Shown: positions 1-64,000 of the stretch, in pieces
How positions within the stretch are numbered: the first letter of the stretch is position 1
Layout of the letters: every line of letters begins with the position of its first letter
Source of the DNA: Malassezia japonica
Lineage: Eukaryota > Basidiomycota > Malasseziomycetes > Malasseziales > Malasseziaceae
NCBI RefSeq assembly: GCF_029542785.1
Contig: NC_083373.1
Location: 434,001-498,000, forward strand
Direction: 5' to 3'
Length of the DNA stretch: 64,000 bases
Notes under the pieces: model-generated
What the model was told of the DNA's origin: nothing
Databases searched by the model: none
The model's input: the letters and a program-made list of their open reading frames with translations, nothing else
Translations under genes and position numbers: made by a program

Positions 1-534
1 ACGAGCCGCGGCTTGGCAGTACGAATGCCCAACAAGTGCCGACCAAGTCGTCGCCCATCAGCGAAATGTTCTACGGCTACCTCATGCTGTGCGCTAGCAG
101 CTATCAGCCGGCGATGGGTACGTCGAGCGACTCACACAGGCTATCTTCTCCGTGCATTAGCACTCCAGCCCAACGATCCCCTCTTGTGCCTCCTGTGCAG
201 TGTCGCGTGCTTCAGCCGCGCGACGAACCGCCAGGTGGATAACCGCAACCACACCATCGTGCAAGGTCTCGCGATCCTCACGCAGTACGCCGACCTGCGG
301 CCGAACAGCGCCGAGGTCGAGTACAATTTCGGGCGCGCGTACCACCAGCTCGGCCTGCTCCACCTCGCCGTGCCGCGCTACCAGCGCGTGCTCGAGATGG
401 CCGAGCAGCCCAACAAGGCCGCCGGCGGCTTTGGTATGGCACGCGAGGCCGCCTTTAACCTCGCGCTGCTCTACGCCAGCGCCGGTTCTCCACATCTCGC
501 ACAGGCGCTCTACCGGCGCTGGTTGGTTGTATAG
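1..534 (+). CDS. TFC4: TFIIIC TPR subunit Tfc4, 3' end only
   Basis: This is the C-terminal end of the TPR subunit of RNA polymerase III factor TFIIIC, which bridges promoter-bound TFIIIC to TFIIIB. The gene enters from the left edge. Coding exons are 3-117 and 140-534, separated by a 22-nt intron (118-139). The spliced peptide reads through the junction as SSYQPAMGYLLRALALQPND, a TPR helix pair. It is followed by the family-typical NRQVDNR segment, the FGRAYHQLGLLHLAVPRY repeat and the terminal LAQALYRRW. The unspliced frame has a stop, so the intron is needed. The next gene's ATG lies 19 bp after the stop, with a CACGTG between them. The family call rests on motif recall. Confidence 0.85.
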   Translation, partial: TSRGLAVRMPNKCRPSRRPSAKCSTATSCCALAAISRRWVRRATHTGYLLRALALQPNDPLLCLLCSVACFSRATNRQVDNRNHTIVQGLAILTQYADLRPNSAEVEYNFGRAYHQLGLLHLAVPRYQRVLEMAEQPNKAAGGFGMAREAAFNLALLYASAGSPHLAQALYRRWLVV

Positions 535-535
535 A

Positions 536-541
536 CACGTG
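536..541. promoter_or_regulatory. CACGTG E-box, EMC10 promoter
   Basis: CACGTG sits in the 19-bp gap between the TFC4 stop and the EMC10 ATG. It is the only recognisable element there. It is one of eleven intergenic copies in the window; a bHLH (Cbf1-like) reader is inferred. Confidence 0.45.
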
Positions 542-553
542 GCAATTCCAACG

Positions 554-1452
554 ATGCATTGGTCGAGGGCCGTGCTGCTGATCGCGGCGCTCGCGCAGGC
601 CGTGCTGGCCGATAGCGAGACGTACACGTTGCTGCACCGTGCGCAAAAAGTACTGGATAGTGGAATGCAGACGTACTCGGCGTGGCAGCCGCGTGCGCTG
701 ATTCGCGTGCCGACGACGGCGGCCGGCGGCGACGGTCTCCCTCTCCAGGAGGGCATCACGACCGAGACCAACTTCCCTGACCCGGACACGGACGCGTACT
801 ACCAGCTGCTGGCAGTCAGGGGCGATGCGCGGTCATTTTCGCACGACGAGTGGCAGAAAAAGGTCGCGGATCTCGACGGTTTCCTCGCGTTTGTGAAGCT
901 CGTATGTATTCTAGCTCATCCAGTGTCAACTGCGGACGGCTTCCGATGCGCCGCTTGAGGATATTGTGCAGCTGCACCTGTCAAAGCGCCCGCTCGGGCC
1001 CGGCGAGGCGGGCACGCCGCCGCGTGTCGTTGGCCTGTCGTATGCGATCCAGCCCCAGGTCCCGTACGACGACAATGCGTGCCCGGTGTTTGGCACCGGC
1101 GTAGCGACGCACCATTCCGACACCTTTTCGACGTCGGTCGAGATTATGGTGCCCGAGACGCCCGAGGTGTACGTCCCCTTTCTGACGCAGCCCCCTCCGC
1201 CTGGCCGAAGAACCGATCGACGAGACGACCGAAGAAGGCAAAGCCAAGGCCAAGGCCAAAAAGGCCGACGAGCCCTTTGATCCGATCGCGTTCGTCCGCA
1301 AGTACTGGCTGTATATCCTCCCGATTGTCATCCTAATGGCGATCCCTGTCGGCGAAGAGGTCGGTGAGCCCGCGCCACAGAGCGACCGCCCTGCACCGGG
1401 CCGCGTCGCGGCTGGGCCGGGCAAGGGCCCTGCGCGTGCGCCGCGCAAGTAG
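554..1452 (+). CDS. EMC10: ER membrane protein complex subunit 10 (Emc10)
   Basis: EMC10 is a lumenal/TM subunit of the ER membrane complex, which inserts TM proteins. Exons 554-901, 924-1168 and 1191-1452 (introns 902-923 and 1169-1190, both 22 nt) give 284 aa. Residues 1-19 form a signal peptide (hydrophobic core, cleavable after VLA). The lumenal beta-domain contains LHRAQKVL, LSYAIQP and a DDNACPVF segment. Near the C-terminus, KYWLYILPIVILMAIP is a single TM helix followed by a short polar tail. The acidic and Lys-rich linker (EEPIDETTEEGKAKAK) lies only in the exon-3 frame, supporting the second intron. The start is the first ATG after the TFC4 stop and begins the signal peptide. Regulation may involve the CACGTG at 536-541. 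Confidence 0.78.
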
Positions 1453-1486
1453 TCGTTCCCCTAGTGTACTCTACGCACACGATCTC

Positions 1487-1499
1487 TGCTGAGTCAGCA
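1487..1499. promoter_or_regulatory. TGCTGAGTCAGCA bZIP palindrome in BUD23 promoter
   Basis: This 13-bp palindrome is centred on TGAGTCA, 18 bp upstream of the BUD23 ATG. It matches the classic AP-1/Gcn4-type bZIP core with flanking TGC/GCA (a MARE-like extension). Binding is inferred. Confidence 0.45.
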
Positions 1500-1517
1500 C
1501 ACTTTTTTTAGGCGACC

Positions 1518-2415
1518 ATGAGCCGGCCGGAGCATCAGGCGCCGCCGGAGATCTACTATGGCGACACCGAGGCGCGGAAATACACGGCAAAGTACGTACA
1601 GCTTCTCACACAGCACACGCAACCAAGATATCCAGGCCGAAATGGCGCTGCGTGCGATCGAGCTCATGGCGCTGCCGCCGCATCGGCACCCTGCCCTGAT
1701 TCTCGACATTGGGTGCGGCTCGGGCCTCTCTGGCGAGATTTTGACCGAGATGGGCCACGAGTGGATTGGATACGACATCAGTCCCAGCATGCTGAGCGTG
1801 GGCCTTGAGCGCGACGTCGAGGGCGATATGATTCTGTCGGACGCAGGGCACGGCTGCATGTTTCGTGCCGGCAGTTTCGACGGCGCGATCTCCATTTCGG
1901 TGCTACAGTGGCTGTGCAATGCAGACACGTCGTACAACTCGCCCGGCGCGCGTCTGAGCACATTCTTCACGACACTGTATGCGTCGCTGACGCGCGGCGC
2001 GCGCTGCGTCTTTCAGTTCTACCCCGAGAACGACGACCAAGTCCAGTTTATCATGTCGCAGGCGACCAAGGCCGGCTTTGGCGGCGGTCTCGTCGTCGAC
2101 TATCCCAACTCGGTAAAGGCCAAGAAGATCTACCTTGTGCTCTGGGTCGGCGGTGAAATGATGGTCGGCCCCAACGGCGAGGGCCAAGGCGTGAAGCAGG
2201 AGCTGCCCAAAGCGCTCGAGTTTGACGCGCCGGGCGCCGGCCAAGTGCGCCACGAGACGCGCAAGGCGGGCGACCCGCGGCGCGAGCGCACTATGAAAAA
2301 GAAGGGCGAGTCTATGAAGCAATATATCCAGCGCAAGAAGGATCTCGACCGCTCACGCGGCAAGGCCGTACCCCACGACTCCAAGTACAGCGGCAAGAAA
2401 CGTAGGAGAAAGTAG
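1518..2415 (+). CDS. BUD23: 18S rRNA (guanine-N7) methyltransferase Bud23
   Basis: Bud23 is a SAM-dependent methyltransferase that modifies a guanine in 18S rRNA during 40S assembly, working with Trm112. Exons 1518-1591 and 1614-2415 (22-nt intron 1592-1613) encode 291 aa. The N-terminus has PPEIYYGDTEARKYT, continuing after the junction into NTRNQDIQAEMALRAIELM. The SAM-binding loop is LDIGCGSGLSGE, followed by the acidic-strand motif GYDISPSML. FDGAISISVLQWLCNA is the family signature, and a basic C-terminal tail (KYSGKKRRRK) matches the nucleolar/ribosomal role. The start was chosen because MSRPEHQAPPEIYY matches the family N-terminus. It is followed by UFE1 after only 24 bp. Confidence 0.93.
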
Positions 2416-2439
2416 TGATGTGGAGGTATCCCGACGACG

Positions 2440-3623
2440 ATGCGGGGCGCAGTGCCGGCGCGGTCGGACCAGACGGATGCGTTTCATGCGCTGCTGCGCG
2501 AGTGCCAGAGCAAAGGCATTGAGTCGGAGCCCGCACCGAAACCGAGTGCGGCTGTGGCCAAGCAGCGTGCGGCGGCCGAGTCGTGGACCAAAGAGGCCTA
2601 TCGCGTAGTACGTATACTGTCTCACCAGAAACGGCACATTGCGTCGCTGTACACGTTCCTCGCGACGATCAGGCGGCCGTACCTGGACATTTCGTCGAAA
2701 GGGCGGCGCGCAGGTCGCCCGGATAGCGACGCGGGTCCGTCCGGCGACGAAAGCAAAAAGGAAGACGCGTTTGCCAAGTGGCAGCACATTACCACGCTCA
2801 CCGACGCGGAGCGTGACGAAATCGACTTTCAGGTGAAGCTGGTGATTAAGCAGTGCCTTGACCGCGTGCAGGAGCTCGAGCGGGGCGAGAAGCGTACGTC
2901 TTTTTTTTTTTTTTGCTCACACAGTCCGAAAGCAGGCGGTAGACAAGTCGCTGCAGTCGGCGGGCGGCACGGCCTTTGCGCCGCTCATGCTGCTCAAAGG
3001 CGGCGCGATCGCGCGGCAGCAGGCTGCGTCTGACGCCGTCGCCGCGCACCATGCGGCGGTGACACAGTACCTGTCCGAGCAGCTTGCGCGTGCCTCGTCG
3101 ATCCAGGCGACGCTCCAAGCGCGGCGCGTCGACGCGCAGCAGCAGCGGCACCAAAAGCTGTCGGACGGCGTGAAGCACGCGCGGCACGGCAGCCAGCACG
3201 ATGCGCCGGACCTTGCGCTGCGCGGCAGCGTCGGGGCGCTCGACGGCCAGCCTGGCAAAGACGTGACGCAGGAGCTGTCCAAAGAGCAGGTGCAGGTCTT
3301 TGAAGAGGAGGCCTCGGCGCTGATCCAGTCGCTGCAGAACGATCTGCAGGCGATCCATGTCGCCGAGCAGCAATTGCACGACATTTCCGAGCTGCAGACG
3401 CGAATTGTGCAGCATCTGCAGGAGCAGAACGAGCATACCAACCAGCTGCACACCGAGGCGGCGGGCCACGGCGAGCAGGTCACGTCCGGCAACCAGCAGC
3501 TGCGCAAGGCCAAAGAGCGCAACCGGCAGGCGAACCGGTTCCTGTCGCTGTTCTTTGTGGTGAGCGGTTTACTGCTGCTGTTGATGCACTGTATGTACTC
3601 TATCTGACACAGGGCTCGACTAG
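2440..3623 (+). CDS. UFE1: ER t-SNARE Ufe1 / syntaxin-18
   Basis: Ufe1 is the Qa-SNARE of the ER for retrograde Golgi-ER fusion and ER homotypic fusion. Exons 2440-2607, 2629-2893, 2925-3590 and 3613-3623 give 369 aa. The first intron (2608-2628) is 21 nt and leaves the frame unchanged. I accept it because removing it aligns EAYRV-KRHIASLYTFL without a gap to the syntaxin-18 N-domain helix. The second intron (31 nt) carries an uninterrupted T tract; the third is 22 nt. The C-terminal part holds the SNARE coiled coil (ISELQTRIVQHLQEQNEHTN) and a tail anchor (FLSLFFVVSGLLLLLMHW) with only two lumenal residues before the stop. A glycine-poor linker separates N-domain and SNARE motif. Convergent with the next gene, 9 bp away. 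Confidence 0.82.
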
Positions 3624-3632
3624 GAACGATGG

Positions 3633-5152
3633 TTACTCGTGTAGCTCCTTCGAAGTACCAAACTGGGTGAGACGCGCGGCGTACCTTGGGAAGGCGCAGA
3701 TAAATGTCCGTGCCATAGCTGTGTGAGTTGCGCTGCGTACCCTTCGAGAGTCCGGAAATCAAGGCCGCCGCCAAAGAGCTCCGCGTAGAGATTGACGCTG
3801 GGTGAGCATGTCTATACGCACATCGGCAGTCCGTTTTTGGACTCCATGCTGAGCACAGAGAGACGCATCAGGCCGTCGCCGCCCGGGTAGGAGACGGTCG
3901 GGTCCGGCGTCACTGCGCCGTCAATGAGGTTGGCGTCGCGCTCGCTCGTCGACGTCTGCTCGAGCTGGATGTTCATCTTTTCGAGCTGCTCGCCGATATT
4001 CATAAACGACCACACGAGGCCGGACTCGTCGTTTGCGTGGCCCGCCTCGTCGCTGCCGGCCAGCATGATGGGCCCCCGCGCGCGCGTCGCGAGGTTCTCG
4101 GCCTGCGAGCGGTCCGGCGCGGCGGTCGCCGTGAGGCCGCCGCCGCGGTCCGAGATGCGGATCGTCATGTCGGCGCGGTCGGGCCCCTCGACGATCGTCA
4201 GGCGCACATCCGGCGGATTCGGCGTCGCCTCGCCGTCGGTCCTATAGTGCCGCATCGTGGACTGCATCGACACCTTGCACAGCTCGAGCAGGATAAACTC
4301 GAGGTGAGCGGGCAGGTAGGCGATGTGCACGTCCGTGTCGCCCTCGACGACGACATTTGGGATACGCGTGTCGTCCGTACTCCAGTTGTATAGCTGCGCA
4401 ATCGACTCGCGCGCGATTGCGACGCTCTTTTCAATCGCCTGCAGCACGCTCAGGTGCGTATCGATCATGCCGATCTTGGTCGAAATGCGCGGCTCCTTGC
4501 CGGACGACTGCATGACGGACAGCGCAATGTGCTGCTTCGCAAGGACTTCACGCGAGACTTGCGAGCGCAGCATGCGTGCAAGGAACAGGTCGACCGTCTC
4601 GGGCTCCATGTAGTGCACACACTCCCGGCTGATGCCCGCGATGAGCGACAGCTTGCTCTTGCGCTCCGACAGGAGCTGCGTCACGACCCTGATCAGCTCC
4701 TCGTTCTGCTCGAGCGTCTGGATCTTGTCCATGCGGCGCAGCGTCTCAAACGTGCTCCAGTAGTACTGGTAGATCGAGTCCAGCTGCTCGTTCGACATTG
4801 CCACAAACGGGAGCGTCTGCATGTCGCGGAGGCGGTGCGCGATGCGGGTCGTGAGCTCGGTGCGCAGGTAGTTAGCACTCTCCATCAGCAGCGCACGGTT
4901 GCGCCGCGCGCTCTGCCCAAAGAGAATCAGCTGCCGGAGCGTGGTGCGCTTCGCGGGGACATTGGCCCACTGCTCGACCATGCGGTTGCGATAGAAGAAA
5001 CGGCCAAGCGCCGCCGAGTCCTCGTCGCTCGCCGCGGCCGTAGACGGCGTCGAGATGCGCGGCGCACCGCACACACGCGCCGACGTCCACAGCCGGGCCG
5101 CACCGACGCGCGGAAGTCGCTGCGCCAGCGTCATGGAATGTGGAGAACGCAT
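3633..5152 (-). CDS. Mitochondrial PDK-family kinase-like protein, degenerate ATP site
   Basis: It belongs to the pyruvate/branched-chain dehydrogenase kinase family (fungal Pkp type), which phosphorylates E1-alpha in the mitochondrial matrix. Minus-strand exons are 5152-3822, 3797-3741, 3718-3685 and 3662-3633 (introns 24, 22, 22 nt), 483 aa. The Arg-rich N-terminus (MTLAQRLPRVGAARLWTSAR) looks like a mitochondrial presequence. The regulatory helical bundle is followed by a GHKL ATPase fold. ISDRGGGL (G1 box) is intact and the C-terminus NGLPIVNLYAELFGG...LEGYGTDIYLRLPK is canonical. However the N-box reads ELCKVSMQS where family members have ELxKNAxRA, and the GxGxG lid is ESKNG. It may be a pseudokinase. 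The ATG is 6 bp after the stop of the upstream minus-strand gene. Confidence 0.8.
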
Positions 5153-5158
5153 GGATCA

Positions 5159-6697
5159 CTATTTGCCAAAGGTAAATACGGGCGCCGCCGGCTTGGCCTC
5201 GGCCGGCTTTTGGGTGGGCTCCGCGGGCGCAGGCGCCTCAAGCTTGGGCGGTGCAGGCGCCTCGAGCTTCGGGGCAGGCGGCCCAGGCTTGGGAGCGGCC
5301 TTTGCCTTTGCCTCGCGATTCGCGCGAATCTGTGCCATGAGCTGCTCCTCCCGCCGGCGCTTCGCCGCCTGGTCGAGTGCGCTGCGTGCGGGCGACAAGG
5401 GCGACGGGGATGCGGCGTAGCGCTGCGCGCGAAGGAGGTGCGGCGACGCGCGAGGCGCCGGCGAGCGGCCCAGCGCGAGGCGGCGCGACGCGGACAGATT
5501 GTCGCCGGACACGTTGGCCGAGATCGACGAGGAAAACGAGCGGGAGTCGTCGCTCATCGACGCGCCGAACGAGTCATCGCCCGCCACGGAGCTCGCGCGC
5601 GAGCGGGCGAGCTGCTGCGGGGTGCGTGTCGCATCGTTGTACAGCAGCTCGCCGCCAGTCCGCCGCAGCTGCGCCTTGGAGCGGCGCGAGACGAGACTCG
5701 CGAGACTGTCTTCGACATTGTCGTCGCTCGCAAGCGCCATCGGCGAGCCGGCATCCGTGTTCTTGGCAAGCGCGAGCTCGTGCTGCCACGAGAGCTGCTT
5801 CTTGCGCTTCGCCTCCTCGTACTCGTCGTGCGAGAGAAACTTTTCGATATAGGTTGGGACCTTGGTCTTGGAGTCGGCGTGCGTTGCGTCGCGGGGCATC
5901 CTGTACTTGGGCTTCATCTCGACCAGCGTCACGAGACGGCGGGGAATGCCGTCCTCGCCGATGCGCCAGCGCAGCCCGTTTGCATCGAGCCACTCGTCGC
6001 CAGGGCCGTGGTCCATCGTGGTATCCGCCTCGCGCTTCCGGGGCCCGTGCTCGTCGCCGGGCACCAGCTCGTCCTCCTCGTCCATCGACTCGGCGTCCGA
6101 GTCGTACGGCTGGCTCGAATCGGACAGATCTGTGCCCGAGACGTCGGCCATCTCCTCGTCGTCGTCCACGGGCTCTTTGCGCGCGGCTTTTCGCGTGCGT
6201 GGCGGCTCGTCCTCGGCGTGGCGCTTGCGTGGCGCCTCCGTGTCTGTGGCCTTGGCAGGCGCGGTGCGGTTGCGCTTCGCCGCCGCGCCGTCCGCATCCG
6301 AGTGCGCGCGTTTGTGTCCGTGCGCGTTGCTCCGTGTGATGGTGCGATTGCGCTGCATCGCCGGCGGCGCCGGCGGCGCCGGCTCGTGCGACGGCGCACG
6401 GCTCGCGCGCACCGCCTTCCCCGGATTCTCCTTTGGAACGGTCCGCTGGGGAGCCGGCTGGGCGCGTCCAAAGACGTCTTGGCACTCTTTGAGCTGCTCC
6501 TCAAAAGCGCGCTGGCGGCGCTGTGCCGCATCCGCCGCGGCTTCGGCGAGCGGGCGCTTGTCCGAGTCGGGGATACCGGCCTTGCGTCGCTGCTCCAACA
6601 CAAACTGCTGGGTCCGCGTGTGGATGGACCACCGGCGCCAGAACACCACGAGCCAGTACGCGCCCAGCGCCGCGAACAGGCCTTTCAGCACCGACAT
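5159..6697 (-). CDS. Unidentified single-TM protein with C-terminal FTFGK
   Basis: I do not recognise this 512-aa protein. It begins with a hydrophobic helix (residues 4-19, LKGLFAALGAYWLVVFW) followed by basic residues, suggesting an N-terminal membrane anchor. A Lys/Arg- and Asp/Glu-rich low-complexity region follows, with several basic clusters that could be nuclear localisation signals. A conserved-looking core contains WLDANGLRWRIGEDGIPRRL and PTYIEKFLSHDEYEEAKRKK. Next come a Ser-rich stretch and a Pro/Ala/Lys-rich tail ending exactly in FTFGK, the type of end seen in FG-nucleoporins and nuclear-envelope proteins. A nuclear-envelope or pore role is only a suggestion. The start is the first true ATG in frame. 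The stop is 6 bp before the PDK-like ATG. Confidence 0.7.
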   Translation of the reverse strand: MSVLKGLFAALGAYWLVVFWRRWSIHTRTQQFVLEQRRKAGIPDSDKRPLAEAAADAAQRRQRAFEEQLKECQDVFGRAQPAPQRTVPKENPGKAVRASRAPSHEPAPPAPPAMQRNRTITRSNAHGHKRAHSDADGAAAKRNRTAPAKATDTEAPRKRHAEDEPPRTRKAARKEPVDDDEEMADVSGTDLSDSSQPYDSDAESMDEEDELVPGDEHGPRKREADTTMDHGPGDEWLDANGLRWRIGEDGIPRRLVTLVEMKPKYRMPRDATHADSKTKVPTYIEKFLSHDEYEEAKRKKQLSWQHELALAKNTDAGSPMALASDDNVEDSLASLVSRRSKAQLRRTGGELLYNDATRTPQQLARSRASSVAGDDSFGASMSDDSRSFSSSISANVSGDNLSASRRLALGRSPAPRASPHLLRAQRYAASPSPLSPARSALDQAAKRRREEQLMAQIRANREAKAKAAPKPGPPAPKLEAPAPPKLEAPAPAEPTQKPAEAKPAAPVFTFGK

Positions 6698-6721
6698 GGC
6701 ACCGGACGGAACGAGTGGAGG

Positions 6722-6727
6722 CACGTG
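6722..6727. promoter_or_regulatory. CACGTG E-box in divergent promoter
   Basis: It lies in the 156-bp gap between the minus-strand TM protein (ATG at 6697) and the plus-strand kinase (ATG at 6854), closer to the former. It is followed nearby by AACGTGG. Possible Cbf1-type site. Confidence 0.4.
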
Positions 6728-6853
6728 GGAAAAACGTGGAGGACGCGCAGCTGACCCTATGACCTCATCTAGTGGAGGAAACTTTCTCCGGAGTTGACCC
6801 TAGGTTAAACCATTTCGCCGCGCAGCCCTGCATTTTTGCTTAGCTCCGCCAAC

Positions 6854-8677
6854 ATGGATCGTTTGCGGCACTTTATCAGGCACGGCAAGGCCGCCATGTC
6901 GGTGCCCGCAGCTGACATGTCCACTGACAGTGCGAGCGAAGTATCTACGCCGCCGATTGCAGTCTCGGCGGCGCAGGTGACGCCCGCCACGGTGGCTGGC
7001 ACGACCGCCGTGCCCATGTTCCTGAGTCCGTCGCCTTCGCAGCAGTCGATCTGGTCGGCGAACGGCCCGCCGGCGCAGCCGGCGACGGATGCATCCCGCG
7101 CGCCCGAGGCCAAGACCATCCACCAGCAGGTCGAGCAGATTGTCGCGCAGGAGCGCGAGGCGGCCGCCGCCGCGCTGCCCAGGTACGAGGGCCTTCCGGA
7201 GCAGTTTGAGCTCGTCGAAAAGCTTGGAGACGGCACGTTTTCGGTTGTGTACAAAGCGCTCGACCACGCCTCGGGAAAGCACGTCGCGGTCAAGATCGTG
7301 CGCAAGCAGGACAAGTCGCAGGACGCGCAGCGGGTCGACCCCGCGCTGCGCGAGCAGAACCGCGCAACGGAGCGTGCGACGATCCTCAAGGAGGTGCAAA
7401 TCATGCGCCGCCTGCGCCACGACTCGATCGTGCAGCTCCTCTCCTTTACCGAGTCGGACGAGCACTGCTTTTTGGTCATGGAGCTGCTGAACGGCGGCGA
7501 GCTCTTTGAGCAGATCGTCAAGCTGACTTATTTGAGCGAGCCGCTCGCGCGCCATGTCATCCTCCAGGTCGCGCACGGCATCCGCTACATGCACGAAGAG
7601 TGCGGCATCGTACACCGCGACATCAAGCCCGAGAACCTCTTGTTTGATTCGCTGGAGATTATTCCCAGCGAGAACCCCGTCAAGCGTCCCTATGACGAAG
7701 ACAAGATGGACGAGGGCGTGTTCCGTGACGGCATCGGCGGCGGCGGCATCGGCCGCGTAAAGATTGCCGACTTTGGCCTGAGCAAGATTGTGTGGGAGGA
7801 AAATACCAAGACGCCGTGCGGCACGGTGGGCTACGCGGCGCCCGAGATCGTCAAGGACGAGCAATATTCCAAGAGCGTCGACATGTGGGCGCTCGGCTGC
7901 GTGCTGTACACGCTCCTCTGCGGCTTCCCGCCATTCTACGACGAGTCGATCAAGACGCTCTCGGAAAAGGTGTCCAAGGGCGAGTACTCCTTCCTGAGCC
8001 CGTGGTGGGACGATATCAGCGACTCGGCCAAGGACCTGGTGTCGCACCTGCTCACCGTCGACGTGTCGAAGCGCTTCACCATCGACCAGTTCCTCGCGCA
8101 CGAATGGTGCCGGGCCGCCGACCCCTCGACGGCCGAGGCGATCCCTATTCCCCACTCGGCGGCCAAGGCGGATGCCAAGGTCCACTGGCACAGACAGGAC
8201 CACGTCTTGGATTCGCCGCTCCTTGCGCCGGCCCACCGCAAGGACGCCGACGAGGACGCGGGTGTGCGCACCGCCAATGCGTACCGCCTGCGCGAGGCGT
8301 TCGACGTGTCCTTTGCAGTGCACCGCATCGAAGAAGAGATGCAGCAGCGCATGCGCGTCAGCAAAGAGAGCCGCCGCGAACGTGCCTGGCGCTCGATTAA
8401 CGCGGACTCGGGCGACGACGAGCGGCGCACGGTCGACGCCGCGCGCCGGCGCCACGGCAAGGACGCCGCGCGCGCCATCTCGGAACGGCGGCAGACGGTC
8501 CTGCAAAAGGACAAGAACGACACGCCGCCCAGGCGGCAAGCCTTTAACCTGCACCTCGAGGGTGCGACCATCCTCGAGCGCCGCAAACGCGCGGTGGCCC
8601 AGGGCGACACGGCCAAGAGCGAGCTGCCGCACTACACGGCCGAGGCGCTGATTCCGATCCCGTCTGGCGTGGCGTAG
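6854..8677 (+). CDS. RCK2: CaMK-group Ser/Thr kinase, Rck2/Srk1 (MAPKAP) type
   Basis: A Ser/Thr kinase of the fungal Rck1/2-Srk1 class, which acts downstream of the Hog1/Sty1 stress MAPK; 607 aa, no intron. The N-terminal 120 residues are low complexity. The kinase domain (about residues 120-425) has the glycine loop GDGTFSVVY, VAVKIV, HRDIKPEN, DFGLSK and GTVGYAAPEIV. An insert of roughly 35 residues separates HRD from DFG (EIIPSENPVKRPYDEDKMDE onward), a hallmark of this subfamily. The C-terminal region is basic with RRxS-like sites and could hold the autoinhibitory/MAPK-docking segment. The start is the first ATG (MDRLRHFIRHGK). The assignment to Rck2/Srk1 rather than another CaMK is by recall. 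Confidence 0.82.
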   Translation: MDRLRHFIRHGKAAMSVPAADMSTDSASEVSTPPIAVSAAQVTPATVAGTTAVPMFLSPSPSQQSIWSANGPPAQPATDASRAPEAKTIHQQVEQIVAQEREAAAAALPRYEGLPEQFELVEKLGDGTFSVVYKALDHASGKHVAVKIVRKQDKSQDAQRVDPALREQNRATERATILKEVQIMRRLRHDSIVQLLSFTESDEHCFLVMELLNGGELFEQIVKLTYLSEPLARHVILQVAHGIRYMHEECGIVHRDIKPENLLFDSLEIIPSENPVKRPYDEDKMDEGVFRDGIGGGGIGRVKIADFGLSKIVWEENTKTPCGTVGYAAPEIVKDEQYSKSVDMWALGCVLYTLLCGFPPFYDESIKTLSEKVSKGEYSFLSPWWDDISDSAKDLVSHLLTVDVSKRFTIDQFLAHEWCRAADPSTAEAIPIPHSAAKADAKVHWHRQDHVLDSPLLAPAHRKDADEDAGVRTANAYRLREAFDVSFAVHRIEEEMQQRMRVSKESRRERAWRSINADSGDDERRTVDAARRRHGKDAARAISERRQTVLQKDKNDTPPRRQAFNLHLEGATILERRKRAVAQGDTAKSELPHYTAEALIPIPSGVA

Positions 8678-8714
8678 CGCCTATATACCTCTGTAGTGTA
8701 CACTGTTATAACGA

Positions 8715-10166
8715 CTAGATACGCCCAACCGCCACCGTCTCGGTCGCAGCTTTTTGCAGGCGGTTCATCACGGCGAGGCCCATGCCCGTCTCGGGGATCT
8801 CCTCGACGAGGATCAGGTCGCAGGCGCCCGCTGCGCCGTCCCACACGACCTCGGCGTCGAGCGTGCGCAGGCCGTCAAAGAGGCGCTGCGCGGCCATGGC
8901 AGGCGTCGCGAGGAGGCCGAGCGAGTAGACACACATACGCTGCTCGCCTGCGGCGACGACCGGCGAGAGGCGGCTGCCGCCCGCCTCCGCACGGCGCTCC
9001 CCCGCCCAGGACGAGAGCGAGGGCGCAAGCTCGGCGACGACGGCCATGAGCGGCGAGTCGACTGCGCACATCACGCCGATGCGCGTCGCGCCGGCGTGCC
9101 GCCGCGCGGCCGTGGCGTCGTGTGCGCCGGCAGCGGCCTCTTGCAGCGCGGCGCACTGCTTTTCCAAGAGCGCACGCAGAGACACGTCCGACGTTGCCGC
9201 ATGCTGCACAAGCAGCACGCGCGCCTCGGGCGAGTAGTGGCGGTACTTCATACCCGGCGTCGTCGGCGTCTCTTCTGCGGCCTTGGTCCGCTCGAGCGTC
9301 TTGCCGTACACGCGGAGCTCCGCCGCGTCGCTCGTCGCATTCGGCGCGCCGGCGAGCAGGCCGTGCGCTGCCAGGGCGTCCCGGATCCCTTCGACCGATA
9401 CGCCACCCGGACGCAGCACACGCACCTCGCCGGGCACCGTGACCGCATCCACGACCGTGCTCTCGACGCCGACGGAGCATGCGCCGCCGTCGACAATGTA
9501 CTTGAGCACGCCCTTTGGCGCAAGGTCGTGGTAGACATGCGCCGCCGACGTCGGCGACGGCCGCCCGGACGCATTCGCCGACGGCGCCGCGATCGGGACG
9601 TCTGCCAGCGCAATGAGCGCGCGTGCGATTGGGTGCGACGGCATGCGCACGCCGACCGTCTGCTGCCCGCAGGTGACGGTGCGGGGCACGAGCGGCTCGC
9701 CACTCTCTGCGCCTACCGGAAAGAGGAGCGTCAGCGGCCCCGGCCAGAAAGCGTCCATCAGCGCGGAGCACACGTTATTCACCTCGTACGACGCCGGAAC
9801 GAGGCGGCGGAGCATCGCACGGTCGCTGACGTGCACAATCAGCGGGTTGTCCATCGGCCGGTTCTTGGCCTGGTAAATTTTCGCCGCAGACTCGGCACGC
9901 AGCGCACACGCTCCCAGCCCGTACACGGTCTCGGTCGGAAACGCGACAAGCTCGCCGCGGCGCAGGTGCGCGGCGGCTTCGTCGAGGCTCTTGCGGCCCT
10001 CGTCGGTGGCGACCGCGACGTCGACGCGCTCAGGCTCGCCCGGCCGCGCACAAAACGTGATCCCAAACGTGGGAGGTGATGGTACAGGGAGTATGGAGGT
10101 CGACATCGCGCGTCGTGCCTTGCTATACAAACCAAATGCCTCGAGCCGCCCCGCGGCGTGGCGCAT
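8715..10166 (-). CDS. SUA5: Threonylcarbamoyl-AMP synthase Sua5
   Basis: Sua5 makes threonylcarbamoyl-AMP from threonine, bicarbonate and ATP, the first step of t6A37 formation in ANN-decoding tRNAs. The YrdC domain (LRRGELVAFPTETVYGLGA, KNRPMDNPLIVHV, ANASGRPSPT, VESTVVDAV, RPGGVS) is followed by the fungal/archaeal Sua5 C-terminal domain starting at the linker PGMKYRHYSPEA. Two in-frame ATGs are possible. 10166 gives 483 aa with an Arg/Ala-rich extension (MRHAAGRLEAFGLYSKARRA) resembling a mitochondrial presequence. 10106 gives 463 aa starting MSTSILPVP. Dual targeting is plausible because t6A is made in both compartments. Convergent with the kinase gene. Confidence 0.93.
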   Translation of the reverse strand: MRHAAGRLEAFGLYSKARRAMSTSILPVPSPPTFGITFCARPGEPERVDVAVATDEGRKSLDEAAAHLRRGELVAFPTETVYGLGACALRAESAAKIYQAKNRPMDNPLIVHVSDRAMLRRLVPASYEVNNVCSALMDAFWPGPLTLLFPVGAESGEPLVPRTVTCGQQTVGVRMPSHPIARALIALADVPIAAPSANASGRPSPTSAAHVYHDLAPKGVLKYIVDGGACSVGVESTVVDAVTVPGEVRVLRPGGVSVEGIRDALAAHGLLAGAPNATSDAAELRVYGKTLERTKAAEETPTTPGMKYRHYSPEARVLLVQHAATSDVSLRALLEKQCAALQEAAAGAHDATAARRHAGATRIGVMCAVDSPLMAVVAELAPSLSSWAGERRAEAGGSRLSPVVAAGEQRMCVYSLGLLATPAMAAQRLFDGLRTLDAEVVWDGAAGACDLILVEEIPETGMGLAVMNRLQKAATETVAVGRI

Positions 10167-10198
10167 CCAGCAAAGAAAAAAAAAGAGTGGAGCCTCCA

Positions 10199-11077
10199 CT
10201 AGCGGTCTTTGACCGCATAGGCGCCGTACGTCGCGTGGGGATCGTACGTCTCCCAGCGGCTGGCGGGGAAGATGTGCTTGTGGCGGTTGTACCACGCGCG
10301 CTCGACGACCTTGCCCGCATGCGACTCGTCCTTTTCGACAGAAGCGTCGGCGAGCATGCGCACGTCGTCGTGCACGTCAAAGTGAAAGAGCGGCCCCGAT
10401 TTGCCACGTGCTTTGTTCACCAGCAGCTCGTAGAACGTGAGGTGGTGGGGCAGGATCAGGTCCTCTTTGACGTACATCAGCGTGTCGGACGGCACGTTCT
10501 TCAGCGTAGGCACGTCTTTTCGCACGGCCTCGAGAAAGTCGCCAATCGAGTCGCCTTTGTGGCACGCGACTTGGCCGCGGTGCCCGGTGCCGTCCCAGTA
10601 GGAGTAGGTAACGTGGATCGACTCCTTTTTAATAGCATCCTGCTTCGCCTGCCACTCGTCGCGCAGCGCATCGCGCATCTTTTTCTCCTCTTCCTCGCGC
10701 TCGCGGTCGGGCAGGAAAGAGGTGTCGACGCTGGGATCCTTGACGCCCTTGTCGGTCTTGACGCGCTTCAGCGGCACGGCCTCCTCCTCGTCCTCCTCGT
10801 CCAGTGCAAATGAAAGCTTGCTGTGCGCCTTGCGGCTCTTTTCGCGCCGTACCTCCTTCTTCTTTTCACGCAGCGCCTGGGCACGTTCGTCGGCACGCTC
10901 TTTTTCTTCGAGGATCTGCTCCTGCTTCCTCTGGAAGTCTTCGAGACGCACAAGTCCGACGGTCTCGAGCTTGAGCGAGTCCTCCGTCACGTCCTGCTTC
11001 CCGACGAAGCGGTCGCTGCCGGCCGCAGCGCGCTCCGGCGGCGGCGCGCTCCCTTTCGATCGCGACGCGGCCTGCAT
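10199..11077 (-). CDS. XAP5/FAM50 family nuclear protein
   Basis: This conserved nuclear protein family (S. pombe Xap5, human FAM50) is associated with chromatin, splicing factors and suppression of cryptic transcription; 292 aa, no intron. After a charged coiled-coil N-terminus ([20 protein letters not shown]) comes a Lys-rich nuclear-localisation stretch. The highly conserved C-terminal XAP5 domain includes [48 protein letters not shown] and [20 protein letters not shown]. The protein ends close to this domain ([14 protein letters not shown]), as in other members. The start [10 protein letters not shown] is the first ATG that leaves a gap to the divergent COA6 gene (36 bp). Confidence 0.93.
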
Positions 11078-11113
11078 GGCGGTTGTGTCTCGGCCGAGTT
11101 CTCCGCTTGGACC

Positions 11114-11492
11114 ATGTCGCAAACGCCGAGTGTGTCGCGCAGCAGCCGCCAGCTGTGCTGGGAAAGCCGCGATAGCTACTATGCGTGCTTGACCTCCCAC
11201 AAGATCCTCGCTCCACCGGGCACCGACATGTCAGACACCAAAGGGCCGCTCGGCCGCGGAGGGTTTGCCGAGAAAACCTCGCCGGAGGAGCGTGCACGGA
11301 TCCTGGCCGAGCAGCGCGCCAACGACCCGTGCACGCCACAGCGCGATGCGTACGAAAAGAACTGTGCGCAGAGCTGGGTACGTTGCTATGCTCACACAGG
11401 TCGATTACTTCAACAAGCGCCGCATCCTCGACGAGCGCCAAAAACAGTTCTACGCTGAGGCCGAGGCGCGTGTCGCGGCACAGAACAAGTAG
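11114..11492 (+). CDS. COA6: Cytochrome c oxidase assembly factor Coa6
   Basis: Coa6 is a small intermembrane-space protein for copper delivery to Cox2. Exons 11114-11377 and 11400-11492 (22-nt intron 11378-11399) give 118 aa. A CX9C pair ([11 protein letters not shown]) and a CX10C pair ([12 protein letters not shown]) form the twin-Cys helical hairpin. CAQSW then continues after splicing as [16 protein letters not shown], the conserved end of the COX6B/Coa6 fold. No presequence is expected for a Mia40 substrate. The insertion between the two Cys helices ([20 protein letters not shown]) is longer than in Cox12, which favours Coa6. The stop codon (11490-11492) abuts the stop of the convergent gene with no base between. 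Confidence 0.85.
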
Positions 11493-12195
11493 CTACTCTA
11501 TATGGGGGGTTGTAGGGCTGGCCTTTTGCAGCAGGGTATGGCGCACGTCGCGCAGCGCGCCGGTCGTCCCGCCGGCCGCGCCACCGAGGAGCAGCATCCG
11601 GGGAAGCACGGGCGTAGGGAGGCGGACTGGGTAAGCAGGAAAACGTACAGGCAAGTCCCGCAATGAGCGCAGTCGCGAGGCCCGCAAGTGTGCCGTCCGA
11701 CCAGTGGCCGAGGTACGCGAGCAGCGGGCGGTCCTCGCGCGGCTCGTCGCGCACGCGCTCGGCCGGCTCCCAGCGGTTGCGCGCGTGCTCTGCCAGCACG
11801 TCAAGCAGGCAGAATCCACCGACCCAGCCGGCCATGTGCAGGCCGGTCTCGGCGCCGGTCTGTGCGCCGCCGAGGATCATGCGGTAATATTTCGTCTTGT
11901 TGTAAAAGTACCATCCTTGCACGGTTCGCGGCAGGCGGTGCGCATTCTCCGCAAGGAACACGAGCGCCGTGCGCCGTGCGCCGCTCGCCATGCCCGACAG
12001 GAACCCAAGCCCGAAGGCGGACGCCACGAGGAGCGTGCTGAGCGGCATGTGCACCGCGACCGGCGTGTGGTTTCCTTCCGGCACTTCTTCTGGGAGGTCG
12101 CTAGATGCAGCTTCAGCGACAGGCGCAGGTGCAGGCGCCGTGGCCGCCGCCGGCGCCGCCGCCGGCGCGGATCCCCAAGGCCACCATCCCCCCAT
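11493..12195 (-). CDS. Small Gly-rich multi-TM protein, unidentified
   Basis: Minus-strand exons 12195-11649 and 11626-11493 around a 22-nt intron (11627-11648) give 226 aa. An Ala/Pro-rich N-terminus is followed by about four hydrophobic helices with glycine spacing: LLVASAFGLGFLSGMASG, the GLHMAGWVGGFCLLDVL region, GTLAGLATALIAGLAF, and MLLLGGAAGGTTGAL in the second exon. Between the first two is a conserved-looking segment, FLAENAHRLPRTVQGWYFYN. The layout resembles the Tim17/22/23 group, but I cannot confirm membership, so I assign no function. The ATG is chosen at MGGWWPWG; an upstream GTG in frame is not a start. Stop-to-stop contact with COA6. Confidence 0.75.
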
Positions 12196-12198
12196 CGT

Positions 12199-12204
12199 CA
12201 CGTG
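12199..12204. promoter_or_regulatory. GTCACGTGAC palindrome, LYS2 divergent promoter
   Basis: A perfect 10-bp palindrome GTCACGTGAC (12197-12206) lies in the 48-bp gap between the divergent ATGs at 12195 and 12244. It matches RTCACGTG, the Cbf1-type site, on both strands. Confidence 0.5.
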
Positions 12205-12243
12205 ACGGTACGAAGATCCGAGTCAGACGACCCCGCTTCCACC

Positions 12244-15200
12244 ATGCCGGCCCCAGGCGCAGATATGGCTGCGAAGCTTGACTTTTGGTCACAGCAGCTG
12301 CGGAATCTTCCGCGGCTTGCGCTGCCAACCGACTACCCCCGCCCGGCGAAGCAGAGTGTCGTGCACGCGATGAAGTCAGCCGTGCTCCCGGCGCAGGTGA
12401 CCAAGGCGCTCGCGCGTCTCGCGCTGTACGAGGACGAGGCGCAGCAGGACGCCGCGTCGCGATTCCAGGAAGACGAGGAGGAGGCGGCGGATGAGGGTGT
12501 GCGTACCTATCACCTGCTCCTCACCGCGCTCGTCGTGTTGATCCACCGCTACACCGGCGATACGGACGTGGTGATCGCCTCCAACGACCCCACGACCGGC
12601 GACGCGCTCGTGCTGCGTGTCATGGTCGAGCCGGAGGACTCGTTCTGGCAGGTCGCCCGCCGCGTGCAGGCCGTCGAGACGCAGGCGGTGCGCAACAGTG
12701 TGCCGTTCGAAGACCTGGAGAAGCGCATGGAAGAGGAGCGCCTCGCGGCCGAGGGCCCTGCGCCGGAGGGCGTGTCGAACCCCTTGTTCCGCGTGCGCTT
12801 CTTTGACGAGACCAACTCGCAGGTGCGCCGCTTTATGCAGCGCACGAACCTCACGACGGACCTGAGTGTGTTTGTCACGCCGCCCGAGGCGCACGTCGAC
12901 CCAGAGGAGGGCGCGTTGCATGCCGAGCCGGCCGCGCCTACGCAGCAGTTCCGTGCGCCGGCGCACGCACCGGTCGCGCTGCACATTTCCTACAATGCTC
13001 TACTCTTTTCCGCGCAGCGCATCCAGGGCATCCTCGCGCAGCTCTCGTCGCTGATCCGCGCCGCAGCACAGAACCCGCTCGCGCCCGTCGGCAAGATTGT
13101 GTTCCGCACCGCGGCCGAGGCGGCGTTCCTGCCGGACCCGCGCCGCGACCTCGACTGGTGCGGCTACCGCGGGAGCATCACGAGCATTTTTGAGGACAAT
13201 GCGCGGCAGTTCCCTGACCGCCGCTGCCTCGTCGAGAGCATTGCATCGCAAGGTGCGCCCGCGTCGCAGCTGCGTACGGTGTCGTACGGCGAGCTGGACC
13301 GTGCAAGCAATGTCGTGGCGCACCGTCTGCTGGCCGCTGGCGTGCAGCGCCAAGAAGTCGTGACGGTGTACGCCCACCGCGGCGTGGACCTCGTCGTGGC
13401 GGTCATTGCGACGCTCAAGGCCGGCGCAACGTTTAGCGTGATCGATCCGAGCTACCCGCCGAGCCGCCAGAACATCTACCTGCAGGTGGCGCGCCCCAGG
13501 GCGCTTGTCGTCCTTGCCAAGGCCGGCTCGATCCATCCCCAGGTCCGCCAGTGCATCGAGGAGGAGCTCGAGCTGCGTGTCGAGATTCCTGCCTTGGAGC
13601 TGCGTGCGGACGGCAGCCTGGTCGGCGGCGCGGTCGACGGCGCGGATATCCTCGATACGACGCAGGACAAGGCCGCCAAGTCGACGGGCCTCGTGCTCGG
13701 CCCCGACTCGGTCGCGACGCTCTCCTTCACCTCTGGCTCGACTGGCATTCCAAAGGGTGTGCAGGGCCGTCACTACTCGCTCACGCACTTTTTCCCGTGG
13801 ATGGGCGGCTGCTTCGGCCTCGGCCCCGGCGATCGCTTCACGATGCTGAGTGGTATTGCGCACGACCCGATCCAGCGCGACATCTTTACGCCGCTCTTCT
13901 TTGGTGCCGAGCTGCACATTCCGACGGCCGACGATATCGGCACGCCCGGTCGCCTGGCCGAGTGGATGGCCGTGTCAGGGGCCACGGTGACGCACCTCAC
14001 GCCGGCAATGGGCCAGCTGCTCTCTGCGCAGGCCACCGCAGCGATTCCGAGCCTGCGTAACGCGTTCTTTGTCGGTGATATTTTGACCAAGCGCGACTGC
14101 ACGCGTCTCCAGGCGCTCGCGGCAAACGTGCGCATTATCAACATGTACGGCACGACCGAGACGCAGCGTGCCGTGTCGTACTTTGCGATTCCCCCCGCAA
14201 GCGACGACGTGGCGTTCCTCAAGACGCAGAAGGATATCATGCCTGCAGGTCAGGGTATGGTCGACGTCCAGCTCCTGGTCGTGAACCGCAACGAGCGCCA
14301 CGAGACGTGCGCCGTCGGCGAGGTGGGCGAGATCTACGTGCGCTCCGGCGGCCTCGCAGAGGGCTACCTCGGCCCGCCCGAGGTCACTGCCGAAAAGTTC
14401 CTCACCAACTGGCTCGCGCCGGACCTGGTCATTGAAGACACGCTCAAGGGCACGCCCGAGGGCCAGTACTGGAAGGGGCCGCGCGACCGAATGTACCGCA
14501 CCGGCGACCTCGGCCGCTACCTCCCCGACGGACGCGTCGAGTGCACGGGCCGTGCAGACGACCAGATCAAGATCCGTGGCTTCCGTATCGAGCTCGGCGA
14601 GATCGACACGCACCTGTCGCGCCACGCCAACGTGCGCGAGAATGTGACGTTTGTGCGCCGTGACAAGGACGAGGAAAAGGTCCTGGTCTCGTACTTTGTG
14701 CCGACGGACGACGTGCACGCAGATGCCGACGACGTGAACCTGCCCGAGGATGTCGGCAATGTGCAGCGCGAGGTCCTGCGTGGCATCGGCCGCTACCGCG
14801 CGCTGATCAAGGACATCCGCGAGTACCTCAAGCAGAAGCTGCCTGCCTACTCGGTGCCGACGCTCTTTGTGCCGCTGTCCAAGATGCCGCTGAACCCCAA
14901 CGGCAAGGTCGACAAGCCCGCGCTGCCGTTCCCGGACACGGTGCTTGCGCAGCGCCTCGCCCACGCCTCGTCCTCCGCACAGGCCGCCGCGCCGCGTAGC
15001 AACACCGAACAGACGCTGAGCAAGCTCTGGGCCGAGCTCCTCCAAGGCGTCGAGGACCCCGTGCCGCTCGACGAGTCGTTCTTTGACCTCGGCGGCCACT
15101 CGATCCTCGCGACGCGCCTCGTGTTTGCCGTGCGCCAGGCCTTTGCCGTGCACGTCCCGCTCGGCCTCGTGTTTGACGCGCCGACGATCCGTACGCTCGC

Positions 15201-16614
15201 GCAGGCCGTCGATACGCTGCGCAACGGCGACCTCGTGCTGAGCGCGGGCCCGACGGAAGAAAAGGCCGCCGAGGTCGCGTATGCGGACGACGCCAAGGCG
15301 CTTGAGGCCGAGCTGCCCGCCGCCTTTGGCGCGCCGGCCGCCGGCGCGGGCCGCACTGTGCTCCTGACCGGTGCGACGGGCTTCCTCGGCGCATTTGTCT
15401 TGTACGACCTGCTGCACAACCGCAAGGACGTCGCCAAGGTGTACGTGCACACCCGTGCGCGCGACCATGCGGCGGCCGTGCAGCGCCTGCGCGACGCGCT
15501 CTCCTCGCGTGGACTGTGGGAAGAGGCGTGGGTCGCCAACGGCCGCCTCGACGCGGTCGTCGGCGACCTCGGCGAGCCGCGTCTTGGCTTTAGCGACGCA
15601 GACTACCAGCGCATGGAGGCCGAGGTCGATGCGATCGTGCACAACGGTGCGCTGGTGCACTGGGTGTACCCCTACTCGAAGCTGCGTGCGCCCAACGTCC
15701 TGTCGACCGTCGCCGCGATGCACCTTGCGGCGTCCGGCAAGCCCAAGTCGCTCACGTTTGTCTCGTCGACCTCGGCGCTGGACACGGACTACTACGTGCG
15801 CCTCTCGGACACGATCCAGGCGACCAACACCGAGAGCCTGCGTGGCGTGAGCGAGGACGACGACCTGCACGGCAGTGCGCACGGCCTCACGAGCGGCTAT
15901 GGCCAGTCGAAGTGGGTCGCTGAGCGCCTGGTGATGGCGGCGGCGCAGCGTGGCCTCAAGGCCGCGATCGTGCGCCCGGGCTACATTGTCGGTGACTCGC
16001 ACACGGCGGTGACCAACACGGACGACTTCCTCTTCCGCCTGGTCAAGGGCAGCGTCCAGCTCGGCCGCATCCCGGACATGGACAACACGGTGAACATGGT
16101 GCCGGTCGACCACGTTGCGCGTGTCACGTCGCTCGCTGCGCTCGCCGCGCCGACGTTCCCGGCGTCGAGCGTGACGCACGCGCCCGTCTTCCACGTCACG
16201 TCGCACCCGAGCATCCGGTACAACGAGTTCCTCGGCGCGCTCAAGCGCTACGGCTGGGCGGTGGAGCAGTGCGAGTACGTCGACTGGCGTGCGCAGCTCG
16301 AGAACCACGTCGTGGCGAGCGCGGGAAGCGACGCGGAGGCCAACGCGCTCTTCCCGCTGCTGCACTTTGTCCTCGACGACCTCCCGACGTCGACCAAGTC
16401 GGCAGAGCTCGACGACGCGCACACCGACGCGCTCCTCGACGCGGCGCACGAGCAGGACGTTGTGCGCGGCGTGAACGGCGACCTTCTCGGCCTGTACTTT
16501 GCCTGGCTCGTCGCCGTCGGCTTCCTCCCGCCGCCGCCTGCGCGCGGCGCGCCGCTCCCGGCGCTCCCAGAGAACGCCGCGACCCACGCGGTGGGCCGCG
16601 GCTCGGCACACTAA
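12244..16614 (+). CDS. LYS2: L-2-aminoadipate reductase Lys2
   Basis: Lys2 reduces L-2-aminoadipate to the semialdehyde in fungal lysine biosynthesis, using ATP and NADPH, with a phosphopantetheine arm added by Lys5. The 1456-aa intronless protein is slightly longer than the usual ~1400. After an N-terminal condensation-like region, the adenylation domain shows SFTSGSTGIPKGVQG (~494), NMYGTTETQR and GDLGRYLPDG with DDQIKIRGFRIELGEID (~754-790). The carrier domain has LGGHSILATR (~949), where Ser is the pantetheine site. The thioester reductase domain has VLLTGATGFLGAF (~1040) and the YGQSKW catalytic Tyr/Lys (~1219). The start MPAPGADMAAK lies 48 bp from the divergent gene. Convergent with TAO3, 14 bp between stops. 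Codon use is strongly C/G-ending, as in highly expressed genes. Confidence 0.97.
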   Translation: MPAPGADMAAKLDFWSQQLRNLPRLALPTDYPRPAKQSVVHAMKSAVLPAQVTKALARLALYEDEAQQDAASRFQEDEEEAADEGVRTYHLLLTALVVLIHRYTGDTDVVIASNDPTTGDALVLRVMVEPEDSFWQVARRVQAVETQAVRNSVPFEDLEKRMEEERLAAEGPAPEGVSNPLFRVRFFDETNSQVRRFMQRTNLTTDLSVFVTPPEAHVDPEEGALHAEPAAPTQQFRAPAHAPVALHISYNALLFSAQRIQGILAQLSSLIRAAAQNPLAPVGKIVFRTAAEAAFLPDPRRDLDWCGYRGSITSIFEDNARQFPDRRCLVESIASQGAPASQLRTVSYGELDRASNVVAHRLLAAGVQRQEVVTVYAHRGVDLVVAVIATLKAGATFSVIDPSYPPSRQNIYLQVARPRALVVLAKAGSIHPQVRQCIEEELELRVEIPALELRADGSLVGGAVDGADILDTTQDKAAKSTGLVLGPDSVATLSFTSGSTGIPKGVQGRHYSLTHFFPWMGGCFGLGPGDRFTMLSGIAHDPIQRDIFTPLFFGAELHIPTADDIGTPGRLAEWMAVSGATVTHLTPAMGQLLSAQATAAIPSLRNAFFVGDILTKRDCTRLQALAANVRIINMYGTTETQRAVSYFAIPPASDDVAFLKTQKDIMPAGQGMVDVQLLVVNRNERHETCAVGEVGEIYVRSGGLAEGYLGPPEVTAEKFLTNWLAPDLVIEDTLKGTPEGQYWKGPRDRMYRTGDLGRYLPDGRVECTGRADDQIKIRGFRIELGEIDTHLSRHANVRENVTFVRRDKDEEKVLVSYFVPTDDVHADADDVNLPEDVGNVQREVLRGIGRYRALIKDIREYLKQKLPAYSVPTLFVPLSKMPLNPNGKVDKPALPFPDTVLAQRLAHASSSAQAAAPRSNTEQTLSKLWAELLQGVEDPVPLDESFFDLGGHSILATRLVFAVRQAFAVHVPLGLVFDAPTIRTLAQAVDTLRNGDLVLSAGPTEEKAAEVAYADDAKALEAELPAAFGAPAAGAGRTVLLTGATGFLGAFVLYDLLHNRKDVAKVYVHTRARDHAAAVQRLRDALSSRGLWEEAWVANGRLDAVVGDLGEPRLGFSDADYQRMEAEVDAIVHNGALVHWVYPYSKLRAPNVLSTVAAMHLAASGKPKSLTFVSSTSALDTDYYVRLSDTIQATNTESLRGVSEDDDLHGSAHGLTSGYGQSKWVAERLVMAAAQRGLKAAIVRPGYIVGDSHTAVTNTDDFLFRLVKGSVQLGRIPDMDNTVNMVPVDHVARVTSLAALAAPTFPASSVTHAPVFHVTSHPSIRYNEFLGALKRYGWAVEQCEYVDWRAQLENHVVASAGSDAEANALFPLLHFVLDDLPTSTKSAELDDAHTDALLDAAHEQDVVRGVNGDLLGLYFAWLVAVGFLPPPPARGAPLPALPENAATHAVGRGSAH

Positions 16615-16628
16615 ATAGCTAGTTTACA

Positions 16629-19600
16629 CTACTCGTCGCGCAGCCCGTCCGACAAACTACTTTCGCTCGCGCGCGTGCGCGGCGGCGTGCTCGGCATGTA
16701 GTCGAGCACCGACTCCTCCTCAATCACGTCGGGGTACATGTCGCTCAGCACCGCGTCCAGGGGGGGCGGCGCGGCCGCAAAGAGTACCGAGTCGCGTGTG
16801 CGGTACGTCGAGCGCGCCAGGATCTTGGCCACGTCCTCGGTCTGCGGCGCCTCGACCTCCTCGTCGCTCTGCCCAAAGTACGAGGCGAGGTCGTCGAGCT
16901 GGGATGCAAGCGCCCCGAGCTCCTCCGCCTCGTCCTCTTCCCAGGCGGCGGCCGCGTGTTGCGCTGCGCCAAACGCACGGGAAACCGACTGGAGGTTGTG
17001 CCGCGTACGCAGCGCGTCCTGGCGCCACTCGGCAATGCCCCAGCCCGACGGCGAGGGCGTGCCAAAGAGCTTGTCGCCGTCGCGGGGGTCGTTTGCATCG
17101 CGTGCTAGCGCAGGCGCATCAAGCACATCGAGCGCAAGCGGCGCAAGCGGCGTCGCAAGGAGCGCGAGCAGAGGATCGAGCATGCGCGCGCCGAGCGCAC
17201 GCACGCCCCCGTCCGCATTCTGGGCACGCAGCGCGCCCAACACCGCGGCGAGCGCGACGAGCGTCTGGCGGCAGACCCACTCGCGTTCGCAAAAGAGCAT
17301 GTGCAGCAGAATGAGCACGAGCGTAGCGCCGAGCGACTCGTCCGCCGCACAAAAGCTCGCGAGGCACGAGGCGGCCTGGCGCGCCAGCTCGTCCGTGCTG
17401 CGGAAACGCGCACGGGCAATCGAGTGCGCGACACGCGCAAGGTCGGGGCGCTGCGCCGCGTCCGCCGCGGCCGCGAGGCCTTCGCCCAGTGCGACAATCT
17501 CGGCGGGATCGACGGCGCGGGCATCCGCGTGGCGCAGGCTGCCGGCGCGCATGTCGCACGCCTGCATGCACCACGGGAGCGAGGCGGCAAGCAGCACGGC
17601 GGCGCGCGTATCGAAGCTTTCGTCGAGGTACGGCAGCGGGAAGGACGTGAGGCGCACCAGCAGCGAAAAGGTCGCGTCGCACAGCGTCGCCGAGCGAAGG
17701 CCGCGCAGGAGAATGCGCTGCAGACCCGGCGCAACATCGTAGCCGGGCGGCGGAGCAAGTCCGTCGAGCGGCCGGCCCTCCATGCGTCCGAGCAGCGTCT
17801 GCAACAGGCGCACGGTACACGCAAACTCGTCCTCGATCGGGGTCGACGCCGCGGCGGACGCCGCCCAGTACAGGGCCCCGAGCGTCTCGTCGCTCAGCTC
17901 GCCTGCATCGCACAGTGTCGCGTGCAGCGTAAGCAGGACTTCTTGCGCGTACGCCTCGTGGTCCGCCTGCGCATGCGCCGCCGTGCCACCGAGACGCGCC
18001 AGGAGCTCGGCAAGCATGGCATCGTGCAGCGGCGGACGCAGCGTGCGCAGCACCTCGAGCGAGCGGCATGCGGATGGCGAGACAGGCGCAGCGGTCGCCC
18101 ACTGCAGCGCCTCGGCCGCCCACGCCTCGCGCAGCGTGGGGAGGAGGGGCAGGCCAAGCGCACAGAGACCGTCGACAAGCGCACGCATATTCGCCGCATC
18201 GTCGCCGGGCATACCAGCACGCAGCGACGCGTGCACCGCCGCGAGCGCCGTCGCAAACGGCGTGGGGGCCGCCGGCACAATCGCGTCGCTTACCAGCGGG
18301 CTGTCGCTGTGCTCGTTACTGCCTGCGGCAGCCGCGGCAATGCCACGCAGCATCTGCTCGGCAGCCGACGCAAACGTGTCGCGCAGCGACTCGGGCATAC
18401 TTGCGATCTGGACACACAGGCCGTGGAGGAGCATCGGCAGGTGGTGGATCATTGCGCGCTCGTCGGCGCTCACGCATTCCGACATGAGCAGGATGGCGAC
18501 GAGCGGCGCAGAAAGCGCCGGGCCGTCCGCCGGCTGCATGCGCGTCGCGAGCGACGCAAAGCGCCCGACCTCGCCGTGGACCGAGAGCATGGGAATCGCG
18601 TCGGGGCGCAGCTGCTCGCAGAGATGGGCAAAGACGGCGGCACGCACGATGCGTGCGTCGATGCACGCAACGACCTGCTGCGCAAGCACCACGCTCTCGA
18701 CGCTCCCAAAGACAAGCGCAAGGTGCACGACAAACGACGCAAGCACCGCGCCGCTGTCGGCGCTATGCCCCAGCACGCTTGTCCACAGCACACGCACCTG
18801 GAGGGGGTGTGCCGTGCCGTGGGTAAACGTGAGTGCGGCGAGGCGCGTGAGCACCGCGTGTGGCTCGTCGTCGAGCGGCACACGCTGCCGCGGCGCAAAC
18901 TGCGCAATCTCTTCGACCCACGGAGGGAGCACCGAAAGCACCGCGTCGTGCGCCTCGAGCGGCAGGTGATCAATGTGCCGCACGAGCTCCGCAACGACCG
19001 CCGCACGCTGCGCGGGCCACGCATGCGCAAGGCATACCGAGATGGCCTGCTGCGCCGCGAGGTACGCTGAGGGCTGCGCGCTTGTCGCGCGCACCGCATA
19101 CTGTGCGAGATACGCGGGCGTATCCCAGCGCGACGCCGTCACCTCGAGCATCGCGACGGCATGCGCGCGCACAACAACGTCGGCGTGCGCGAGGTGCACA
19201 AGGCCCACGGCCATCGCCGCGCCCGGCGCGAGGTGCAGCGGCGTCGCGCAGTACGTCTCGGCGAGCACGTCGACAAACGTGCGCGGCGCCGAGCGGACTG
19301 CGAGGTCTTTGAATGCGTACACGAGCACCGCCTCTAGCAGCGCCGTATTCGCGCCGTTGTGCTCGAGGAGCGCACGGAGCGCCGCGCGGCCGGTCTGTGG
19401 CCCGTGGCTCTCGGTGCTCTGCAGCAGCGTGCGGATCCACGCAAGGAGCGTCGGCAGCGCCAAGGGCGTGTTGGGCGCGTCGGGCAGCGCCGCCGCACAC
19501 AGCGCCGCCATCGCCTGCTCGGCGTGCGTCGCAAGGAGATGCAGCTCGTGGCGCTGCATCACAATCACGCGCTCCTTTTGGCGGGCATCGACACACTGCT

Positions 19601-22600
19601 CGGCCGCAGCCGAGAGCTCGGCGGCGAGCCGCGATGCGCCTTGCATGCTGTGCCAGTCGTACAGCATGCCGAACAATTCGACGTGCATCGGCGTCGGCAT
19701 ATACTCTGGCGCCGCCGCGCCGAGCGCCGTGTAAAAGTGCCCGACGGTCGCGGCAAAGTACCGCTTCAGCGCACAGAGCTCGGCCGTGGGCAGGCCTGCG
19801 CGGCCCTGCAAAAAGGTGAGCGTGTCCTGGACCCATGCGCCGACCAGCCGCGCGACACGCGCATCGTCGGCTACGCGCGGCATGCGCGGCGCGGTGTGGT
19901 ACACGACCCGTGCGGTCTGCACACGCGCTGGCGTGAGGCGCGTCTCTTCGTGCACGGGCCGTGCGGCGGCGTGCAGGGCGGCGAGGAGCGGGACGTACAC
20001 CGGCCCTTGTGTGTACCCCAGTGCATAAGCTGCGGCGTCGCGCAAGTCGTGCTCGTCGCTCGCTAGGTACGGCACAAGGAGCGGCACGACGTCTGCCCTC
20101 GGCACGTCGGGCGTGTCGAGCGCCGTGGCAGCGCACAAGGCAGCCGTGTACGACCGCCAGCACACCTTGGCAAGCGACGTAGGTGCGCTGCGTGTCTTGG
20201 TGCCGAGGCGCGCGTCCATCGCCTTGACGCGTGCGAGGACATAGGTATAGAACGCCGTCGCGCTTACCGGCATCTTTTCCGCAAATGCCTCGATCATCGC
20301 AGGCAGTGCATGAATCCAGAGCGACTGCGACATGGCATCGCTCGCCGTCGCAAGCGCGCTGAGAGGCTCCTGGCTCGGCTCCGAGTGCCAGCGCGCGACG
20401 CGTGCGCGCTGCGACGCACTGAGTTCGGTGTTGTCTGCGGCGAGGAACGCCGAGCGCGGCTGCTCGAGCAGGTGCATGGTGCGCCGCGGCTTGGGCGGCA
20501 GCGGCCGTGCGGTGCTCTCGTCGTGGAGCACAGCGACGAGGCGCAGCACGGTGACGGCCTGCTGCCGGAGCGCCGCGGACGGTGCGCAGAGGAGGTACAC
20601 GGCGCAAGCCTCGATCTCGTCGAGCGTGTCTTCGGCGTAGTGACCGTTCGACGCCTGCTCGTACCGCCGCTGCGTCCACCAGACGTCGAGCAGGTCGATA
20701 AACAAACGCACGGTCTGCGTCATTTTCGGCAGGAGCATCTCGGCATGCGCCACGAGTTCCCAAACAAAGCCGTCTTGGCGAAAGGCCCAGCGCATGTACG
20801 CCTGGACCACGCCAAGCGCGCCGCCAGCGCACTGGCGCGCGATGCGAAGCAGCGCTGCGGCACTTGCTTTCTGCAGGGCCGGCTCGGCGCTGTACTGTGC
20901 GCGAAAAAGCATCGCGAGCACGGTCGGCATTGCGAGGCTCGGCGAGAGGCACCGCGGCCAGACTTCGAAGCAGGTGCGCAGCAAGTCGAGGTACGCCTGC
21001 TGCTCGCGTGCGTACACCACGGTAAATGCGCCCGCGACGTGCGTGCGCACCACGTACTGCTCGCGGTCGAGTGCCGAGCGGTCGCTGGGCATGCTCGGCA
21101 GCGTCGAGCCCCGTGCGATGGCGACGCGTTCGTCAAACACCGTCACGTCCTTCACCTGGTAGTCGGCAATGAGCGCAATCTGGCCGATGAGCTCCGCAAA
21201 GGTGCCGTACGGCGCGCCGGCCGCCGCGCTGGGAAATGCGATCGGTGTCGCAGGCTCATCGCCCAGCGGCACGTCGGGCAGGAGCGCGCCCTCGTCGCCC
21301 GTCGGAAACGGGGGCGCGTCGCCCGACGCGTAGCACTGCAGCGTGCGGGCGATCGCACGAAGCGCAATGCGCATGCGTGTCGGCTGCAGCAGTTCGGGCT
21401 GGTGTACCACCGAGCGGTCCTGGAACACGCTGTGGCGCAGCATGTCCAGCACCACCGACTGTGCGTACTCCGGCTGGCGGAAGAGCGTGTAGTGCACCAT
21501 GGCAATGTACGGCTCGAGATGGGCGTCGGACGGCGCGATGCCGCCGCGCTGCGCGGGCAGGTATTGCGCAAAGAACGCGTCGAGGCGCCGCGTCGTGGCG
21601 TTCGTCCCTTCGTGGCAGTGAAAGAGGTAGGCGTGCAGAAGCTGCGTCGCGCACAGCAGCACAATTGGGCGTGCGCTGCGGTCCTTTAGGCGCGCGTTGC
21701 CCACGTCCAGGCACGGCGTCCACTGCGCGAGGAGCACTTCGGGCGGCGCCGAGCACAGCGCTGCGGTCCACAAGGGCTGTGCGACGCTCCAGTAGCGTGC
21801 GCGTGCGGCCATGGCCTGCGTCTTGGGCAGGAGCATGCTTACCGCGCCCTGCCAGATGGGGTGGTGCAGCTCGGCAGAGGCGGTGCGTGCGACCGGCAGG
21901 AGCATCGCACAGAGGACGCGCGCAAAGGCGCGCTTGATGCGGTAGCCGTGCGAGTGCGCAAAGAACTGCACGAGCGATGCGACGAGCTCCGCGCCCTCTT
22001 CAAACTGCTCCATGGGGTATACGGTGATGCGCAGGTAGCGCATGCCGAGGATCGCAGCCTCGGTCAGGAGCTCGTGGTCGCGCGACGCGCTCACCGCGCT
22101 CGACTGGCGCAGGATCTGGATAAACTGGTCGCCAATCGCCGGGAGGCGTACAAGCGACAAGGCCCCGAGGAGGCGCGCCACCGTATCAAAGCACTGCTGC
22201 TGCAGCGTCGCGTGCAGCTGCGGCAAGCTCCCCCGCTCGTTCTCGCGGTCGATCGAGCAGAGATGGAGGAGCTGAAAGAGCGTCGTGAGGTACGCGTCCG
22301 AGCACGCGCTTTCCGGGTCGGCGATGGCGCGCTCCGGCACGGCTTTCCGCAGCGCGCGGCACACGAGGTAGGTCGTCGCAAGCACCTTGCGGCGCTGCAG
22401 CGCCTCGTCGCCGCTCGTCGCGACGCCGCTCACGGTCGCGTCGCTCGGGCGCCGCCGCAGGCGGGGCGTCGGCGCGTCCATCGCCGACTGCCGCCACTGC
22501 AGGAGGCTGTCGATGACCATCGCGCTGTTGTGCTTGGCGACGTGTCCGAGTGCATCGAGGATCGCGTCAAAGTCGGACGACTGCGAGCGCGTCGGAAAGA

Positions 22601-23459
22601 GTGCCTGTGCCATGTCCACATCGGTCGCCGTCATGACGACGGCCATCCACGCCTCATCGGCCGCCGCTGCAAAGCGGCGCAGCACCTGCTCGAGCGCAAA
22701 TTCGAGCGGCGTCCGCGGCTCGCTATGCCGCGGCAGCGCATCGAGGAGCGCGCCGCGGCGCACCCACGGCAGCTCACCGAAATCCGACACGGACTCGTCG
22801 CGCGTCTCGTCGTAGGGCGCATCGTACTGCGACCAGAGCGTGTCGTCGCCCGGCACGGGCGGCACGCCCCGCGAGCTATTCGGCGACATGCTCACGCCTT
22901 CCATCGAGTACTCCGAGTAGTGCGAGCCGTGGTGTGCGTGCCGAGCGCGCGATGCGCGCGACGGGCTGCGTGTCGACGCGACGCCGAGCGACACGTCCGC
23001 ATCCGCCGCCGACGCCTGGCTCCCGCTCTTGGCGTGCCACCGCCCGCTCTTGCCCATGCCAGTGACCTGCGCGAGGCCGGACGCGGCGCTGATGTCGTAC
23101 GGCCGCGGCTTGCGGGGCTCGTCAAAGAACGGCGACACGTTCGGCTCCGCGCTCGGGGTAGTCGGCTCGCGCTTTATGGCCGCCCGCAGCGACGCAAACG
23201 ACGGCTTCTTCACCGGAAACGAGAACGGGGTGCCCGGCGTGCGGTCGGACGCGCGCGGGGGCGAGGCGAAGTAGTCGAGGGCCGCGCCGTGGCGCAGCGC
23301 GTCGCCCGTTGGCGGTCGCTGCGGCGAGGCACGCCCGTTGCTCATCGACCCCGGGCTCTGCATCGGCGGGGGCGGCATCGCGATCTCGGGCTCCCCCATC
23401 CACGCATCGTCCAGGTCAGGGATCACCACCTGCCCCTCGTCCGCCATGGTGGGGCCCAT
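16629..23459 (-). CDS. TAO3: Cell morphogenesis scaffold Tao3/Mor2 (Furry family)
   Basis: Tao3/Mor2/Furry is a giant HEAT/ARM-repeat scaffold of the RAM/MOR pathway that activates the NDR kinase Cbk1/Orb6 for polarity and cell separation. At 2276 aa in one uninterrupted frame it matches family size (about 2200-2400). The N-terminal ~200 residues are Ser/Pro-rich. The conserved N-terminal domain begins around RTPLEFALEQVLRRFAAAADEAW, and helical repeats run through most of the protein, with an acidic C-terminus (EEDEAEELGALASQLDDLASYF). I chose the ATG at 23459 (MGPTMADEGQ); 23447 is next, and another in-frame ATG at 23495 overlaps the MEX67 start codon on the other strand. Family identity is by recall of size and domain style. 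Confidence 0.85.
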   Translation of the reverse strand: MGPTMADEGQVVIPDLDDAWMGEPEIAMPPPPMQSPGSMSNGRASPQRPPTGDALRHGAALDYFASPPRASDRTPGTPFSFPVKKPSFASLRAAIKREPTTPSAEPNVSPFFDEPRKPRPYDISAASGLAQVTGMGKSGRWHAKSGSQASAADADVSLGVASTRSPSRASRARHAHHGSHYSEYSMEGVSMSPNSSRGVPPVPGDDTLWSQYDAPYDETRDESVSDFGELPWVRRGALLDALPRHSEPRTPLEFALEQVLRRFAAAADEAWMAVVMTATDVDMAQALFPTRSQSSDFDAILDALGHVAKHNSAMVIDSLLQWRQSAMDAPTPRLRRRPSDATVSGVATSGDEALQRRKVLATTYLVCRALRKAVPERAIADPESACSDAYLTTLFQLLHLCSIDRENERGSLPQLHATLQQQCFDTVARLLGALSLVRLPAIGDQFIQILRQSSAVSASRDHELLTEAAILGMRYLRITVYPMEQFEEGAELVASLVQFFAHSHGYRIKRAFARVLCAMLLPVARTASAELHHPIWQGAVSMLLPKTQAMAARARYWSVAQPLWTAALCSAPPEVLLAQWTPCLDVGNARLKDRSARPIVLLCATQLLHAYLFHCHEGTNATTRRLDAFFAQYLPAQRGGIAPSDAHLEPYIAMVHYTLFRQPEYAQSVVLDMLRHSVFQDRSVVHQPELLQPTRMRIALRAIARTLQCYASGDAPPFPTGDEGALLPDVPLGDEPATPIAFPSAAAGAPYGTFAELIGQIALIADYQVKDVTVFDERVAIARGSTLPSMPSDRSALDREQYVVRTHVAGAFTVVYAREQQAYLDLLRTCFEVWPRCLSPSLAMPTVLAMLFRAQYSAEPALQKASAAALLRIARQCAGGALGVVQAYMRWAFRQDGFVWELVAHAEMLLPKMTQTVRLFIDLLDVWWTQRRYEQASNGHYAEDTLDEIEACAVYLLCAPSAALRQQAVTVLRLVAVLHDESTARPLPPKPRRTMHLLEQPRSAFLAADNTELSASQRARVARWHSEPSQEPLSALATASDAMSQSLWIHALPAMIEAFAEKMPVSATAFYTYVLARVKAMDARLGTKTRSAPTSLAKVCWRSYTAALCAATALDTPDVPRADVVPLLVPYLASDEHDLRDAAAYALGYTQGPVYVPLLAALHAAARPVHEETRLTPARVQTARVVYHTAPRMPRVADDARVARLVGAWVQDTLTFLQGRAGLPTAELCALKRYFAATVGHFYTALGAAAPEYMPTPMHVELFGMLYDWHSMQGASRLAAELSAAAEQCVDARQKERVIVMQRHELHLLATHAEQAMAALCAAALPDAPNTPLALPTLLAWIRTLLQSTESHGPQTGRAALRALLEHNGANTALLEAVLVYAFKDLAVRSAPRTFVDVLAETYCATPLHLAPGAAMAVGLVHLAHADVVVRAHAVAMLEVTASRWDTPAYLAQYAVRATSAQPSAYLAAQQAISVCLAHAWPAQRAAVVAELVRHIDHLPLEAHDAVLSVLPPWVEEIAQFAPRQRVPLDDEPHAVLTRLAALTFTHGTAHPLQVRVLWTSVLGHSADSGAVLASFVVHLALVFGSVESVVLAQQVVACIDARIVRAAVFAHLCEQLRPDAIPMLSVHGEVGRFASLATRMQPADGPALSAPLVAILLMSECVSADERAMIHHLPMLLHGLCVQIASMPESLRDTFASAAEQMLRGIAAAAAGSNEHSDSPLVSDAIVPAAPTPFATALAAVHASLRAGMPGDDAANMRALVDGLCALGLPLLPTLREAWAAEALQWATAAPVSPSACRSLEVLRTLRPPLHDAMLAELLARLGGTAAHAQADHEAYAQEVLLTLHATLCDAGELSDETLGALYWAASAAASTPIEDEFACTVRLLQTLLGRMEGRPLDGLAPPPGYDVAPGLQRILLRGLRSATLCDATFSLLVRLTSFPLPYLDESFDTRAAVLLAASLPWCMQACDMRAGSLRHADARAVDPAEIVALGEGLAAAADAAQRPDLARVAHSIARARFRSTDELARQAASCLASFCAADESLGATLVLILLHMLFCEREWVCRQTLVALAAVLGALRAQNADGGVRALGARMLDPLLALLATPLAPLALDVLDAPALARDANDPRDGDKLFGTPSPSGWGIAEWRQDALRTRHNLQSVSRAFGAAQHAAAAWEEDEAEELGALASQLDDLASYFGQSDEEVEAPQTEDVAKILARSTYRTRDSVLFAAAPPPLDAVLSDMYPDVIEEESVLDYMPSTPPRTRASESSLSDGLRDE

Positions 23460-23493
23460 GCGGAGGCGATTAGTAAGCCTATCGTTTTCTGCC

Positions 23494-25299
23494 ATGCCAA
23501 AGCGGACGCAGCGGCAGCCGCTGGTCGCGGGCGCGCTGCGGAGCGCGGGCCTCATCGAGAAAGACGCGCAGATGCCGGTCGACGATGAGGAGCCGGGCCT
23601 GAAGCGGCAGCAGCGCCGCCGGCTTGCGCGCGAGGCCGCGGATCCGGTAGGCAAGCGCCCCCCCCGGCGCGGCGGCGTGAACATCAATAGCCTTGCGCGC
23701 CCCGCGAACCAGGCGCGGGGCAAGCTCGCGGACCGTGTCGGAGCGACGCCCGACGTTGCGCCGCAGACCAACGTCGTGCAGACCCTGCGCACCTTTTTGC
23801 AGCAGCGCTGGGACGCCAACGCGTGCCTGCTGAACCTCGACAACATGCAGCAGGATCCGCTGCTGACTGAGGCGAATATCCGGCCGCCCGGCGCGCAGGG
23901 CGCGCACAAGGACCTCGGCACGGCGATGTGGAAGCTGAGTGGCGAAATGTTCCCGACGCTCTCCACGCTCTCGCTGGCGAACAACGCGCTGTCGTCCTTG
24001 CAGCCGCTCGCCACCCTCGGCCAGTACCTCCCGAAGCTCGCGAACCTCTCGCTGGAGCAGAACGAGCTGCGCTGGGTGCGCGACCTCGACGTGCTTGCCT
24101 CGAAGAAGCACGGGCTCGGCAACCTGCAAGAGCTCCTGCTCATGGGCAATCCCATGCAGCAGAACGCGGTCGACGCCGGCAACGAGGACGGCTACCGGCG
24201 CGACGTCCTCGCCAAGTTTCCGTCGCTCAGCATCCTCGACCGCCGCCCGGTGACGGACGTAGAGCACGGCTTCTCGCAGCTCTTTCGGGGGCGCGCCTCG
24301 AAAAAGGCGGGGCCCGAGGCCGCGCAGGTGCCGCTGCGCAACTTTCCGCTGCAGATCAAGGGGGGATTCGTCGACGGCGACGCCGCGCAGGTCGTCCCCG
24401 AGTTTCTGTCTCTCTTCTTTTCGCGCTACGACCAGGACCGCAGCGCGCTCGCGCCGGTCTATGCGCCGAATGCGCGCTTTTCCTATGCCATCAACGCCAG
24501 CCCGCCGCCGCGCGCGCGCGCCGAGCGCCTGATGCACACAATGCCCCACCAAAAAGAGCTGGTGCTCGACCGCTACATCGACCTCGGCTCGCGCAACATC
24601 CTCCGCTCCCACAATACCAAGGCCCTGTTGCGCAACTTGCACCACGGCTCGTCGGCGATCGTCGCGTTCCTGCAGCGCATGCCCAAGACGGCGCATCCGC
24701 TGCACGACGCGTCCAAGTTTGTCGTCGACGCATGGGTCCTGCCGAATGTCGACGTCCAGGCGCAGACGTCCCAGGCGGAGCGCCCGGACGCGCTCCTCTA
24801 CATCACGGTCCACGGCGAGTTTTCCGAGGCGCCGTCCAACGGCATCCGCTCGTTTGACCGCGTGTTTGTCGTGGCGCCCGCCGCGCCAAACTCCGAGGCG
24901 GTGCAGAACGGATGGCCGTGCACGATCGTGTCGGATGCGATGACCATCCGACACTACTCCAAGGCGGACGCGTGGCGCCCGGACTCGCTTCCCGTCGGAC
25001 CGGTCGACGCGCCGGCGGTGCCCGCCGCGCCGAGCGCTGTGCCAGGCGCCGCACCCGCCGCCGCACCCGCCGCCGCCGCGGGCCTCCCGCCGTACCTCCA
25101 AAACCAAGAGCCCTTGCCGGGCCTCTCGCCCGAGCAGCACGCGCTCTCGCTGCAGCTCGCGGCGCAGACACGGCTGACGTACCCTTTTGCGGTGCAGTGC
25201 CTCGTAGAGAACGCATGGGACGCCACGCAGGCCCTGGCGCGCTTCTCGATGCTGCAGGCGCAGCAGTCGATCCCGCCCGAGGCGTTTGTGCCCATGTAG
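23494..25299 (+). CDS. MEX67: mRNA export receptor Mex67 (NXF1)
   Basis: Mex67, with Mtr2, carries mRNPs through the nuclear pore. 601 aa, no intron. A basic N-terminus (KRQQRRRLAREA) is followed by leucine-rich repeats (FPTLSTLSLANNALSSL, LPKLANLSLEQNEL, LQELLLMGNPM). The NTF2-like domain starts near FVDGDAAQVVPEFLSLFFSRYDQD and includes LVLDRYIDLGSRN and ILYITVHGEF-like strands. After an Ala/Pro linker comes the TAP-C/UBA-like domain (QLAAQTRLTYPFAVQCLVENAWDATQALARF), which binds FG repeats. MPKRTQRQPL is the first ATG. Its ATG is 34 bp from the divergent TAO3 ATG, so the two promoters must be shared or lie inside coding sequence. Confidence 0.93.
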   Translation: MPKRTQRQPLVAGALRSAGLIEKDAQMPVDDEEPGLKRQQRRRLAREAADPVGKRPPRRGGVNINSLARPANQARGKLADRVGATPDVAPQTNVVQTLRTFLQQRWDANACLLNLDNMQQDPLLTEANIRPPGAQGAHKDLGTAMWKLSGEMFPTLSTLSLANNALSSLQPLATLGQYLPKLANLSLEQNELRWVRDLDVLASKKHGLGNLQELLLMGNPMQQNAVDAGNEDGYRRDVLAKFPSLSILDRRPVTDVEHGFSQLFRGRASKKAGPEAAQVPLRNFPLQIKGGFVDGDAAQVVPEFLSLFFSRYDQDRSALAPVYAPNARFSYAINASPPPRARAERLMHTMPHQKELVLDRYIDLGSRNILRSHNTKALLRNLHHGSSAIVAFLQRMPKTAHPLHDASKFVVDAWVLPNVDVQAQTSQAERPDALLYITVHGEFSEAPSNGIRSFDRVFVVAPAAPNSEAVQNGWPCTIVSDAMTIRHYSKADAWRPDSLPVGPVDAPAVPAAPSAVPGAAPAAAPAAAAGLPPYLQNQEPLPGLSPEQHALSLQLAAQTRLTYPFAVQCLVENAWDATQALARFSMLQAQQSIPPEAFVPM

Positions 25300-25308
25300 G
25301 TTAATGTA

Positions 25309-26218
25309 CTAGTGTTTTCTACGGCGACGCGCTTTCGCAGCGGCGGGCGGTACGGCGGGCGCCTGGGGGGGCTCGGACGCCTCCAGGGCCTTGGCACGCA
25401 CCTGTGCGTTGATCTGGTAGGCACATGCACCCATAGCAAGCACGTTGCCCACCAGCAGCCCCCCGGCCGCGCCGTACACGCACGGCAGCGGCCACGTCTG
25501 CCATGCACGGCCCCAGTCCAGCGCGAGCGCGGCGCCCCCGCCGAGCGCCCCGACGAGGCTCACGGCCGCGGGCAGGAGCACCAGCACCTCGCGCGGGGCC
25601 GCGAGCGACGGTGCGGCAAGCACGCGCGTCCACATCGCCGACGGCGGCGCGCCGAGGATGTGCACTACCGGAAAGAGGACGAGGAGCGCGAGGTACGCGG
25701 CGAGCACCGCCGTGCCTCCAAAGTGCGCCTCGACCGGTGCGCCGCACAGGACAATCACGAGCAGCGACGCGCACCACAGCAGCGGCGCCGCGCACGACGT
25801 GAGCACGATGCGCTGCGTTAGCCAGACGACGTACCTCGAGCTGCTGCGAGACAGAGTGCGCCTTGCTCCGGGCCTCGGCCTTGGCGAGGCCCTGTTCGTA
25901 TCCCTCGGCGACCGCGTGCCAGCTCGCGAGGCGCGCGCTGTACCACGCCTGTGTAATAAACACGCCCTGGAGGGCCAGCGCGCTCTCGCGCAGGAGCGCA
26001 CTCGCCGTCGCCGGCGCCTCGCGCCCAATGCCGGGGCGCAGGACCTGGGAGACCTTGACGAGCGCCTTCATCGGCAGTGCGTCCACCGCATCGGGCCACA
26101 CACGCGCAAAGTCGACGAGTGTAATGAGAAGCAGCAGCGGCTGCAGCACAAGCATCGCGAGCATCAGCTGCAGCGCATGCCGGATCGGCCACGCCCCAGC
26201 GCCCCGCCGAGCGGTCAT
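25309..26218 (-). CDS. GPI11: GPI-anchor biosynthesis protein Gpi11 (PIG-F)
   Basis: Gpi11/PIG-F is the partner subunit that stabilises the ethanolamine-phosphate transferases Gpi7 and Gpi13 in the ER. Exons 26218-25835 and 25812-25309 around a 22-nt intron (25813-25834) give 295 aa. Several TM helices occur (ALQLMLAMLVLQPLLLLITL, LLWCASLLVIVLCGA, AYLALLVLFPVVHILGAP). The PIG-F signature follows: the PVEAHFGGT segment, then ALDWGRAWQTWPLPCVYGA and GLLVGNVLA. It ends in a basic tail (KARRRRKH). The intron is almost the same sequence as intron 3 of NNF1, one base apart. Convergent with MEX67, 9 bp between stops. Confidence 0.87.
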
Positions 26219-26236
26219 GGGGAAAAAAAGGCGCGG

Positions 26237-26255
26237 ATCGGCGCTTTACGCCGAT
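26237..26255. repeat. 7-bp inverted repeat in a 62-bp divergent promoter
   Basis: ATCGGCG and CGCCGAT flank a 5-nt spacer between the GPI11 ATG (26218) and the next plus-strand ATG (26281). It could be a dimeric factor site or chance in GC-rich DNA. Confidence 0.35.
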
Positions 26256-26280
26256 TTCTCCACTCGTCCCCGGTGACACG

Positions 26281-29200
26281 ATGACGGGTCTCGACGGGCG
26301 GTCGCCCGACCAGTCGGACTCGATGGAGCAGAGTCTCGCGGCGTATGCCGAGACGCCCGAGCTCGATGTCCCTTTTATCACAGGCCTGTCACAGGCGCGC
26401 CCGCGGCTCAGCTCACCGATTCCAGCGGACCTGCACGGCCCCGCGTCGCCGAGCGACGCACGAGCCGACTCGCCCGCGTCGATGGACGCGAGTCAGCACA
26501 GCGACACGTCGCGGCGGGGGCTGCAGCGCAATCGCGCCATCTACCGTAGCCGCGCATCCCCGGCACTGTCGGACGCGTCGAGCGGGCCACGCAGCGCGCG
26601 CCTGCGCCATGGCTCGTCGCCCACCACGCCAGGGTCGCCCTCGTCGCCGGCGCAGCGCAGCCCGCACACGGCAAGCCCACGCGCGGGCGCGCGCACCGCA
26701 AGCCCGATGCGCGCACCGCCGGCCGGACTCGGGATCGATATCCTCGACGGCGACAAGGCACGGCCAGTGCCGCGTCCGCCCGTGTCCCCAGGCCTGTACC
26801 GCTCGACCACGCCGCCGATGCGGCCGATGCCGCGCCAGCCCACGCCGCCGGTGCCGCCGATGCCGCGCGACGTGCCGCACACGCCCCCGGTCAGCGCAGA
26901 CGTCGCACGGCGCGCCATGCCCACGTCGCCGCCGTCGTCGCGGGACAGCGCCGAGCTCCTCGCAGAGTACGCGCCGTCCGCATCGCCGCACCCACGCAGC
27001 GAGTCGGCACACTCGGCATCGCCGCACGCCGCACAGCGCCAGTCGCTTCCGCTGCTCGACACTCGCGCACGCACGCCCTCGGTCGAGCAGCGCTCGTCGC
27101 TCAGCCACGAAGTGTTTATGCAGAGCGCTCCGGCGCGCAGCGATGGGCACGGCACGCCGGCACGCGTACAGCGGCCGCCGTCCGGGCTCGTGCGCACGCC
27201 GTCGGGACGCAGCGCGACTCGGTCGCTTTCAAGCCAGGGCGTGACACGCACGCCGTCCGGACGACAGTCGCTGCTGCAGCGCTCGCCATCGGGTCTCGAG
27301 TCGCTCCAACGCACGCCGTCGGGACGCGAGTCGCTGCAGCGCACGCCGTCGGGGCCACGCTCCATGACGCCGCGCACGCCCGCCAGCGAGGAGCTCGGCG
27401 CACGCCCGCCTTCAGAGCGCCTGAACGAGCACGAGGCGAGTGCGACAGATGCGCACACTCCCGCCGCCCATGCAAAAGCGGGGGGTACTCTTGCCGCTGC
27501 TGCCCCATATGCGCCGCAAGAGGGCGGCCCTGTTGCAAAAGAGGCTCAAGAACCGGCAGGACTGGCTCAGGCGCCGACGTCGGGAAAGCACCAGGGCCCA
27601 GCATCGAGGCAGGGCCCGGCACTGTCTGCACCTGCTACGCCTTTTGTGCCAGGCACACCTTCGGTACAGGGCACGCCGTCGCTGGGGCCGGTGAGTCCCA
27701 GCTCGACGCACCCCTCGCCGCTCCCTGGCTATGTACAACGCTCGCCGACGCCGAGCGCGTCGGGCGCGAGCTCGGCGCTGTCGCCCGTGCCAAGCACGCA
27801 GCCCGTGTCGAGCACGTCTGGACAGCCTGCGCAAAGCACACATGCGCAGCCGGAAACGCAGGTCCCCGAGCCTGTGCCGCCCCCTGTGCCTAGCAAGCCA
27901 GCGGATGCGCCGCCGCTGCCGAGCCGCGACACGTCCGCTCCTGTCCCGACCCACGACACGTCCGCACCCCCTCTGCCAAACCGCGACACGTCCGGCCCCC
28001 CTCTACCAAGCCGCGACACGTCCGGTCCCCCTCTGCCGAGCCGCGACTCTGTGCCGTCCCTCCCTAACCGCGACGCTGCGCCGTCCCTCCCCAACCGCGA
28101 CGCTGCGCCCCCCCTCCCCAGCCGCGATGCATCTGCTCCGACCAGTGCGGCCCCTTCGAGCGGTGCGCCGCCCTCGAGCGGTGCGCCGCCCTCGAGCGGT
28201 GCGCCGCCCTCGAGCGGTGCGCTCTCGTCCCCACTGCCTTCCTACGTTGCAAGCACGTCGGTCGCAAGCCCCCCGGTCGCAAGCCCTCCTGTGCCTCTGC
28301 CGACCTCGGCGCCGCTCCTTTCGCAATATGCTACCGAAAAGACGCCCGGCGCGCAGGATACCCCTTCTCAGCCCGTGGCAAAGCCGAGCATCGCGCCGAG
28401 CACGCCGTTCGTGCCAGGCACGCCGTCCGTCCAAGGCACGCCGTCTCTGCCAGGCGTGCAGCAAGGCACGCCGTCCGTCCAAGGCACGCCGTCGCTGCAC
28501 GGCACCCCGGCGCAGGCCCCGTCTATCCAGGGAACACCGTCGCTCCAAAGTACACCATCGTTACACGGCGCCCCGGCGGAGGCCCCGTCTATCCAGGGAA
28601 CACCGTCGCTCCAAGGTACACCATCGCTGCACGGCGCCCCAGCGCAGAGCCCATCTGTCCAGGGAACGCCGTCGGTTCAAGGTACTCCATCGATCCAAGG
28701 CACGCCGTCAGTCGCAAGCAGCACGCCGTACCTTGCCGGTGGCACGCCGTCGATCCCCAGCAGCACGCCGTACCTCGCGTCCACGCCGCACCTCGCCGGC
28801 ACGCCGCACGTCGGCCCCTCGGCCTCGGAAACGGCGACGTCTGCGCGCACGCGCGAGCCGACGCGCTCGCAAGGCATCCCGGCGGTGCCTACGCGTTTCA
28901 TGAACGCGACCGCCTCGCCGGATACAAAGCGCACGACCGCCCTGCCAGTGCCCTCGCCGAGCCTCAAAAAGACCGAGTCGACGGCGTCCTTTGCCTCGTC
29001 CAAGTCGGCATACTCCGAGTCAGACGAGAGCAACTACGGCCCCGAGCCCGATGGGGCGCCGATGCAGGCACAGGCCGACATCCCCGAGCACAGCACGCCG
29101 TACCTCGACCAGGAACCGCCCACGGATCCCACGCCGCGCGCCGTGTCGCACGGGTCGCAGATCAGTGAGCCGTACACGAGTCCGCTGCAGGACCTGTCGG

Positions 29201-30607
29201 ACACATTTGCATCGGCCATGGCGGACCTCGGCCTGGACGGCGACGATGCGCCGGTCGAGGGGCTGGCCGACGTCGCGGTCGCGTACCGGGACCCGTCGCA
29301 GGACGGCGGCATGCCGCGGACCACGTCGACGCTCGAGTCGCTCCTGCCGCCGCCCGGCGAGCGGCGCTCGCCGGCCAAGACGGCCGCGCCGGCGCTGTAC
29401 ATGGCCACGCCGTCCCGTTCGGCGGCGGCGGCGGCAACGGCGACGGTTGTGCCTGCGCCTGAGGCCAAGCCTGCGGCGCCCGCGGCTCCCACGCCGCCGC
29501 CGGCAGACACCAAGAATGCGTCTGCGGACCCCCCGGGCCCCAAGATCGAGGTGTATGGCTACACGGTGTGGTGGCCGACGTCTTTCGACGCCTCGTCGAA
29601 CGTCAACTGGGACTCGACGTCGTCGACGCAGCGGGGCATGCTCTTTGCGCGTGCGGCCAACGACCTGATGGACCGCGACTCGAACCTGACCAAGTGGATG
29701 AAGCTCATGCGCCAGGTCCAGCCGCGTGCGCCCGAGCAGCTCATGGAGCAGGTCACTGCCGAGCAGGCCGATCGCTTCATCCGTGCCATGACGCCGGTGC
29801 TCGACAAAGACACGTCGGCCGTGTCCAACACCACCGTCACGGCGGACATGCCGCTGCCGACCAACATCCCGTATCCCGGGCTGGCCAAGTCGTACAAAGA
29901 CCATCTGCACCACCCCGAGACGCCCGGCATCCACGCGTCCAACAGCTCGAGTTCGCTCGCGACGCCGCACACTTCGCGCCTCGACCCTGGCCAAGCGATG
30001 CGGGGAGCGGCGGGCGCCGCCGGTGCGGGCTGGCAAAAGCTGCAAGGCGCCATGCCCCGCGTGCCCAGCTCCACGTCGATCCTCGGCACACTCGGCCGCC
30101 GCAACAGCCGGCGGATGCGCGACTCGCCGAGTGCGCGCCCGACGACGCTTGCGCCGCCGAGCGCCGCCCCCCACGACCACGCCGGCGATCGGGCGCACGC
30201 TGCAGCACCGCGCATCGCACTACGATCTCGGCACGCCGCGTGCGCCGACGCACTACGACCCCGCCACGGTGCGGTCCGCGTCGCGGGCGAGCGACGCGCC
30301 GAGCGAGCCGCGCTTTGGTCTCGGGATCCCCGGCCTCGGTGCGCGTATGAGCGAAGAGAGTAGGCAGGCAGCGCCGGCGCTGCTCGCTGGCTCGCTCAAC
30401 CTCGCGCCGAAGGCGAGCCCCGCATTTGAGGCGAGTCTTGGGCGGATGACGGACGCGCTCCCCGAGCTCGACGAAAGGACGGCGCGGGCCTATTTGCAAA
30501 AAGCCAATGGTGACGATGTGAAAGCGATTGGCGACTATCTCCAGGACCAGTCGCACGGCGAGACACAACGACGTGGTATTTTCTCACGCACGCCACGCAC
30601 GCGATAG
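26281..30607 (+). CDS. Long Ser/Pro-rich repeat protein, interrupted by a 1-base frameshift
   Basis: I do not recognise this protein (about 1441 aa if the frame is restored). The first ~1000 residues are disordered, Ser/Thr/Pro-rich with many SP/TP sites, and hold three repeat tracts (separate entries). A folded-looking block near residues 1085-1210 contains VYGYTVWWPTSFDASSNVNW and RGMLFARAANDLMDRDSNL. The C-terminus has a helical domain (MTDALPELDERTARAYLQKA, DDVKAIGDYLQDQ) resembling a CUE/UBA-type motif. The frame breaks at a run of six C (30167-30172): the upstream frame drifts into nonsense ending at 30363, while the downstream frame reads continuously to 30607. Five C would join them, so an assembly indel is likely. 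A membrane-trafficking or polarity role is only a guess from style. Confidence 0.7.
27910..28140 (+). repeat. In-frame PPLPSRDTS tandem repeats
   Basis: About nine degenerate copies of an 8-9 residue unit (PPLPSRDTS, PPLPNRDTS, PSLPNRDAA) lie inside the long Ser/Pro-rich gene. Nucleotide copies vary at third positions but several are near identical, indicating recent slippage or unequal exchange. Proline spacing could form SH3-binding sites. Confidence 0.8.
28153..28221 (+). repeat. 18-bp tandem repeat (SSGAPP)
   Basis: Four consecutive copies of an 18-bp unit, nearly identical, encode SSGAPP inside the long Ser/Pro-rich gene. High identity predicts copy-number variation between strains. Confidence 0.85.
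28408..28815 (+). repeat. GTPSxQGTPS repeat tract
   Basis: A 5-6 residue unit built on GTPS (GTPSVQ, GTPSLQ, GTPSLHG) recurs more than 15 times, with an inner higher-order block of roughly 72 bp (GTPSLHGAPAxxPSIQ) repeated about three times. Each unit carries a TP site. A single copy of the motif also occurs earlier, near 27650. Confidence 0.8.
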
Positions 30608-30611
30608 GGTA

Positions 30612-31511
30612 TCATTCAGGTAATGCTAGCGTGTAAAAGTTGGGAAAGACGAGCTCCGCGTCGAGCAGCTGCCGCACGACGTCGCCGCAGAAGCGCTCGA
30701 CCTTGCCGACGTTTTCCAAGACGTGCTTGGTCGGCTCGCCGATGCGCGAGTCGAACGTGAGGAACGGCAGGATCCGCGCCGCCTTGTGCCGCGTGCGCAC
30801 GCCGCTCGGCGTCTCGCCGTCGCCGCGCTCGCACAGCGTCACGTAGAGGCACTTTTCGTCGCCATCGAGCGCGAGGATCACTTGGCCACTCAGCTCGAAG
30901 CCCGTGAGGGTGAGTGTCATGGGCAGTGCCATCACGGGCGTGTCGCCGTGGTGGATCTGCAGCGTGGTCGTGAGGTGCAGGCGCACCGTGCTGCTCACCC
31001 ACTGCACGCCGAGGTGCGCTTGGACCGACGGCGTGCCGCTCGTGCTGTCGGCCTGCTCGGGCGGCTCGCTCGGTGCGTAGAGGCTCTCGGTACAGCCCGC
31101 ATCGGAATCTGTCTCGCTCCAGCGCAGCAGCGAGTCCTCGTCGCCCCACTCGCTCGACTCCGAGTCGCAGTGCACCGAGACTGGCGCCGCCTCGGTGTCG
31201 TACTGCCGAAAGGTGCGCATGCGCATCGGCGCAGTGGGCGTACGTATCCCGGACGAGCTCCGTGATGTGGGCGGCGTCGAGGCTCGCGAGTCCATACGCC
31301 GGCCGCACACCGCCTCGCGGAACTCGGGCCAAAGGTCGCCGAGGTGCTGCAGCTCCACGTCGGGGGCGTCGGTGCCGAACGCAAGTGTGTGGATATGGAC
31401 AGGGCCCATGAACGAGGGCAGCGGCGCCTCGGCTAGCACCGCATTCAGGCGATCACGCAGGCCATCTGCGAGCTCCTGCGTGACCTGCGGCCAGTCTAGC
31501 TCAATCGACAT
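30612..31511 (-). CDS. MDM12: ERMES subunit Mdm12
   Basis: Mdm12 is the cytosolic SMP-domain subunit of the ER-mitochondria encounter structure, transferring phospholipids with Mmm1 and Mdm34. 299 aa, no intron. The N-terminus MSIELDWPQVTQELADGLRD and LPSFMGPVHIHTLAFGTDAP are the family start of the SMP fold, followed by VELQHLGDLWPEF. A disordered acidic insert (about residues 80-160) precedes LGVQWVSSTVRLHLTTTLQI and the C-terminal strand/helix RFCGDVVRQLLDAELVFPNF. An in-frame ATG at 31664 would add 51 low-complexity residues and is rejected, since Mdm12 proteins begin at MSxxxxW. Ends 4 bp from the convergent repeat-protein gene. Confidence 0.92.
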   Translation of the reverse strand: MSIELDWPQVTQELADGLRDRLNAVLAEAPLPSFMGPVHIHTLAFGTDAPDVELQHLGDLWPEFREAVCGRRMDSRASTPPTSRSSSGIRTPTAPMRMRTFRQYDTEAAPVSVHCDSESSEWGDEDSLLRWSETDSDAGCTESLYAPSEPPEQADSTSGTPSVQAHLGVQWVSSTVRLHLTTTLQIHHGDTPVMALPMTLTLTGFELSGQVILALDGDEKCLYVTLCERGDGETPSGVRTRHKAARILPFLTFDSRIGEPTKHVLENVGKVERFCGDVVRQLLDAELVFPNFYTLALPE

Positions 31512-31676
31512 CCGCCGTCCGGACGCGGAGCGGAAAGTGGAGGCGTTGGCGCGGAGCGGCGCGGCTGGGTGTGGGCGGCCGCGGCGGCGATGCCATAGCG
31601 GCGCAGTAGGCCGGGGCGCTGCAGGCACCGGCACGGCAGGCCGTGCTGCGACGTCGCTATACATTACAATACTAAA

Positions 31677-32385
31677 TTACATAGGCCCAAGCTCGGTGAG
31701 GAGCGCGTCGAGCATCGTTTCGAGCGCCTTGACATCGTTGGCGTCCTGGAGTGTCACTGCGTCGAGGAGCTGTGTAAGTCATGCGACGTACCTCGTCGAG
31801 CATCGTGAGCGCATCGTCGACTTGCTGCTGTGCCCGCTGCGCCTCTTCCTCGGTCGCCTTGATGCGCGCACACGATTCGGCGTTCGAGGCGTGCAACTGC
31901 GTGAGCCAGACGACGTACCTCGGCGAGCTCCTGCTCGAGCGCGGGGATGCGCGACTCTTGGTCCGCCGCGACGCGTGCGCGGATCGCTGTCGAGATGCCG
32001 AGGTCAGGGCGCCAGACGTCCTTGAGCTCGGCAGACTCGGGTGTATATGCGTGCTTTTCGCGCTCGTCCGCCTCGCTCACGAGGTCCTCGAGCTCGGACA
32101 GACGCGTATTCAGGTCGTGCTTCACAATCAGCTCCTCCAGATCGCCCTGCGTCAGAAGGGGGACGTACGCGTATCGCCGCTTTGAGGTCCTGCAGGAACT
32201 GCAGCCGCGCTTTCTCGAGCGCGACTTCGTCGGCATGCGGCAGCGCGAGCGTAAAATTTTTGGCGCTGCATTAGCATGAGCACGTACTTTGCTTTCTCAT
32301 CCATTAGCGTAAGAAACTTGTCAAACGCCTCGCGCATACGCTCCAGGCGCCCGCACGCCTGCGCCGTGCGCGCCTCGCGCTCCAT
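31677..32385 (-). CDS. NNF1: Kinetochore MIND/Mis12 complex subunit Nnf1 (PMF1)
   Basis: Nnf1 pairs with Mtw1/Mis12 in the MIND complex linking CENP-C to Ndc80. Five minus-strand exons (32385-32288, 32265-32169, 32146-31919, 31896-31792, 31769-31677) with four 22-nt introns give 206 aa. The only way to keep an open frame is to splice all four. The product is helical: RMREAFDKFLTLMDEKAN, then LPHADEVALEKARLQFLQDL, then the Nnf1 hallmark EELIVKHDLNTRLSELEDLV. A C-terminal coiled coil (NAESCARIKATEEEAQRAQQ) follows. Assignment rests on this hallmark. Introns 2 and 3 are each one base different from an intron in EMC10 and GPI11. It shares a 131-bp divergent promoter with RPL29. Confidence 0.75.
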
Positions 32386-32434
32386 TGTGTGGGTGGAGAG
32401 CGCGTCGGCCACGCGCCCCCGCGTGGCATTGTAT

Positions 32435-32440
32435 CACGTG
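32435..32440. promoter_or_regulatory. ATCACGTGAT palindrome, NNF1/RPL29 promoter
   Basis: A perfect 10-bp palindrome ATCACGTGAT (32433-32442) lies in the 131-bp divergent gap and matches RTCACGTG on both strands. A pyrimidine-rich tract follows before the RPL29 start. Confidence 0.5.
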
Positions 32441-32516
32441 ATGAACTGCTGCGGCAAATTCCCAGGCCCTTTTCTTCCCAGCGCCGAGAGTAGGCTCCTA
32501 CCACACATCGACCACA

Positions 32517-33305
32517 ATGTACGTTGGATGAGGGGGGCTATGCTGACCGTGCAGGGCGAAGTCCAAGAACCACACGAACCACAACCAGTCGAGCAAGGCT
32601 CACCGTAACGGTATCAAGAAGCCCAAGACCAACCGTTACCCCAGCCTGCGCGGTGTACGTATTACCAGGTGAGGCGAGGTGTTGGAGGAAGTGGTATTGC
32701 GGCACCAGTGGTAAGGGTTACAGATGTGCAGTGGGTATTGTGGTGTGTTTGTGCGTGCTGTGTGGGTGCGTGTGTGTGCATGTGCCAAAGCCGAGGGCGG
32801 TGCTCCTTGTCGGGAGCGGCACTGCAAAGCCGTCGTGATCCAGTCCGACATGGTTGCTTCGCTCCGGTGCATGTGGCATGCTGGACGCACACTACGCTCA
32901 AAGCGCACCGATGCACTAGATGCATTGATGTATGGTTACATGCACGAGGTGTGGCGTCCTAGTTGCTCGTTGCCATTGTCCACCCGGCCGTTCGAGTCGT
33001 TGCGAAACGGTCTTGCCCGTTTATCATGTCTTGTTCCGGCGGCCGTGGCTGTGATGATGGCACTTGCGACTATGTATGCTGTATCTTGTCTACATACAGC
33101 CCCTTTTCTCGCATGTGCACTTTGCCCTCGGTCGTCTGATCACTCTACCCAGCTGCTATATCCACATCATCCACCTCCTCTCCTCTCCTTTTCTCTTCAA
33201 CAGTTACTAACCTCTCAGGTCGACCCCAAGTTCCTGCGCAACCAGCGCTACGCCAAGCACGGCTCCGAGAAGGCTCTCCGTGAGGCGCGTGCCGCCTCGG
33301 CGTAA
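32517..33305 (+). CDS. RPL29: 60S ribosomal protein eL29
   Basis: eL29 is a small, very basic 60S protein. Exon 1 contributes only the AT of the start codon (32517-32518). After a 36-nt intron (32519-32554) exon 2 (32555-32654) supplies the G, then [21 protein letters not shown] 564-nt intron (32655-33218) separates it from exon 3 (33219-33305), which begins [15 protein letters not shown]. The mature 62-aa protein matches eL29 end to end ([13 protein letters not shown] spans the exon 2 end). The second intron is more than 15 times longer than any other in this window, with a U-rich end, an ACTAAC branch site and CTCTCAG acceptor. It may carry a snoRNA or be regulatory. Confidence 0.95.
32725..32795 (+). 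repeat. GT-rich low-complexity tract inside RPL29 intron 2
   Basis: A run dominated by G and T (GTGGTGTGTTTGTGCGTGC and similar) lies in the 5' half of the 564-nt intron. It has no coding potential and base use unlike the GC-balanced genes. Confidence 0.6.
33046..33144 (+). ncRNA. Possible box C/D snoRNA in RPL29 intron 2
   Basis: A GTGATGA box C match (33051-33057) and a CTGA box D match (33136-33139) are 78 nt apart within the long intron of a ribosomal-protein gene, a common snoRNA host. An internal 7-bp hairpin (GCTGTAT/ATACAGC) lies between them. The terminal stem is weak and clear C'/D' boxes are not visible. The target is unknown. A weak candidate. Confidence 0.25.
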
Positions 33306-33519
33306 GCGTGCATGTTTGTTATGCCCGTTCTGTCTGCTACACACTAAGTAGACATTGTGTATCATGGTGCACAAGGCTTCGTGCCGCGGCCCATACGAAA
33401 ACATCGCAGTCTGCGTTGCCTTGCTCTTTTTTCTGCGGCCCGCCTGAATGCTGAATAAATAGTGTGGAGACGCTGTGCAACGCCACTCTTTGCTCAGGCA
33501 CCGTGGCCGCTAGCGGGGC

Positions 33520-34521
33520 ATGTCGCTGCCTGCCGCCTCGCGAGATACCCAAGCCAGCGGTGCGCCCGAGGACGACAATACAACCGAAACGCCTACCGAT
33601 CTAGCGGCGGCGGCGCCAGAGAGCGTTCGTGCGCCGTGCGCCGACGTCCCGACGCCGATCGACGTGCCTGCGCCGGCCGCGCCGACGCCGCTCCCGTCGA
33701 CGTCCGCGCCGCGCGCCGACGCGACCATCCGCGGGCGCATTGTGTCTGCGCTCTCGTTCCTGACGCGCGATGCGGACGAGAGCGAAGACGGCTACGACGA
33801 CGCGCTGGAGCACAGTGGGTCGAGCGGCTCCTCTGCGTCGCTCCACCGCGCTGCGGTGCGGAGCGCCGGGCGCTGGGAGGCGGACCAGGATGTGGATGTG
33901 TGCCATAAGTGCAAGCGGCGGTTCACCTTTTTCCTGCGCAAGCACCACTGCCGGCGCTGCGGCCGCATCTTTTGCGATGCGTGCACGTCGCATCGTGCAC
34001 ACCTCGACGCCGGCGATCTGGTGATTGATCCGGCGATGCCAGAGATGCTGGGCATCGAGCGCATCGGCCCGTCGCGGGTGTGTGACTGGTGCACGAATAC
34101 CTACGGGCTCGGGCAGGACGGCGACTCGTCGCTCTTGTCGAATATGATGGGCATGGTCGCCCGGCCGCGCCCCCCCGACGTGCCGCTCGTCGCGAGCTCG
34201 CACTCGAGTCTGCTGGAAGAGTGCCCGGTGTGCGACTTTGCGCTGCAGATGCTCGCGACGCCCGAAGAGCGCGAGGCGCACGTCATGCACTGCCTCGAGC
34301 ACGGCGCGCCGGCCGACGCGGCGCCCCGCACGCGGTACGTCGCCTCGCGCCTCGGCGCCGACTCGATCCTGATCGGGACCGAGTGCATCATATGCATGGA
34401 GGAGTTTGTGATCAATGACTTGGTCGCGCGGCTGAGCTGCCTGTGCTGCTTCCACAAGGTATGCATAGACACCTGGCTGGAAAAGAGCCACGGGTGCCCG
34501 ACCCATGCGTCGAATACGTAG
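33520..34521 (+). CDS. PIB1: FYVE-RING ubiquitin ligase, Pib1 type
   Basis: Pib1 is an endosomal/vacuolar RING E3 that binds PI3P and acts in cargo sorting. 333 aa, no intron. The N-terminal ~125 residues are disordered. The FYVE finger runs from WEADQDVDVCHKCKRRF through RKHHCRRCGRIFCDACT (the R-K/R-HHCRxCG PI3P-binding motif) to VCDWCTNTYG. A further Cys/His pair region (ECPVCDFALQML, HVMHCLEH) precedes the RING finger (CIICMEEFVINDLVARLSC, CCFHKVCIDTWLEKSHGCPT), at the C-terminus as in fungal Pib1. The start is the first ATG after RPL29. Convergent with NUP82, 10 bp between stops. The 214 bp upstream shows no clear elements. Confidence 0.85.
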   Translation: MSLPAASRDTQASGAPEDDNTTETPTDLAAAAPESVRAPCADVPTPIDVPAPAAPTPLPSTSAPRADATIRGRIVSALSFLTRDADESEDGYDDALEHSGSSGSSASLHRAAVRSAGRWEADQDVDVCHKCKRRFTFFLRKHHCRRCGRIFCDACTSHRAHLDAGDLVIDPAMPEMLGIERIGPSRVCDWCTNTYGLGQDGDSSLLSNMMGMVARPRPPDVPLVASSHSSLLEECPVCDFALQMLATPEEREAHVMHCLEHGAPADAAPRTRYVASRLGADSILIGTECIICMEEFVINDLVARLSCLCCFHKVCIDTWLEKSHGCPTHASNT

Positions 34522-34531
34522 AGGCTATCGA

Positions 34532-36772
34532 CTACCCCGCGCGCAGCGCGAGCTGCATCTTCTGGATCTTGGCCTTGGCCTGCGCCAGGAGCCGCGCCTC
34601 GTTTGCCAGCAGGCTCTCGACACGCTGCGTCTGCTGCGTGCCGAGCCGCTGGCCCTGGGGCGCGGCGCGGCGCAGCTGCTCGGCGTAGCGCGGGAGCGAC
34701 GGGCGCAGGACGCCGAGCTGGTGCTCGAGGCGCCGCAGCTGCTCGGCGGCGGGCGGCGCGGGCGCGTCGCCCACGCCAAACTCGCGCGCCATGCGCTGGA
34801 GCTCGTCGAGCCAGCGGCGCTCGTAGATCGAGAGCTGCGGCTGGTGCTCGTCCATGAGCTGCTGCAGCAGCGCGTCGGTGCGCTCGATCGTCGCACGCTG
34901 TGCGGCCTCGATGCGCGCAAGGCGCTCCGCGAGGCCGCTCGGCGTGCCGAGCGCGTCGAGGCGCTTGGCGAGCCCGCCGAGCTCGGCGACCTGGCGCTGC
35001 GCCTCCTGGACCTGCTGCTCGAGGCGGCTCTGCGTGGCGTTTGCGCCGCTGACCACGTCGCGTACCTCGCCGCGGACGTGCTCGGCGGTGCGGCCAAATG
35101 CACGCAGGCTCTCGGCAGACACCGCGAGCGGCGCACTCGACGCGGCCGGCGCACGCAGCGCAAACTTTGGCGCGTGGAACGCATCGGTAAGCAAGGCGAC
35201 GTACGCCTCGCCCTCGCTCTCGCGCGCGACCGGCTCGGCGGGCGTGCGCAGGCCCAGCTCGAGCGCAATGAGCTGCGCGTCGGCGGTCAGCGCAAAGAAC
35301 GCATAGGAGAGGTACACGTCATTCACCAGCACCGTGCCGGTGATGTGCGCAGCCGCCGCGGCGTCCGACGCCTGCGCGACGCACACCACCTCGCTCGTGC
35401 GCTTCGCTGCGAGCGCCTCGGCGGCCCGGCCCGCTGCAATCGCCTCCAGCAGCGGCTCGGCCCAGCGCTGCATCGAGATGCGGTGCACGCCGAGCATGTG
35501 GGTGACAAACACCGTATCGGGGTATAAAGGATCCTGGACAAACGCCAGGACATTCTCGTCCTGCAGCGCCGCGTACGTGCGCGCAGGCGAGTCCAGCGGA
35601 AGGACGATCGTCTCGTACACGACGAGCGTCGGCGGCGCCGCGCGTGCCCACCGGGGCGCGATCGGCTCGGCGAGGAGGCACAGCTGGATCGTGCCGTCGC
35701 GCGCGCCGATGCCGAGCACGTCGAGCGGCGCGGCCGACGTGCCGAGCGGCGCAGGGAGGCGCGCCGCAAAGACGTCGCTCGCGACCGCCGCCTCTTCGTC
35801 GTTGCGGTCGACCGGCGCGGGCCGCAAAAGGAACGGCCCTTGGGGCACGGCGCGGTGGGGCACAGACGCCGGAGCCGTGACGTTGGCCATGCCCCGCTCG
35901 CCGTCGAGCGACGTGTCCTCATCCGGGAGCTGCTTGACGAGGTCGGCGACGTACCGCTTCGCCAGCCCGTCGTCGTCTTGCAGAGCAGCAATGCGGGCGC
36001 TCGGCACGGATGCGCGCTTCGGCAGAAAAGGGCAGATGGCCCACACGTCGCCGTTGCGCATCAGCACAAAGAGCGTGAGAAAGAGCCACGACGGAGCGAG
36101 CGCGAGGTCGTCGGCGTCCGGCATTGCCGCGTCGGTATCGCCGAGTGCGTACGCGACCGCGACGCCCGCCTCGTCGTCGTCCGCGGAAAAGGCCGAGCGC
36201 CGTGCGGACGCGCCCGGCGTGCACGCAATCGTCTGCTGCGGCTCGTCGACGTCGCGCAGCACGTCGTATTCGCGGACGAGCCCGTCTTCGGTGAGCGCCA
36301 AAAGGCTCGCGCCGTCCCGCCCGAGGGGGTGCCAGCCACACTGCGCGAGCGCCGCGCACCCGTGGGGCGCATGGTAGTACGCGCCGACGCGCATGCCCTT
36401 CACCGGGCACGCCTGCCCGACGTGCTGCATGTAGCCGCGGCGGGGCAGGATGAGCATCACGAGCTCGTGCGTGCCGGCGACAGCGAGCAGCTTGCCGGTC
36501 GGATTCACCAGCACCTGCGTGATGCCAAAGTCGAGGTGCTCGTTGGCCAGCACCTTGTAGGCCAGTGCGCTCTCGTCGCCGCCCGACAACGTGCGCTTGG
36601 CCTGGGCGAGCGAGGTGATGCGCACCTCGTTTTCGACGACCGCAATCAGGTCCGTGCCGCGCACGGCCAGCAGCGACGCACGCCGCGTCGTGTCCGCGCC
36701 GATCGAGCCGGCATCCGCAAACACGGGGTGCGCCGCAAAGCCCTCGAGCCACGACCGCGACGCTGCGCTCAT
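34532..36772 (-). CDS. NUP82: Nucleoporin Nup82/Nup88
   Basis: Nup82 anchors the cytoplasmic mRNA-export platform (Nup159, Nsp1, Dbp5) of the pore. 746 aa, no intron. The first ~480 residues are strand-rich, as in its beta-propeller: LLAVRGTDLIAVVENEVRIT, LVNPTGKLLAVAGTHELVML, and the CGWHPLGRDGASLLALTEDG blade with the REYDV strand. The last ~250 residues are Ala/Gln/Glu/Arg-rich heptads (RLEQQVQEAQRQVAELGGLA) forming the coiled coils for Nup159/Nsp1 assembly. The propeller-plus-coiled-coil order and size fit Nup82/Nup88. The call is by architecture and motif recall. The ATG is 30 bp from VID28's, with CACGTG exactly in the middle. Confidence 0.77.
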   Translation of the reverse strand: MSAASRSWLEGFAAHPVFADAGSIGADTTRRASLLAVRGTDLIAVVENEVRITSLAQAKRTLSGGDESALAYKVLANEHLDFGITQVLVNPTGKLLAVAGTHELVMLILPRRGYMQHVGQACPVKGMRVGAYYHAPHGCAALAQCGWHPLGRDGASLLALTEDGLVREYDVLRDVDEPQQTIACTPGASARRSAFSADDDEAGVAVAYALGDTDAAMPDADDLALAPSWLFLTLFVLMRNGDVWAICPFLPKRASVPSARIAALQDDDGLAKRYVADLVKQLPDEDTSLDGERGMANVTAPASVPHRAVPQGPFLLRPAPVDRNDEEAAVASDVFAARLPAPLGTSAAPLDVLGIGARDGTIQLCLLAEPIAPRWARAAPPTLVVYETIVLPLDSPARTYAALQDENVLAFVQDPLYPDTVFVTHMLGVHRISMQRWAEPLLEAIAAGRAAEALAAKRTSEVVCVAQASDAAAAAHITGTVLVNDVYLSYAFFALTADAQLIALELGLRTPAEPVARESEGEAYVALLTDAFHAPKFALRAPAASSAPLAVSAESLRAFGRTAEHVRGEVRDVVSGANATQSRLEQQVQEAQRQVAELGGLAKRLDALGTPSGLAERLARIEAAQRATIERTDALLQQLMDEHQPQLSIYERRWLDELQRMAREFGVGDAPAPPAAEQLRRLEHQLGVLRPSLPRYAEQLRRAAPQGQRLGTQQTQRVESLLANEARLLAQAKAKIQKMQLALRAG

Positions 36773-36784
36773 CGTGGTGAGAGT

Positions 36785-36790
36785 CACGTG
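36785..36790. promoter_or_regulatory. CACGTG centred between NUP82 and VID28 start codons
   Basis: In the 30-bp gap between divergent ATGs (36772 and 36803), CACGTG has exactly 12 bp on either side. The context GTCACGTG matches the Cbf1-type core. Confidence 0.5.
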
Positions 36791-36802
36791 CGACCAACCG
36801 CC

Positions 36803-39499
36803 ATGGCGGCGAGCGAGGTGGCGAGCACGAGCGCGCTGCGGCGCATTATGAACGAGATCGTAGGGAGCCGTGCGGCCAAGGCACGGGTTGCGCAGGATGG
36901 GCGGCTCGCGCAGGTCGCGGCGCTCCTCGTGGCGCCCGGTGTCGAAGGCGACGTGCGCATTCTCGCAGCAAACATTCTGGGCTCGGTGGCGCAGCACGCG
37001 TCGCCGGCGACGCTCCTGGCGCTGCTGCGCGCGGACGTGCCGTTCCTACTCCTGACGCGCCTCGGCGCAGTTGCCGCAGACGTGCGGCGCGACTCGGGCC
37101 TCGGCGCACGCGAGCACCACCGGGCGCTCGAGTCGATTCTTCGCGCGCTGCGTGCGGTAATGTGCTCCGTCTCTGATCAGATTGGCTACTCGACGCGCTG
37201 GGGCGTCGGCACGGGCTGGGGCTTTGCGTCGATGGCGGGCCTCGAGCACATCGACTCGCGCAACTCGGAGCTGGCGTCGAACCGCCCGACGGCGCACTCG
37301 CTGCGCCAAGACACCTCGTGGCACGCCGCGGGGCCGTCCGCGGTCGCGGTGCGCACGACGATCGCCGAGGCGTGGGTGCCGATGGTCGAGCACGCCGCAT
37401 GGGTCGACCGCCACTCGGAGCGCGACGATGCGCGCTCGTCCAAGGCGGCGCGCACCGAAGACGAGCCGATGCTCCGCCCGAGCTCCGACCGTGCGAACAG
37501 CACCGAGTACCAGGCGATGTGCGCTAGCATCGACGAGGGCGCGGCGCTCGACGAGCATGACGCGTTCGCGGCGCTCAACTGGCTGTGCCGGAGCGCCGTG
37601 TCGATGGTATTTGATATGAAGTCCCTGCATCTGCTCCTCGGCGCCATGCTCCTCGCCTACGACGCGCTTCCGCAAGAGAGCGGGGTGAGTGCGCCGGGCG
37701 CGGCTGCGATCCGCTCCCGCTCGCACGTCCTCCAGGGACGGAATCAGGCATTCGGCATGATCGAGACCGTGAGCGAGCTGCTGGCCGCGTGCATGGCCAT
37801 CCCCGGGATCGAGCACTACCACACCTCGGTGGCGGCGATGCGCCTGCGCCTCACGCGCGCCCCTGCACCGCTCCAGCAGCTGTACTCGCCGCAGGACGAG
37901 CTCGAGCGCCGCACGACCGCATTCGCGCACTTTGCGCCGTGGGACAGCCCGTTTGCCATGCAGGACGGCGCGGCGTCGTCCGAAGGCGTCAGCAGCACCG
38001 CCGTCCGCATCCTCCTGGGCGCGGTCGGCTCCAACGCCCCAAAGGTGCAAGAGGCCGTCTTGTGGATTTTGCACGAGCTCCTGGCCAGCTCGCAGCCCGA
38101 AGGCCTGCAGCGCCTCGTGTCGGTGCACGCGCCGAGCGGCACGTCGCTCCCGTCGGTGGTCTATAGCCTGGCGCAAAGCCGCACACGTACCGTGCGTCTC
38201 GCGGCGTACTGCTGCCTGGCGCAGCTGCTGCGCTCCGAGTCGGCGCCGATGGCGCCTGCGGCGCTTGTCCAGGGCATGGTCGGCCTGCTCGACGCGAGCG
38301 GCGCGGTGCAGGTCCAGGCGTGCTTTGCCCTGTCGCGACTCGTGTGCGACCGGCCGGAACTGCAGGCGACGGCCGTCGAGCGTTTCCAGGCGTGCGAAAA
38401 ACTCGGCGCAATCCTGCAGCACACTTCGGCGATCGTGAATGCGCAGGCGCCCGAGCGCGGCGCGATGGCGATGGACGAGCTGACGGTGCGCCTGCACGAA
38501 GGCTGCCTCACTGCCCTCTCGTCGCTCGCGGTGCTCAGTGATACGGTGCGCCGGCGCGTCGTGGACTGCACGCCGTCGTTCCTATCGGGCATCCTCCTCC
38601 CGTCGCTCTCGTCGCGTGCGGTCGGCGTGCAGGTCGCGGCGTGCCGCATGGTGCGCATCCTGAGCCGCACGATCGGCATCCTCCGCACGTCGCTCTTTGA
38701 CGCGGGCTTTGCCGACCGCCTGCTGGAGCTCCTGAAGCAGGACGAAAACGAGGTGATCCACACCGAGATCATCGCGACGATCTGCAACATGCTCGTCAAG
38801 TTCTCGCCCATGAAGCAGTTCCTCGTGGAGCACGGCGGGCTCGAGGCGCTCTCCCGCTTTGCCCGCAGCCCCCACGGCCCCGTGCGGCTGAACGCGCTGT
38901 GGGCCGTGAAAAACGCCGTGTGGGACAGCGACTCGGCGTTCAAGGAGCGCGTGATGGAGATCTTTGGCTGGGACTACCTCGCAGAGCTCACGCACTCCTC
39001 CGACGGGTGCATCCAGGAGCAGGCGCTCAACATTGTGCGCAACCTGACCTCCTCGCCGCAGGCCGATATGGGCCGCACCGAGATCGACATGACGCTCGAG
39101 CGGTTCGGCGAGGAGCGGCTCCTGGACGCCATCGAAGAGGCCGTGTGGTCGCTGCGCAACGACGGCGCGACCGAGCAAGCGGCCTTTATCCTCGCCAACA
39201 TTGCCTCGGGCTCGGAGCGCCACCGCGCCCTGGTCATCGACCGCCCCAACCTGATCGACGCGCTGTGCTACTTTTTGCGCCACGCGAGCCATGCGATCCG
39301 CGAGGCGGGCGTGCGCTGCGGCTTCAACCTGTCCTACCACATTACCGACTCGGCGAGCGAGGCGAGCGCAGACGCCGTGTGGCACCGCGCCGTGGACCGC
39401 CTGCGTGCGTTTGGCTACGACAAGCTCCTCAAGGAGCTCGAATATGACCCTGACCTCAACGTGCGCGACCGCGTACGCGATACACTCGCGCAGATCTAA
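36803..39499 (+). CDS. VID28: GID/CTLH ligase armadillo scaffold Vid28/Gid5 (ARMC8)
   Basis: Vid28/Gid5 is the ARM-repeat scaffold of the GID/CTLH ubiquitin ligase, holding substrate receptors such as Gid4. 898 aa, no intron. ARM repeats occur throughout: ARVAQDGRLAQVAALLVAPG near the N-terminus, IREAGVRCGFNLSY near the end, and between them PKVQEAVLWILHELLASSQ, GGLEALSRFARSPHGPVRLN and ALWAVKNAVWDSD. The C-terminal half is the most conserved-looking, with IEEAVWSLRNDGATEQAAFI and ALCYFLRHASHAIREAG, as in ARMC8. A less ordered insert occupies about residues 150-210. ATG chosen at MAASEVASTSALRR. Convergent with PSD1, 20 bp between stops. Confidence 0.83.
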   Translation: MAASEVASTSALRRIMNEIVGSRAAKARVAQDGRLAQVAALLVAPGVEGDVRILAANILGSVAQHASPATLLALLRADVPFLLLTRLGAVAADVRRDSGLGAREHHRALESILRALRAVMCSVSDQIGYSTRWGVGTGWGFASMAGLEHIDSRNSELASNRPTAHSLRQDTSWHAAGPSAVAVRTTIAEAWVPMVEHAAWVDRHSERDDARSSKAARTEDEPMLRPSSDRANSTEYQAMCASIDEGAALDEHDAFAALNWLCRSAVSMVFDMKSLHLLLGAMLLAYDALPQESGVSAPGAAAIRSRSHVLQGRNQAFGMIETVSELLAACMAIPGIEHYHTSVAAMRLRLTRAPAPLQQLYSPQDELERRTTAFAHFAPWDSPFAMQDGAASSEGVSSTAVRILLGAVGSNAPKVQEAVLWILHELLASSQPEGLQRLVSVHAPSGTSLPSVVYSLAQSRTRTVRLAAYCCLAQLLRSESAPMAPAALVQGMVGLLDASGAVQVQACFALSRLVCDRPELQATAVERFQACEKLGAILQHTSAIVNAQAPERGAMAMDELTVRLHEGCLTALSSLAVLSDTVRRRVVDCTPSFLSGILLPSLSSRAVGVQVAACRMVRILSRTIGILRTSLFDAGFADRLLELLKQDENEVIHTEIIATICNMLVKFSPMKQFLVEHGGLEALSRFARSPHGPVRLNALWAVKNAVWDSDSAFKERVMEIFGWDYLAELTHSSDGCIQEQALNIVRNLTSSPQADMGRTEIDMTLERFGEERLLDAIEEAVWSLRNDGATEQAAFILANIASGSERHRALVIDRPNLIDALCYFLRHASHAIREAGVRCGFNLSYHITDSASEASADAVWHRAVDRLRAFGYDKLLKELEYDPDLNVRDRVRDTLAQI

Positions 39500-39519
39500 T
39501 ACTGTACGTAGTTCATACC

Positions 39520-41269
39520 CTATTTGTTCTCGTTCACGTCGCCGAGCGCCTCGCCGACCTTGATCTTTTGTCCGGCCTTGAAGTGGAAGTGGAAGTCGTC
39601 GGGGGCTTCGAACACGAGCACAATCGTGCTCCCGAGCAGGAAGCCGCCCATCTCCTCGCCGGCCGCCAGCGGCTGGCCACTGAGGATGCGGCTCGCGGCA
39701 TTGTACGTCGCCTCGGCATAGGTGCCGGCAAACCGGCGCTCGCCACGCACATTCGTGCGCAGGTTGCGGTCAAAGTTGATGCGGATCGAGCCGACGTTGG
39801 TCGCGCCGATCGGGATCATGCTAAAGAAGCCGTGGCGCCAGCGGCCCATCAGCGCCACACGCTCGTTCAGCAGGAACAGGTTCGGGAGACGCTTGGCCAC
39901 ATACGGCGAGACGGAATACAGCTCGCCACGGAAATGCCGCCGCATCTCGACCACCCACGGCACCGGCGAGTGGAACCGGTGGTAGTCGCCGGGCGCGAGG
40001 TAGATCACGCAGAAAAAGAGGCGGTGCCCGGGGCGCAGCGCGTTCGGGCGGATCGATTGGCCATGCGTAAAGGAGGGGATCGCCTCGGAGCCCATCTCAT
40101 AGGCCACATTGGCATAGTGCCCGAGGTTCTCGGGCGTGTCCGAGGTCGGAATACCCGCGTCGCCCACGTCGACTTCGGCATCGTCGCGCGCACGCGCCTG
40201 CAAGCGGCTCTCGGTCTGGTTGCGGGGACCGGTGATGGACGAGGCAGTCTCGCGCACGTACCGCCACGAGCCCTTCATCCAGCCCAAGAAGTAGGAGCGC
40301 ACCGAGTTGCGCTGCTTGGTGCTGTCGCCCATCAGCTTCTCGAGCGAGTAGTCGATACCGTTCACATTCGCAAACTTCTTCTCGTCGGCCATCTCGTAGT
40401 CCTTGAAGCCTTCCAGGGGCACATCGTCCTTGGACTGCGCCGGGGCATTGTGGCCGAGGAGCGAGTCAAGCGAGTAGGTCAGGCCCTTGACCTGCTCCAC
40501 GCGGTCGCCCTCGATGCGCCCGAGGTGCAGCACAGTGCCGTCAGCAGGCGACAGCAGCAGCGAGTTCGCCAGCGGGCGCACGCCGGGCTTGAGCTCGCGC
40601 GAAAAGAACTGCCCGAGACTCTCGTAATGCGTCAGGTCGGGGTCGAGCATCTCGTCCAAGTTGCAGCCAAATGCCCACGCATACAGCTTAAAGCCGTACG
40701 GGCGGAACCACACCGGGAGCGTGTGGCTGTTCATCCAGCCCCACGTCCGGCTGATGGTGTTGAGCGGAAGCGCGCCGAGCACATAGAGCTGAATGAGCGT
40801 TTAAACGTACCGACCACGGTCCTTTGACGCGCACGGGCTGGCCCGTCGCATCGACCAACGTCTCGGACACAATGCGCTCGTTGCGCTGCCACTGGCGGTG
40901 CGCCTGGACACCAACAAGCACCACGGCGCCCAGTAGCACCGGCAGCGGCGCCCACTTCAGGGGCGTCTCGTTCCACACGCGCCACGCGCGCGACCACTTC
41001 GACTTGCGGCGGCGGCGGGGTGCCTCTTGCACGCTGTCGCCGTCGTGCAGCTGGTGGATACGCGCCCGCTCACTGCGCTGGCCAGCGACCGTGCCGGCCA
41101 AACGCTCCGCCTCGGCGGGATCGCGCGAGTAGCCGCGCGTGCCGGGCTGCGCGGCCATCCAGCGCGCACCGCTCGCCTGTGCCTCTGCCGCAGGGGGAGC
41201 CGGCGCGGCAGCGACCCCGCGCGCGACACGCGCTGCCCGCACTGCCGAGTCCTTGCTCAGCGCCCACAT
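39520..41269 (-). CDS. PSD1: Mitochondrial phosphatidylserine decarboxylase Psd1
   Basis: Psd1 converts phosphatidylserine to phosphatidylethanolamine in the inner mitochondrial membrane. Exons 41269-40811 and 40788-39520 with a 22-nt intron (40789-40810) give 575 aa. An Arg/Ala presequence (MWALSKDSAVRAARVARGVA) precedes one TM helix (LKWAPLPVLLGAVVLVGVQA). The catalytic domain begins LPLNTISRTWGWMNSHTLP and includes SLGQFFSRELKPGVRP, LSPADGTVLHLG, LAPGDYHRFHSPV and the self-cleavage motif LGST (GGFLLGSTIV), which yields the pyruvoyl alpha subunit. The intron joins the TM exon to the catalytic exon at GPWS/LYVL. The branch motif is CTCAT rather than CTCAC. Confidence 0.96.
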
Positions 41270-41307
41270 CGCGTCCAGATAGCCGCGGCTCGCCGCGATT
41301 CGGATGT

Positions 41308-41313
41308 CACGTG
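41308..41313. promoter_or_regulatory. CACGTG in PSD1/coiled-coil gene divergent promoter
   Basis: GTCACGTG lies 38 bp upstream of the PSD1 ATG within a 167-bp divergent gap. Confidence 0.45.
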
Positions 41314-41388
41314 CCTTCTGGAAACGCGGAGAAGCTTCGTGGAGGGCCGCGCGTTCGAGAAGGTCTGTGAGGTCTGTGCGCCACGGGG

Positions 41389-41421
41389 GCCGAGCGGAGC
41401 TTAAATAGACGCCGCTCCGGC
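41389..41421. repeat. GC-rich inverted repeat around a TTAAATA box
   Basis: GCCGAGCGG and CCGCTCCGGC (one extra C) flank AGCTTAAATAGACG, 16 bp before the plus-strand ATG at 41437. A 9-bp direct repeat AGGTCTGTG lies just upstream. The AT core could act as a TATA-like element. Confidence 0.35.
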
Positions 41422-41436
41422 GTGGGGCTCCTCATC

Positions 41437-42624
41437 ATGTCCTTCCTCATTCCTACGCAAAGCTACCTGGTCCACGCCGAGCCTGCCATGCCCCGCACTT
41501 GCCGGGGCTCGTGCAGCTCGTACACCCCACAAGACCTCTTGCTCCAGCAAGTCTATGCAGCCGAGATGGCCGAGCGCCAACGCGCGGCACACCGCCAGCA
41601 GGCGCTCCGCCGCAAGCAGCAGCGCATGTACCAGCGCCAGCTGCAGCAGCAGCAAGAGCTCGAGATGATTCAGCTCGTGCAGCAGCTCGCCGTGCAAGAG
41701 GCACAGCGCAACGCGGAGCGCCGCCGCGCCGCCATTGCCGAGGCGCGCCGCCGCGAGGCGATCGAGCGCCGCCGCGCAGAAGAGGCACGTCAGCAGCAGC
41801 TCGCTGCGCTCCAGTACGCGCGCATGATCGAAGAGGCGCAGCGCCTTGCCTACGAAGAACAAGAGGAGGAGGACAATGAGCCCACGTATGTGCGCATCGG
41901 CAACATGGTCCTGCGCATCGCCAAGGACGAAGACGAATACTCGGATGCGCAGGAGGAGGTCGACGAAAACGAAGAAGAGGAGGAGGAGGAGGAGCCCGAG
42001 CTCCAGTCGCTCGTCGACGGCGTCGCCAAGGCGCTTGTCGGCGGTGCGGCCGAGCCCGCGCCGGAGCGCGCTTTCGAGGCGGCCCCCGCCGCGGCAGACG
42101 AACCCACCGACGCGGCCTGTGCGACTCCCGTCCCAGAAACCAGCGCAGCGCCGACAACCCCTGCCGAGCCTGTGCCTACGGTCGAGTCGCCCGCGACGCC
42201 CCTGATGCAAAGCGCCGACATTGCCGAGCCTGCACACCCCTCTGCTCCCCAGCTCCTCTTTTCGCGTGCCTTCCCTGCGGCCAATACCCCGTACGGCGAG
42301 CAGGTGCGCAAACACGCCAAGGCCGACCAGATTTCCGTCGAAGCGAGCCCTGCGAATGGCGGCAGCATCACGATCCGCGGCCTGTGGAAGACGCAAGCGC
42401 CTGCGAGCCGCCCCGGCTCGCCCCGCTCGCCCCGCGCGGCGCGCGTGAGCGATGTGGACGAGAATGGCGAGGAAGTCGTGAACGATGCGGATTCGGACAC
42501 GGACGCTGCGCCTGCGCCTCTTGTGATGGACGATACCGATTCGATTCCCCTCCCCGCGCTTGATCGCCTTGATCACGTCCGCGCGGAGCTGACCGACGAT
42601 GGTTTTGAGCTGTGGCTCGACTGA
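41437..42624 (+). CDS. Unidentified Gln/Arg-rich coiled-coil protein
   Basis: 395 aa, no intron; family not recognised. After MSFLIPTQSYLVHAEPAMPR comes a long uninterrupted helix of Arg/Gln/Glu (about residues 35-145: RQRAAHRQQALRRKQQRMYQ, QEAQRNAERRRAAIAEARRR), a probable single coiled coil. An acidic run of Glu residues (~180) precedes LQSLVDGVAKALVG. An Ala/Pro/Thr linker follows, then a short conserved-looking part with FSRAFPAANTPYGEQVRKH and SVEASPANGGSITIRGLW. The end is LDHVRAELTDDGFELWLD. The real ATG is at 41437; an upstream in-frame GTG is not a start. Shares a divergent promoter with PSD1. No function is proposed. Confidence 0.75.
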   Translation: MSFLIPTQSYLVHAEPAMPRTCRGSCSSYTPQDLLLQQVYAAEMAERQRAAHRQQALRRKQQRMYQRQLQQQQELEMIQLVQQLAVQEAQRNAERRRAAIAEARRREAIERRRAEEARQQQLAALQYARMIEEAQRLAYEEQEEEDNEPTYVRIGNMVLRIAKDEDEYSDAQEEVDENEEEEEEEEPELQSLVDGVAKALVGGAAEPAPERAFEAAPAAADEPTDAACATPVPETSAAPTTPAEPVPTVESPATPLMQSADIAEPAHPSAPQLLFSRAFPAANTPYGEQVRKHAKADQISVEASPANGGSITIRGLWKTQAPASRPGSPRSPRAARVSDVDENGEEVVNDADSDTDAAPAPLVMDDTDSIPLPALDRLDHVRAELTDDGFELWLD

Positions 42625-42678
42625 GTAGATAGGTTACAAAGTTACGGACAATGTATAATGTACCCCACGATATCTTGT

Positions 42679-43275
42679 TTAGTCGTCGTCCTCGTTCTTG
42701 TTATCCTTTTCGTGCTTGACCCAGTCGGACCACGAGCCAGGGTAGTTGCGCGTGCTGTGTGAGTAGAACCAACGTACTTCCACCAGCCGCGCTGGCGAGC
42801 GATCTCGAGCGCCTCCTGCGAGCGGCGGCCCGAGCGGCAGTAGAACACAATCTCGTGGTCGTACGTAGGACGCGGGAACGAGAACCTGCGCTCAAAGTCC
42901 GTCGAGGACACCGACTCGCTGTTCACGTCGAACGCCGCGGAGAATTCCGAGAGCGGGACGTTGACGGCCGAGGGGATGATGCCCTGCGCGACCTCGTTCG
43001 GCTCACGGACATCGATAATGTCGATTTTCTGCGTTAGCATCAATACATACGCCGCTGGGCGTCTCGGTGTAGGGCTTGAGCTCCTCGTAGGTGATGGGCC
43101 CCTTGTCGACCCACGAGCGGTCCTCCTTGAGGACCACAGACGAGGTCGAGATCGAGCGGGGAAGCGTGGGCTGCGCCTGGGCAACAGCGACACGCGCGAC
43201 GCTCGCGGCAGGAGCGCGCGCGGCGATGCGTGCAGCGATGGGCGCGGAGCGGAGTACAGGGCGGAGCGACTGCAT
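42679..43275 (-). CDS. Mitochondrial single-domain rhodanese
   Basis: A rhodanese (thiosulfate sulfurtransferase) similar to fungal Rdl1/Rdl2. Exons 43275-43051, 43028-42778 and 42754-42679 with introns of 22 and 23 nt give 183 aa. The N-terminus (MQSLRPVLRSAPIAARIAAR) is a typical mitochondrial presequence. The domain starts ITYEELKPYTETPSG, then after the first junction KIDIIDVREPNEVAQGIIPS (rhodanese CH2A). The active-site loop is FYCRSGRRSQEA with catalytic Cys. After the second junction NTRNYPGSWSDWV completes the fold. The tail is Lys/Asp-rich. Divergent from NOP58 with CACGTG between. Confidence 0.88.
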
Positions 43276-43316
43276 GGTGGATCTACGCTCGGACCGTCCG
43301 CGGGAGGCGCTTGGAT

Positions 43317-43322
43317 CACGTG
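43317..43322. promoter_or_regulatory. ATCACGTGAC in rhodanese/NOP58 promoter
   Basis: CACGTG within ATCACGTGAC, 41 bp upstream of the rhodanese ATG and 85 bp upstream of the NOP58 ATG. Confidence 0.5.
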
Positions 43323-43407
43323 ACCTCCCGGCCGAGCCGGGTCGCAAGAAATTTTGGCCTCGCGCTCGATTCGTTTTCACGGCTACGTGAAGACAGCGCC
43401 GCGAGAA

Positions 43408-44839
43408 ATGGTGCTGGTCTTGTTCGAGACTGCCGTAGGCTTCTGCCTGTTTTCGCTTTCTGATGAGGGCAAGGTGAGCTCTCCGGACTTGTATAAGTCG
43501 TTCGAGAGCGAGACGGAGGCGAACCGTCTGCTGCAGCTCTCGGCGATCCACCGCTTCCAGAGCACGGTCGAGGCGGTGGAAGGCGCTACGGCCATCAACG
43601 AGGGCAAGCTGAGCAAGGGCCTCAAAAAGTTCCTCCAGCAGGAGATCCTCGAGAAGGGTGGCTCGGCTGGCGCCAAGGGCGCCTCGACGGAAAAGCTCCT
43701 CGTCTCGGAGCCCAAGCTCGGTACGTTTTCTTCGCTCACCCAGCATCGGCCATCACGAAAAAGCTCGGCATTGAGGTGGCGTCGGACTCGAGTCTCATGG
43801 ACCTCTACCGCGGTATCCGTGAGAACCTCGCATCGCTCCTCTCGGGCACCACCTCGGACGAGGGTGCGCTCGACCCGCGGGACCTCAACACCATGTCGCT
43901 CGGTCTCTCGCATAGCTTGAGCCGCTACAAGCTCAAGTTTAGCCCGGACAAGGTGGACACGATGGTTGTCCAGGCGATTGCGCTCCTCGACGACCTCGAC
44001 AAGGAGCTCAATATCTACGCCATGCGCGTCAAGGAGTGGTACGGCTGGCACTTCCCCGAGATGGGCAAGATTATCACCGACAACATCGCCTATGCCAAGG
44101 TGATCCGTGCGGTCGGTTTCCGCACCAACGCCTCGGCCTCGGACCTTGCCGAGATCCTCCCGGAGGAGATCGAGGCGACGCTCAAGTCCGCCGCCGAGAT
44201 CTCGATGGGTACCGAGATCAGCGAGACGGACATGGAGCACATCTGGAGCCTCTGTGACCAGGTGATCGCCATCAGCGAGTACCGCGCGCAGCTCTACTCC
44301 TACCTCTGCAACCGCATGGCGGCCATCGCGCCGAACCTCACTGCCCTGGTCGGCGAGCTGGTCGGCGCCCGCCTCATTTCCCACGCGGGCTCGCTCATGA
44401 ACCTCGCCAAGCAGCCTGCCTCGACGATCCAGATCCTGGGTGCCGAGAAGGCGCTTTTCCGTGCGCTCAAGACGAAGCACGATACGCCCAAGTACGGTCT
44501 GCTCTACCACTCGAGCCTGGTCGGCATGGCCGCGCCCAAGTCCAAGGGTAAGATGGCGCGCATGGTCGCGACCAAGGCGGCCCTCTCGACGCGTCTCGAC
44601 GCGCTCGCAGACGCCGAGTCGAAGGCCGACATGTCGGGCCCCACGATCGGCTCCGAGGCGCGCGCCAAGCTCGAAGCGCGTGCGCGTGGCCTCGAGAACC
44701 GCACGGCGGTGTCGGGCGTGCGTGCCGGCCGCGGTACCGACGGCGGCTACAAGCAAAAGGCGTACGTCCCCGAGGCCAACGGCCGCGCGTACAATGTCGG
44801 TGCGGACGCGCCGCCGGTCGTGACGGGCGTCGCCGACGA

Positions 44840-44872
<33 letters not shown>

Positions 44873-45041
44873 GGAGGAGAAGCCCAAGAAGGAGAAGAAG
44901 GAAAAGAAGGAGAAGAAGGAAAAGAAGGAAAAGAAGGACAAGAAGGACAAGAAGGAAAAGAAGTCGAAGCGGTCCGCCGACGACGACGCCGACGAGGGCG
45001 AGAAGAAGAAGAAGAAGAAGAAGTCGCACAAGGACGAGTAG
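43408..45041 (+). CDS. NOP58: Box C/D snoRNP core protein Nop58
   Basis: Nop58 is a core protein of box C/D snoRNPs (with Nop56, Nop1 and Snu13) directing rRNA 2'-O-methylation. Exons 43408-43720 and 43744-45041 with a 23-nt intron give 536 aa. The N-terminus [20 protein letters not shown] and [10 protein letters not shown] are typical. The coiled coil and Nop domain follow: [76 protein letters not shown] and [12 protein letters not shown]. The C-terminus is a long acidic then KKE/KKD repeat tail, as in other Nop58 proteins. The second exon starts [17 protein letters not shown], in register only after splicing. Codon bias is strong, consistent with high expression. Confidence 0.96.
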
Positions 45042-45105
45042 TGTGCGCTTGTCCCCCATCCTCTGTATTTTCCCGTAATCCAACGATATGCTTGACATGG
45101 TGTTG

Positions 45106-46766
45106 CTACGACGTGTGCACGAGATCGATGCGTGCACGGCTATAGAGTTCGTGCGTAATTAGCTCCTGACTCGCCTCCTCGCCCTGGAAGAGCGTGTCGC
45201 GAGGCATGGCGTCGACCTGCATGCGCACAAACGACGGCAGATTCCCGGCCGCTTTCGGCGTGCCCGCGGGCGCCGGCGAGGCCAGCGCGCCGGGGTTGAC
45301 GACCATCGTCGAGTCGACCACACGCAGGAAAGGCTTGACGCGCGCCGACGGGAGCAGCAGCAGGTCGGGCGTCACCTGGTCCAGGCCACAGAGACGCGAG
45401 TGCGACAGGTCCAGAGGGAGCATCGACGCGCTCGACGGCGGAAAGATGGGGTAAAAGCTCCGCTGGCCCAGGACGTGCCGCGCAAGGCGCATCATGGGGT
45501 CGCGCGCATCGGCAGATGACGGCGCTTTCTCGTCAGCCTGCACACGCTGCACGAGCTCCTCGCGCCGCAGATCACCCAGCACGTCGGCGGTGCTCACGCC
45601 AATCGCGAGCTCGTTGATGTAAAAGACGCTCGGATTCGGCAGGCACCGCACGCGCTTCGGCAGTCCGAGCGCCGCGTTGGTCTTATCGAGGAACGGCTGG
45701 GGGAACGCGTGGTGCGTGTGGAACACGTCTTCAGTGCTCGGCACGAGGATCGCCATCGTGCCCGGGGCCCGCTCCAGGAGCCGCGTGAGACGCTGGCCAA
45801 TGTGCTGCCGAAAGATGTCGGTCGGCATCGCGTCCAGGTCGCCGGTCGCGACCTTTTCGTGCGACGCGCTGAGAAAAGGGCCCATGAGCACGAGCACGTC
45901 GGGCTGCTCGGCCTCGATGAGGCTCATGAACGCGTGCCACGGGCGGAAGGCGAGGTCCGCCGCGTCCGTGTACGGCCCTGACGCGGCGACGACACGCAGG
46001 GGCTTGCCGCCCAGCTTGTTCTCGTCGTACTGGTGCTGCACGAGCTCCGCACGGCTCGTCGCAGGGTGCGGCAGGGCAGGGGGCTGCGTTAGCATAGGCA
46101 CGTACAATGAGGAGCTCCTCGGCGACAAACTTGCTGCCGCTGCCGTTGCGCCCTTTCACGCCGACAACCATGCCCGGAAAGAGACCGACAATGTTGGTGC
46201 TCTGTACCGCGTCGTCCGCCCACGCGTACCGCACGCGGCACGACGGGTCGAGCGCAAGGGGGATGCGCTGGCCGTTGCCGAGCATGCGGCTCGACTCGAG
46301 CATGAGGTCCGCCGCGCTCAGGCGCGCGGGGCCCGCGTTCGACTCTTGCTTGGCATTCGGATCGAGGCGCGCACAGATGCGGCCGACCGAGTAGATGCTC
46401 TCCTGCGAGGGGATCGACGGGTCCTCGAGCTCGGCGACGCCAAACGACTGCCGGATCACCTCGGCGAGGTCGTCGAGGCGGTTGTCGAGTTCTGCATCAG
46501 AGGCGATACGTACCGAGACTGCGCTCGCCTTTCTTTTCAAACATGTAGCGGTAGTTCCATTGCTTCAGGTCCGTGCTCACCGCGAGCGAGACGCGAGGCG
46601 CTGCGAGACGCGGCGCGTCGGCGTCCCACGTCGACGGCTTCTCGCCCTGGTACGACTCGCCGACGTACAGCGATGCCTTCCACGAACCGTCCTCTGGCTT
46701 GACTTCATGGCTGCGCGCCGCGTCGGGGGCGCGCTGCGCACCCAGCAGCGAAGAGAGGTCGGCCAT
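45106..46766 (-). CDS. POL12: DNA polymerase alpha B subunit Pol12
   Basis: Pol12 is the non-catalytic B subunit of DNA polymerase alpha-primase, needed for initiation and telomere capping. Exons 46766-46514, 46491-46106 and 46083-45106 with two 22-nt introns give 538 aa. YRYMFEKKGERSLELDNRLD spans the first junction. An OB-fold part follows (SCRVRYAWADDAVQSTNIVG, LFPGMVVGVKGRN). The inactive phosphoesterase domain has LRVVAASGPYT, PDVLVLMGPFL, ILVPSTEDVFHTHHAFPQP and RCLPNPSVFYINELAIGVS, the usual Pol12 landmarks. The C-terminus ends ELYSRARIDLVHTS. It shares a 54-bp divergent promoter with TFC1 carrying an ACGCGT box. Confidence 0.93.
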
Positions 46767-46774
46767 AAAGAAAG

Positions 46775-46780
46775 ACGCGT
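46775..46780. promoter_or_regulatory. ACGCGT MCB-like box upstream of POL12
   Basis: ACGCGT (MluI cell-cycle box, the MBF/Mbp1 core) lies 8 bp upstream of the POL12 ATG and is followed at once by CGCGCGTCGCG, a second partial copy. MCB boxes typically drive G1/S replication genes; binding here is inferred. Confidence 0.5.
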
Positions 46781-46820
46781 CGCGCGTCGCGCTATTTCCC
46801 CGATTGCCTCCACAAGCAGC

Positions 46821-48486
46821 ATGGCGGCGGCGCCGTCGTGGCAGGTCCCACCCGAGACGCTTGTCACGATCGAGTACCCCGGCGTGGTCCAAAAAGGCAC
46901 AGCGTCACTGGAGCGTGCGCTTTCGACGCTCTCGCCAAATGTCGGCCCGACAGACGGGATGCCGAGCGCGGCGAGCGCGCTCAGGCACCTCGCACGGGTC
47001 CTCTCGCTCGGAGGCAAGCTCGTCGAGTGCCGCCTCGCACCGACCGACGGCGAGGAGGGAGACGCGATGCAGATCTACCGGCACCCGTTGCTCGGCGATA
47101 TTGTGAGTGGGAGCGAGCTCGTAGTACGCATCCAGAAGCGGATATGGCGCTGCACGCATGCGGATGGCCGAACCGAAGAGCGCAAAGAGTACCTCGTGAC
47201 GCTTCTCGGCGGCGTGCGTGCTACGGTGCGTTTCCGACGCATGGCCGACTTTGCGTTCCGGCCGGACGTGCCGTCCGGCGCACACGAGCACCCGACGCTC
47301 GCGCTGCACCGCGCCTTGGTCGAGATGAACGTCGGCGCGATGCAGCGCTTCCGCTTCCCCAACGAAACGGAGGAGTACGAGGTGCTGGACACAGAGCACG
47401 GAAAGCGCATGCGCAGCGACCTCGCCATGATTCCTCCGCCGATCTTTTCGCGCATGGAGCTGCCGTTCAATTATGGGTACGTCGTCCGGCTCATCCAGCT
47501 ATCGCCAAAACCCCGCGTCGAGTCTGCAGACGGTCTCGTACGCGTCGACGGCCAAGCGGTCGCGGCGCACCGCCCGGAAGGGGCAGGCGGATACCGAGAC
47601 GCCCGAGCCGAACCAGCGCATTCTCACACGGTACCTTAACCGCTCGCGGTGGCGAAACATGGCGCCGACCGCGCTCAAGTTTGCCGAGGACGCCCCTGCG
47701 CCGACCGAGCCCGAGGCGGCACTCGCGCAGGTGCCCCTCTCGGACCGGCACCAAGGGCTCCTCGCCGAGCTGCACAAGGTATGTCTCCCCCCCGCTAACG
47801 CAGCGATTTGACGAGCGCCCGGTCTGGTCGCGGCTCAGTCTGCTGAATCAGTTTTCGGTGAGCGAGGCGCGGACACTGGTGCAGTGCGTAGACCGACTGA
47901 CGCAGGGCCAAGGAGCTGTTTGCGCTTGTCGCCTATACGTTTGCCGATGGGCCGTGGCGCGATACCCTGATCAAGTTTGGTCACGATCCACGCACGGACC
48001 CCGAGAGCCGCTTGTACGTTGCGAGTCTGACGCAGCTTCCAGCGCATCCACCTGCGCGGCAAGACGCCACGCACGCCCGCGACGCGGGGCGTGTTCAAGG
48101 CCGAATACGGCGACGTGTCGCAGAGTGTGCGCGACGCCCCCTCTCCTCCTGCCTCTGAGATGCGCGCCGCGACACACATCTTTGACGGCAAGCACAGCGC
48201 GCTCGCCTCGAGCACGTTTCAGCTGTGTGACATTACCGATATCAGCATCGTCCCCCTGATCCATGCCGAGGGCCCTACCAACATTCGCGATACGCCCGAC
48301 GTCGCCACGGGGTGGTACACGGCCGAGGCATGGGAGTCGATCCGTGCGGCGATCTCGCGGCAGTTCCATGCGCTGCTCAACGACGCGCCCGCGCCGTCTG
48401 CGTCGGCCGCGGAGCATGCGCGCCTGCGCGCCCCGTGGGACGAGTCGCAGGACCCCCCCGGCAGCTCGTCGAGTGAGGATGCATAG
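46821..48486 (+). CDS. TFC1: TFIIIC subunit Tfc1 (tau95)
   Basis: Tfc1/tau95 is the A-box-side DNA-binding subunit of TFIIIC. Exons 46821-47476, 47499-47778, 47804-47883, 47906-48013 and 48036-48486, with introns of 22, 25, 22 and 22 nt, give 524 aa. The N-terminal dimerisation barrel starts LVTIEYPGVVQK, with RHPLLGDIVSGSELVVRI. RFPNETEEYEVL and IPPPIFSRMELPFNYGYRQN cross the first junction. The DNA-binding half has RPVWSRLSLLNQF, LVAYTFADGPWRDTLIKFGH, DPRTDPESRFFQRIHLRGK, only in register after the last two splices. The tail is acidic/Ser-rich (SQDPPGSSSSEDA). Together with the truncated TFC4 at the left edge, two TFIIIC subunits lie in this window. Confidence 0.9.
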
Positions 48487-48560
48487 CACGTATAGCGCCG
48501 TTGCTCTACAAGTCCAGGCGGGCAGTCCCTATGGGTATGGAGTGAATGGTCACGAGCGGC

Positions 48561-49193
48561 TTACGCCTTGGTCTCCTCCTTGGCTTCCTCCTTGGCCTCT
48601 TCCTTCTTGTCCTCCTTCTTGTCGTCCTTGGGCTCCTCCTTCGCCTCCTTCTTCTCCTCCTTGGCGGGGCCAGCCGACTCGTTCGACTTTTGCGCAGTCT
48701 CAAACTCCTTCTTGAACAGGTCCGCGTTCTCCGAGTTGGCGAAGCGGATCGCGAGCGTCTCTGCGGTGGGCTCACCGTCCGAGACGTCCGCAGTCACGTT
48801 GTACACCCACGAGCGGTCCGAGCCGACGTTGGGCTGCAGCTTAATCTCGGGCGCGACAAAGTGGTTGGCGCACACCTTGAGGGTCTTGTCGCGGCGCATC
48901 ACGAGGCGGACCTTGCCGGTCTCCTTGTGCTTGAGCAGGCGCACATCGCCGGTGCCACGCTCCTTCCACTCCTTGGACTCCTTGTCGAAACGGAAAAGCT
49001 TCGCGCGGCTGGGTAAGACGGGGTACGTACATCTTGAACTGGACTTCCTCGTCCTCCTCGTTGGTCTTCACCTCGACCTGGTGCTCGAGCTTGATCACCG
49101 GCTCAAATTGGGGCTCGTGCTCGGCCTCAGCGCCCTGCGATTAGCAATACGACATACGCTCGTCAGCGTTTCCTTCGTCTCGTGCTCCGACAT
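48561..49193 (-). CDS. YRB1: Ran-binding protein 1 (Yrb1)
   Basis: Yrb1/RanBP1 is a cytoplasmic co-activator of RanGAP that releases Ran-GTP from export complexes. Exons 49193-49158, 49134-49031 and 49008-48561 with introns of 23 and 22 nt give 195 aa. After a short acidic N-terminus comes the RanBD1 fold: [20 protein letters not shown], then across the second junction [54 protein letters not shown], and later [13 protein letters not shown] with [20 protein letters not shown]. The C-terminal tail is Glu/Lys-rich ([11 protein letters not shown]). The motifs are family-diagnostic. Confidence 0.95.
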
Positions 49194-49225
49194 CGTAGGC
49201 AGTGAGGAGGTCGGGCGAAGAGATG

Positions 49226-49244
49226 CACGTGATATGACCACGTG
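49226..49244. promoter_or_regulatory. Two CACGTG boxes, YRB1/EMP24 promoter
   Basis: CACGTG at 49226-49231 and 49239-49244, 13 bp centre to centre, lie in an 81-bp divergent gap. This is the only promoter here with two copies. Confidence 0.5.
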
Positions 49245-49274
49245 AGTGCGGACGCCAACACACCTTGCCTTGCG

Positions 49275-49901
49275 ATGTGGGTCGGTGCGGCTGTGTGGGC
49301 CTGGCTGGTGGTGTGCGTCGCGGCGCACACCATCGACCTTCTGCCGAGCTCGGAGCACTGTTTCTTTGAGGATATGCACGTCGGTGACGAAATGACGCTG
49401 ACGTACCAAGTGTCGGGCGGCGGGCACCTCGACATCGACGTGCGCGTCAAGGACCCCGACAACCAGCTGCTCTTCCAGCAGCTGCGCAAGGATACTGGCA
49501 CTTATGACTTTATCGCCGAGATGGACGGCCGCTATACATACTGCTTCAGCAATGAGTTCTCGACCGTGACGGACAAGACGCTGAGCTTCAACGTGCACGG
49601 CATCCTGTACCTGACCGAGGAGGAGGGGCTCATTCCCGCCGAGCGCGAGCTGCGCGAGCTGGCGACGAATGTACAGATGTTTAAGGACGAGCAAGAGTAC
49701 CTCGTGATGCGCGAGCGTGTACACCGCAACAGTACGTTAAGCCTACTGACCCAGCCGCCGAAAGCACCAACTCCCGCGTCAAGTGGTGGTCGGTCATCCA
49801 GAGCATCTTGGTGGTGCTGGTATGCGCCTTCCAAGTGTACTTTGTCAAGCGGTACGTCGTAATGCTAACGCAGCCAATTCGAGGTACGCCGCACGATCTA
49901 G
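49275..49901 (+). CDS. EMP24: p24-beta COPII cargo receptor Emp24 (TMED2)
   Basis: Emp24 is the p24-beta cargo receptor of COPII vesicles, needed for GPI-anchored protein export. Exons 49275-49731, 49755-49851 and 49874-49901 with introns of 23 and 22 nt give 193 aa. A signal peptide (MWVGAAVWAWLVVCVAA) precedes the GOLD domain: SSEHCFFEDMHVGDEMTLTY, GGGHLDIDVRVKDPDNQLLF and GRYTYCFSNEFSTVTDK, with the two conserved Cys. The coiled coil (KDEQEYLVMRERVHRN) runs across the first junction into TAESTNSRVKWWS. One TM helix is followed by the cytosolic tail VKRQFEVRRTI, readable only after the second splice. The tail has the Phe and basic signals for COPII/COPI. The overall pattern fits p24-beta rather than other p24 classes. 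Confidence 0.93.
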
Positions 49902-49913
49902 CATACCCTCTAC

Positions 49914-50993
49914 TTAGAAGCCATAGCGCTTGCTGTTTTCGCGACGCTTCGCCTTGCCTTGCGCCCACTTTTCCTCGAGCACATCGCGCGACTCCTGAGC
50001 CTGCGCAAGGAGCGCAGACAGCTGGCCACGGTTGCGCGCGCGCGTATTCGTCAGGCGCTCCGACTGCAGCTTGTCCGAGATTTGCCACTCCACCTTGGGC
50101 TTCTTGTTGACGGGCGGCGGGGGGCGCGTGTGCTCGGCGCTCTGCAGGGCCTCGCCGGCGTCAAAGGTGTGCATCTTGGACGGATCGGGCATCGCGTCCG
50201 ACTTGGACTGCAGCGCAGCGCGCGCCGCCTCCTCGGCCTCGGCATGCTGCGCCCACGCCGCATACTGCGCATGCGCCTCGGGCGTCACGGGGTACCACGA
50301 CCCGTCGGGGTCGCAGCGCCAGCCGGGGTACAGCTCCTGGAGATCGACCTCGGGCTCGGGCTCGGGCTCGGGCACTTTCGCATCAACGTCCGGCGCCGCC
50401 GACACGCGGAACGACGAGGAAGGCCGCGTACTCGGCCCGGCATTTTCGTCCACGCCGGGCGCAAAAAAGCCCGTCGAGGGGGTATCGTGGGGTATCGTGT
50501 CCTGTTTTTCTGCAGGTGGTTCGTGCGCGGGCTCGTTGAGGATCACGGGCTTGGCGCGCTCCGTCTTTGGCGCAGATTTCGGGGCCAAGCCCAGCATGGC
50601 GCGAAAGTCATTGTTGCCTTTGGCCTCGCCCGCCTTGGCATCGTCCACGATCGAGAGGCGCGCATCGTCGTCGACGCTATTTTCCACACGTGCCTCCTCT
50701 TTCGGCTTCGCCGGCTTGGTGGCAGAAGGTGTGGGGAGCATGCTGAGGAGGCCGTGTCCGCCCGGCTGCGCCTGCATGCGCGGCCGCTTCGCCGGCGCCG
50801 GCTCTTTGTCCTGCGGCGCTGGTGCGAGATCGACGTGAATTTGGCGTTTTACTCCCCCCCCCTTCTTTGGCGGGGGCAGCGCAAGGCCCGACGCACGCGG
50901 CGCAGGCGTCTCTACCTGGTCCTGTGCGACATTCGGCACGGCCTCGTCCTCATCCGAGTCGGACGCGTACGCAGCGACCAGCGATGGCGCCAT
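49914..50993 (-). CDS. PRCC-domain nuclear protein
   Basis: Homologue of the PRCC (MAD2B-interacting, splicing-associated) family; 359 aa, no intron. The N-terminus MAPSLVAAYASDSDEDEAV is the family start (LxxYxSDSDxE). A Pro/Lys/Asp-rich disordered region follows, with a possible nuclear localisation signal (PAPAKRPRM). A small WW-like segment, LYPGWRCDPDGSWYPVTPEA, is notable. The C-terminal PRCC block includes RARNRGQLSALLAQAQESRD and VLEEKWAQGKAKRRENSKRY, ending GF. The function in fungi is uncertain. Convergent with EMP24, 12 bp between stops, and divergent from DRE2 across 160 bp. Confidence 0.85.
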   Translation of the reverse strand: MAPSLVAAYASDSDEDEAVPNVAQDQVETPAPRASGLALPPPKKGGGVKRQIHVDLAPAPQDKEPAPAKRPRMQAQPGGHGLLSMLPTPSATKPAKPKEEARVENSVDDDARLSIVDDAKAGEAKGNNDFRAMLGLAPKSAPKTERAKPVILNEPAHEPPAEKQDTIPHDTPSTGFFAPGVDENAGPSTRPSSSFRVSAAPDVDAKVPEPEPEPEVDLQELYPGWRCDPDGSWYPVTPEAHAQYAAWAQHAEAEEAARAALQSKSDAMPDPSKMHTFDAGEALQSAEHTRPPPPVNKKPKVEWQISDKLQSERLTNTRARNRGQLSALLAQAQESRDVLEEKWAQGKAKRRENSKRYGF

Positions 50994-51035
50994 GGCGTGA
51001 GCGACGTTCAGTTTGGTCAGCCTTAAGTCCGACGG

Positions 51036-51051
51036 CCAATCAGCAGCCAAT
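51036..51051. promoter_or_regulatory. Two CCAAT boxes in the PRCC-like/DRE2 promoter
   Basis: CCAAT at 51036-51040 and 51047-51051 are 11 bp apart, one helical turn, on the same strand. ATGACTCGTAA follows within 10 bp. CCAAT is the Hap2/3/5 core; with HapX it mediates iron control in many fungi. Applied to DRE2 (Fe-S assembly) this is inference. Confidence 0.45.
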
Positions 51052-51153
51052 AAAATCCATGACTCGTAATTTTTCCTCCGCAGCATGGGGCGAGCGCCTT
51101 GCCACTTCTTCTCGACCACGACTGGCGGACGTTGTGGCGCGAGTATTACCTGC

Positions 51154-52114
51154 ATGACGACGGCGCCTACCCCAGCACAAAAGACGCTGCTTGTCGGCTC
51201 GCTTGCCGCGGCGAAAGGCGGCGAATACCAGGCGGCGGTCCAGGATCTCGAGGCGCAGAGCAGTGTGCTCGAGACCGAGATGGTGGACCGCATCACGGAT
51301 ATGGGTACGTGTCTCTGCTCACGCAGCATATAACCCCCCCGCATCTGCGTTTGATGCCGCGTACGTCATGGCACCGTACGGCGAGGTCGCGTGGGCGACG
51401 CTCCTCGGCAAGCTGCACTCCGCGCTCGCGCCTGGCGCGCAGCTCTCTGTGACGCTCTTTGACACGGCCGACGCGCAAAGCGCCGAGTCCAAAATCCAGG
51501 CGGAGCTTGCGATTGCGGGATTCAGCGACAGCCGTGCGGACGGTGGCAAGCTGCGCGCGACGCGTCCCGCCGCCGCTGCCGTCTCGCTTGCGAACGGTAC
51601 GAGTGGGTCGAGTGCGCTCCCCCTGCGCCGCAAGACGGGCGCGATGCCGAACGGCACACAGCAAAAGAAGGCGTCGCTGTGGGCGACGCAGCCCGAGACG
51701 ACCATGAACCCCGAGTCGCTCCTCGCCGGTGTCCAGACCGGCGCACGCAAGCGCGAGGACTGCACGGTGGACTTGAGCGTCCCCCCCGCGCGGCGGAAGC
51801 GTGCGTGCAAGGGCTGCACCTGTGGACTACGAGAGCTGCAGGACGAGGAGGAGGCCGGCCGCTCGGTCGTCCAGCTGGACGGTGGCGAGCTGGGTGGCGA
51901 GCGCTCCGAGGTCGAGACCACCGTCACCGGCCCTGACGGCAAGCCGCGCACTGTGAAGCGTGTCCAGGTCGACACGCGCGGCGCGACGAGCAGCTGCGGC
52001 AGCTGCTTCCTGGGCGACGCATTCCGGTGCAGCTCCTGCCCCTATCTGGGTCTCCCCGCCTTTGAGCCGGGTCAAAAGGTCGAAATCCCAATCTCTATGG
52101 ACGACGATGTTTAG
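51154..52114 (+). CDS. DRE2: Cytosolic Fe-S assembly protein Dre2 (anamorsin)
   Basis: Dre2 carries electrons from Tah18 to the CIA machinery. Exons 51154-51304 and 51327-52114 with a 22-nt intron give 312 aa. The N-terminal methyltransferase-like domain begins [20 protein letters not shown] and continues after the junction as [20 protein letters not shown]. After a flexible linker come the Fe-S motifs: the first cluster site CKGCTCG, with an upstream Cys at EDCTVDLSV, and the second site [17 protein letters not shown] (CX2C-X7-CX2C) followed by [12 protein letters not shown]. All Cys expected of anamorsin are present. The ATG ([10 protein letters not shown]) is preferred over an upstream in-frame ATG at 51085, which would add a non-conserved stretch. 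Confidence 0.93.
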
Positions 52115-52290
52115 GAAACGCGGTGCACGCCGCCATTACAGATGCGATAGCCTCATTTGTTGTACAGTGGGTCATTATCAGCGCCGTAGTTGCCTTGGCT
52201 GCGATTGGCCGGCGTTGCCTCCACAAGCGTGGGGAGCGGGACAAAGTTTCCCGTAGCAGCGCGCGCGTGGGGAGTTGGATTGTGCGAACG

Positions 52291-54042
52291 ATGGCTGCGA
52301 ACACGGAGCGTACTCCCCTGCTGGGCAACCAGCCCCCCGCGCATGCCGAGGACGAGGCGGCCCTCGCGCATGAGAGCGCTTTCAGTGCTTTCCAGGATGC
52401 CGCCCACGGTGTGGACCCCAACTCGTCCGCCTTTGCCCCCCCCGCGGACCACTCGCACGTTACCAGCGCGACGCCTGGCGAGGCAATCGCCGAGGCCGAG
52501 GCGGGCCGTCCTCTTGGCGCGCTCCTGCTGGTGATGGGCGCGATGTGGATCGGTACTTTCCTCGCTGCCCTGGACGGCACGATCGTCGCCACCATTCTCG
52601 GCACCGTTGGCTCCGAGTTCGGCGTGTCCAAGACGGTCGGCTGGCTCGGTACCTCGTACCTGCTCACGCAGACCGCCTTCCAGCCGCTGTACGGCCGTCT
52701 GTCGGACATCTTTGGCCGCAAGCCTGCGACGCTCTTCGCCTCGAGCGTGTTCCTGGTCGGCTCCCTCTTCTGTGGTCTCTCGCGCAGCTTCACGCAGCTG
52801 TGCATCGCGCGTGCCATTGCCGGTATCGGCGGTGGCGGTCTGACGTCGATGGCGACGATCGTCACCTCGGACCTCGTCTCGCTCAAGGCGCGTGGCACCT
52901 GGCAGGGTCTCGGCAACCTGGTCTTTGCGACGGGTGCCGCGATCGGTGGCCCGCTCGGTGGCACGCTCGCCGACGGCGGTATCGGCTGGCGCTGGGCGTT
53001 CCTGGTGCAGGTTCCCCTGTGTGTCGTGCACTTTGCCGTGGTCTCGTGGAAGATCAACATCCCTGCCGGCCCCGGCTCGGTCCAGGAGAAGCTGCGCCGT
53101 GTCGACGTGTGGGGCGCGCTCTCGCTCGTCAGCGCGGTCGCCTCGGTGCTCGTCGGTCTCAACCTCGGCGGCAACGAGCTGCCGTGGAGCCACCCGCTTG
53201 TGCTCTCGACGCTTATCGGCGGCCTGATCCTCGCCGGCGTCTTTGTGTACGTCGAGCGGAACGTCGCGCGTGAGCCGCTGATGCCCATGTCGGTGCTCTT
53301 CCACCGCACGCCCGGATTTGTGGCGCTGACCTGCTGGTTCATCTCCATCTCCCAGTTTGGTATTCTGTTCAACGTGCCCCTCTACTTTACTGCGGTGAAG
53401 GGCACGACGGCGGCCGACGCCGGCATGCACCTCATGCCGAATGCGATCACCGCGTCCGCGTGCTCGCTCGGCAGCGGTCTCGTCATGGGCCGCACCGGCA
53501 AGTACCGCAAGATGCTGCTGCTCGGTGGTGCCTTTGCCGTGCTCGGTCCGCTGGGCATGTGCTTCTGGAACCGCAAGACCACGTCCGAGTTTGCCTACTG
53601 GATGACGATGCCGTGGGGCGGTGCCGCGTTCGGTAGCATCCTCACGATCACCCTCGTGGCGCTCATCGCCTCGGTCGACCCCAAGGACATGGCCCCGGCT
53701 ACGGGTGTTACCTACCTCTTCCGCGCGGTCGGCTCGGTGCTGGGTATCTCGCTGTCCAACACCCTGCTGCAGAACGCGCTCAAATCGAACCTGCGCTACC
53801 GCCACGTCCCTGCCGAGATCGCCGAACAGATCCGCGAGAACGTCTCGATGCTGCACCAGCTCACCGGCAAGCTCCACTCGCACGCCGTCCAGGCCTACCA
53901 GGACTCGATGCGCGCCGTGTTCATCTGGATCGCCCTTACCGGCTTCCTCGCTTTTGTCTGCCTCTTCTTTATCGAGGAGAAGCCGCTCCCCGGCCACCAG
54001 CCGGCGCCGAGCGCGCCGCGCGACAACGCCGAAGACGCATAG
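52291..54042 (+). CDS. MFS drug:H+ / vacuolar basic amino acid transporter (DHA2/Vba type)
   Basis: Major-facilitator transporter of the 14-TM DHA2 group, resembling the fungal Vba/Fnx1 vacuolar basic amino acid carriers; 583 aa, no intron. The N-terminal cytosolic region (residues 1-~70) has an ERTPLLG dileucine-like signal common on vacuolar proteins. The first TM contains FLAALDGTIVATILGTVGSE, the DHA2 motif. WLGTSYLLTQTAFQPLYGRL with SDIFGRKPATL is motif A, and GIGGGGLTSMATIVTSDLVS with GNLVFATGAAIGGPLGGTLA is motif C. About 14 hydrophobic segments follow to an end around IALTGFLAFVCLFFIEEK. The substrate cannot be set from sequence alone. The run at 52649-52671 looks like a tiny intron but is coding. 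Confidence 0.87.
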   Translation: MAANTERTPLLGNQPPAHAEDEAALAHESAFSAFQDAAHGVDPNSSAFAPPADHSHVTSATPGEAIAEAEAGRPLGALLLVMGAMWIGTFLAALDGTIVATILGTVGSEFGVSKTVGWLGTSYLLTQTAFQPLYGRLSDIFGRKPATLFASSVFLVGSLFCGLSRSFTQLCIARAIAGIGGGGLTSMATIVTSDLVSLKARGTWQGLGNLVFATGAAIGGPLGGTLADGGIGWRWAFLVQVPLCVVHFAVVSWKINIPAGPGSVQEKLRRVDVWGALSLVSAVASVLVGLNLGGNELPWSHPLVLSTLIGGLILAGVFVYVERNVAREPLMPMSVLFHRTPGFVALTCWFISISQFGILFNVPLYFTAVKGTTAADAGMHLMPNAITASACSLGSGLVMGRTGKYRKMLLLGGAFAVLGPLGMCFWNRKTTSEFAYWMTMPWGGAAFGSILTITLVALIASVDPKDMAPATGVTYLFRAVGSVLGISLSNTLLQNALKSNLRYRHVPAEIAEQIRENVSMLHQLTGKLHSHAVQAYQDSMRAVFIWIALTGFLAFVCLFFIEEKPLPGHQPAPSAPRDNAEDA

Positions 54043-54108
54043 ACCGTAGGCGCATTTTATCGGGCGATCGGGCTTGTCCGCTTCCTTGCCACCCGATAGG
54101 CGAGCGCG

Positions 54109-57100
54109 ATGGCGCGAGGAGCACACGACGGCGGCGACGGGCCGCCCGGTGCACCTTCACGCCCACGCACATCGATGCCTGCTACGGCATCGCGCGCACG
54201 CCCGCGGCTCGTTCTCGATCCGTCGCTCGAGCCCGCACAGGCGCCGCCGTCGCCGATGCGGCAGCCCTGGCCGGGCACGCGTTCCGGCCGCTCCGGCTCC
54301 AGCTCGAACCCGAGCGACGTGTCCGAGAGCGACGAGGCGAACCGCTACCACGACCGGTCATCCTCCGGCATCTTTGAGCTGGACCCGGACACGCCACAGA
54401 GCACGAGCGGCTCGGACAATGACGAGCCCTCAACGCCATTGCACACGCACACACGGCGCGCACCGCCGCTGACCATCGCGACATCGATGCGCTCGCGGCC
54501 ACCGTCTGCGCCGCAGAGCGCACGCGCATTCCACCGCGCGGACTCGGGCTCGTGGAGCGCCAACTCGCCGGGCGCGCGCTCGTTCCGCAGCTCGCTGCAC
54601 AGCACCACGCCCTCGTTCTCGAGCCCGCTCGCAATGGCGCCGACGCTCCCGGGCGATGTCGCTGAACGCGGCGTCTTGCGCTCGCCCGACGGTGCACCAC
54701 GATACGCGAGCGCCAGCGCGGCGCACCGCCACAAAACACAGCCGTCACGCACGCAGCTGAACTCGTTTTCAATGCCACGCACGCAGAGCGGGCGGCGCAT
54801 CACGCCGCCCTCATCGATGGGACCGCCAGCTGTGCCGCGGCACGCACAGACGGCCGCGCCGAGCGCGATACGGCCGCGCCCGGCACACCGCCGCGCACAC
54901 TCGACGACCGGCGCCTCGGACGCGATCCTGTGCAGCTCGCCAGTTGGCGGCTTGGACGGCGTCGATCCACAGCTCATCGCGGCAATCGGATCGTACGAAA
55001 CGGGCTCGCCGCGCGTCGAGTCGTCGTTCGCTATGGACCGCTCGCACCGCACACTCTCGAGCGAGGGGTCGGGCACGTCCGAGCCCGAACTCGCCTTGTC
55101 GCCGCCGCCGAGCGACCTGGCCCACCGCCTGGATAATATGTACCTCGACTCGCCCGTCGCAAGCCCCGCGACGCGCCGCGCCGAGGGACTGCGCATGCAG
55201 CGCGTCCCGCGGTCGGTCGCGCTGGCGAGCGACGTCTCCGTGCCACAGCCCAAGACGCAGCGGCGCGTGTCGCAGCAGCCGTCGCCGCAACCGTCACCCA
55301 CCGACGGCGCGTACAGCCAGCCGACAGTGCTCGGCCTCGGCCTCGGCCTGCCGAGCCTCGACGTGCGCCGCTCGCGCTCGGTGGACGAGGCAGACGTGTC
55401 GACCGCGAGCACGGACGCATACGACGCCGAGCGTGCGCAGCTCGATGCATGCGTCGTAGCGCTCTCGCGCGCGTACAAGGCCAAGCGGTGGCGCGCCCGG
55501 CACGTTGCATGGCAGGACTGGACTGCATCACTGCCGGGCGACGTCCCAGACCGCCTCGCAAAGCACTGGAGCGGCGTGCGCTGCCAGCTCCCGAGCCTCG
55601 ACCGCAATATGCCGAGCTACGTGCGCCTCGCGAGCGGCATGCGTGTCGTGTCGAGCGTGCCGTCGCTGCGCAGCCACGTCGAGCCAGTCATCCCGCCGCG
55701 CCACGAGCACGACGTCTTTGGTGAGCGCCGCGGAGTCGGCGAGACGCCGCCGAGCCGCGATGCGCGCATCACTAGCGACAAGATGCACGCCGCCGCGCCA
55801 AAAGCACACGCAGGCGTCCGCCGCCAGAACACGACCATGTCGGTCGACGACACTGTGGCCGCCCAGCGGCAGCAGCTCTGGAACGAAGTCGTTCAGGCAA
55901 AGAGTGCATGCGACACGGAGCTCGACAAGATCCTCGGCGCCATGCTTGCCTACGCCGAGCACGCCGCAGGCGTCAACGACGTGTCGCCCGACACGACCGT
56001 GATGGTCGCCGACGATACCCCTTTTGACCCATTTGCCGAGTCGACGAGCGAACAAGCGAGCGACGCGTCCATGGGGCCGCTCCAGGCGATGGCGACGATC
56101 GGGACCGAGCTGCGCGGCATGTCGCTCCATACGCTCCTAGCGCGCCCGGCGCTCTGCCGCCCGTACATTAGCGAGATCCAGGGGCTGGGCAGCGTCTGGG
56201 ACGAGCACCCTGATTGGCACGGCAGGGGCTGGTATGTCGAGCTCCTCCTGACAGTCGCGGGCCTCTCGCGCGTGTTGGAGTGGTGGGACGCCGAACACCG
56301 CTTCTGGAACAGTGAGGAACAGCCGCGCGCGCCGAGCAGGTCGAAATGGCTGCACGGCTCCGCGCTCAGCACCGACGGCGAGGCATCGTCGTGCGCGTCG
56401 CCGACGCCGCACCGCGGCTCGCCGGACCCGCGCCTCGCCAAGAGCGAGCACACGCAAGTGCCTTCGCCGAGTGCGCGCTTTGTGCGCAGCCCCGCGGCGA
56501 GTCTGCGCCTGTCCGAGAGCCCAGCACGGAGCACACCGTCGCCTTCGCCGAGCACCAACATGCTGATGGAGCTGAGCTTTGAGGACGAGCGCATCGTCTA
56601 CCTGAGCCCGACATGGCAGGCAGCCGTCGGCACTGATCCCGCCGCGTTAATCGACGTGCCGATCGCGTCGCTGCTCTCGTCCCGCAGCGTCAACATCTTT
56701 TCGCGGGCGACCAAGCAGCTGCGCGAACACTCGTGGCACACGGTCGAGATCGTGTTTGAGATTGCGCACCTGCCAGGCGCGGCCAACCTCCCGCTGCTGA
56801 TGGAGGCGCAGGGCATGCTCGTGCACAACCATGCTACGAAAGAGCACTCGCACACCATGTGGGTCATGCGCTTGGCGCAGACCACGGTCGACGAACAGTC
56901 GATGGAGCAGCCGCACCTCGCGTCGCGCGTCGGCAACCTCCCGCCAGACAGCACCGCGCTCAACACGGACCTGCTCTTGTGCCGCATCTGTGAGCGCGAG
57001 ATTCCCGCGTGGTTCTTTGAGAAGCACTCGGAGATCTGCCACGAGATTCACCGCCTCGAAATGGAAATTGCGCACGTCAACGAGACGCTGCTCGAGCTGA

Positions 57101-59850
57101 ACGAGTCGGGGCGCTCGCTGCACGCGCGCCTCGAGGCAGAGAGCTCAGCGATGGCCGCAGGTGCGCAAGCCCCATTGGGCTACCGCGGCGAGACGCTTGC
57201 GCTCCCGCCGCGCTCTTCGCCGCCGTCGGCGCTCGAAGGCGCTGCGGCCGTGCCGCTCGAGCGTGCGTCGCGTGCGCACTGTGTCAAGAACGCGATGCAC
57301 GTCATTGAAGAGGTGTTCGACGTGCTCAGCACGGCCATGGCGATCTCGACACCGGCCATTCCGGACGAGGCGCCTGCGACGTCTCTCGGTGTGCTGCTTT
57401 CGCCCAAGTCGGAGCAAAACATCGAGACGCTGCGCAAGTGGGACTTGCACCTGACCGACGACCCGGCGCTCGACCTGCTCGTGCACGACGCACGCGAGGC
57501 GGCGACGAGCAAGGTGCATGCGGTGAACCGCATGCGCAACACGATCGTCTACGTCGAGACCGTTCGCATGGAAAGCGAGCAGCGCGTCGCCGAGCTCCTG
57601 GGCGAAGAGGCACAGGAGCACCGTGACACGCCGCCGGTCATGCTCAACGACGTCGAGGTCGACGAGATTGGGACGATGAATGGCCTACTGTTTGAACCGC
57701 TGGAAGAGGCCGTGGATACCGACGAAGACGATGCGTCGGATCAGCCGTCGCCGAGTGGGCACCGCTCGCCGATTCCCATTCCGAATGCGCGCCGCCTGCA
57801 GCGCAGTGCGCTCTCGCCTCCTCTCTCGCCACGCGTCACGCCCGCCGACGGGCGTTTCTTGTCGATCGGCACGAGCCCTCGCCTAGGCGCGACGCCGCTC
57901 TCGCCGAGCATGGTGCCCCCCGCGCAACCGAAGGCGACCGCCGCATCCATCAAGGACTTTGAGCTGCTCAAGCCGATTTCCAAAGGTGCCTATGGCTCCG
58001 TCTTTTTGGCACGCAAGCGTGCGACGGGCGATCACTATGCGATCAAGGTGCTGAAAAAGTCGGACATGATTGCCAAGAACCAGATCACGAATGTGCGTGC
58101 GGAGCGCATGATCCTCATGAACCGCACGCAGTCGCCGTTTGTCGTCAAGCTCTTTTTCACCTTTCAGAGCGCCGAGTACCTCTACCTGGTCATGGAGTAT
58201 CTGCCCGGCGGCGACTGTGCGTCGCTTGTCAAGGCGCTCGGCGAGCTCCCTGAAGCGTGGGCGCGGCAGTACCTCGCCGAGATCGTGCACGGCCTCGAGT
58301 ACCTGCACAGCACCGGCGTCGTGCACCGCGACATGAAGCCCGACAATCTGCTGATCGACCAGCGCGGCCACCTGAAGCTGACCGACTTTGGTCTGTCTAA
58401 GTTTGGTCTGCTGGGCCGCCAGACGCGTGCGCGGCACGAAGAGGCCCCTGCGCCGATCCCCACGACCTGGGCGCAGCTCCCCGACACGGCAAACACGCCG
58501 TCGGTGGAGCCCGTGCCCCTCGCGACGGCCGGCGCGCACCCCTCCGAGGCGTACTTTGGCAGCATGGCCGACGGCGCGCAGGCGAAACGCATCGTCGGCA
58601 CGCCCGACTACCTGGCCCCCGAGACGATCCTCGGTGTGGGCGTCGACGAGTTTGGCGTCGACTGGTGGGCCGTCGGTGTGATTCTGTTTGAATTCCTCTG
58701 TGGCTACCCTCCTTTCCACGCGACGACGCCCGACCAGGTCTTTGACAAAATCCTCTCGCGCAGCATCGACTGGGAGACGGACGTGGAGATGTCCGACGTG
58801 GCGCGCGACTTGGTCGAGCGCCTGATCTGCACGGACCGCCGCAAGCGCCTCGGCGCAAACGGCGTGGAAGAAATCAAAAAGCACCCCTTCTTTGACGGGA
58901 TCAACTGGGAACACCTCATGGACGAGGACGGTCCGTTTGTGCCGTGCCTCGATGATGCGGCGTCGACCGACTACTTTGACCCCCGCGGCGCCGTTGCACA
59001 GTCCTTTGATACGGAGACCGACGCGCCGCAGAGCCTGCCGATCGCCCCCAGCTCGGGGCACAGTCGGAACTCGGGCAGTTCGGGCTCGTTTGCGCCGCCG
59101 AACGAGTTTGGCGCGTTCTCTTACAAAAACCTGCCGGTGCTCAAGCAGGCGAACGACGAGATGGTGCGCCGCATCCGCACCGAGTCGACCGGCGCGCCCT
59201 CGTCACCCGCCCGCAGCGCGACATGCAGCATGCCACACCAAGCGCCGGTGCGTCCCGCGTTTGCGCACCGCCGCGCCTTGTCCGACCTGCCCACGTCGCT
59301 GCGGAGCATGCCACGCAGCATGCCGAGCGAGGCGGCGTCGTCGCCGCGCAGCGAGCTCCCCAGCTCGTGGAACTCGCACGCCGGTACGCCCCCAGCTGCC
59401 GTGCTGGTGGCCGACTACAACCCCGTGTCGCAGCGCGTTCTTCTGACCGCACTCGAGCACGCCGGCATCCAGGCGACCCTCGTGGAGGACGGCGCAGAAA
59501 TGTGCCGGCTGGCGATGGGCGAGACCAAGTACGCCGTGCTCTTTGTGAAGCTCGCGCTACGTGTAATGAACGGGCAAGACGTGGCACGCATGATTAAGTC
59601 TACGCGTAATGTAAATGCGCAGACGCCGATCGTCGCGCTGACGCACCGCGACATGCATCCGATGGACGCGACCGGCAGCGTCTTTGACGCGGTTCTGCCG
59701 CTGCCCGCGTCGCCCGCGCAAATCACGGCGCTCCTTGCATCTCTGCACGAAGAGGGACCGACCGCGAGTCCCTATGTCCTGAGCCCTGCGTTGATGGGCC
59801 GCGACACCGAGATGCCCCCGCCCCTGCACCTCGATCCCACCCCCGAATGA
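54109..59850 (+). CDS. RIM15: Nutrient-responsive AGC kinase Rim15 (Greatwall-like)
   Basis: Rim15 (S. pombe Cek1/Ppk18) is the Greatwall-like kinase activated when TOR/PKA fall, acting through endosulfines on PP2A and stress genes. 1913 aa, no intron. Order: disordered Ser/Pro N-terminus, a PAS-like segment (~residues 818-890, LSFEDERIVYLSPTWQAAVG), a Cys/His finger (~958, CRICEREIPAWFFEKHSEIC), coiled coil, kinase domain (~1283-1604) and a C-terminal receiver-like domain (~1763-1884). The kinase has ISKGAYGSVFLARKRATGDH, HRDMKPDN, DFGLSK and GTPDYLAPE. A ~60-residue insert in the activation segment is typical of this class. The receiver lacks the phospho-acceptor Asp (Lys in its place) and the conserved Lys. 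Confidence 0.95.
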   Translation: MARGAHDGGDGPPGAPSRPRTSMPATASRARPRLVLDPSLEPAQAPPSPMRQPWPGTRSGRSGSSSNPSDVSESDEANRYHDRSSSGIFELDPDTPQSTSGSDNDEPSTPLHTHTRRAPPLTIATSMRSRPPSAPQSARAFHRADSGSWSANSPGARSFRSSLHSTTPSFSSPLAMAPTLPGDVAERGVLRSPDGAPRYASASAAHRHKTQPSRTQLNSFSMPRTQSGRRITPPSSMGPPAVPRHAQTAAPSAIRPRPAHRRAHSTTGASDAILCSSPVGGLDGVDPQLIAAIGSYETGSPRVESSFAMDRSHRTLSSEGSGTSEPELALSPPPSDLAHRLDNMYLDSPVASPATRRAEGLRMQRVPRSVALASDVSVPQPKTQRRVSQQPSPQPSPTDGAYSQPTVLGLGLGLPSLDVRRSRSVDEADVSTASTDAYDAERAQLDACVVALSRAYKAKRWRARHVAWQDWTASLPGDVPDRLAKHWSGVRCQLPSLDRNMPSYVRLASGMRVVSSVPSLRSHVEPVIPPRHEHDVFGERRGVGETPPSRDARITSDKMHAAAPKAHAGVRRQNTTMSVDDTVAAQRQQLWNEVVQAKSACDTELDKILGAMLAYAEHAAGVNDVSPDTTVMVADDTPFDPFAESTSEQASDASMGPLQAMATIGTELRGMSLHTLLARPALCRPYISEIQGLGSVWDEHPDWHGRGWYVELLLTVAGLSRVLEWWDAEHRFWNSEEQPRAPSRSKWLHGSALSTDGEASSCASPTPHRGSPDPRLAKSEHTQVPSPSARFVRSPAASLRLSESPARSTPSPSPSTNMLMELSFEDERIVYLSPTWQAAVGTDPAALIDVPIASLLSSRSVNIFSRATKQLREHSWHTVEIVFEIAHLPGAANLPLLMEAQGMLVHNHATKEHSHTMWVMRLAQTTVDEQSMEQPHLASRVGNLPPDSTALNTDLLLCRICEREIPAWFFEKHSEICHEIHRLEMEIAHVNETLLELNESGRSLHARLEAESSAMAAGAQAPLGYRGETLALPPRSSPPSALEGAAAVPLERASRAHCVKNAMHVIEEVFDVLSTAMAISTPAIPDEAPATSLGVLLSPKSEQNIETLRKWDLHLTDDPALDLLVHDAREAATSKVHAVNRMRNTIVYVETVRMESEQRVAELLGEEAQEHRDTPPVMLNDVEVDEIGTMNGLLFEPLEEAVDTDEDDASDQPSPSGHRSPIPIPNARRLQRSALSPPLSPRVTPADGRFLSIGTSPRLGATPLSPSMVPPAQPKATAASIKDFELLKPISKGAYGSVFLARKRATGDHYAIKVLKKSDMIAKNQITNVRAERMILMNRTQSPFVVKLFFTFQSAEYLYLVMEYLPGGDCASLVKALGELPEAWARQYLAEIVHGLEYLHSTGVVHRDMKPDNLLIDQRGHLKLTDFGLSKFGLLGRQTRARHEEAPAPIPTTWAQLPDTANTPSVEPVPLATAGAHPSEAYFGSMADGAQAKRIVGTPDYLAPETILGVGVDEFGVDWWAVGVILFEFLCGYPPFHATTPDQVFDKILSRSIDWETDVEMSDVARDLVERLICTDRRKRLGANGVEEIKKHPFFDGINWEHLMDEDGPFVPCLDDAASTDYFDPRGAVAQSFDTETDAPQSLPIAPSSGHSRNSGSSGSFAPPNEFGAFSYKNLPVLKQANDEMVRRIRTESTGAPSSPARSATCSMPHQAPVRPAFAHRRALSDLPTSLRSMPRSMPSEAASSPRSELPSSWNSHAGTPPAAVLVADYNPVSQRVLLTALEHAGIQATLVEDGAEMCRLAMGETKYAVLFVKLALRVMNGQDVARMIKSTRNVNAQTPIVALTHRDMHPMDATGSVFDAVLPLPASPAQITALLASLHEEGPTASPYVLSPALMGRDTEMPPPLHLDPTPE

Positions 59851-59945
59851 TACCCCTCCGCCGCCATAGTGACTTCGGCCGAAAGACATTACGCTGACCA
59901 ATTCGTACGCCCAGTGTAGAGCGTTCCTGGGTGGATAGGGCGAGC

Positions 59946-61844
59946 ATGACGACAGGAGAGCAGACGCCGCTCCTGGCGCGTGCCGATGCGCCCTCCCAAG
60001 ATGGCATTCTGCGCCGCGCAACAGCGTCCGTAAAGTCGGCGGCACAGCGCATCGCGTCGAGTGCCAGCGGCGCATGGCCGGTGGTCCAGCTGCTGGTGCT
60101 GCCGCACCTCCTGGGCCAGATCACCTCGGTGGCGACCGCCGCCGAAGTCGATGCGATGCGCTCGCTGAGCTGCGCGCACTACTATTACTTGCACCCCATC
60201 TCACTGGAAGGTGGCGCGCTCGATGCGACGAGCTGCCAGGCGCCCGAGGTCGAGGTGCACTTTAACGCGCTCGTGACGCGCATCACATTTTCGGTGGTGC
60301 TCGCCAACTTTGCCGGCATGCTTCTGTACGGGCGGTCCTTTTCGCGCATCCCCCGCCGCTATCTCGCACTGCTGGGCATGTTTGGGTGCGCGCTCGCACG
60401 CATCCCCCTGCTCTTCTTGCCCCTGTATCAATACCCCTACTATGCGCCCGAAGCGGTGCGCAGCCTCTCCCCCCAGGGCATGTTTATGATCTACTGGGCG
60501 TGTGCGATCGTCGGTGGCTTTTCCGGCGCGACGGAGCTTGTGACGCTCACGGTCGAGTCGCTGGTTGTCGATACCCAGAGCCCTGAGAAGCGGTCGCAGC
60601 TCTTTTCGCAGCTGCAAGTCGCGCAGCTCCTCGGTGCATCGATCGGTCCTGTGCTGGGCTCTCTGGCCTCGTGGCTCTTTCCGTCGGTGGCGAATCGGTG
60701 CTTTGGATATACAAGGTGCCTCAAAAACAAGCGCCTGCACTCGCCGCAGCGCGGCGCGCAGCAGTACCTGCTCTTTAACACGACACCCTACTGGGTCTCG
60801 GTGTTCTTTGCGTTCTTCGGCATGTTCTGGATCGCGTTTGTGGTCAACTTTTCTGCCGAGAGCCGCTCGTCGATGCCGAGCTGCGAGCGGTGCCAGACGC
60901 AGGACGACCAGCGCACCAAGGACATCGCAGCAAACCCCCCCAAGTACGCATGGCTCGGCGCGTTCCAGCGGCTGGTGCCGGTGCGCATCTCGCGCGGACG
61001 CTACGACGCACGCATCCTGCAGTTTACCCTCGCCGAGATTTTTACGGCGATGATGAACGAGGGCATTGTCGTGTTGATCCTGATCCTCGGCTTTGTCTTC
61101 CACTGGGGCCGCGACCTGATCGCGCTCGGGCTGTCGGTGAGCAATGCGCTGCGGCTGCTTATGATTGTCGGTGGCCTGCCTGCGCTGATCAGCTTCCTCT
61201 CGCACTACCTGCGCAAGCCCGCTGGCGTCCAGGACCTCTCGAAAGACCAGATCGACGCCGTTCTCGAGATGAGCCAGCGGGACGTGCGCCGCAAGCCTAA
61301 CTGCTGCCCCACGTACCAGCAAACGACCGAGTCGCGCCTCCTGCGCGACGTGTCCACGCATCAGCGCACGCTCGTGCGCCTGTGGCGTGCGCAAGTTGAT
61401 ATCCACGCCGCGCGCGTATCCTACTTCCTCAACGCCGCGTCGTGGGTGATGATTTTCTACGGCGTCACGGCGAACCACGAGTGGATCGTGCTTGCAGGCG
61501 CCGTGCTGCTCACCGGCGGCAGCGCCGCCCAGCCGATGCTGCGCAGTGCAGCATGCACTGTCGCAGACCAGATCGTCGAGCTGCAAAACAACGCCGCACT
61601 CCCACTGCGGCGGCCGCGCACCCAGCCGACGGAGCACGCGTCGCTCCCGAGCGGTGCCGATTCCTACCTGGTAATTGTGTCTACGGTTCTCCTCCCCTGC
61701 CTCCTCATCGGCCTGGTGGTCCGCAACTATGTATATGGCGCGACCATCGGCTCGTGCCCCGGCGCATTTTTCCTCGTCGTCGCCGGCCTCAACGCCGCGG
61801 TGCTCGTTTTGCTGAGCGTGATGCGCCCCGCCACACGGATGTAG
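59946..61844 (+). CDS. MFS-like multi-TM membrane protein
   Basis: 632 aa, no intron. The N-terminus MTTGEQTPLLARAD carries a TPLL vacuolar/endosomal-type signal. About 12 hydrophobic segments follow, arranged as two halves around a loop with LSAESRSS-like and CERCQTQDDQR residues. Several resemble PCFT/HCP-type MFS proteins: ITFSVVLANFAGMLLYGRSF, YWACAIVGGFSGATELVTLT, LQVAQLLGASIGPVLGSLAS. The first lumenal loop is long with Cys residues (LSCAHYYYLHPISL, DATSCQAPEVEV). I call it MFS-like, possibly a basidiomycete solute carrier; the substrate is unknown. ATG at 59946 is the first real start (59931 is GTG). Confidence 0.78.
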   Translation: MTTGEQTPLLARADAPSQDGILRRATASVKSAAQRIASSASGAWPVVQLLVLPHLLGQITSVATAAEVDAMRSLSCAHYYYLHPISLEGGALDATSCQAPEVEVHFNALVTRITFSVVLANFAGMLLYGRSFSRIPRRYLALLGMFGCALARIPLLFLPLYQYPYYAPEAVRSLSPQGMFMIYWACAIVGGFSGATELVTLTVESLVVDTQSPEKRSQLFSQLQVAQLLGASIGPVLGSLASWLFPSVANRCFGYTRCLKNKRLHSPQRGAQQYLLFNTTPYWVSVFFAFFGMFWIAFVVNFSAESRSSMPSCERCQTQDDQRTKDIAANPPKYAWLGAFQRLVPVRISRGRYDARILQFTLAEIFTAMMNEGIVVLILILGFVFHWGRDLIALGLSVSNALRLLMIVGGLPALISFLSHYLRKPAGVQDLSKDQIDAVLEMSQRDVRRKPNCCPTYQQTTESRLLRDVSTHQRTLVRLWRAQVDIHAARVSYFLNAASWVMIFYGVTANHEWIVLAGAVLLTGGSAAQPMLRSAACTVADQIVELQNNAALPLRRPRTQPTEHASLPSGADSYLVIVSTVLLPCLLIGLVVRNYVYGATIGSCPGAFFLVVAGLNAAVLVLLSVMRPATRM

Positions 61845-61858
61845 CGCCGTAGCAAAAG

Positions 61859-61864
61859 CACGTG
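61859..61864. promoter_or_regulatory. CACGTG upstream of CDS1
   Basis: AGCACGTGAC lies 31 bp upstream of the CDS1 ATG, in a 51-bp tandem gap. Confidence 0.45.
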
Positions 61865-61895
61865 ACTTGTGGGGAAACGCCCTGACCCAACTACG

Positions 61896-63519
61896 ATGCC
61901 CTCGCGCGGGAAGTCGGGTGGCACAGAACCGCGTGGAGCGAACCGGTACGCTTCTGCGACAGGTTTTCAAGCGCTGAAAGTCGACCAACTACCCTCGGAT
62001 ACGGAAGATGCGCCCGAGCCGGTGAGCGAGCCCGCTACGCCGCGCACGCGCACAACGTCGAAGCGTGCTGCCAAGACCAAGGCGACGCAGGCGCTCGAGA
62101 CGCAGTCGCCCAAGCCAGGCAAGAGCAACGTCAAGATTGAGGAGCCCGGCAGTGTGCTGACGAAGCGTGCGCCGCGTGCCGCCGAGGCGCCCGCATCCGA
62201 AAAGGCGCCCGCGGCCGCTGCCAAGGAGGGGAAGCAGGCGGATCCCGCGGGTGCGTCCAAGGCGTTCTGGAGGAAGGTGAAGGAGCGCACCGTCTTTTCG
62301 TTGCTGATGATTGCGGGCTTTATCAGTACGTCGTGTAACTCACCCAGCCATCCTGCTGATGGGCCCGTCCTACCTGATCCTGCTCGTGCTCGTGCTCGAG
62401 ACGCTCGTCTACCGCGAGATTACGGCGCTCTTCAATATCCCCGGCCGCGCGAGTTTGACCGGCAGCAGCCGTGCGAGCCAGAGCGAGGCGGACGAGGAGC
62501 TTGATGTGGAGCAGCGTGCGCGCGAGACGCAGCGCGAAGAGCTCTGGAGCAAGACGCTGAGCTGGTACTTTTTCGCGGTGTGCAACTTTTTCCTGTACGG
62601 CGAGTCGCTGATCTACTATTTCAAGCACATTGTGTTTGTCGACTCGTTCTTTTTGCAGTTTGCGCGCCACCACCGGTTCATCTCGTTCATGCTTTACATC
62701 TTTGGCTTTATGGCGTTTGTGTCGAACCTGAAGCGCCGCAACCTCAAGCACCAGTTCGGTCTCTTTTGCTGGGTGCACATGTCGCTGCTGCTGATTGTCA
62801 TGTCGGCGCACTTTATCGTGAACAACATCCTCGAAGGCATCATCTGGTTCTGGGTGCCCGCCAGCCTGGTGATCTGCAACGACAGCTTTGCGTACGTGTG
62901 CGGCATGCTCTTTGGCCGCACCCCCCTCATTTCGCTCTCGCCGAAAAAGACGGTCGAGGGCTTTGTCGGCGCGCTGCTCGTCACCATGCTCTTTGCATGG
63001 TGCTGGGCGGGAATCTTCCAGCGCTTCGACTACATGGTGTGCCCTGCGGTGAACCTCGGCATGAACGCTTTTAGCGGCATGACGTGCGAAAAGAACCCCG
63101 TGTTCCTCTCGCACGAGGCCTTCCTCCCGGGTATCGTCTCGGACGTGCTCACCGCGCTGCTCGGCCGCCCGGTGACCACCTTCCGCTGGAGCATGTTCCA
63201 GTGCCACGCGCTGGTGATGGCCGCGTTCGCGAGCCTCGTCGCGCCGTTCGGCGGCTTCTTTGCCAGTGGATTCAAGCGCGCATTCAACATCAAGGACTTT
63301 GGCGACAGCATCCCCGGCCACGGTGGCCTGACGGACCGCTTCGACTGCCAGTTCATCATGGGGCTGTTTAGCTACGTGTACTACTCCTCACTCATCCGCG
63401 AATCGCGCGTCACTGTCGGGCTCGTGATGCAAATGATCGTTACGCAACTGCCTCTCGACCAGCAAACGCAGCTGCTCCGTGACCTCACGCGCTACCTGGC
63501 CACCGAGGGGCACATTTAA
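61896..63519 (+). CDS. CDS1: CDP-diacylglycerol synthase Cds1
   Basis: Cds1 converts phosphatidate and CTP to CDP-diacylglycerol at the ER, feeding PI, PS, PG and cardiolipin synthesis. Exons 61896-62325 and 62348-63519 with a 22-nt intron give 533 aa. The N-terminal ~130 residues are Ala/Lys/Pro-rich cytosol. Several TM helices follow, with RHHRFISFMLYIFGFMAFVS, VICNDSFAYVCGMLFGRTPL and ISLSPKKTVEGFVGALLVTM. The CTP-transferase signature SGFKRAFNIKDFGDSIPGH-GG-LTD (near residue 451) is intact. Functionally it precedes PSD1 and the lipid-transfer protein MDM12, both elsewhere in the window. Confidence 0.96.
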
Positions 63520-63574
63520 AAGGTAGCCCTGCCAAGCCTGTAGAAGTAGCCCCGCGGCCTGCACGGCCCATCTG

Positions 63575-63580
63575 CACGTG
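63575..63580. promoter_or_regulatory. CACGTG upstream of the right-edge gene
   Basis: TGCACGTGAA lies 83 bp upstream of the ATG at 63664, in the gap after CDS1. Confidence 0.35.
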
Positions 63581-63663
63581 AATGCAACTCGCCTCGCCCT
63601 GCATCCGCGTGCAGCGCGCCGCTCCACTCGCTTTTGCACGCAGCGAGCGACGGACCGCGTCGC

Positions 63664-64000
63664 ATGCATACAGACGGCAGCGGCATGGCCTCCGAGGGGC
63701 CGTGGCCGCAGAGCGATAGCAGTGTACGCATGACAGAGCGACGACATGGGATCGGGCGCGTGCCGGTGCCTGCCGTCGACGGGGGCGCGATCGCTGCACC
63801 GCCCATGCAGTTTGCCAGCCTGCCCTACCTCGCCGAGCAGGCGCCACGCACCCAGGCAGGGCCATCGGCGAGCTTTATGCGACCCGTACAAAACGTGCCG
63901 GCGCCTCTGCCGCAGAGCGCGTCGTTCCACGAGATTCCTTCGGCTCCAGCCTACGGTTTGGAGCCGAGCGGGTGGAACGTGGACCGCAATCCGTTCCGCC
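63664..64000 (+). CDS. 5' end of an unidentified protein (runs off the right edge)
   Basis: An open plus-strand frame starts MHTDGSGMASEGPWPQSDSS and stays open to the last base, 112 codons. It is low-complexity and Pro/Ala/Ser-rich (IAAPPMQFASLPYLAEQAPR, VPAPLPQSASFHEIPSAPAY) and ends GWNVDRNPFR at the edge. This resembles the disordered N-terminus of a larger protein, so no family can be named. A 337-base frame without a stop on the strand of its neighbours supports coding. The start is uncertain; other in-frame ATGs lie at 63685 and 63730. Confidence 0.55.
   Translation, partial: MHTDGSGMASEGPWPQSDSSVRMTERRHGIGRVPVPAVDGGAIAAPPMQFASLPYLAEQAPRTQAGPSASFMRPVQNVPAPLPQSASFHEIPSAPAYGLEPSGWNVDRNPFR

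Follow-up and report, generated by a model that had tools for sequence, protein, structure and literature searches.

Predicted introns of Malassezia japonica pile up at a sharp 22-nt lower edge with the putative branch site fused to the acceptor

The minimum length of an intron and the cause of that minimum are an unsolved structural problem, which is raised by a 64,000-nt stretch of the Malassezia japonica genome (the window) for which an earlier note had described 35 introns in 19 genes, most of them exactly 22 nt long, and had proposed a spliceosome specialised for minimal introns. We scanned the window with a pattern composed of a donor, CTNAY and YAG, which returned 33 candidates, one of which (29726-29751, within an unbroken 1360-aa frame) was dropped by judgement and not by a test. 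The remaining 32 had lengths of 22 nt (n = 25), 21 nt (n = 1), 23 nt (n = 4), 24 nt (n = 1) and 25 nt (n = 1), and three longer introns of 31, 36 and 564 nt were located separately, giving a total of 35 (32 + 3) across 19 genes, with the numbers and lengths that had been claimed (Table 1). All 35 have GT...AG ends and restore the reading frame at the junction. The accompanying claim that every splice restores a known protein family held for 18 of the 19 genes, each of which gave a Pfam family or repeat, and failed for the gene at 11493-12195 (minus strand), which gave none. The first gene in the window, which we take to be TFC4-like, is backed by TPR repeats only. Seventeen of the 35 junctions lie within the best stretch of an above-cut-off Pfam match, and 21 have homology across them when Pfam and the proteins of relatives are combined, while for the other 14 the evidence is the motif together with an open frame regained on splicing.

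Table 1. Introns located in the window, with the support found for each junction.
Intron and gene	Position	Strand	Support
22 nt, TPR-repeat gene (5' end outside window)	118..139	+	scan; TPR repeats alone not across junction
22 nt, EMC10-like, intron 1	902..923	+	frame restored
22 nt, EMC10-like, intron 2	1169..1190	+	within PF21203 match
22 nt, BUD23/WBSCR22-like methyltransferase	1592..1613	+	Pfam match downstream of junction
21 nt, UFE1/Syntaxin-18, intron 1	2608..2628	+	multiple of three; missing from relatives' proteins
31 nt, UFE1/Syntaxin-18, intron 2	2894..2924	+	relatives' proteins continuous
22 nt, UFE1/Syntaxin-18, intron 3, near stop codon	3591..3612	+	relatives' proteins continuous
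24 nt, BCKDK/PDK-like kinase	3798..3821	-	Pfam match upstream
22 nt, BCKDK/PDK-like kinase	3719..3740	-	frame restored
22 nt, BCKDK/PDK-like kinase	3663..3684	-	frame restored
22 nt, COX6B family	11378..11399	+	within match
22 nt, gene without Pfam match (11493-12195)	11627..11648	-	restored frame only
22 nt, PIG-F (GPI11)	25813..25834	-	PIG-F match in spliced frame only, 2.4e-21
36 nt, RPL29, splits ATG (AT/G)	32519..32554	+	frame restored
564 nt, RPL29, ends TACTAACCTCTCAG	32655..33218	+	within L29e match
22 nt, NNF1, intron 1	32266..32287	-	deposited protein, relatives
22 nt, NNF1, intron 2	32147..32168	-	deposited protein, relatives, Pfam
22 nt, NNF1, intron 3	31897..31918	-	deposited protein, relatives, Pfam
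22 nt, NNF1, intron 4	31770..31791	-	deposited protein, relatives
22 nt, PSD1	40789..40810	-	Pfam match elsewhere in protein
22 nt, rhodanese-domain gene, intron 1	43029..43050	-	extreme edge of match
23 nt, rhodanese-domain gene, intron 2	42755..42777	-	within match
23 nt, NOP58	43721..43743	+	between two Pfam matches of the protein
22 nt, POL12, intron 1	46492..46513	-	just ahead of OB match
22 nt, POL12, intron 2	46084..46105	-	between two Pfam matches of the protein
22 nt, TFC1, intron 1	47477..47498	+	relatives, Pfam
25 nt, TFC1, intron 2	47779..47803	+	relatives, Pfam
22 nt, TFC1, intron 3	47884..47905	+	relatives, Pfam
22 nt, TFC1, intron 4	48014..48035	+	relatives, Pfam
23 nt, RanBP1/YRB1, intron 1	49135..49157	-	upstream of match
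22 nt, RanBP1/YRB1, intron 2	49009..49030	-	within match
23 nt, EMP24, intron 1	49732..49754	+	within match
22 nt, EMP24, intron 2	49852..49873	+	within match
22 nt, DRE2/CIAPIN1	51305..51326	+	within DRE2_N match
22 nt, CDS1 (CTP_transf_1)	62326..62347	+	upstream of match

Deposited proteins were compared with the spliced products. The deposited NNF1 of M. japonica is the spliced product (100% identity over 206 aa), its model excising all four 22-nt introns correctly. Each of the 11 junctions of NNF1, TFC1 and STX18 that were compared with relatives is continuous in at least some of them, the M. sympodialis proteins being continuous across all eight NNF1 and TFC1 junctions. Five extra inserts were found in the relatives' deposited models, four of which fit missed (retained) introns; an insert in the STX18 of M. 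sp. CBS 17886 (P0006) is explained by no intron of the inserted length. For STX18 and TFC1, the database proteins whose length lay between 0.55 and 1.75 times that of the query included none named M. japonica and no full-length near-identical one. The prediction that standard annotation would fail on such genes is thus in keeping with these four models and with the lack of an M. japonica match for STX18 and TFC1, whereas the correct NNF1 model shows that the failure is not universal. Relatives apparently carry introns of 24, 27 and 36 nt at matching positions, and the genus as a whole may therefore not share the 22-nt peak. By this comparative evidence the introns are real, with a putative branch site fused to the acceptor.

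The same arrangement recurs far beyond the window. We counted 15 copies of the strict 22-mer GTACGTN7CTNACNCAG in the window, where 100 dinucleotide shuffles averaged 0.00; in the genome it stands at 1,784 places (922 + 862), the reversed pattern at none. Across 264 kb, the histogram of donor-to-acceptor distances for the same acceptor rises from zero at 20 and 21 nt to 84 at 22 nt, the reversed control giving 0 at 22 nt. When the spacing was left free, 111 pairs in the 264 kb had 16 nt from the donor G to the putative branch A with an acceptor gap of 0-3, while all spacings below 16 nt pooled gave 5 real versus 10 control pairs, that is, no excess. With the strict motif, free spacings of 0 to 6 gave no case, 7 gave 57, 8 gave 11, and 9 to 15 gave 1, 3, 0, 1, 0, 0 and 0. 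A single base separates the branch motif from the acceptor in 98 of the 111 floor pairs, a fixed branch-to-AG arrangement with no polypyrimidine tract. The constant quantity is the distance from the first intron G to the putative branch A, and the branch-to-AG spacing is softer; the branch A itself is placed by its motif and is to be read as predicted. These results bear out the claim of a length tightly fixed near the minimum, with introns piling up at a sharp lower edge, and qualify its finer points: exactly 7 bases between donor hexamer and CTNAY were found in 27 of the 35 introns, and the putative branch A lies 5 bases before the final G in 30 of the 32 scan-found introns. Above the peak, a tail reaches 36 nt, and the window holds one 564-nt intron as well; the lengths do not form the narrow single peak of the Paramecium and Stentor type.

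To examine lengths and signals with no pattern imposed, a gene finder was supplied with coding potential and GT...AG only, without any consensus or length preference. Of the 111 introns that it predicted, 29 were 22 nt long, compared to 1-5 for each of eight decoy dinucleotide pairs, none of which produced a peak, and 49 of its 56 introns of up to 30 nt carried both the donor and CTNAY-YAG unasked. Predictions of 31-120 nt were discarded as noise (55 versus at least 68 from decoys), and six of 12-17 nt are not claimed as introns. When introns of up to 300 or 700 nt were allowed, adjacent genes became fused by false long introns, and use of these runs was limited to the short class and the intron of 564 nt. 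Within the 264 kb, rough gene models placed introns in 81 of 138 predicted genes, 145 introns of 20-30 nt being predicted in the 138 models, and extrapolation to the whole genome gives an estimated ~2,700 introns of 22 nt. Among 86 gene-finder 22-mers, the spacer, which had been described as seven free bases, is biased at three positions (+8, G in 43; +9, C or T in 73; +13, A or G in 71). In the same set the branch motif takes almost any base at its third position (A in 25, C in 27, G in 24, T in 10; consensus CTNAY), so that pairing with U2 would be imperfect in many introns. At donor position +4 (n = 151) C was found in 113, T in 19, G in 17 and A in 2.

The comparison of the splicing machinery covered U2, U5, U6, Slu7, Prp18 and a U2AF65-like protein; among the protein factors that the earlier note had singled out, Slu7 and the U2AF65-like protein were found and look ordinary. 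U2, U5 and U6 score above their Rfam family cut-offs, U2 with the usual branch-recognition stretch GTAGTA and U6 with the usual ACAGAGA and one additional base relative to the Rfam consensus. Slu7 matches a solved SLU7 chain over 399 of its 421 residues (E 8.8e-118). Prp18 is present as two pieces that cover positions 51-142 of the 143-position model; an in-frame TAA in the second piece was taken as a junction overrun. With both Slu7 and Prp18 present, a loss of second-step factors was ruled out. No convincing U1 snRNA emerged from two Rfam searches (E 0.001 and E 10; 41/132 candidates scored, control genomes silent at E 0.001) or from three patterns modelled on the 5' end of U1 and its 70K-binding loop. 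The lone hit of one pattern starts a coding frame and has no U1 match at E 10. The six hits of another (L044-L049) are suspect, the opposite strand of this pattern being itself donor-like: read antisense, L044 and L047 are complete fused introns and L045 and L046 could be longer ones, L048 and L049 have no clear reading, and inspection revealed a U1-like stem-loop in none of the six. The C at donor +4 may hint at a U1 changed to compensate; T and G occur at that position too.

We consider it very probable, judging from sequence, that M. japonica has ordinary U2-type spliceosomal introns here, reduced to the minimum that the spliceosome will accept. In most short introns the first intron G stands 16 nt from the putative branch A (GTRNGY-7 bases-CTNAY), and the acceptor 0-3 bases, mostly one, past the branch motif (CTNAC-N-CAG), so that a separate polypyrimidine tract would not fit. 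The floor may arise from U6 and U2 holding the 5' splice site and the branch site simultaneously in the catalytic centre; the first YAG past the branch would be chosen, with no scanning, and introns may have been pressed to this wall by a bias towards deletions or by selection favouring genome compaction, leaving a short tail. As the snRNAs and proteins compared look standard, a special spliceosome need not be assumed. Several findings count against this reading: 14 of the 35 junctions lack homology across them, no U1 emerged from the Rfam and pattern searches, pairing of the branch motif with U2 would often be imperfect, relatives apparently have introns of other lengths at matching positions, and the three biased spacer positions are not needed by a purely passive spacer. 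It is unlikely, though worth stating, that the 16-nt donor-branch distance is a hard physical minimum in this lineage, with no 3' splice-site scanning and with co-adapted changes, among them an unrecognised U1, by which the extended donor GTACGTNGY and the fused acceptor are read as one fixed-length signal.

A spliceosome specialised in the lineage, whose altered factors serve as a ruler favouring exactly 22 nt and a fused acceptor in place of a physical wall, would be consistent with the mode being sharp at the floor, the spacer biases at +8, +9 and +13, a U1 unrecognisable in Rfam and pattern searches, and a U6 one base longer than its consensus. The specialisation for minimal introns that the earlier note proposed was not supported, and such a ruler appears quite improbable to us, since U2, U5, U6, Slu7, Prp18 and the U2AF65-like protein are present and ordinary-looking, and introns of 23-36 nt and of 564 nt coexist with similar signals. 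Uniform length and signals would also fit recent gains of a single short element type, introner-like or template-built, in place of shrunken old introns, but the spacer bases vary among introns except at the three biased positions, and the relatives' NNF1 and TFC1 introns at the same positions are apparently of other lengths, as expected if old introns had shrunk separately; we give such gains very little credence. Skipping of the segments without a spliceosome, by translational bypassing or RNA editing, is scarcely conceivable in view of the GT...AG ends with a branch-like motif, the snRNAs and splicing factors in the genome, and the lack of a 22-nt peak from decoy dinucleotides.

Microsporidia also have short introns. 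Anchored branch-acceptor introns are described for Yarrowia lipolytica, Trichomonas vaginalis and Giardia lamblia by Irimia and Roy (2008, PMC2483917); they lack a polypyrimidine tract and keep a fixed branch-AG distance, as in M. japonica (on the same scale, 2 nt for Yarrowia, 3 for M. japonica and 4 for the other two). That paper treats the three genomes as intron-poor, whereas short introns are frequent in M. japonica, and its table gives 204 and 268.75 for Yarrowia, which we take as median and mean intron length. Unlike in these systems, the donor-branch distance is fixed as well in M. japonica, the strong WCTRAY consensus of the anchored type is replaced by CTNAY with a free third base, and introns are not few (81 of 138 predicted genes). 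The short type B introns of T. vaginalis (PMC12316389) share near-uniform length (~25 nt, minimum 23) and a branch motif near the end with those of M. japonica, but number 24 compared to the extrapolated ~2,700 of 22 nt; the same paper counts 23 nt with the shortest lengths known and sees parallels only in Stentor (15 nt) and Bigelowiella (18 nt). The ciliates Paramecium and Nyctotherus, with introns of ~25 bp (PMC5014332), resemble M. japonica in a tight near-minimum length, although the lineages are unrelated. Very short introns in Malassezia genes are mentioned in a passage of PMC7426719 that gives no lengths, floor or signal anatomy. Among the literature matches listed, there was no comparable fungal case, nor any mention of 22-nt introns in titles or abstract starts. 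Short Malassezia introns and, elsewhere, fused branch and acceptor sites are thus already known; the novelty lies in how sharp the floor is and in the scale.

Annotators may note that some public Malassezia proteins seemingly retain, without any sign of it, introns with a length divisible by three. Work in yeast has led to the view that Slu7 and Prp18 matter mainly when the acceptor lies far from the branch, and M. japonica poses the test of whether both are still required where the acceptor is nearly always adjacent to it. With its extrapolated ~2,700 introns of one length and their sharp lower edge, this genome would offer a natural measure of the minimal donor-branch distance, and the lower limit of splicing would become directly testable in a fungus.

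Scanning the 64-kb window with the pattern GT[AG][CT]G[TC], 4-12 bases, CTNAY, 0-4 bases and YAG returned 33 candidate introns, and the 32 that were kept measured 22 nt (n = 25), 21 nt (n = 1), 23 nt (n = 4), 24 nt (n = 1) and 25 nt (n = 1). The remaining candidate (29726-29751), which sits within an uninterrupted 1360-aa frame, was excluded by judgement. With three longer introns (see table) the total is 35 in 19 genes, in agreement with the earlier note, which had claimed 35 introns, mostly of 22 nt. The strict 22-mer, GTACGTN7CTNACNCAG, occurs 15 times in the window versus a mean of 0.00 in 100 dinucleotide shuffles.

Positions of introns and genes, and inserts in relatives' proteins compatible with introns (window positions unless a contig or stretch is named; insert lengths, counted in whole residues, are necessarily multiples of three)
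Feature	Gene or protein	Position	Strand	Length (nt)	Remark
Gene	STX18	2440-3623
Intron		2894-2924		31
Gene	NNF1	31677-32385	minus
Region	RPL29	32517-33305
Intron	RPL29	32519-32554		36	splits the start codon (AT|G)
Intron	RPL29	32655-33218		564	after the 36-nt intron; the sole long one among the window's 35
Gene	TFC1	46821-48486
Intron pair		G000:C1:63943-64001		22 each	strict pattern
Gene	U6	L010:1501-1605	minus
Insert	M. vespertilionis NNF1			27
Insert	M. sp. CBS 17886 NNF1			36
Insert	M. furfur NNF1			27
Insert	M. caprae TFC1			24

Comparative evidence, drawn from sequence, supports the removal of these putative introns. It had been claimed that each splice restores a known family; 18 of the 19 spliced products match a Pfam family or repeat, and one has no match. 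Seventeen of the 35 junctions lie within the best stretch of an above-cut-off Pfam match, one of them at its very edge. PIG-F is the clearest case of a family match seen only after predicted splicing: the unspliced frame (299 aa) has no Pfam match, and the spliced product (295 aa) matches PIG-F at 2.4e-21. The spliced NNF1 product shares 100% identity, along 206 aa, with a protein deposited for Malassezia japonica, a member of the Ustilaginomycotina. For each of the 11 junctions of NNF1, TFC1 and STX18 (the UFE1/Syntaxin-18 gene), the proteins of some Malassezia relatives at least run on without a break, and the M. sympodialis proteins are continuous across all eight junctions of NNF1 and TFC1. 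There were exceptions: the M. furfur NNF1 models diverge near junctions 1-2, five residues are missing at junction 2 from one NNF1 model of M. vespertilionis, and one TFC1 model of M. furfur skips the part that separates junctions 3 and 4. Overall, homology spans 21 of the 35 junctions, the other 14 resting on motif and restored frame.

Across the genome (8.43 Mb in 9 contigs, the window being positions 434001-498000 of contig C4), the strict pattern was counted 922 + 862 times and its reversed form not once. Donor-to-acceptor lengths were counted in a 264-kb sample composed of the window and 200 kb of contig C1; in the class with a one-base gap these were 22 nt (n = 84), 23 nt (n = 15), 24 nt (n = 4) and 25 nt (n = 5), with none at 20-21 nt, and the reversed-sequence control held none at 22 nt and a total of 6 across 16-39 nt. 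The fused motif followed 99 of 242 GTACGT hexamers in this sample, compared to 3 of 165 in reversed sequence. Scaling by 1,784/57, as the sample holds 57 strict 22-mers, suggests about 2,700 introns of 22 nt genome-wide, and scaling from 145 predicted introns suggests about 4,500 of 20-30 nt, both figures being extrapolations from 3% of the genome. One pair of strict 22-nt introns on contig C1 has just 15 bases between its members, a possible 15-nt microexon.

A home-made gene finder was supplied with coding potential, start (ATG) and stop codons, and GT...AG pairs spanning 12-120 nt, with no length preference or other signal. It returned 111 introns, of which 29 measured 22 nt. Of the 56 predicted introns of up to 30 nt, 49 had the donor hexamer together with the branch-acceptor end, neither of which had been requested. 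Eight decoy dinucleotide pairs yielded 90-112 introns each, with 1-5 at 22 nt; seven of these pairs cannot end in AG, so the absence of the acceptor motif from them is uninformative, and the GC-AG decoy, which can, carried the motif at the end 40 times. Above 30 nt, the predictions (55 for GT...AG) did not exceed the decoy counts and were therefore treated as noise. When introns of up to 300 nt were allowed in a separate run, 22 of 130 measured 22 nt and none was shorter. With trained signals the finder returned 138 genes, 81 of them intron-bearing. Its introns of at most 100 nt numbered 182, including 86 of 22 nt and 145 of 20-30 nt; six below 21 nt are probably wrong predictions. Gene boundaries from the finder are rough, and some hand-modelled introns of the window were missed or misplaced, e.g. 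in UFE1 and BUD23.

All GTRNGY-CTNAY pairs whose parts are 0-55 bases apart were counted, together with the first YAG downstream. A spacing of seven bases, which places the A 16 nt from the first G, with a gap of 0-3 bases before YAG, was found in 111 pairs (gap 0, n = 1; gap 1, n = 98; gap 2, n = 11; gap 3, n = 1). Shorter spacings with the same gaps numbered 5 in the real and 10 in the reversed sequence; as these are not in excess over the control, the lower edge is a property of the donor-branch distance. The same 16 nt recur in the 21-nt intron, in the 22-nt class and in those 23-nt introns whose gap is two bases, and the branch-acceptor gap varies slightly. The seven bases that the earlier note called free are not wholly so: in 86 22-mers, position +8 is G in 43, +9 is C or T in 73 and +13 is A or G in 71. 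The third base of the branch motif is nearly free in the same set.

We propose that these are U2-type introns whose length would be kept at the smallest donor-branch distance tolerated by the spliceosome, the acceptor following directly on the branch. The A of CTNAY would be the branch, the lower edge would be physical, and the 22-nt peak would have arisen by erosion and not by gain. A spliceosome specialised for minimal introns, as suggested earlier, is possible, and the components found lend it no support. U2 (123 bits), U6 (81 bits) and U5 (53 bits) snRNAs scored above the Rfam cut-offs, U2 with the usual branch-recognition stretch and U6 with the usual ACAGAGA. Slu7 has an open frame of 421 aa, residues 16-414 of which match the solved SLU7 chain 5xjc_Z, which we take to be the human one, and its CCHC stretch is presumably the zinc knuckle. 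Prp18 was found in two pieces, with candidate short introns at its locus, and a U2AF65-like protein scored 224 bits, under the model cut-off of 310. No U1 snRNA was recognisable in the genome by Rfam or by patterns for the 5' end and the 70K-binding loop, which does not imply its absence. The U6 gene carries CCCTGCAGTAAGG, which has one base more than the Rfam consensus at that place.

Branch points are anchored to the AG at 2 nt in Yarrowia and at 4 nt in Trichomonas and Giardia in the account of Irimia and Roy (2008, PMC2483917), on whose scale the M. japonica distance is 3 nt. A 2025 Trichomonas paper ranks 23 nt among the shortest known introns (PMC12316389). Within Malassezia, very short introns are mentioned in a 2020 review (PMC7426719), and M. 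sympodialis is classed with intron-poor species in a survey (PMC8476143). The average intron lengths of 76 and 79 nt that a comparative genomics paper gives for two M. globosa annotations (PMC4634964) are no hint of a 22-nt norm in that species. Malassezia intron lengths may already have been published, e.g. in the M. sympodialis genome papers.

When STX18 and TFC1 were compared with database proteins 0.55-1.75 times as long as the query, no match carried the name M. japonica and none was near-identical at full length, which suggests that the public M. japonica models of both genes are broken or missing. The deposited NNF1 proteins of M. japonica, M. brasiliensis and M. sp. CBS 17886 are called tyrosinase despite a listed Pfam Nnf1. 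Extra residues, sized by eye on alignments, were found at the NNF1, TFC1 and STX18 junctions in five deposited proteins of relatives, and each insert was checked for whether it can be back-translated to an intron of its exact length with donor, branch and acceptor signals. Four of the five passed (see table), against a background of 23-32 passes per 20,000 random protein windows; two of the four are missing from a second model of their species (M. vespertilionis P0034 and M. furfur P0036). In the STX18 protein of M. sp. CBS 17886 (P0006), which has an insert and a C-terminal extension at junction 3, no intron of the insert length fits. Introns whose length is a multiple of three can stay in gene models with the frame unbroken, and the protein letters suggest that the same positions in relatives hold introns of other lengths.
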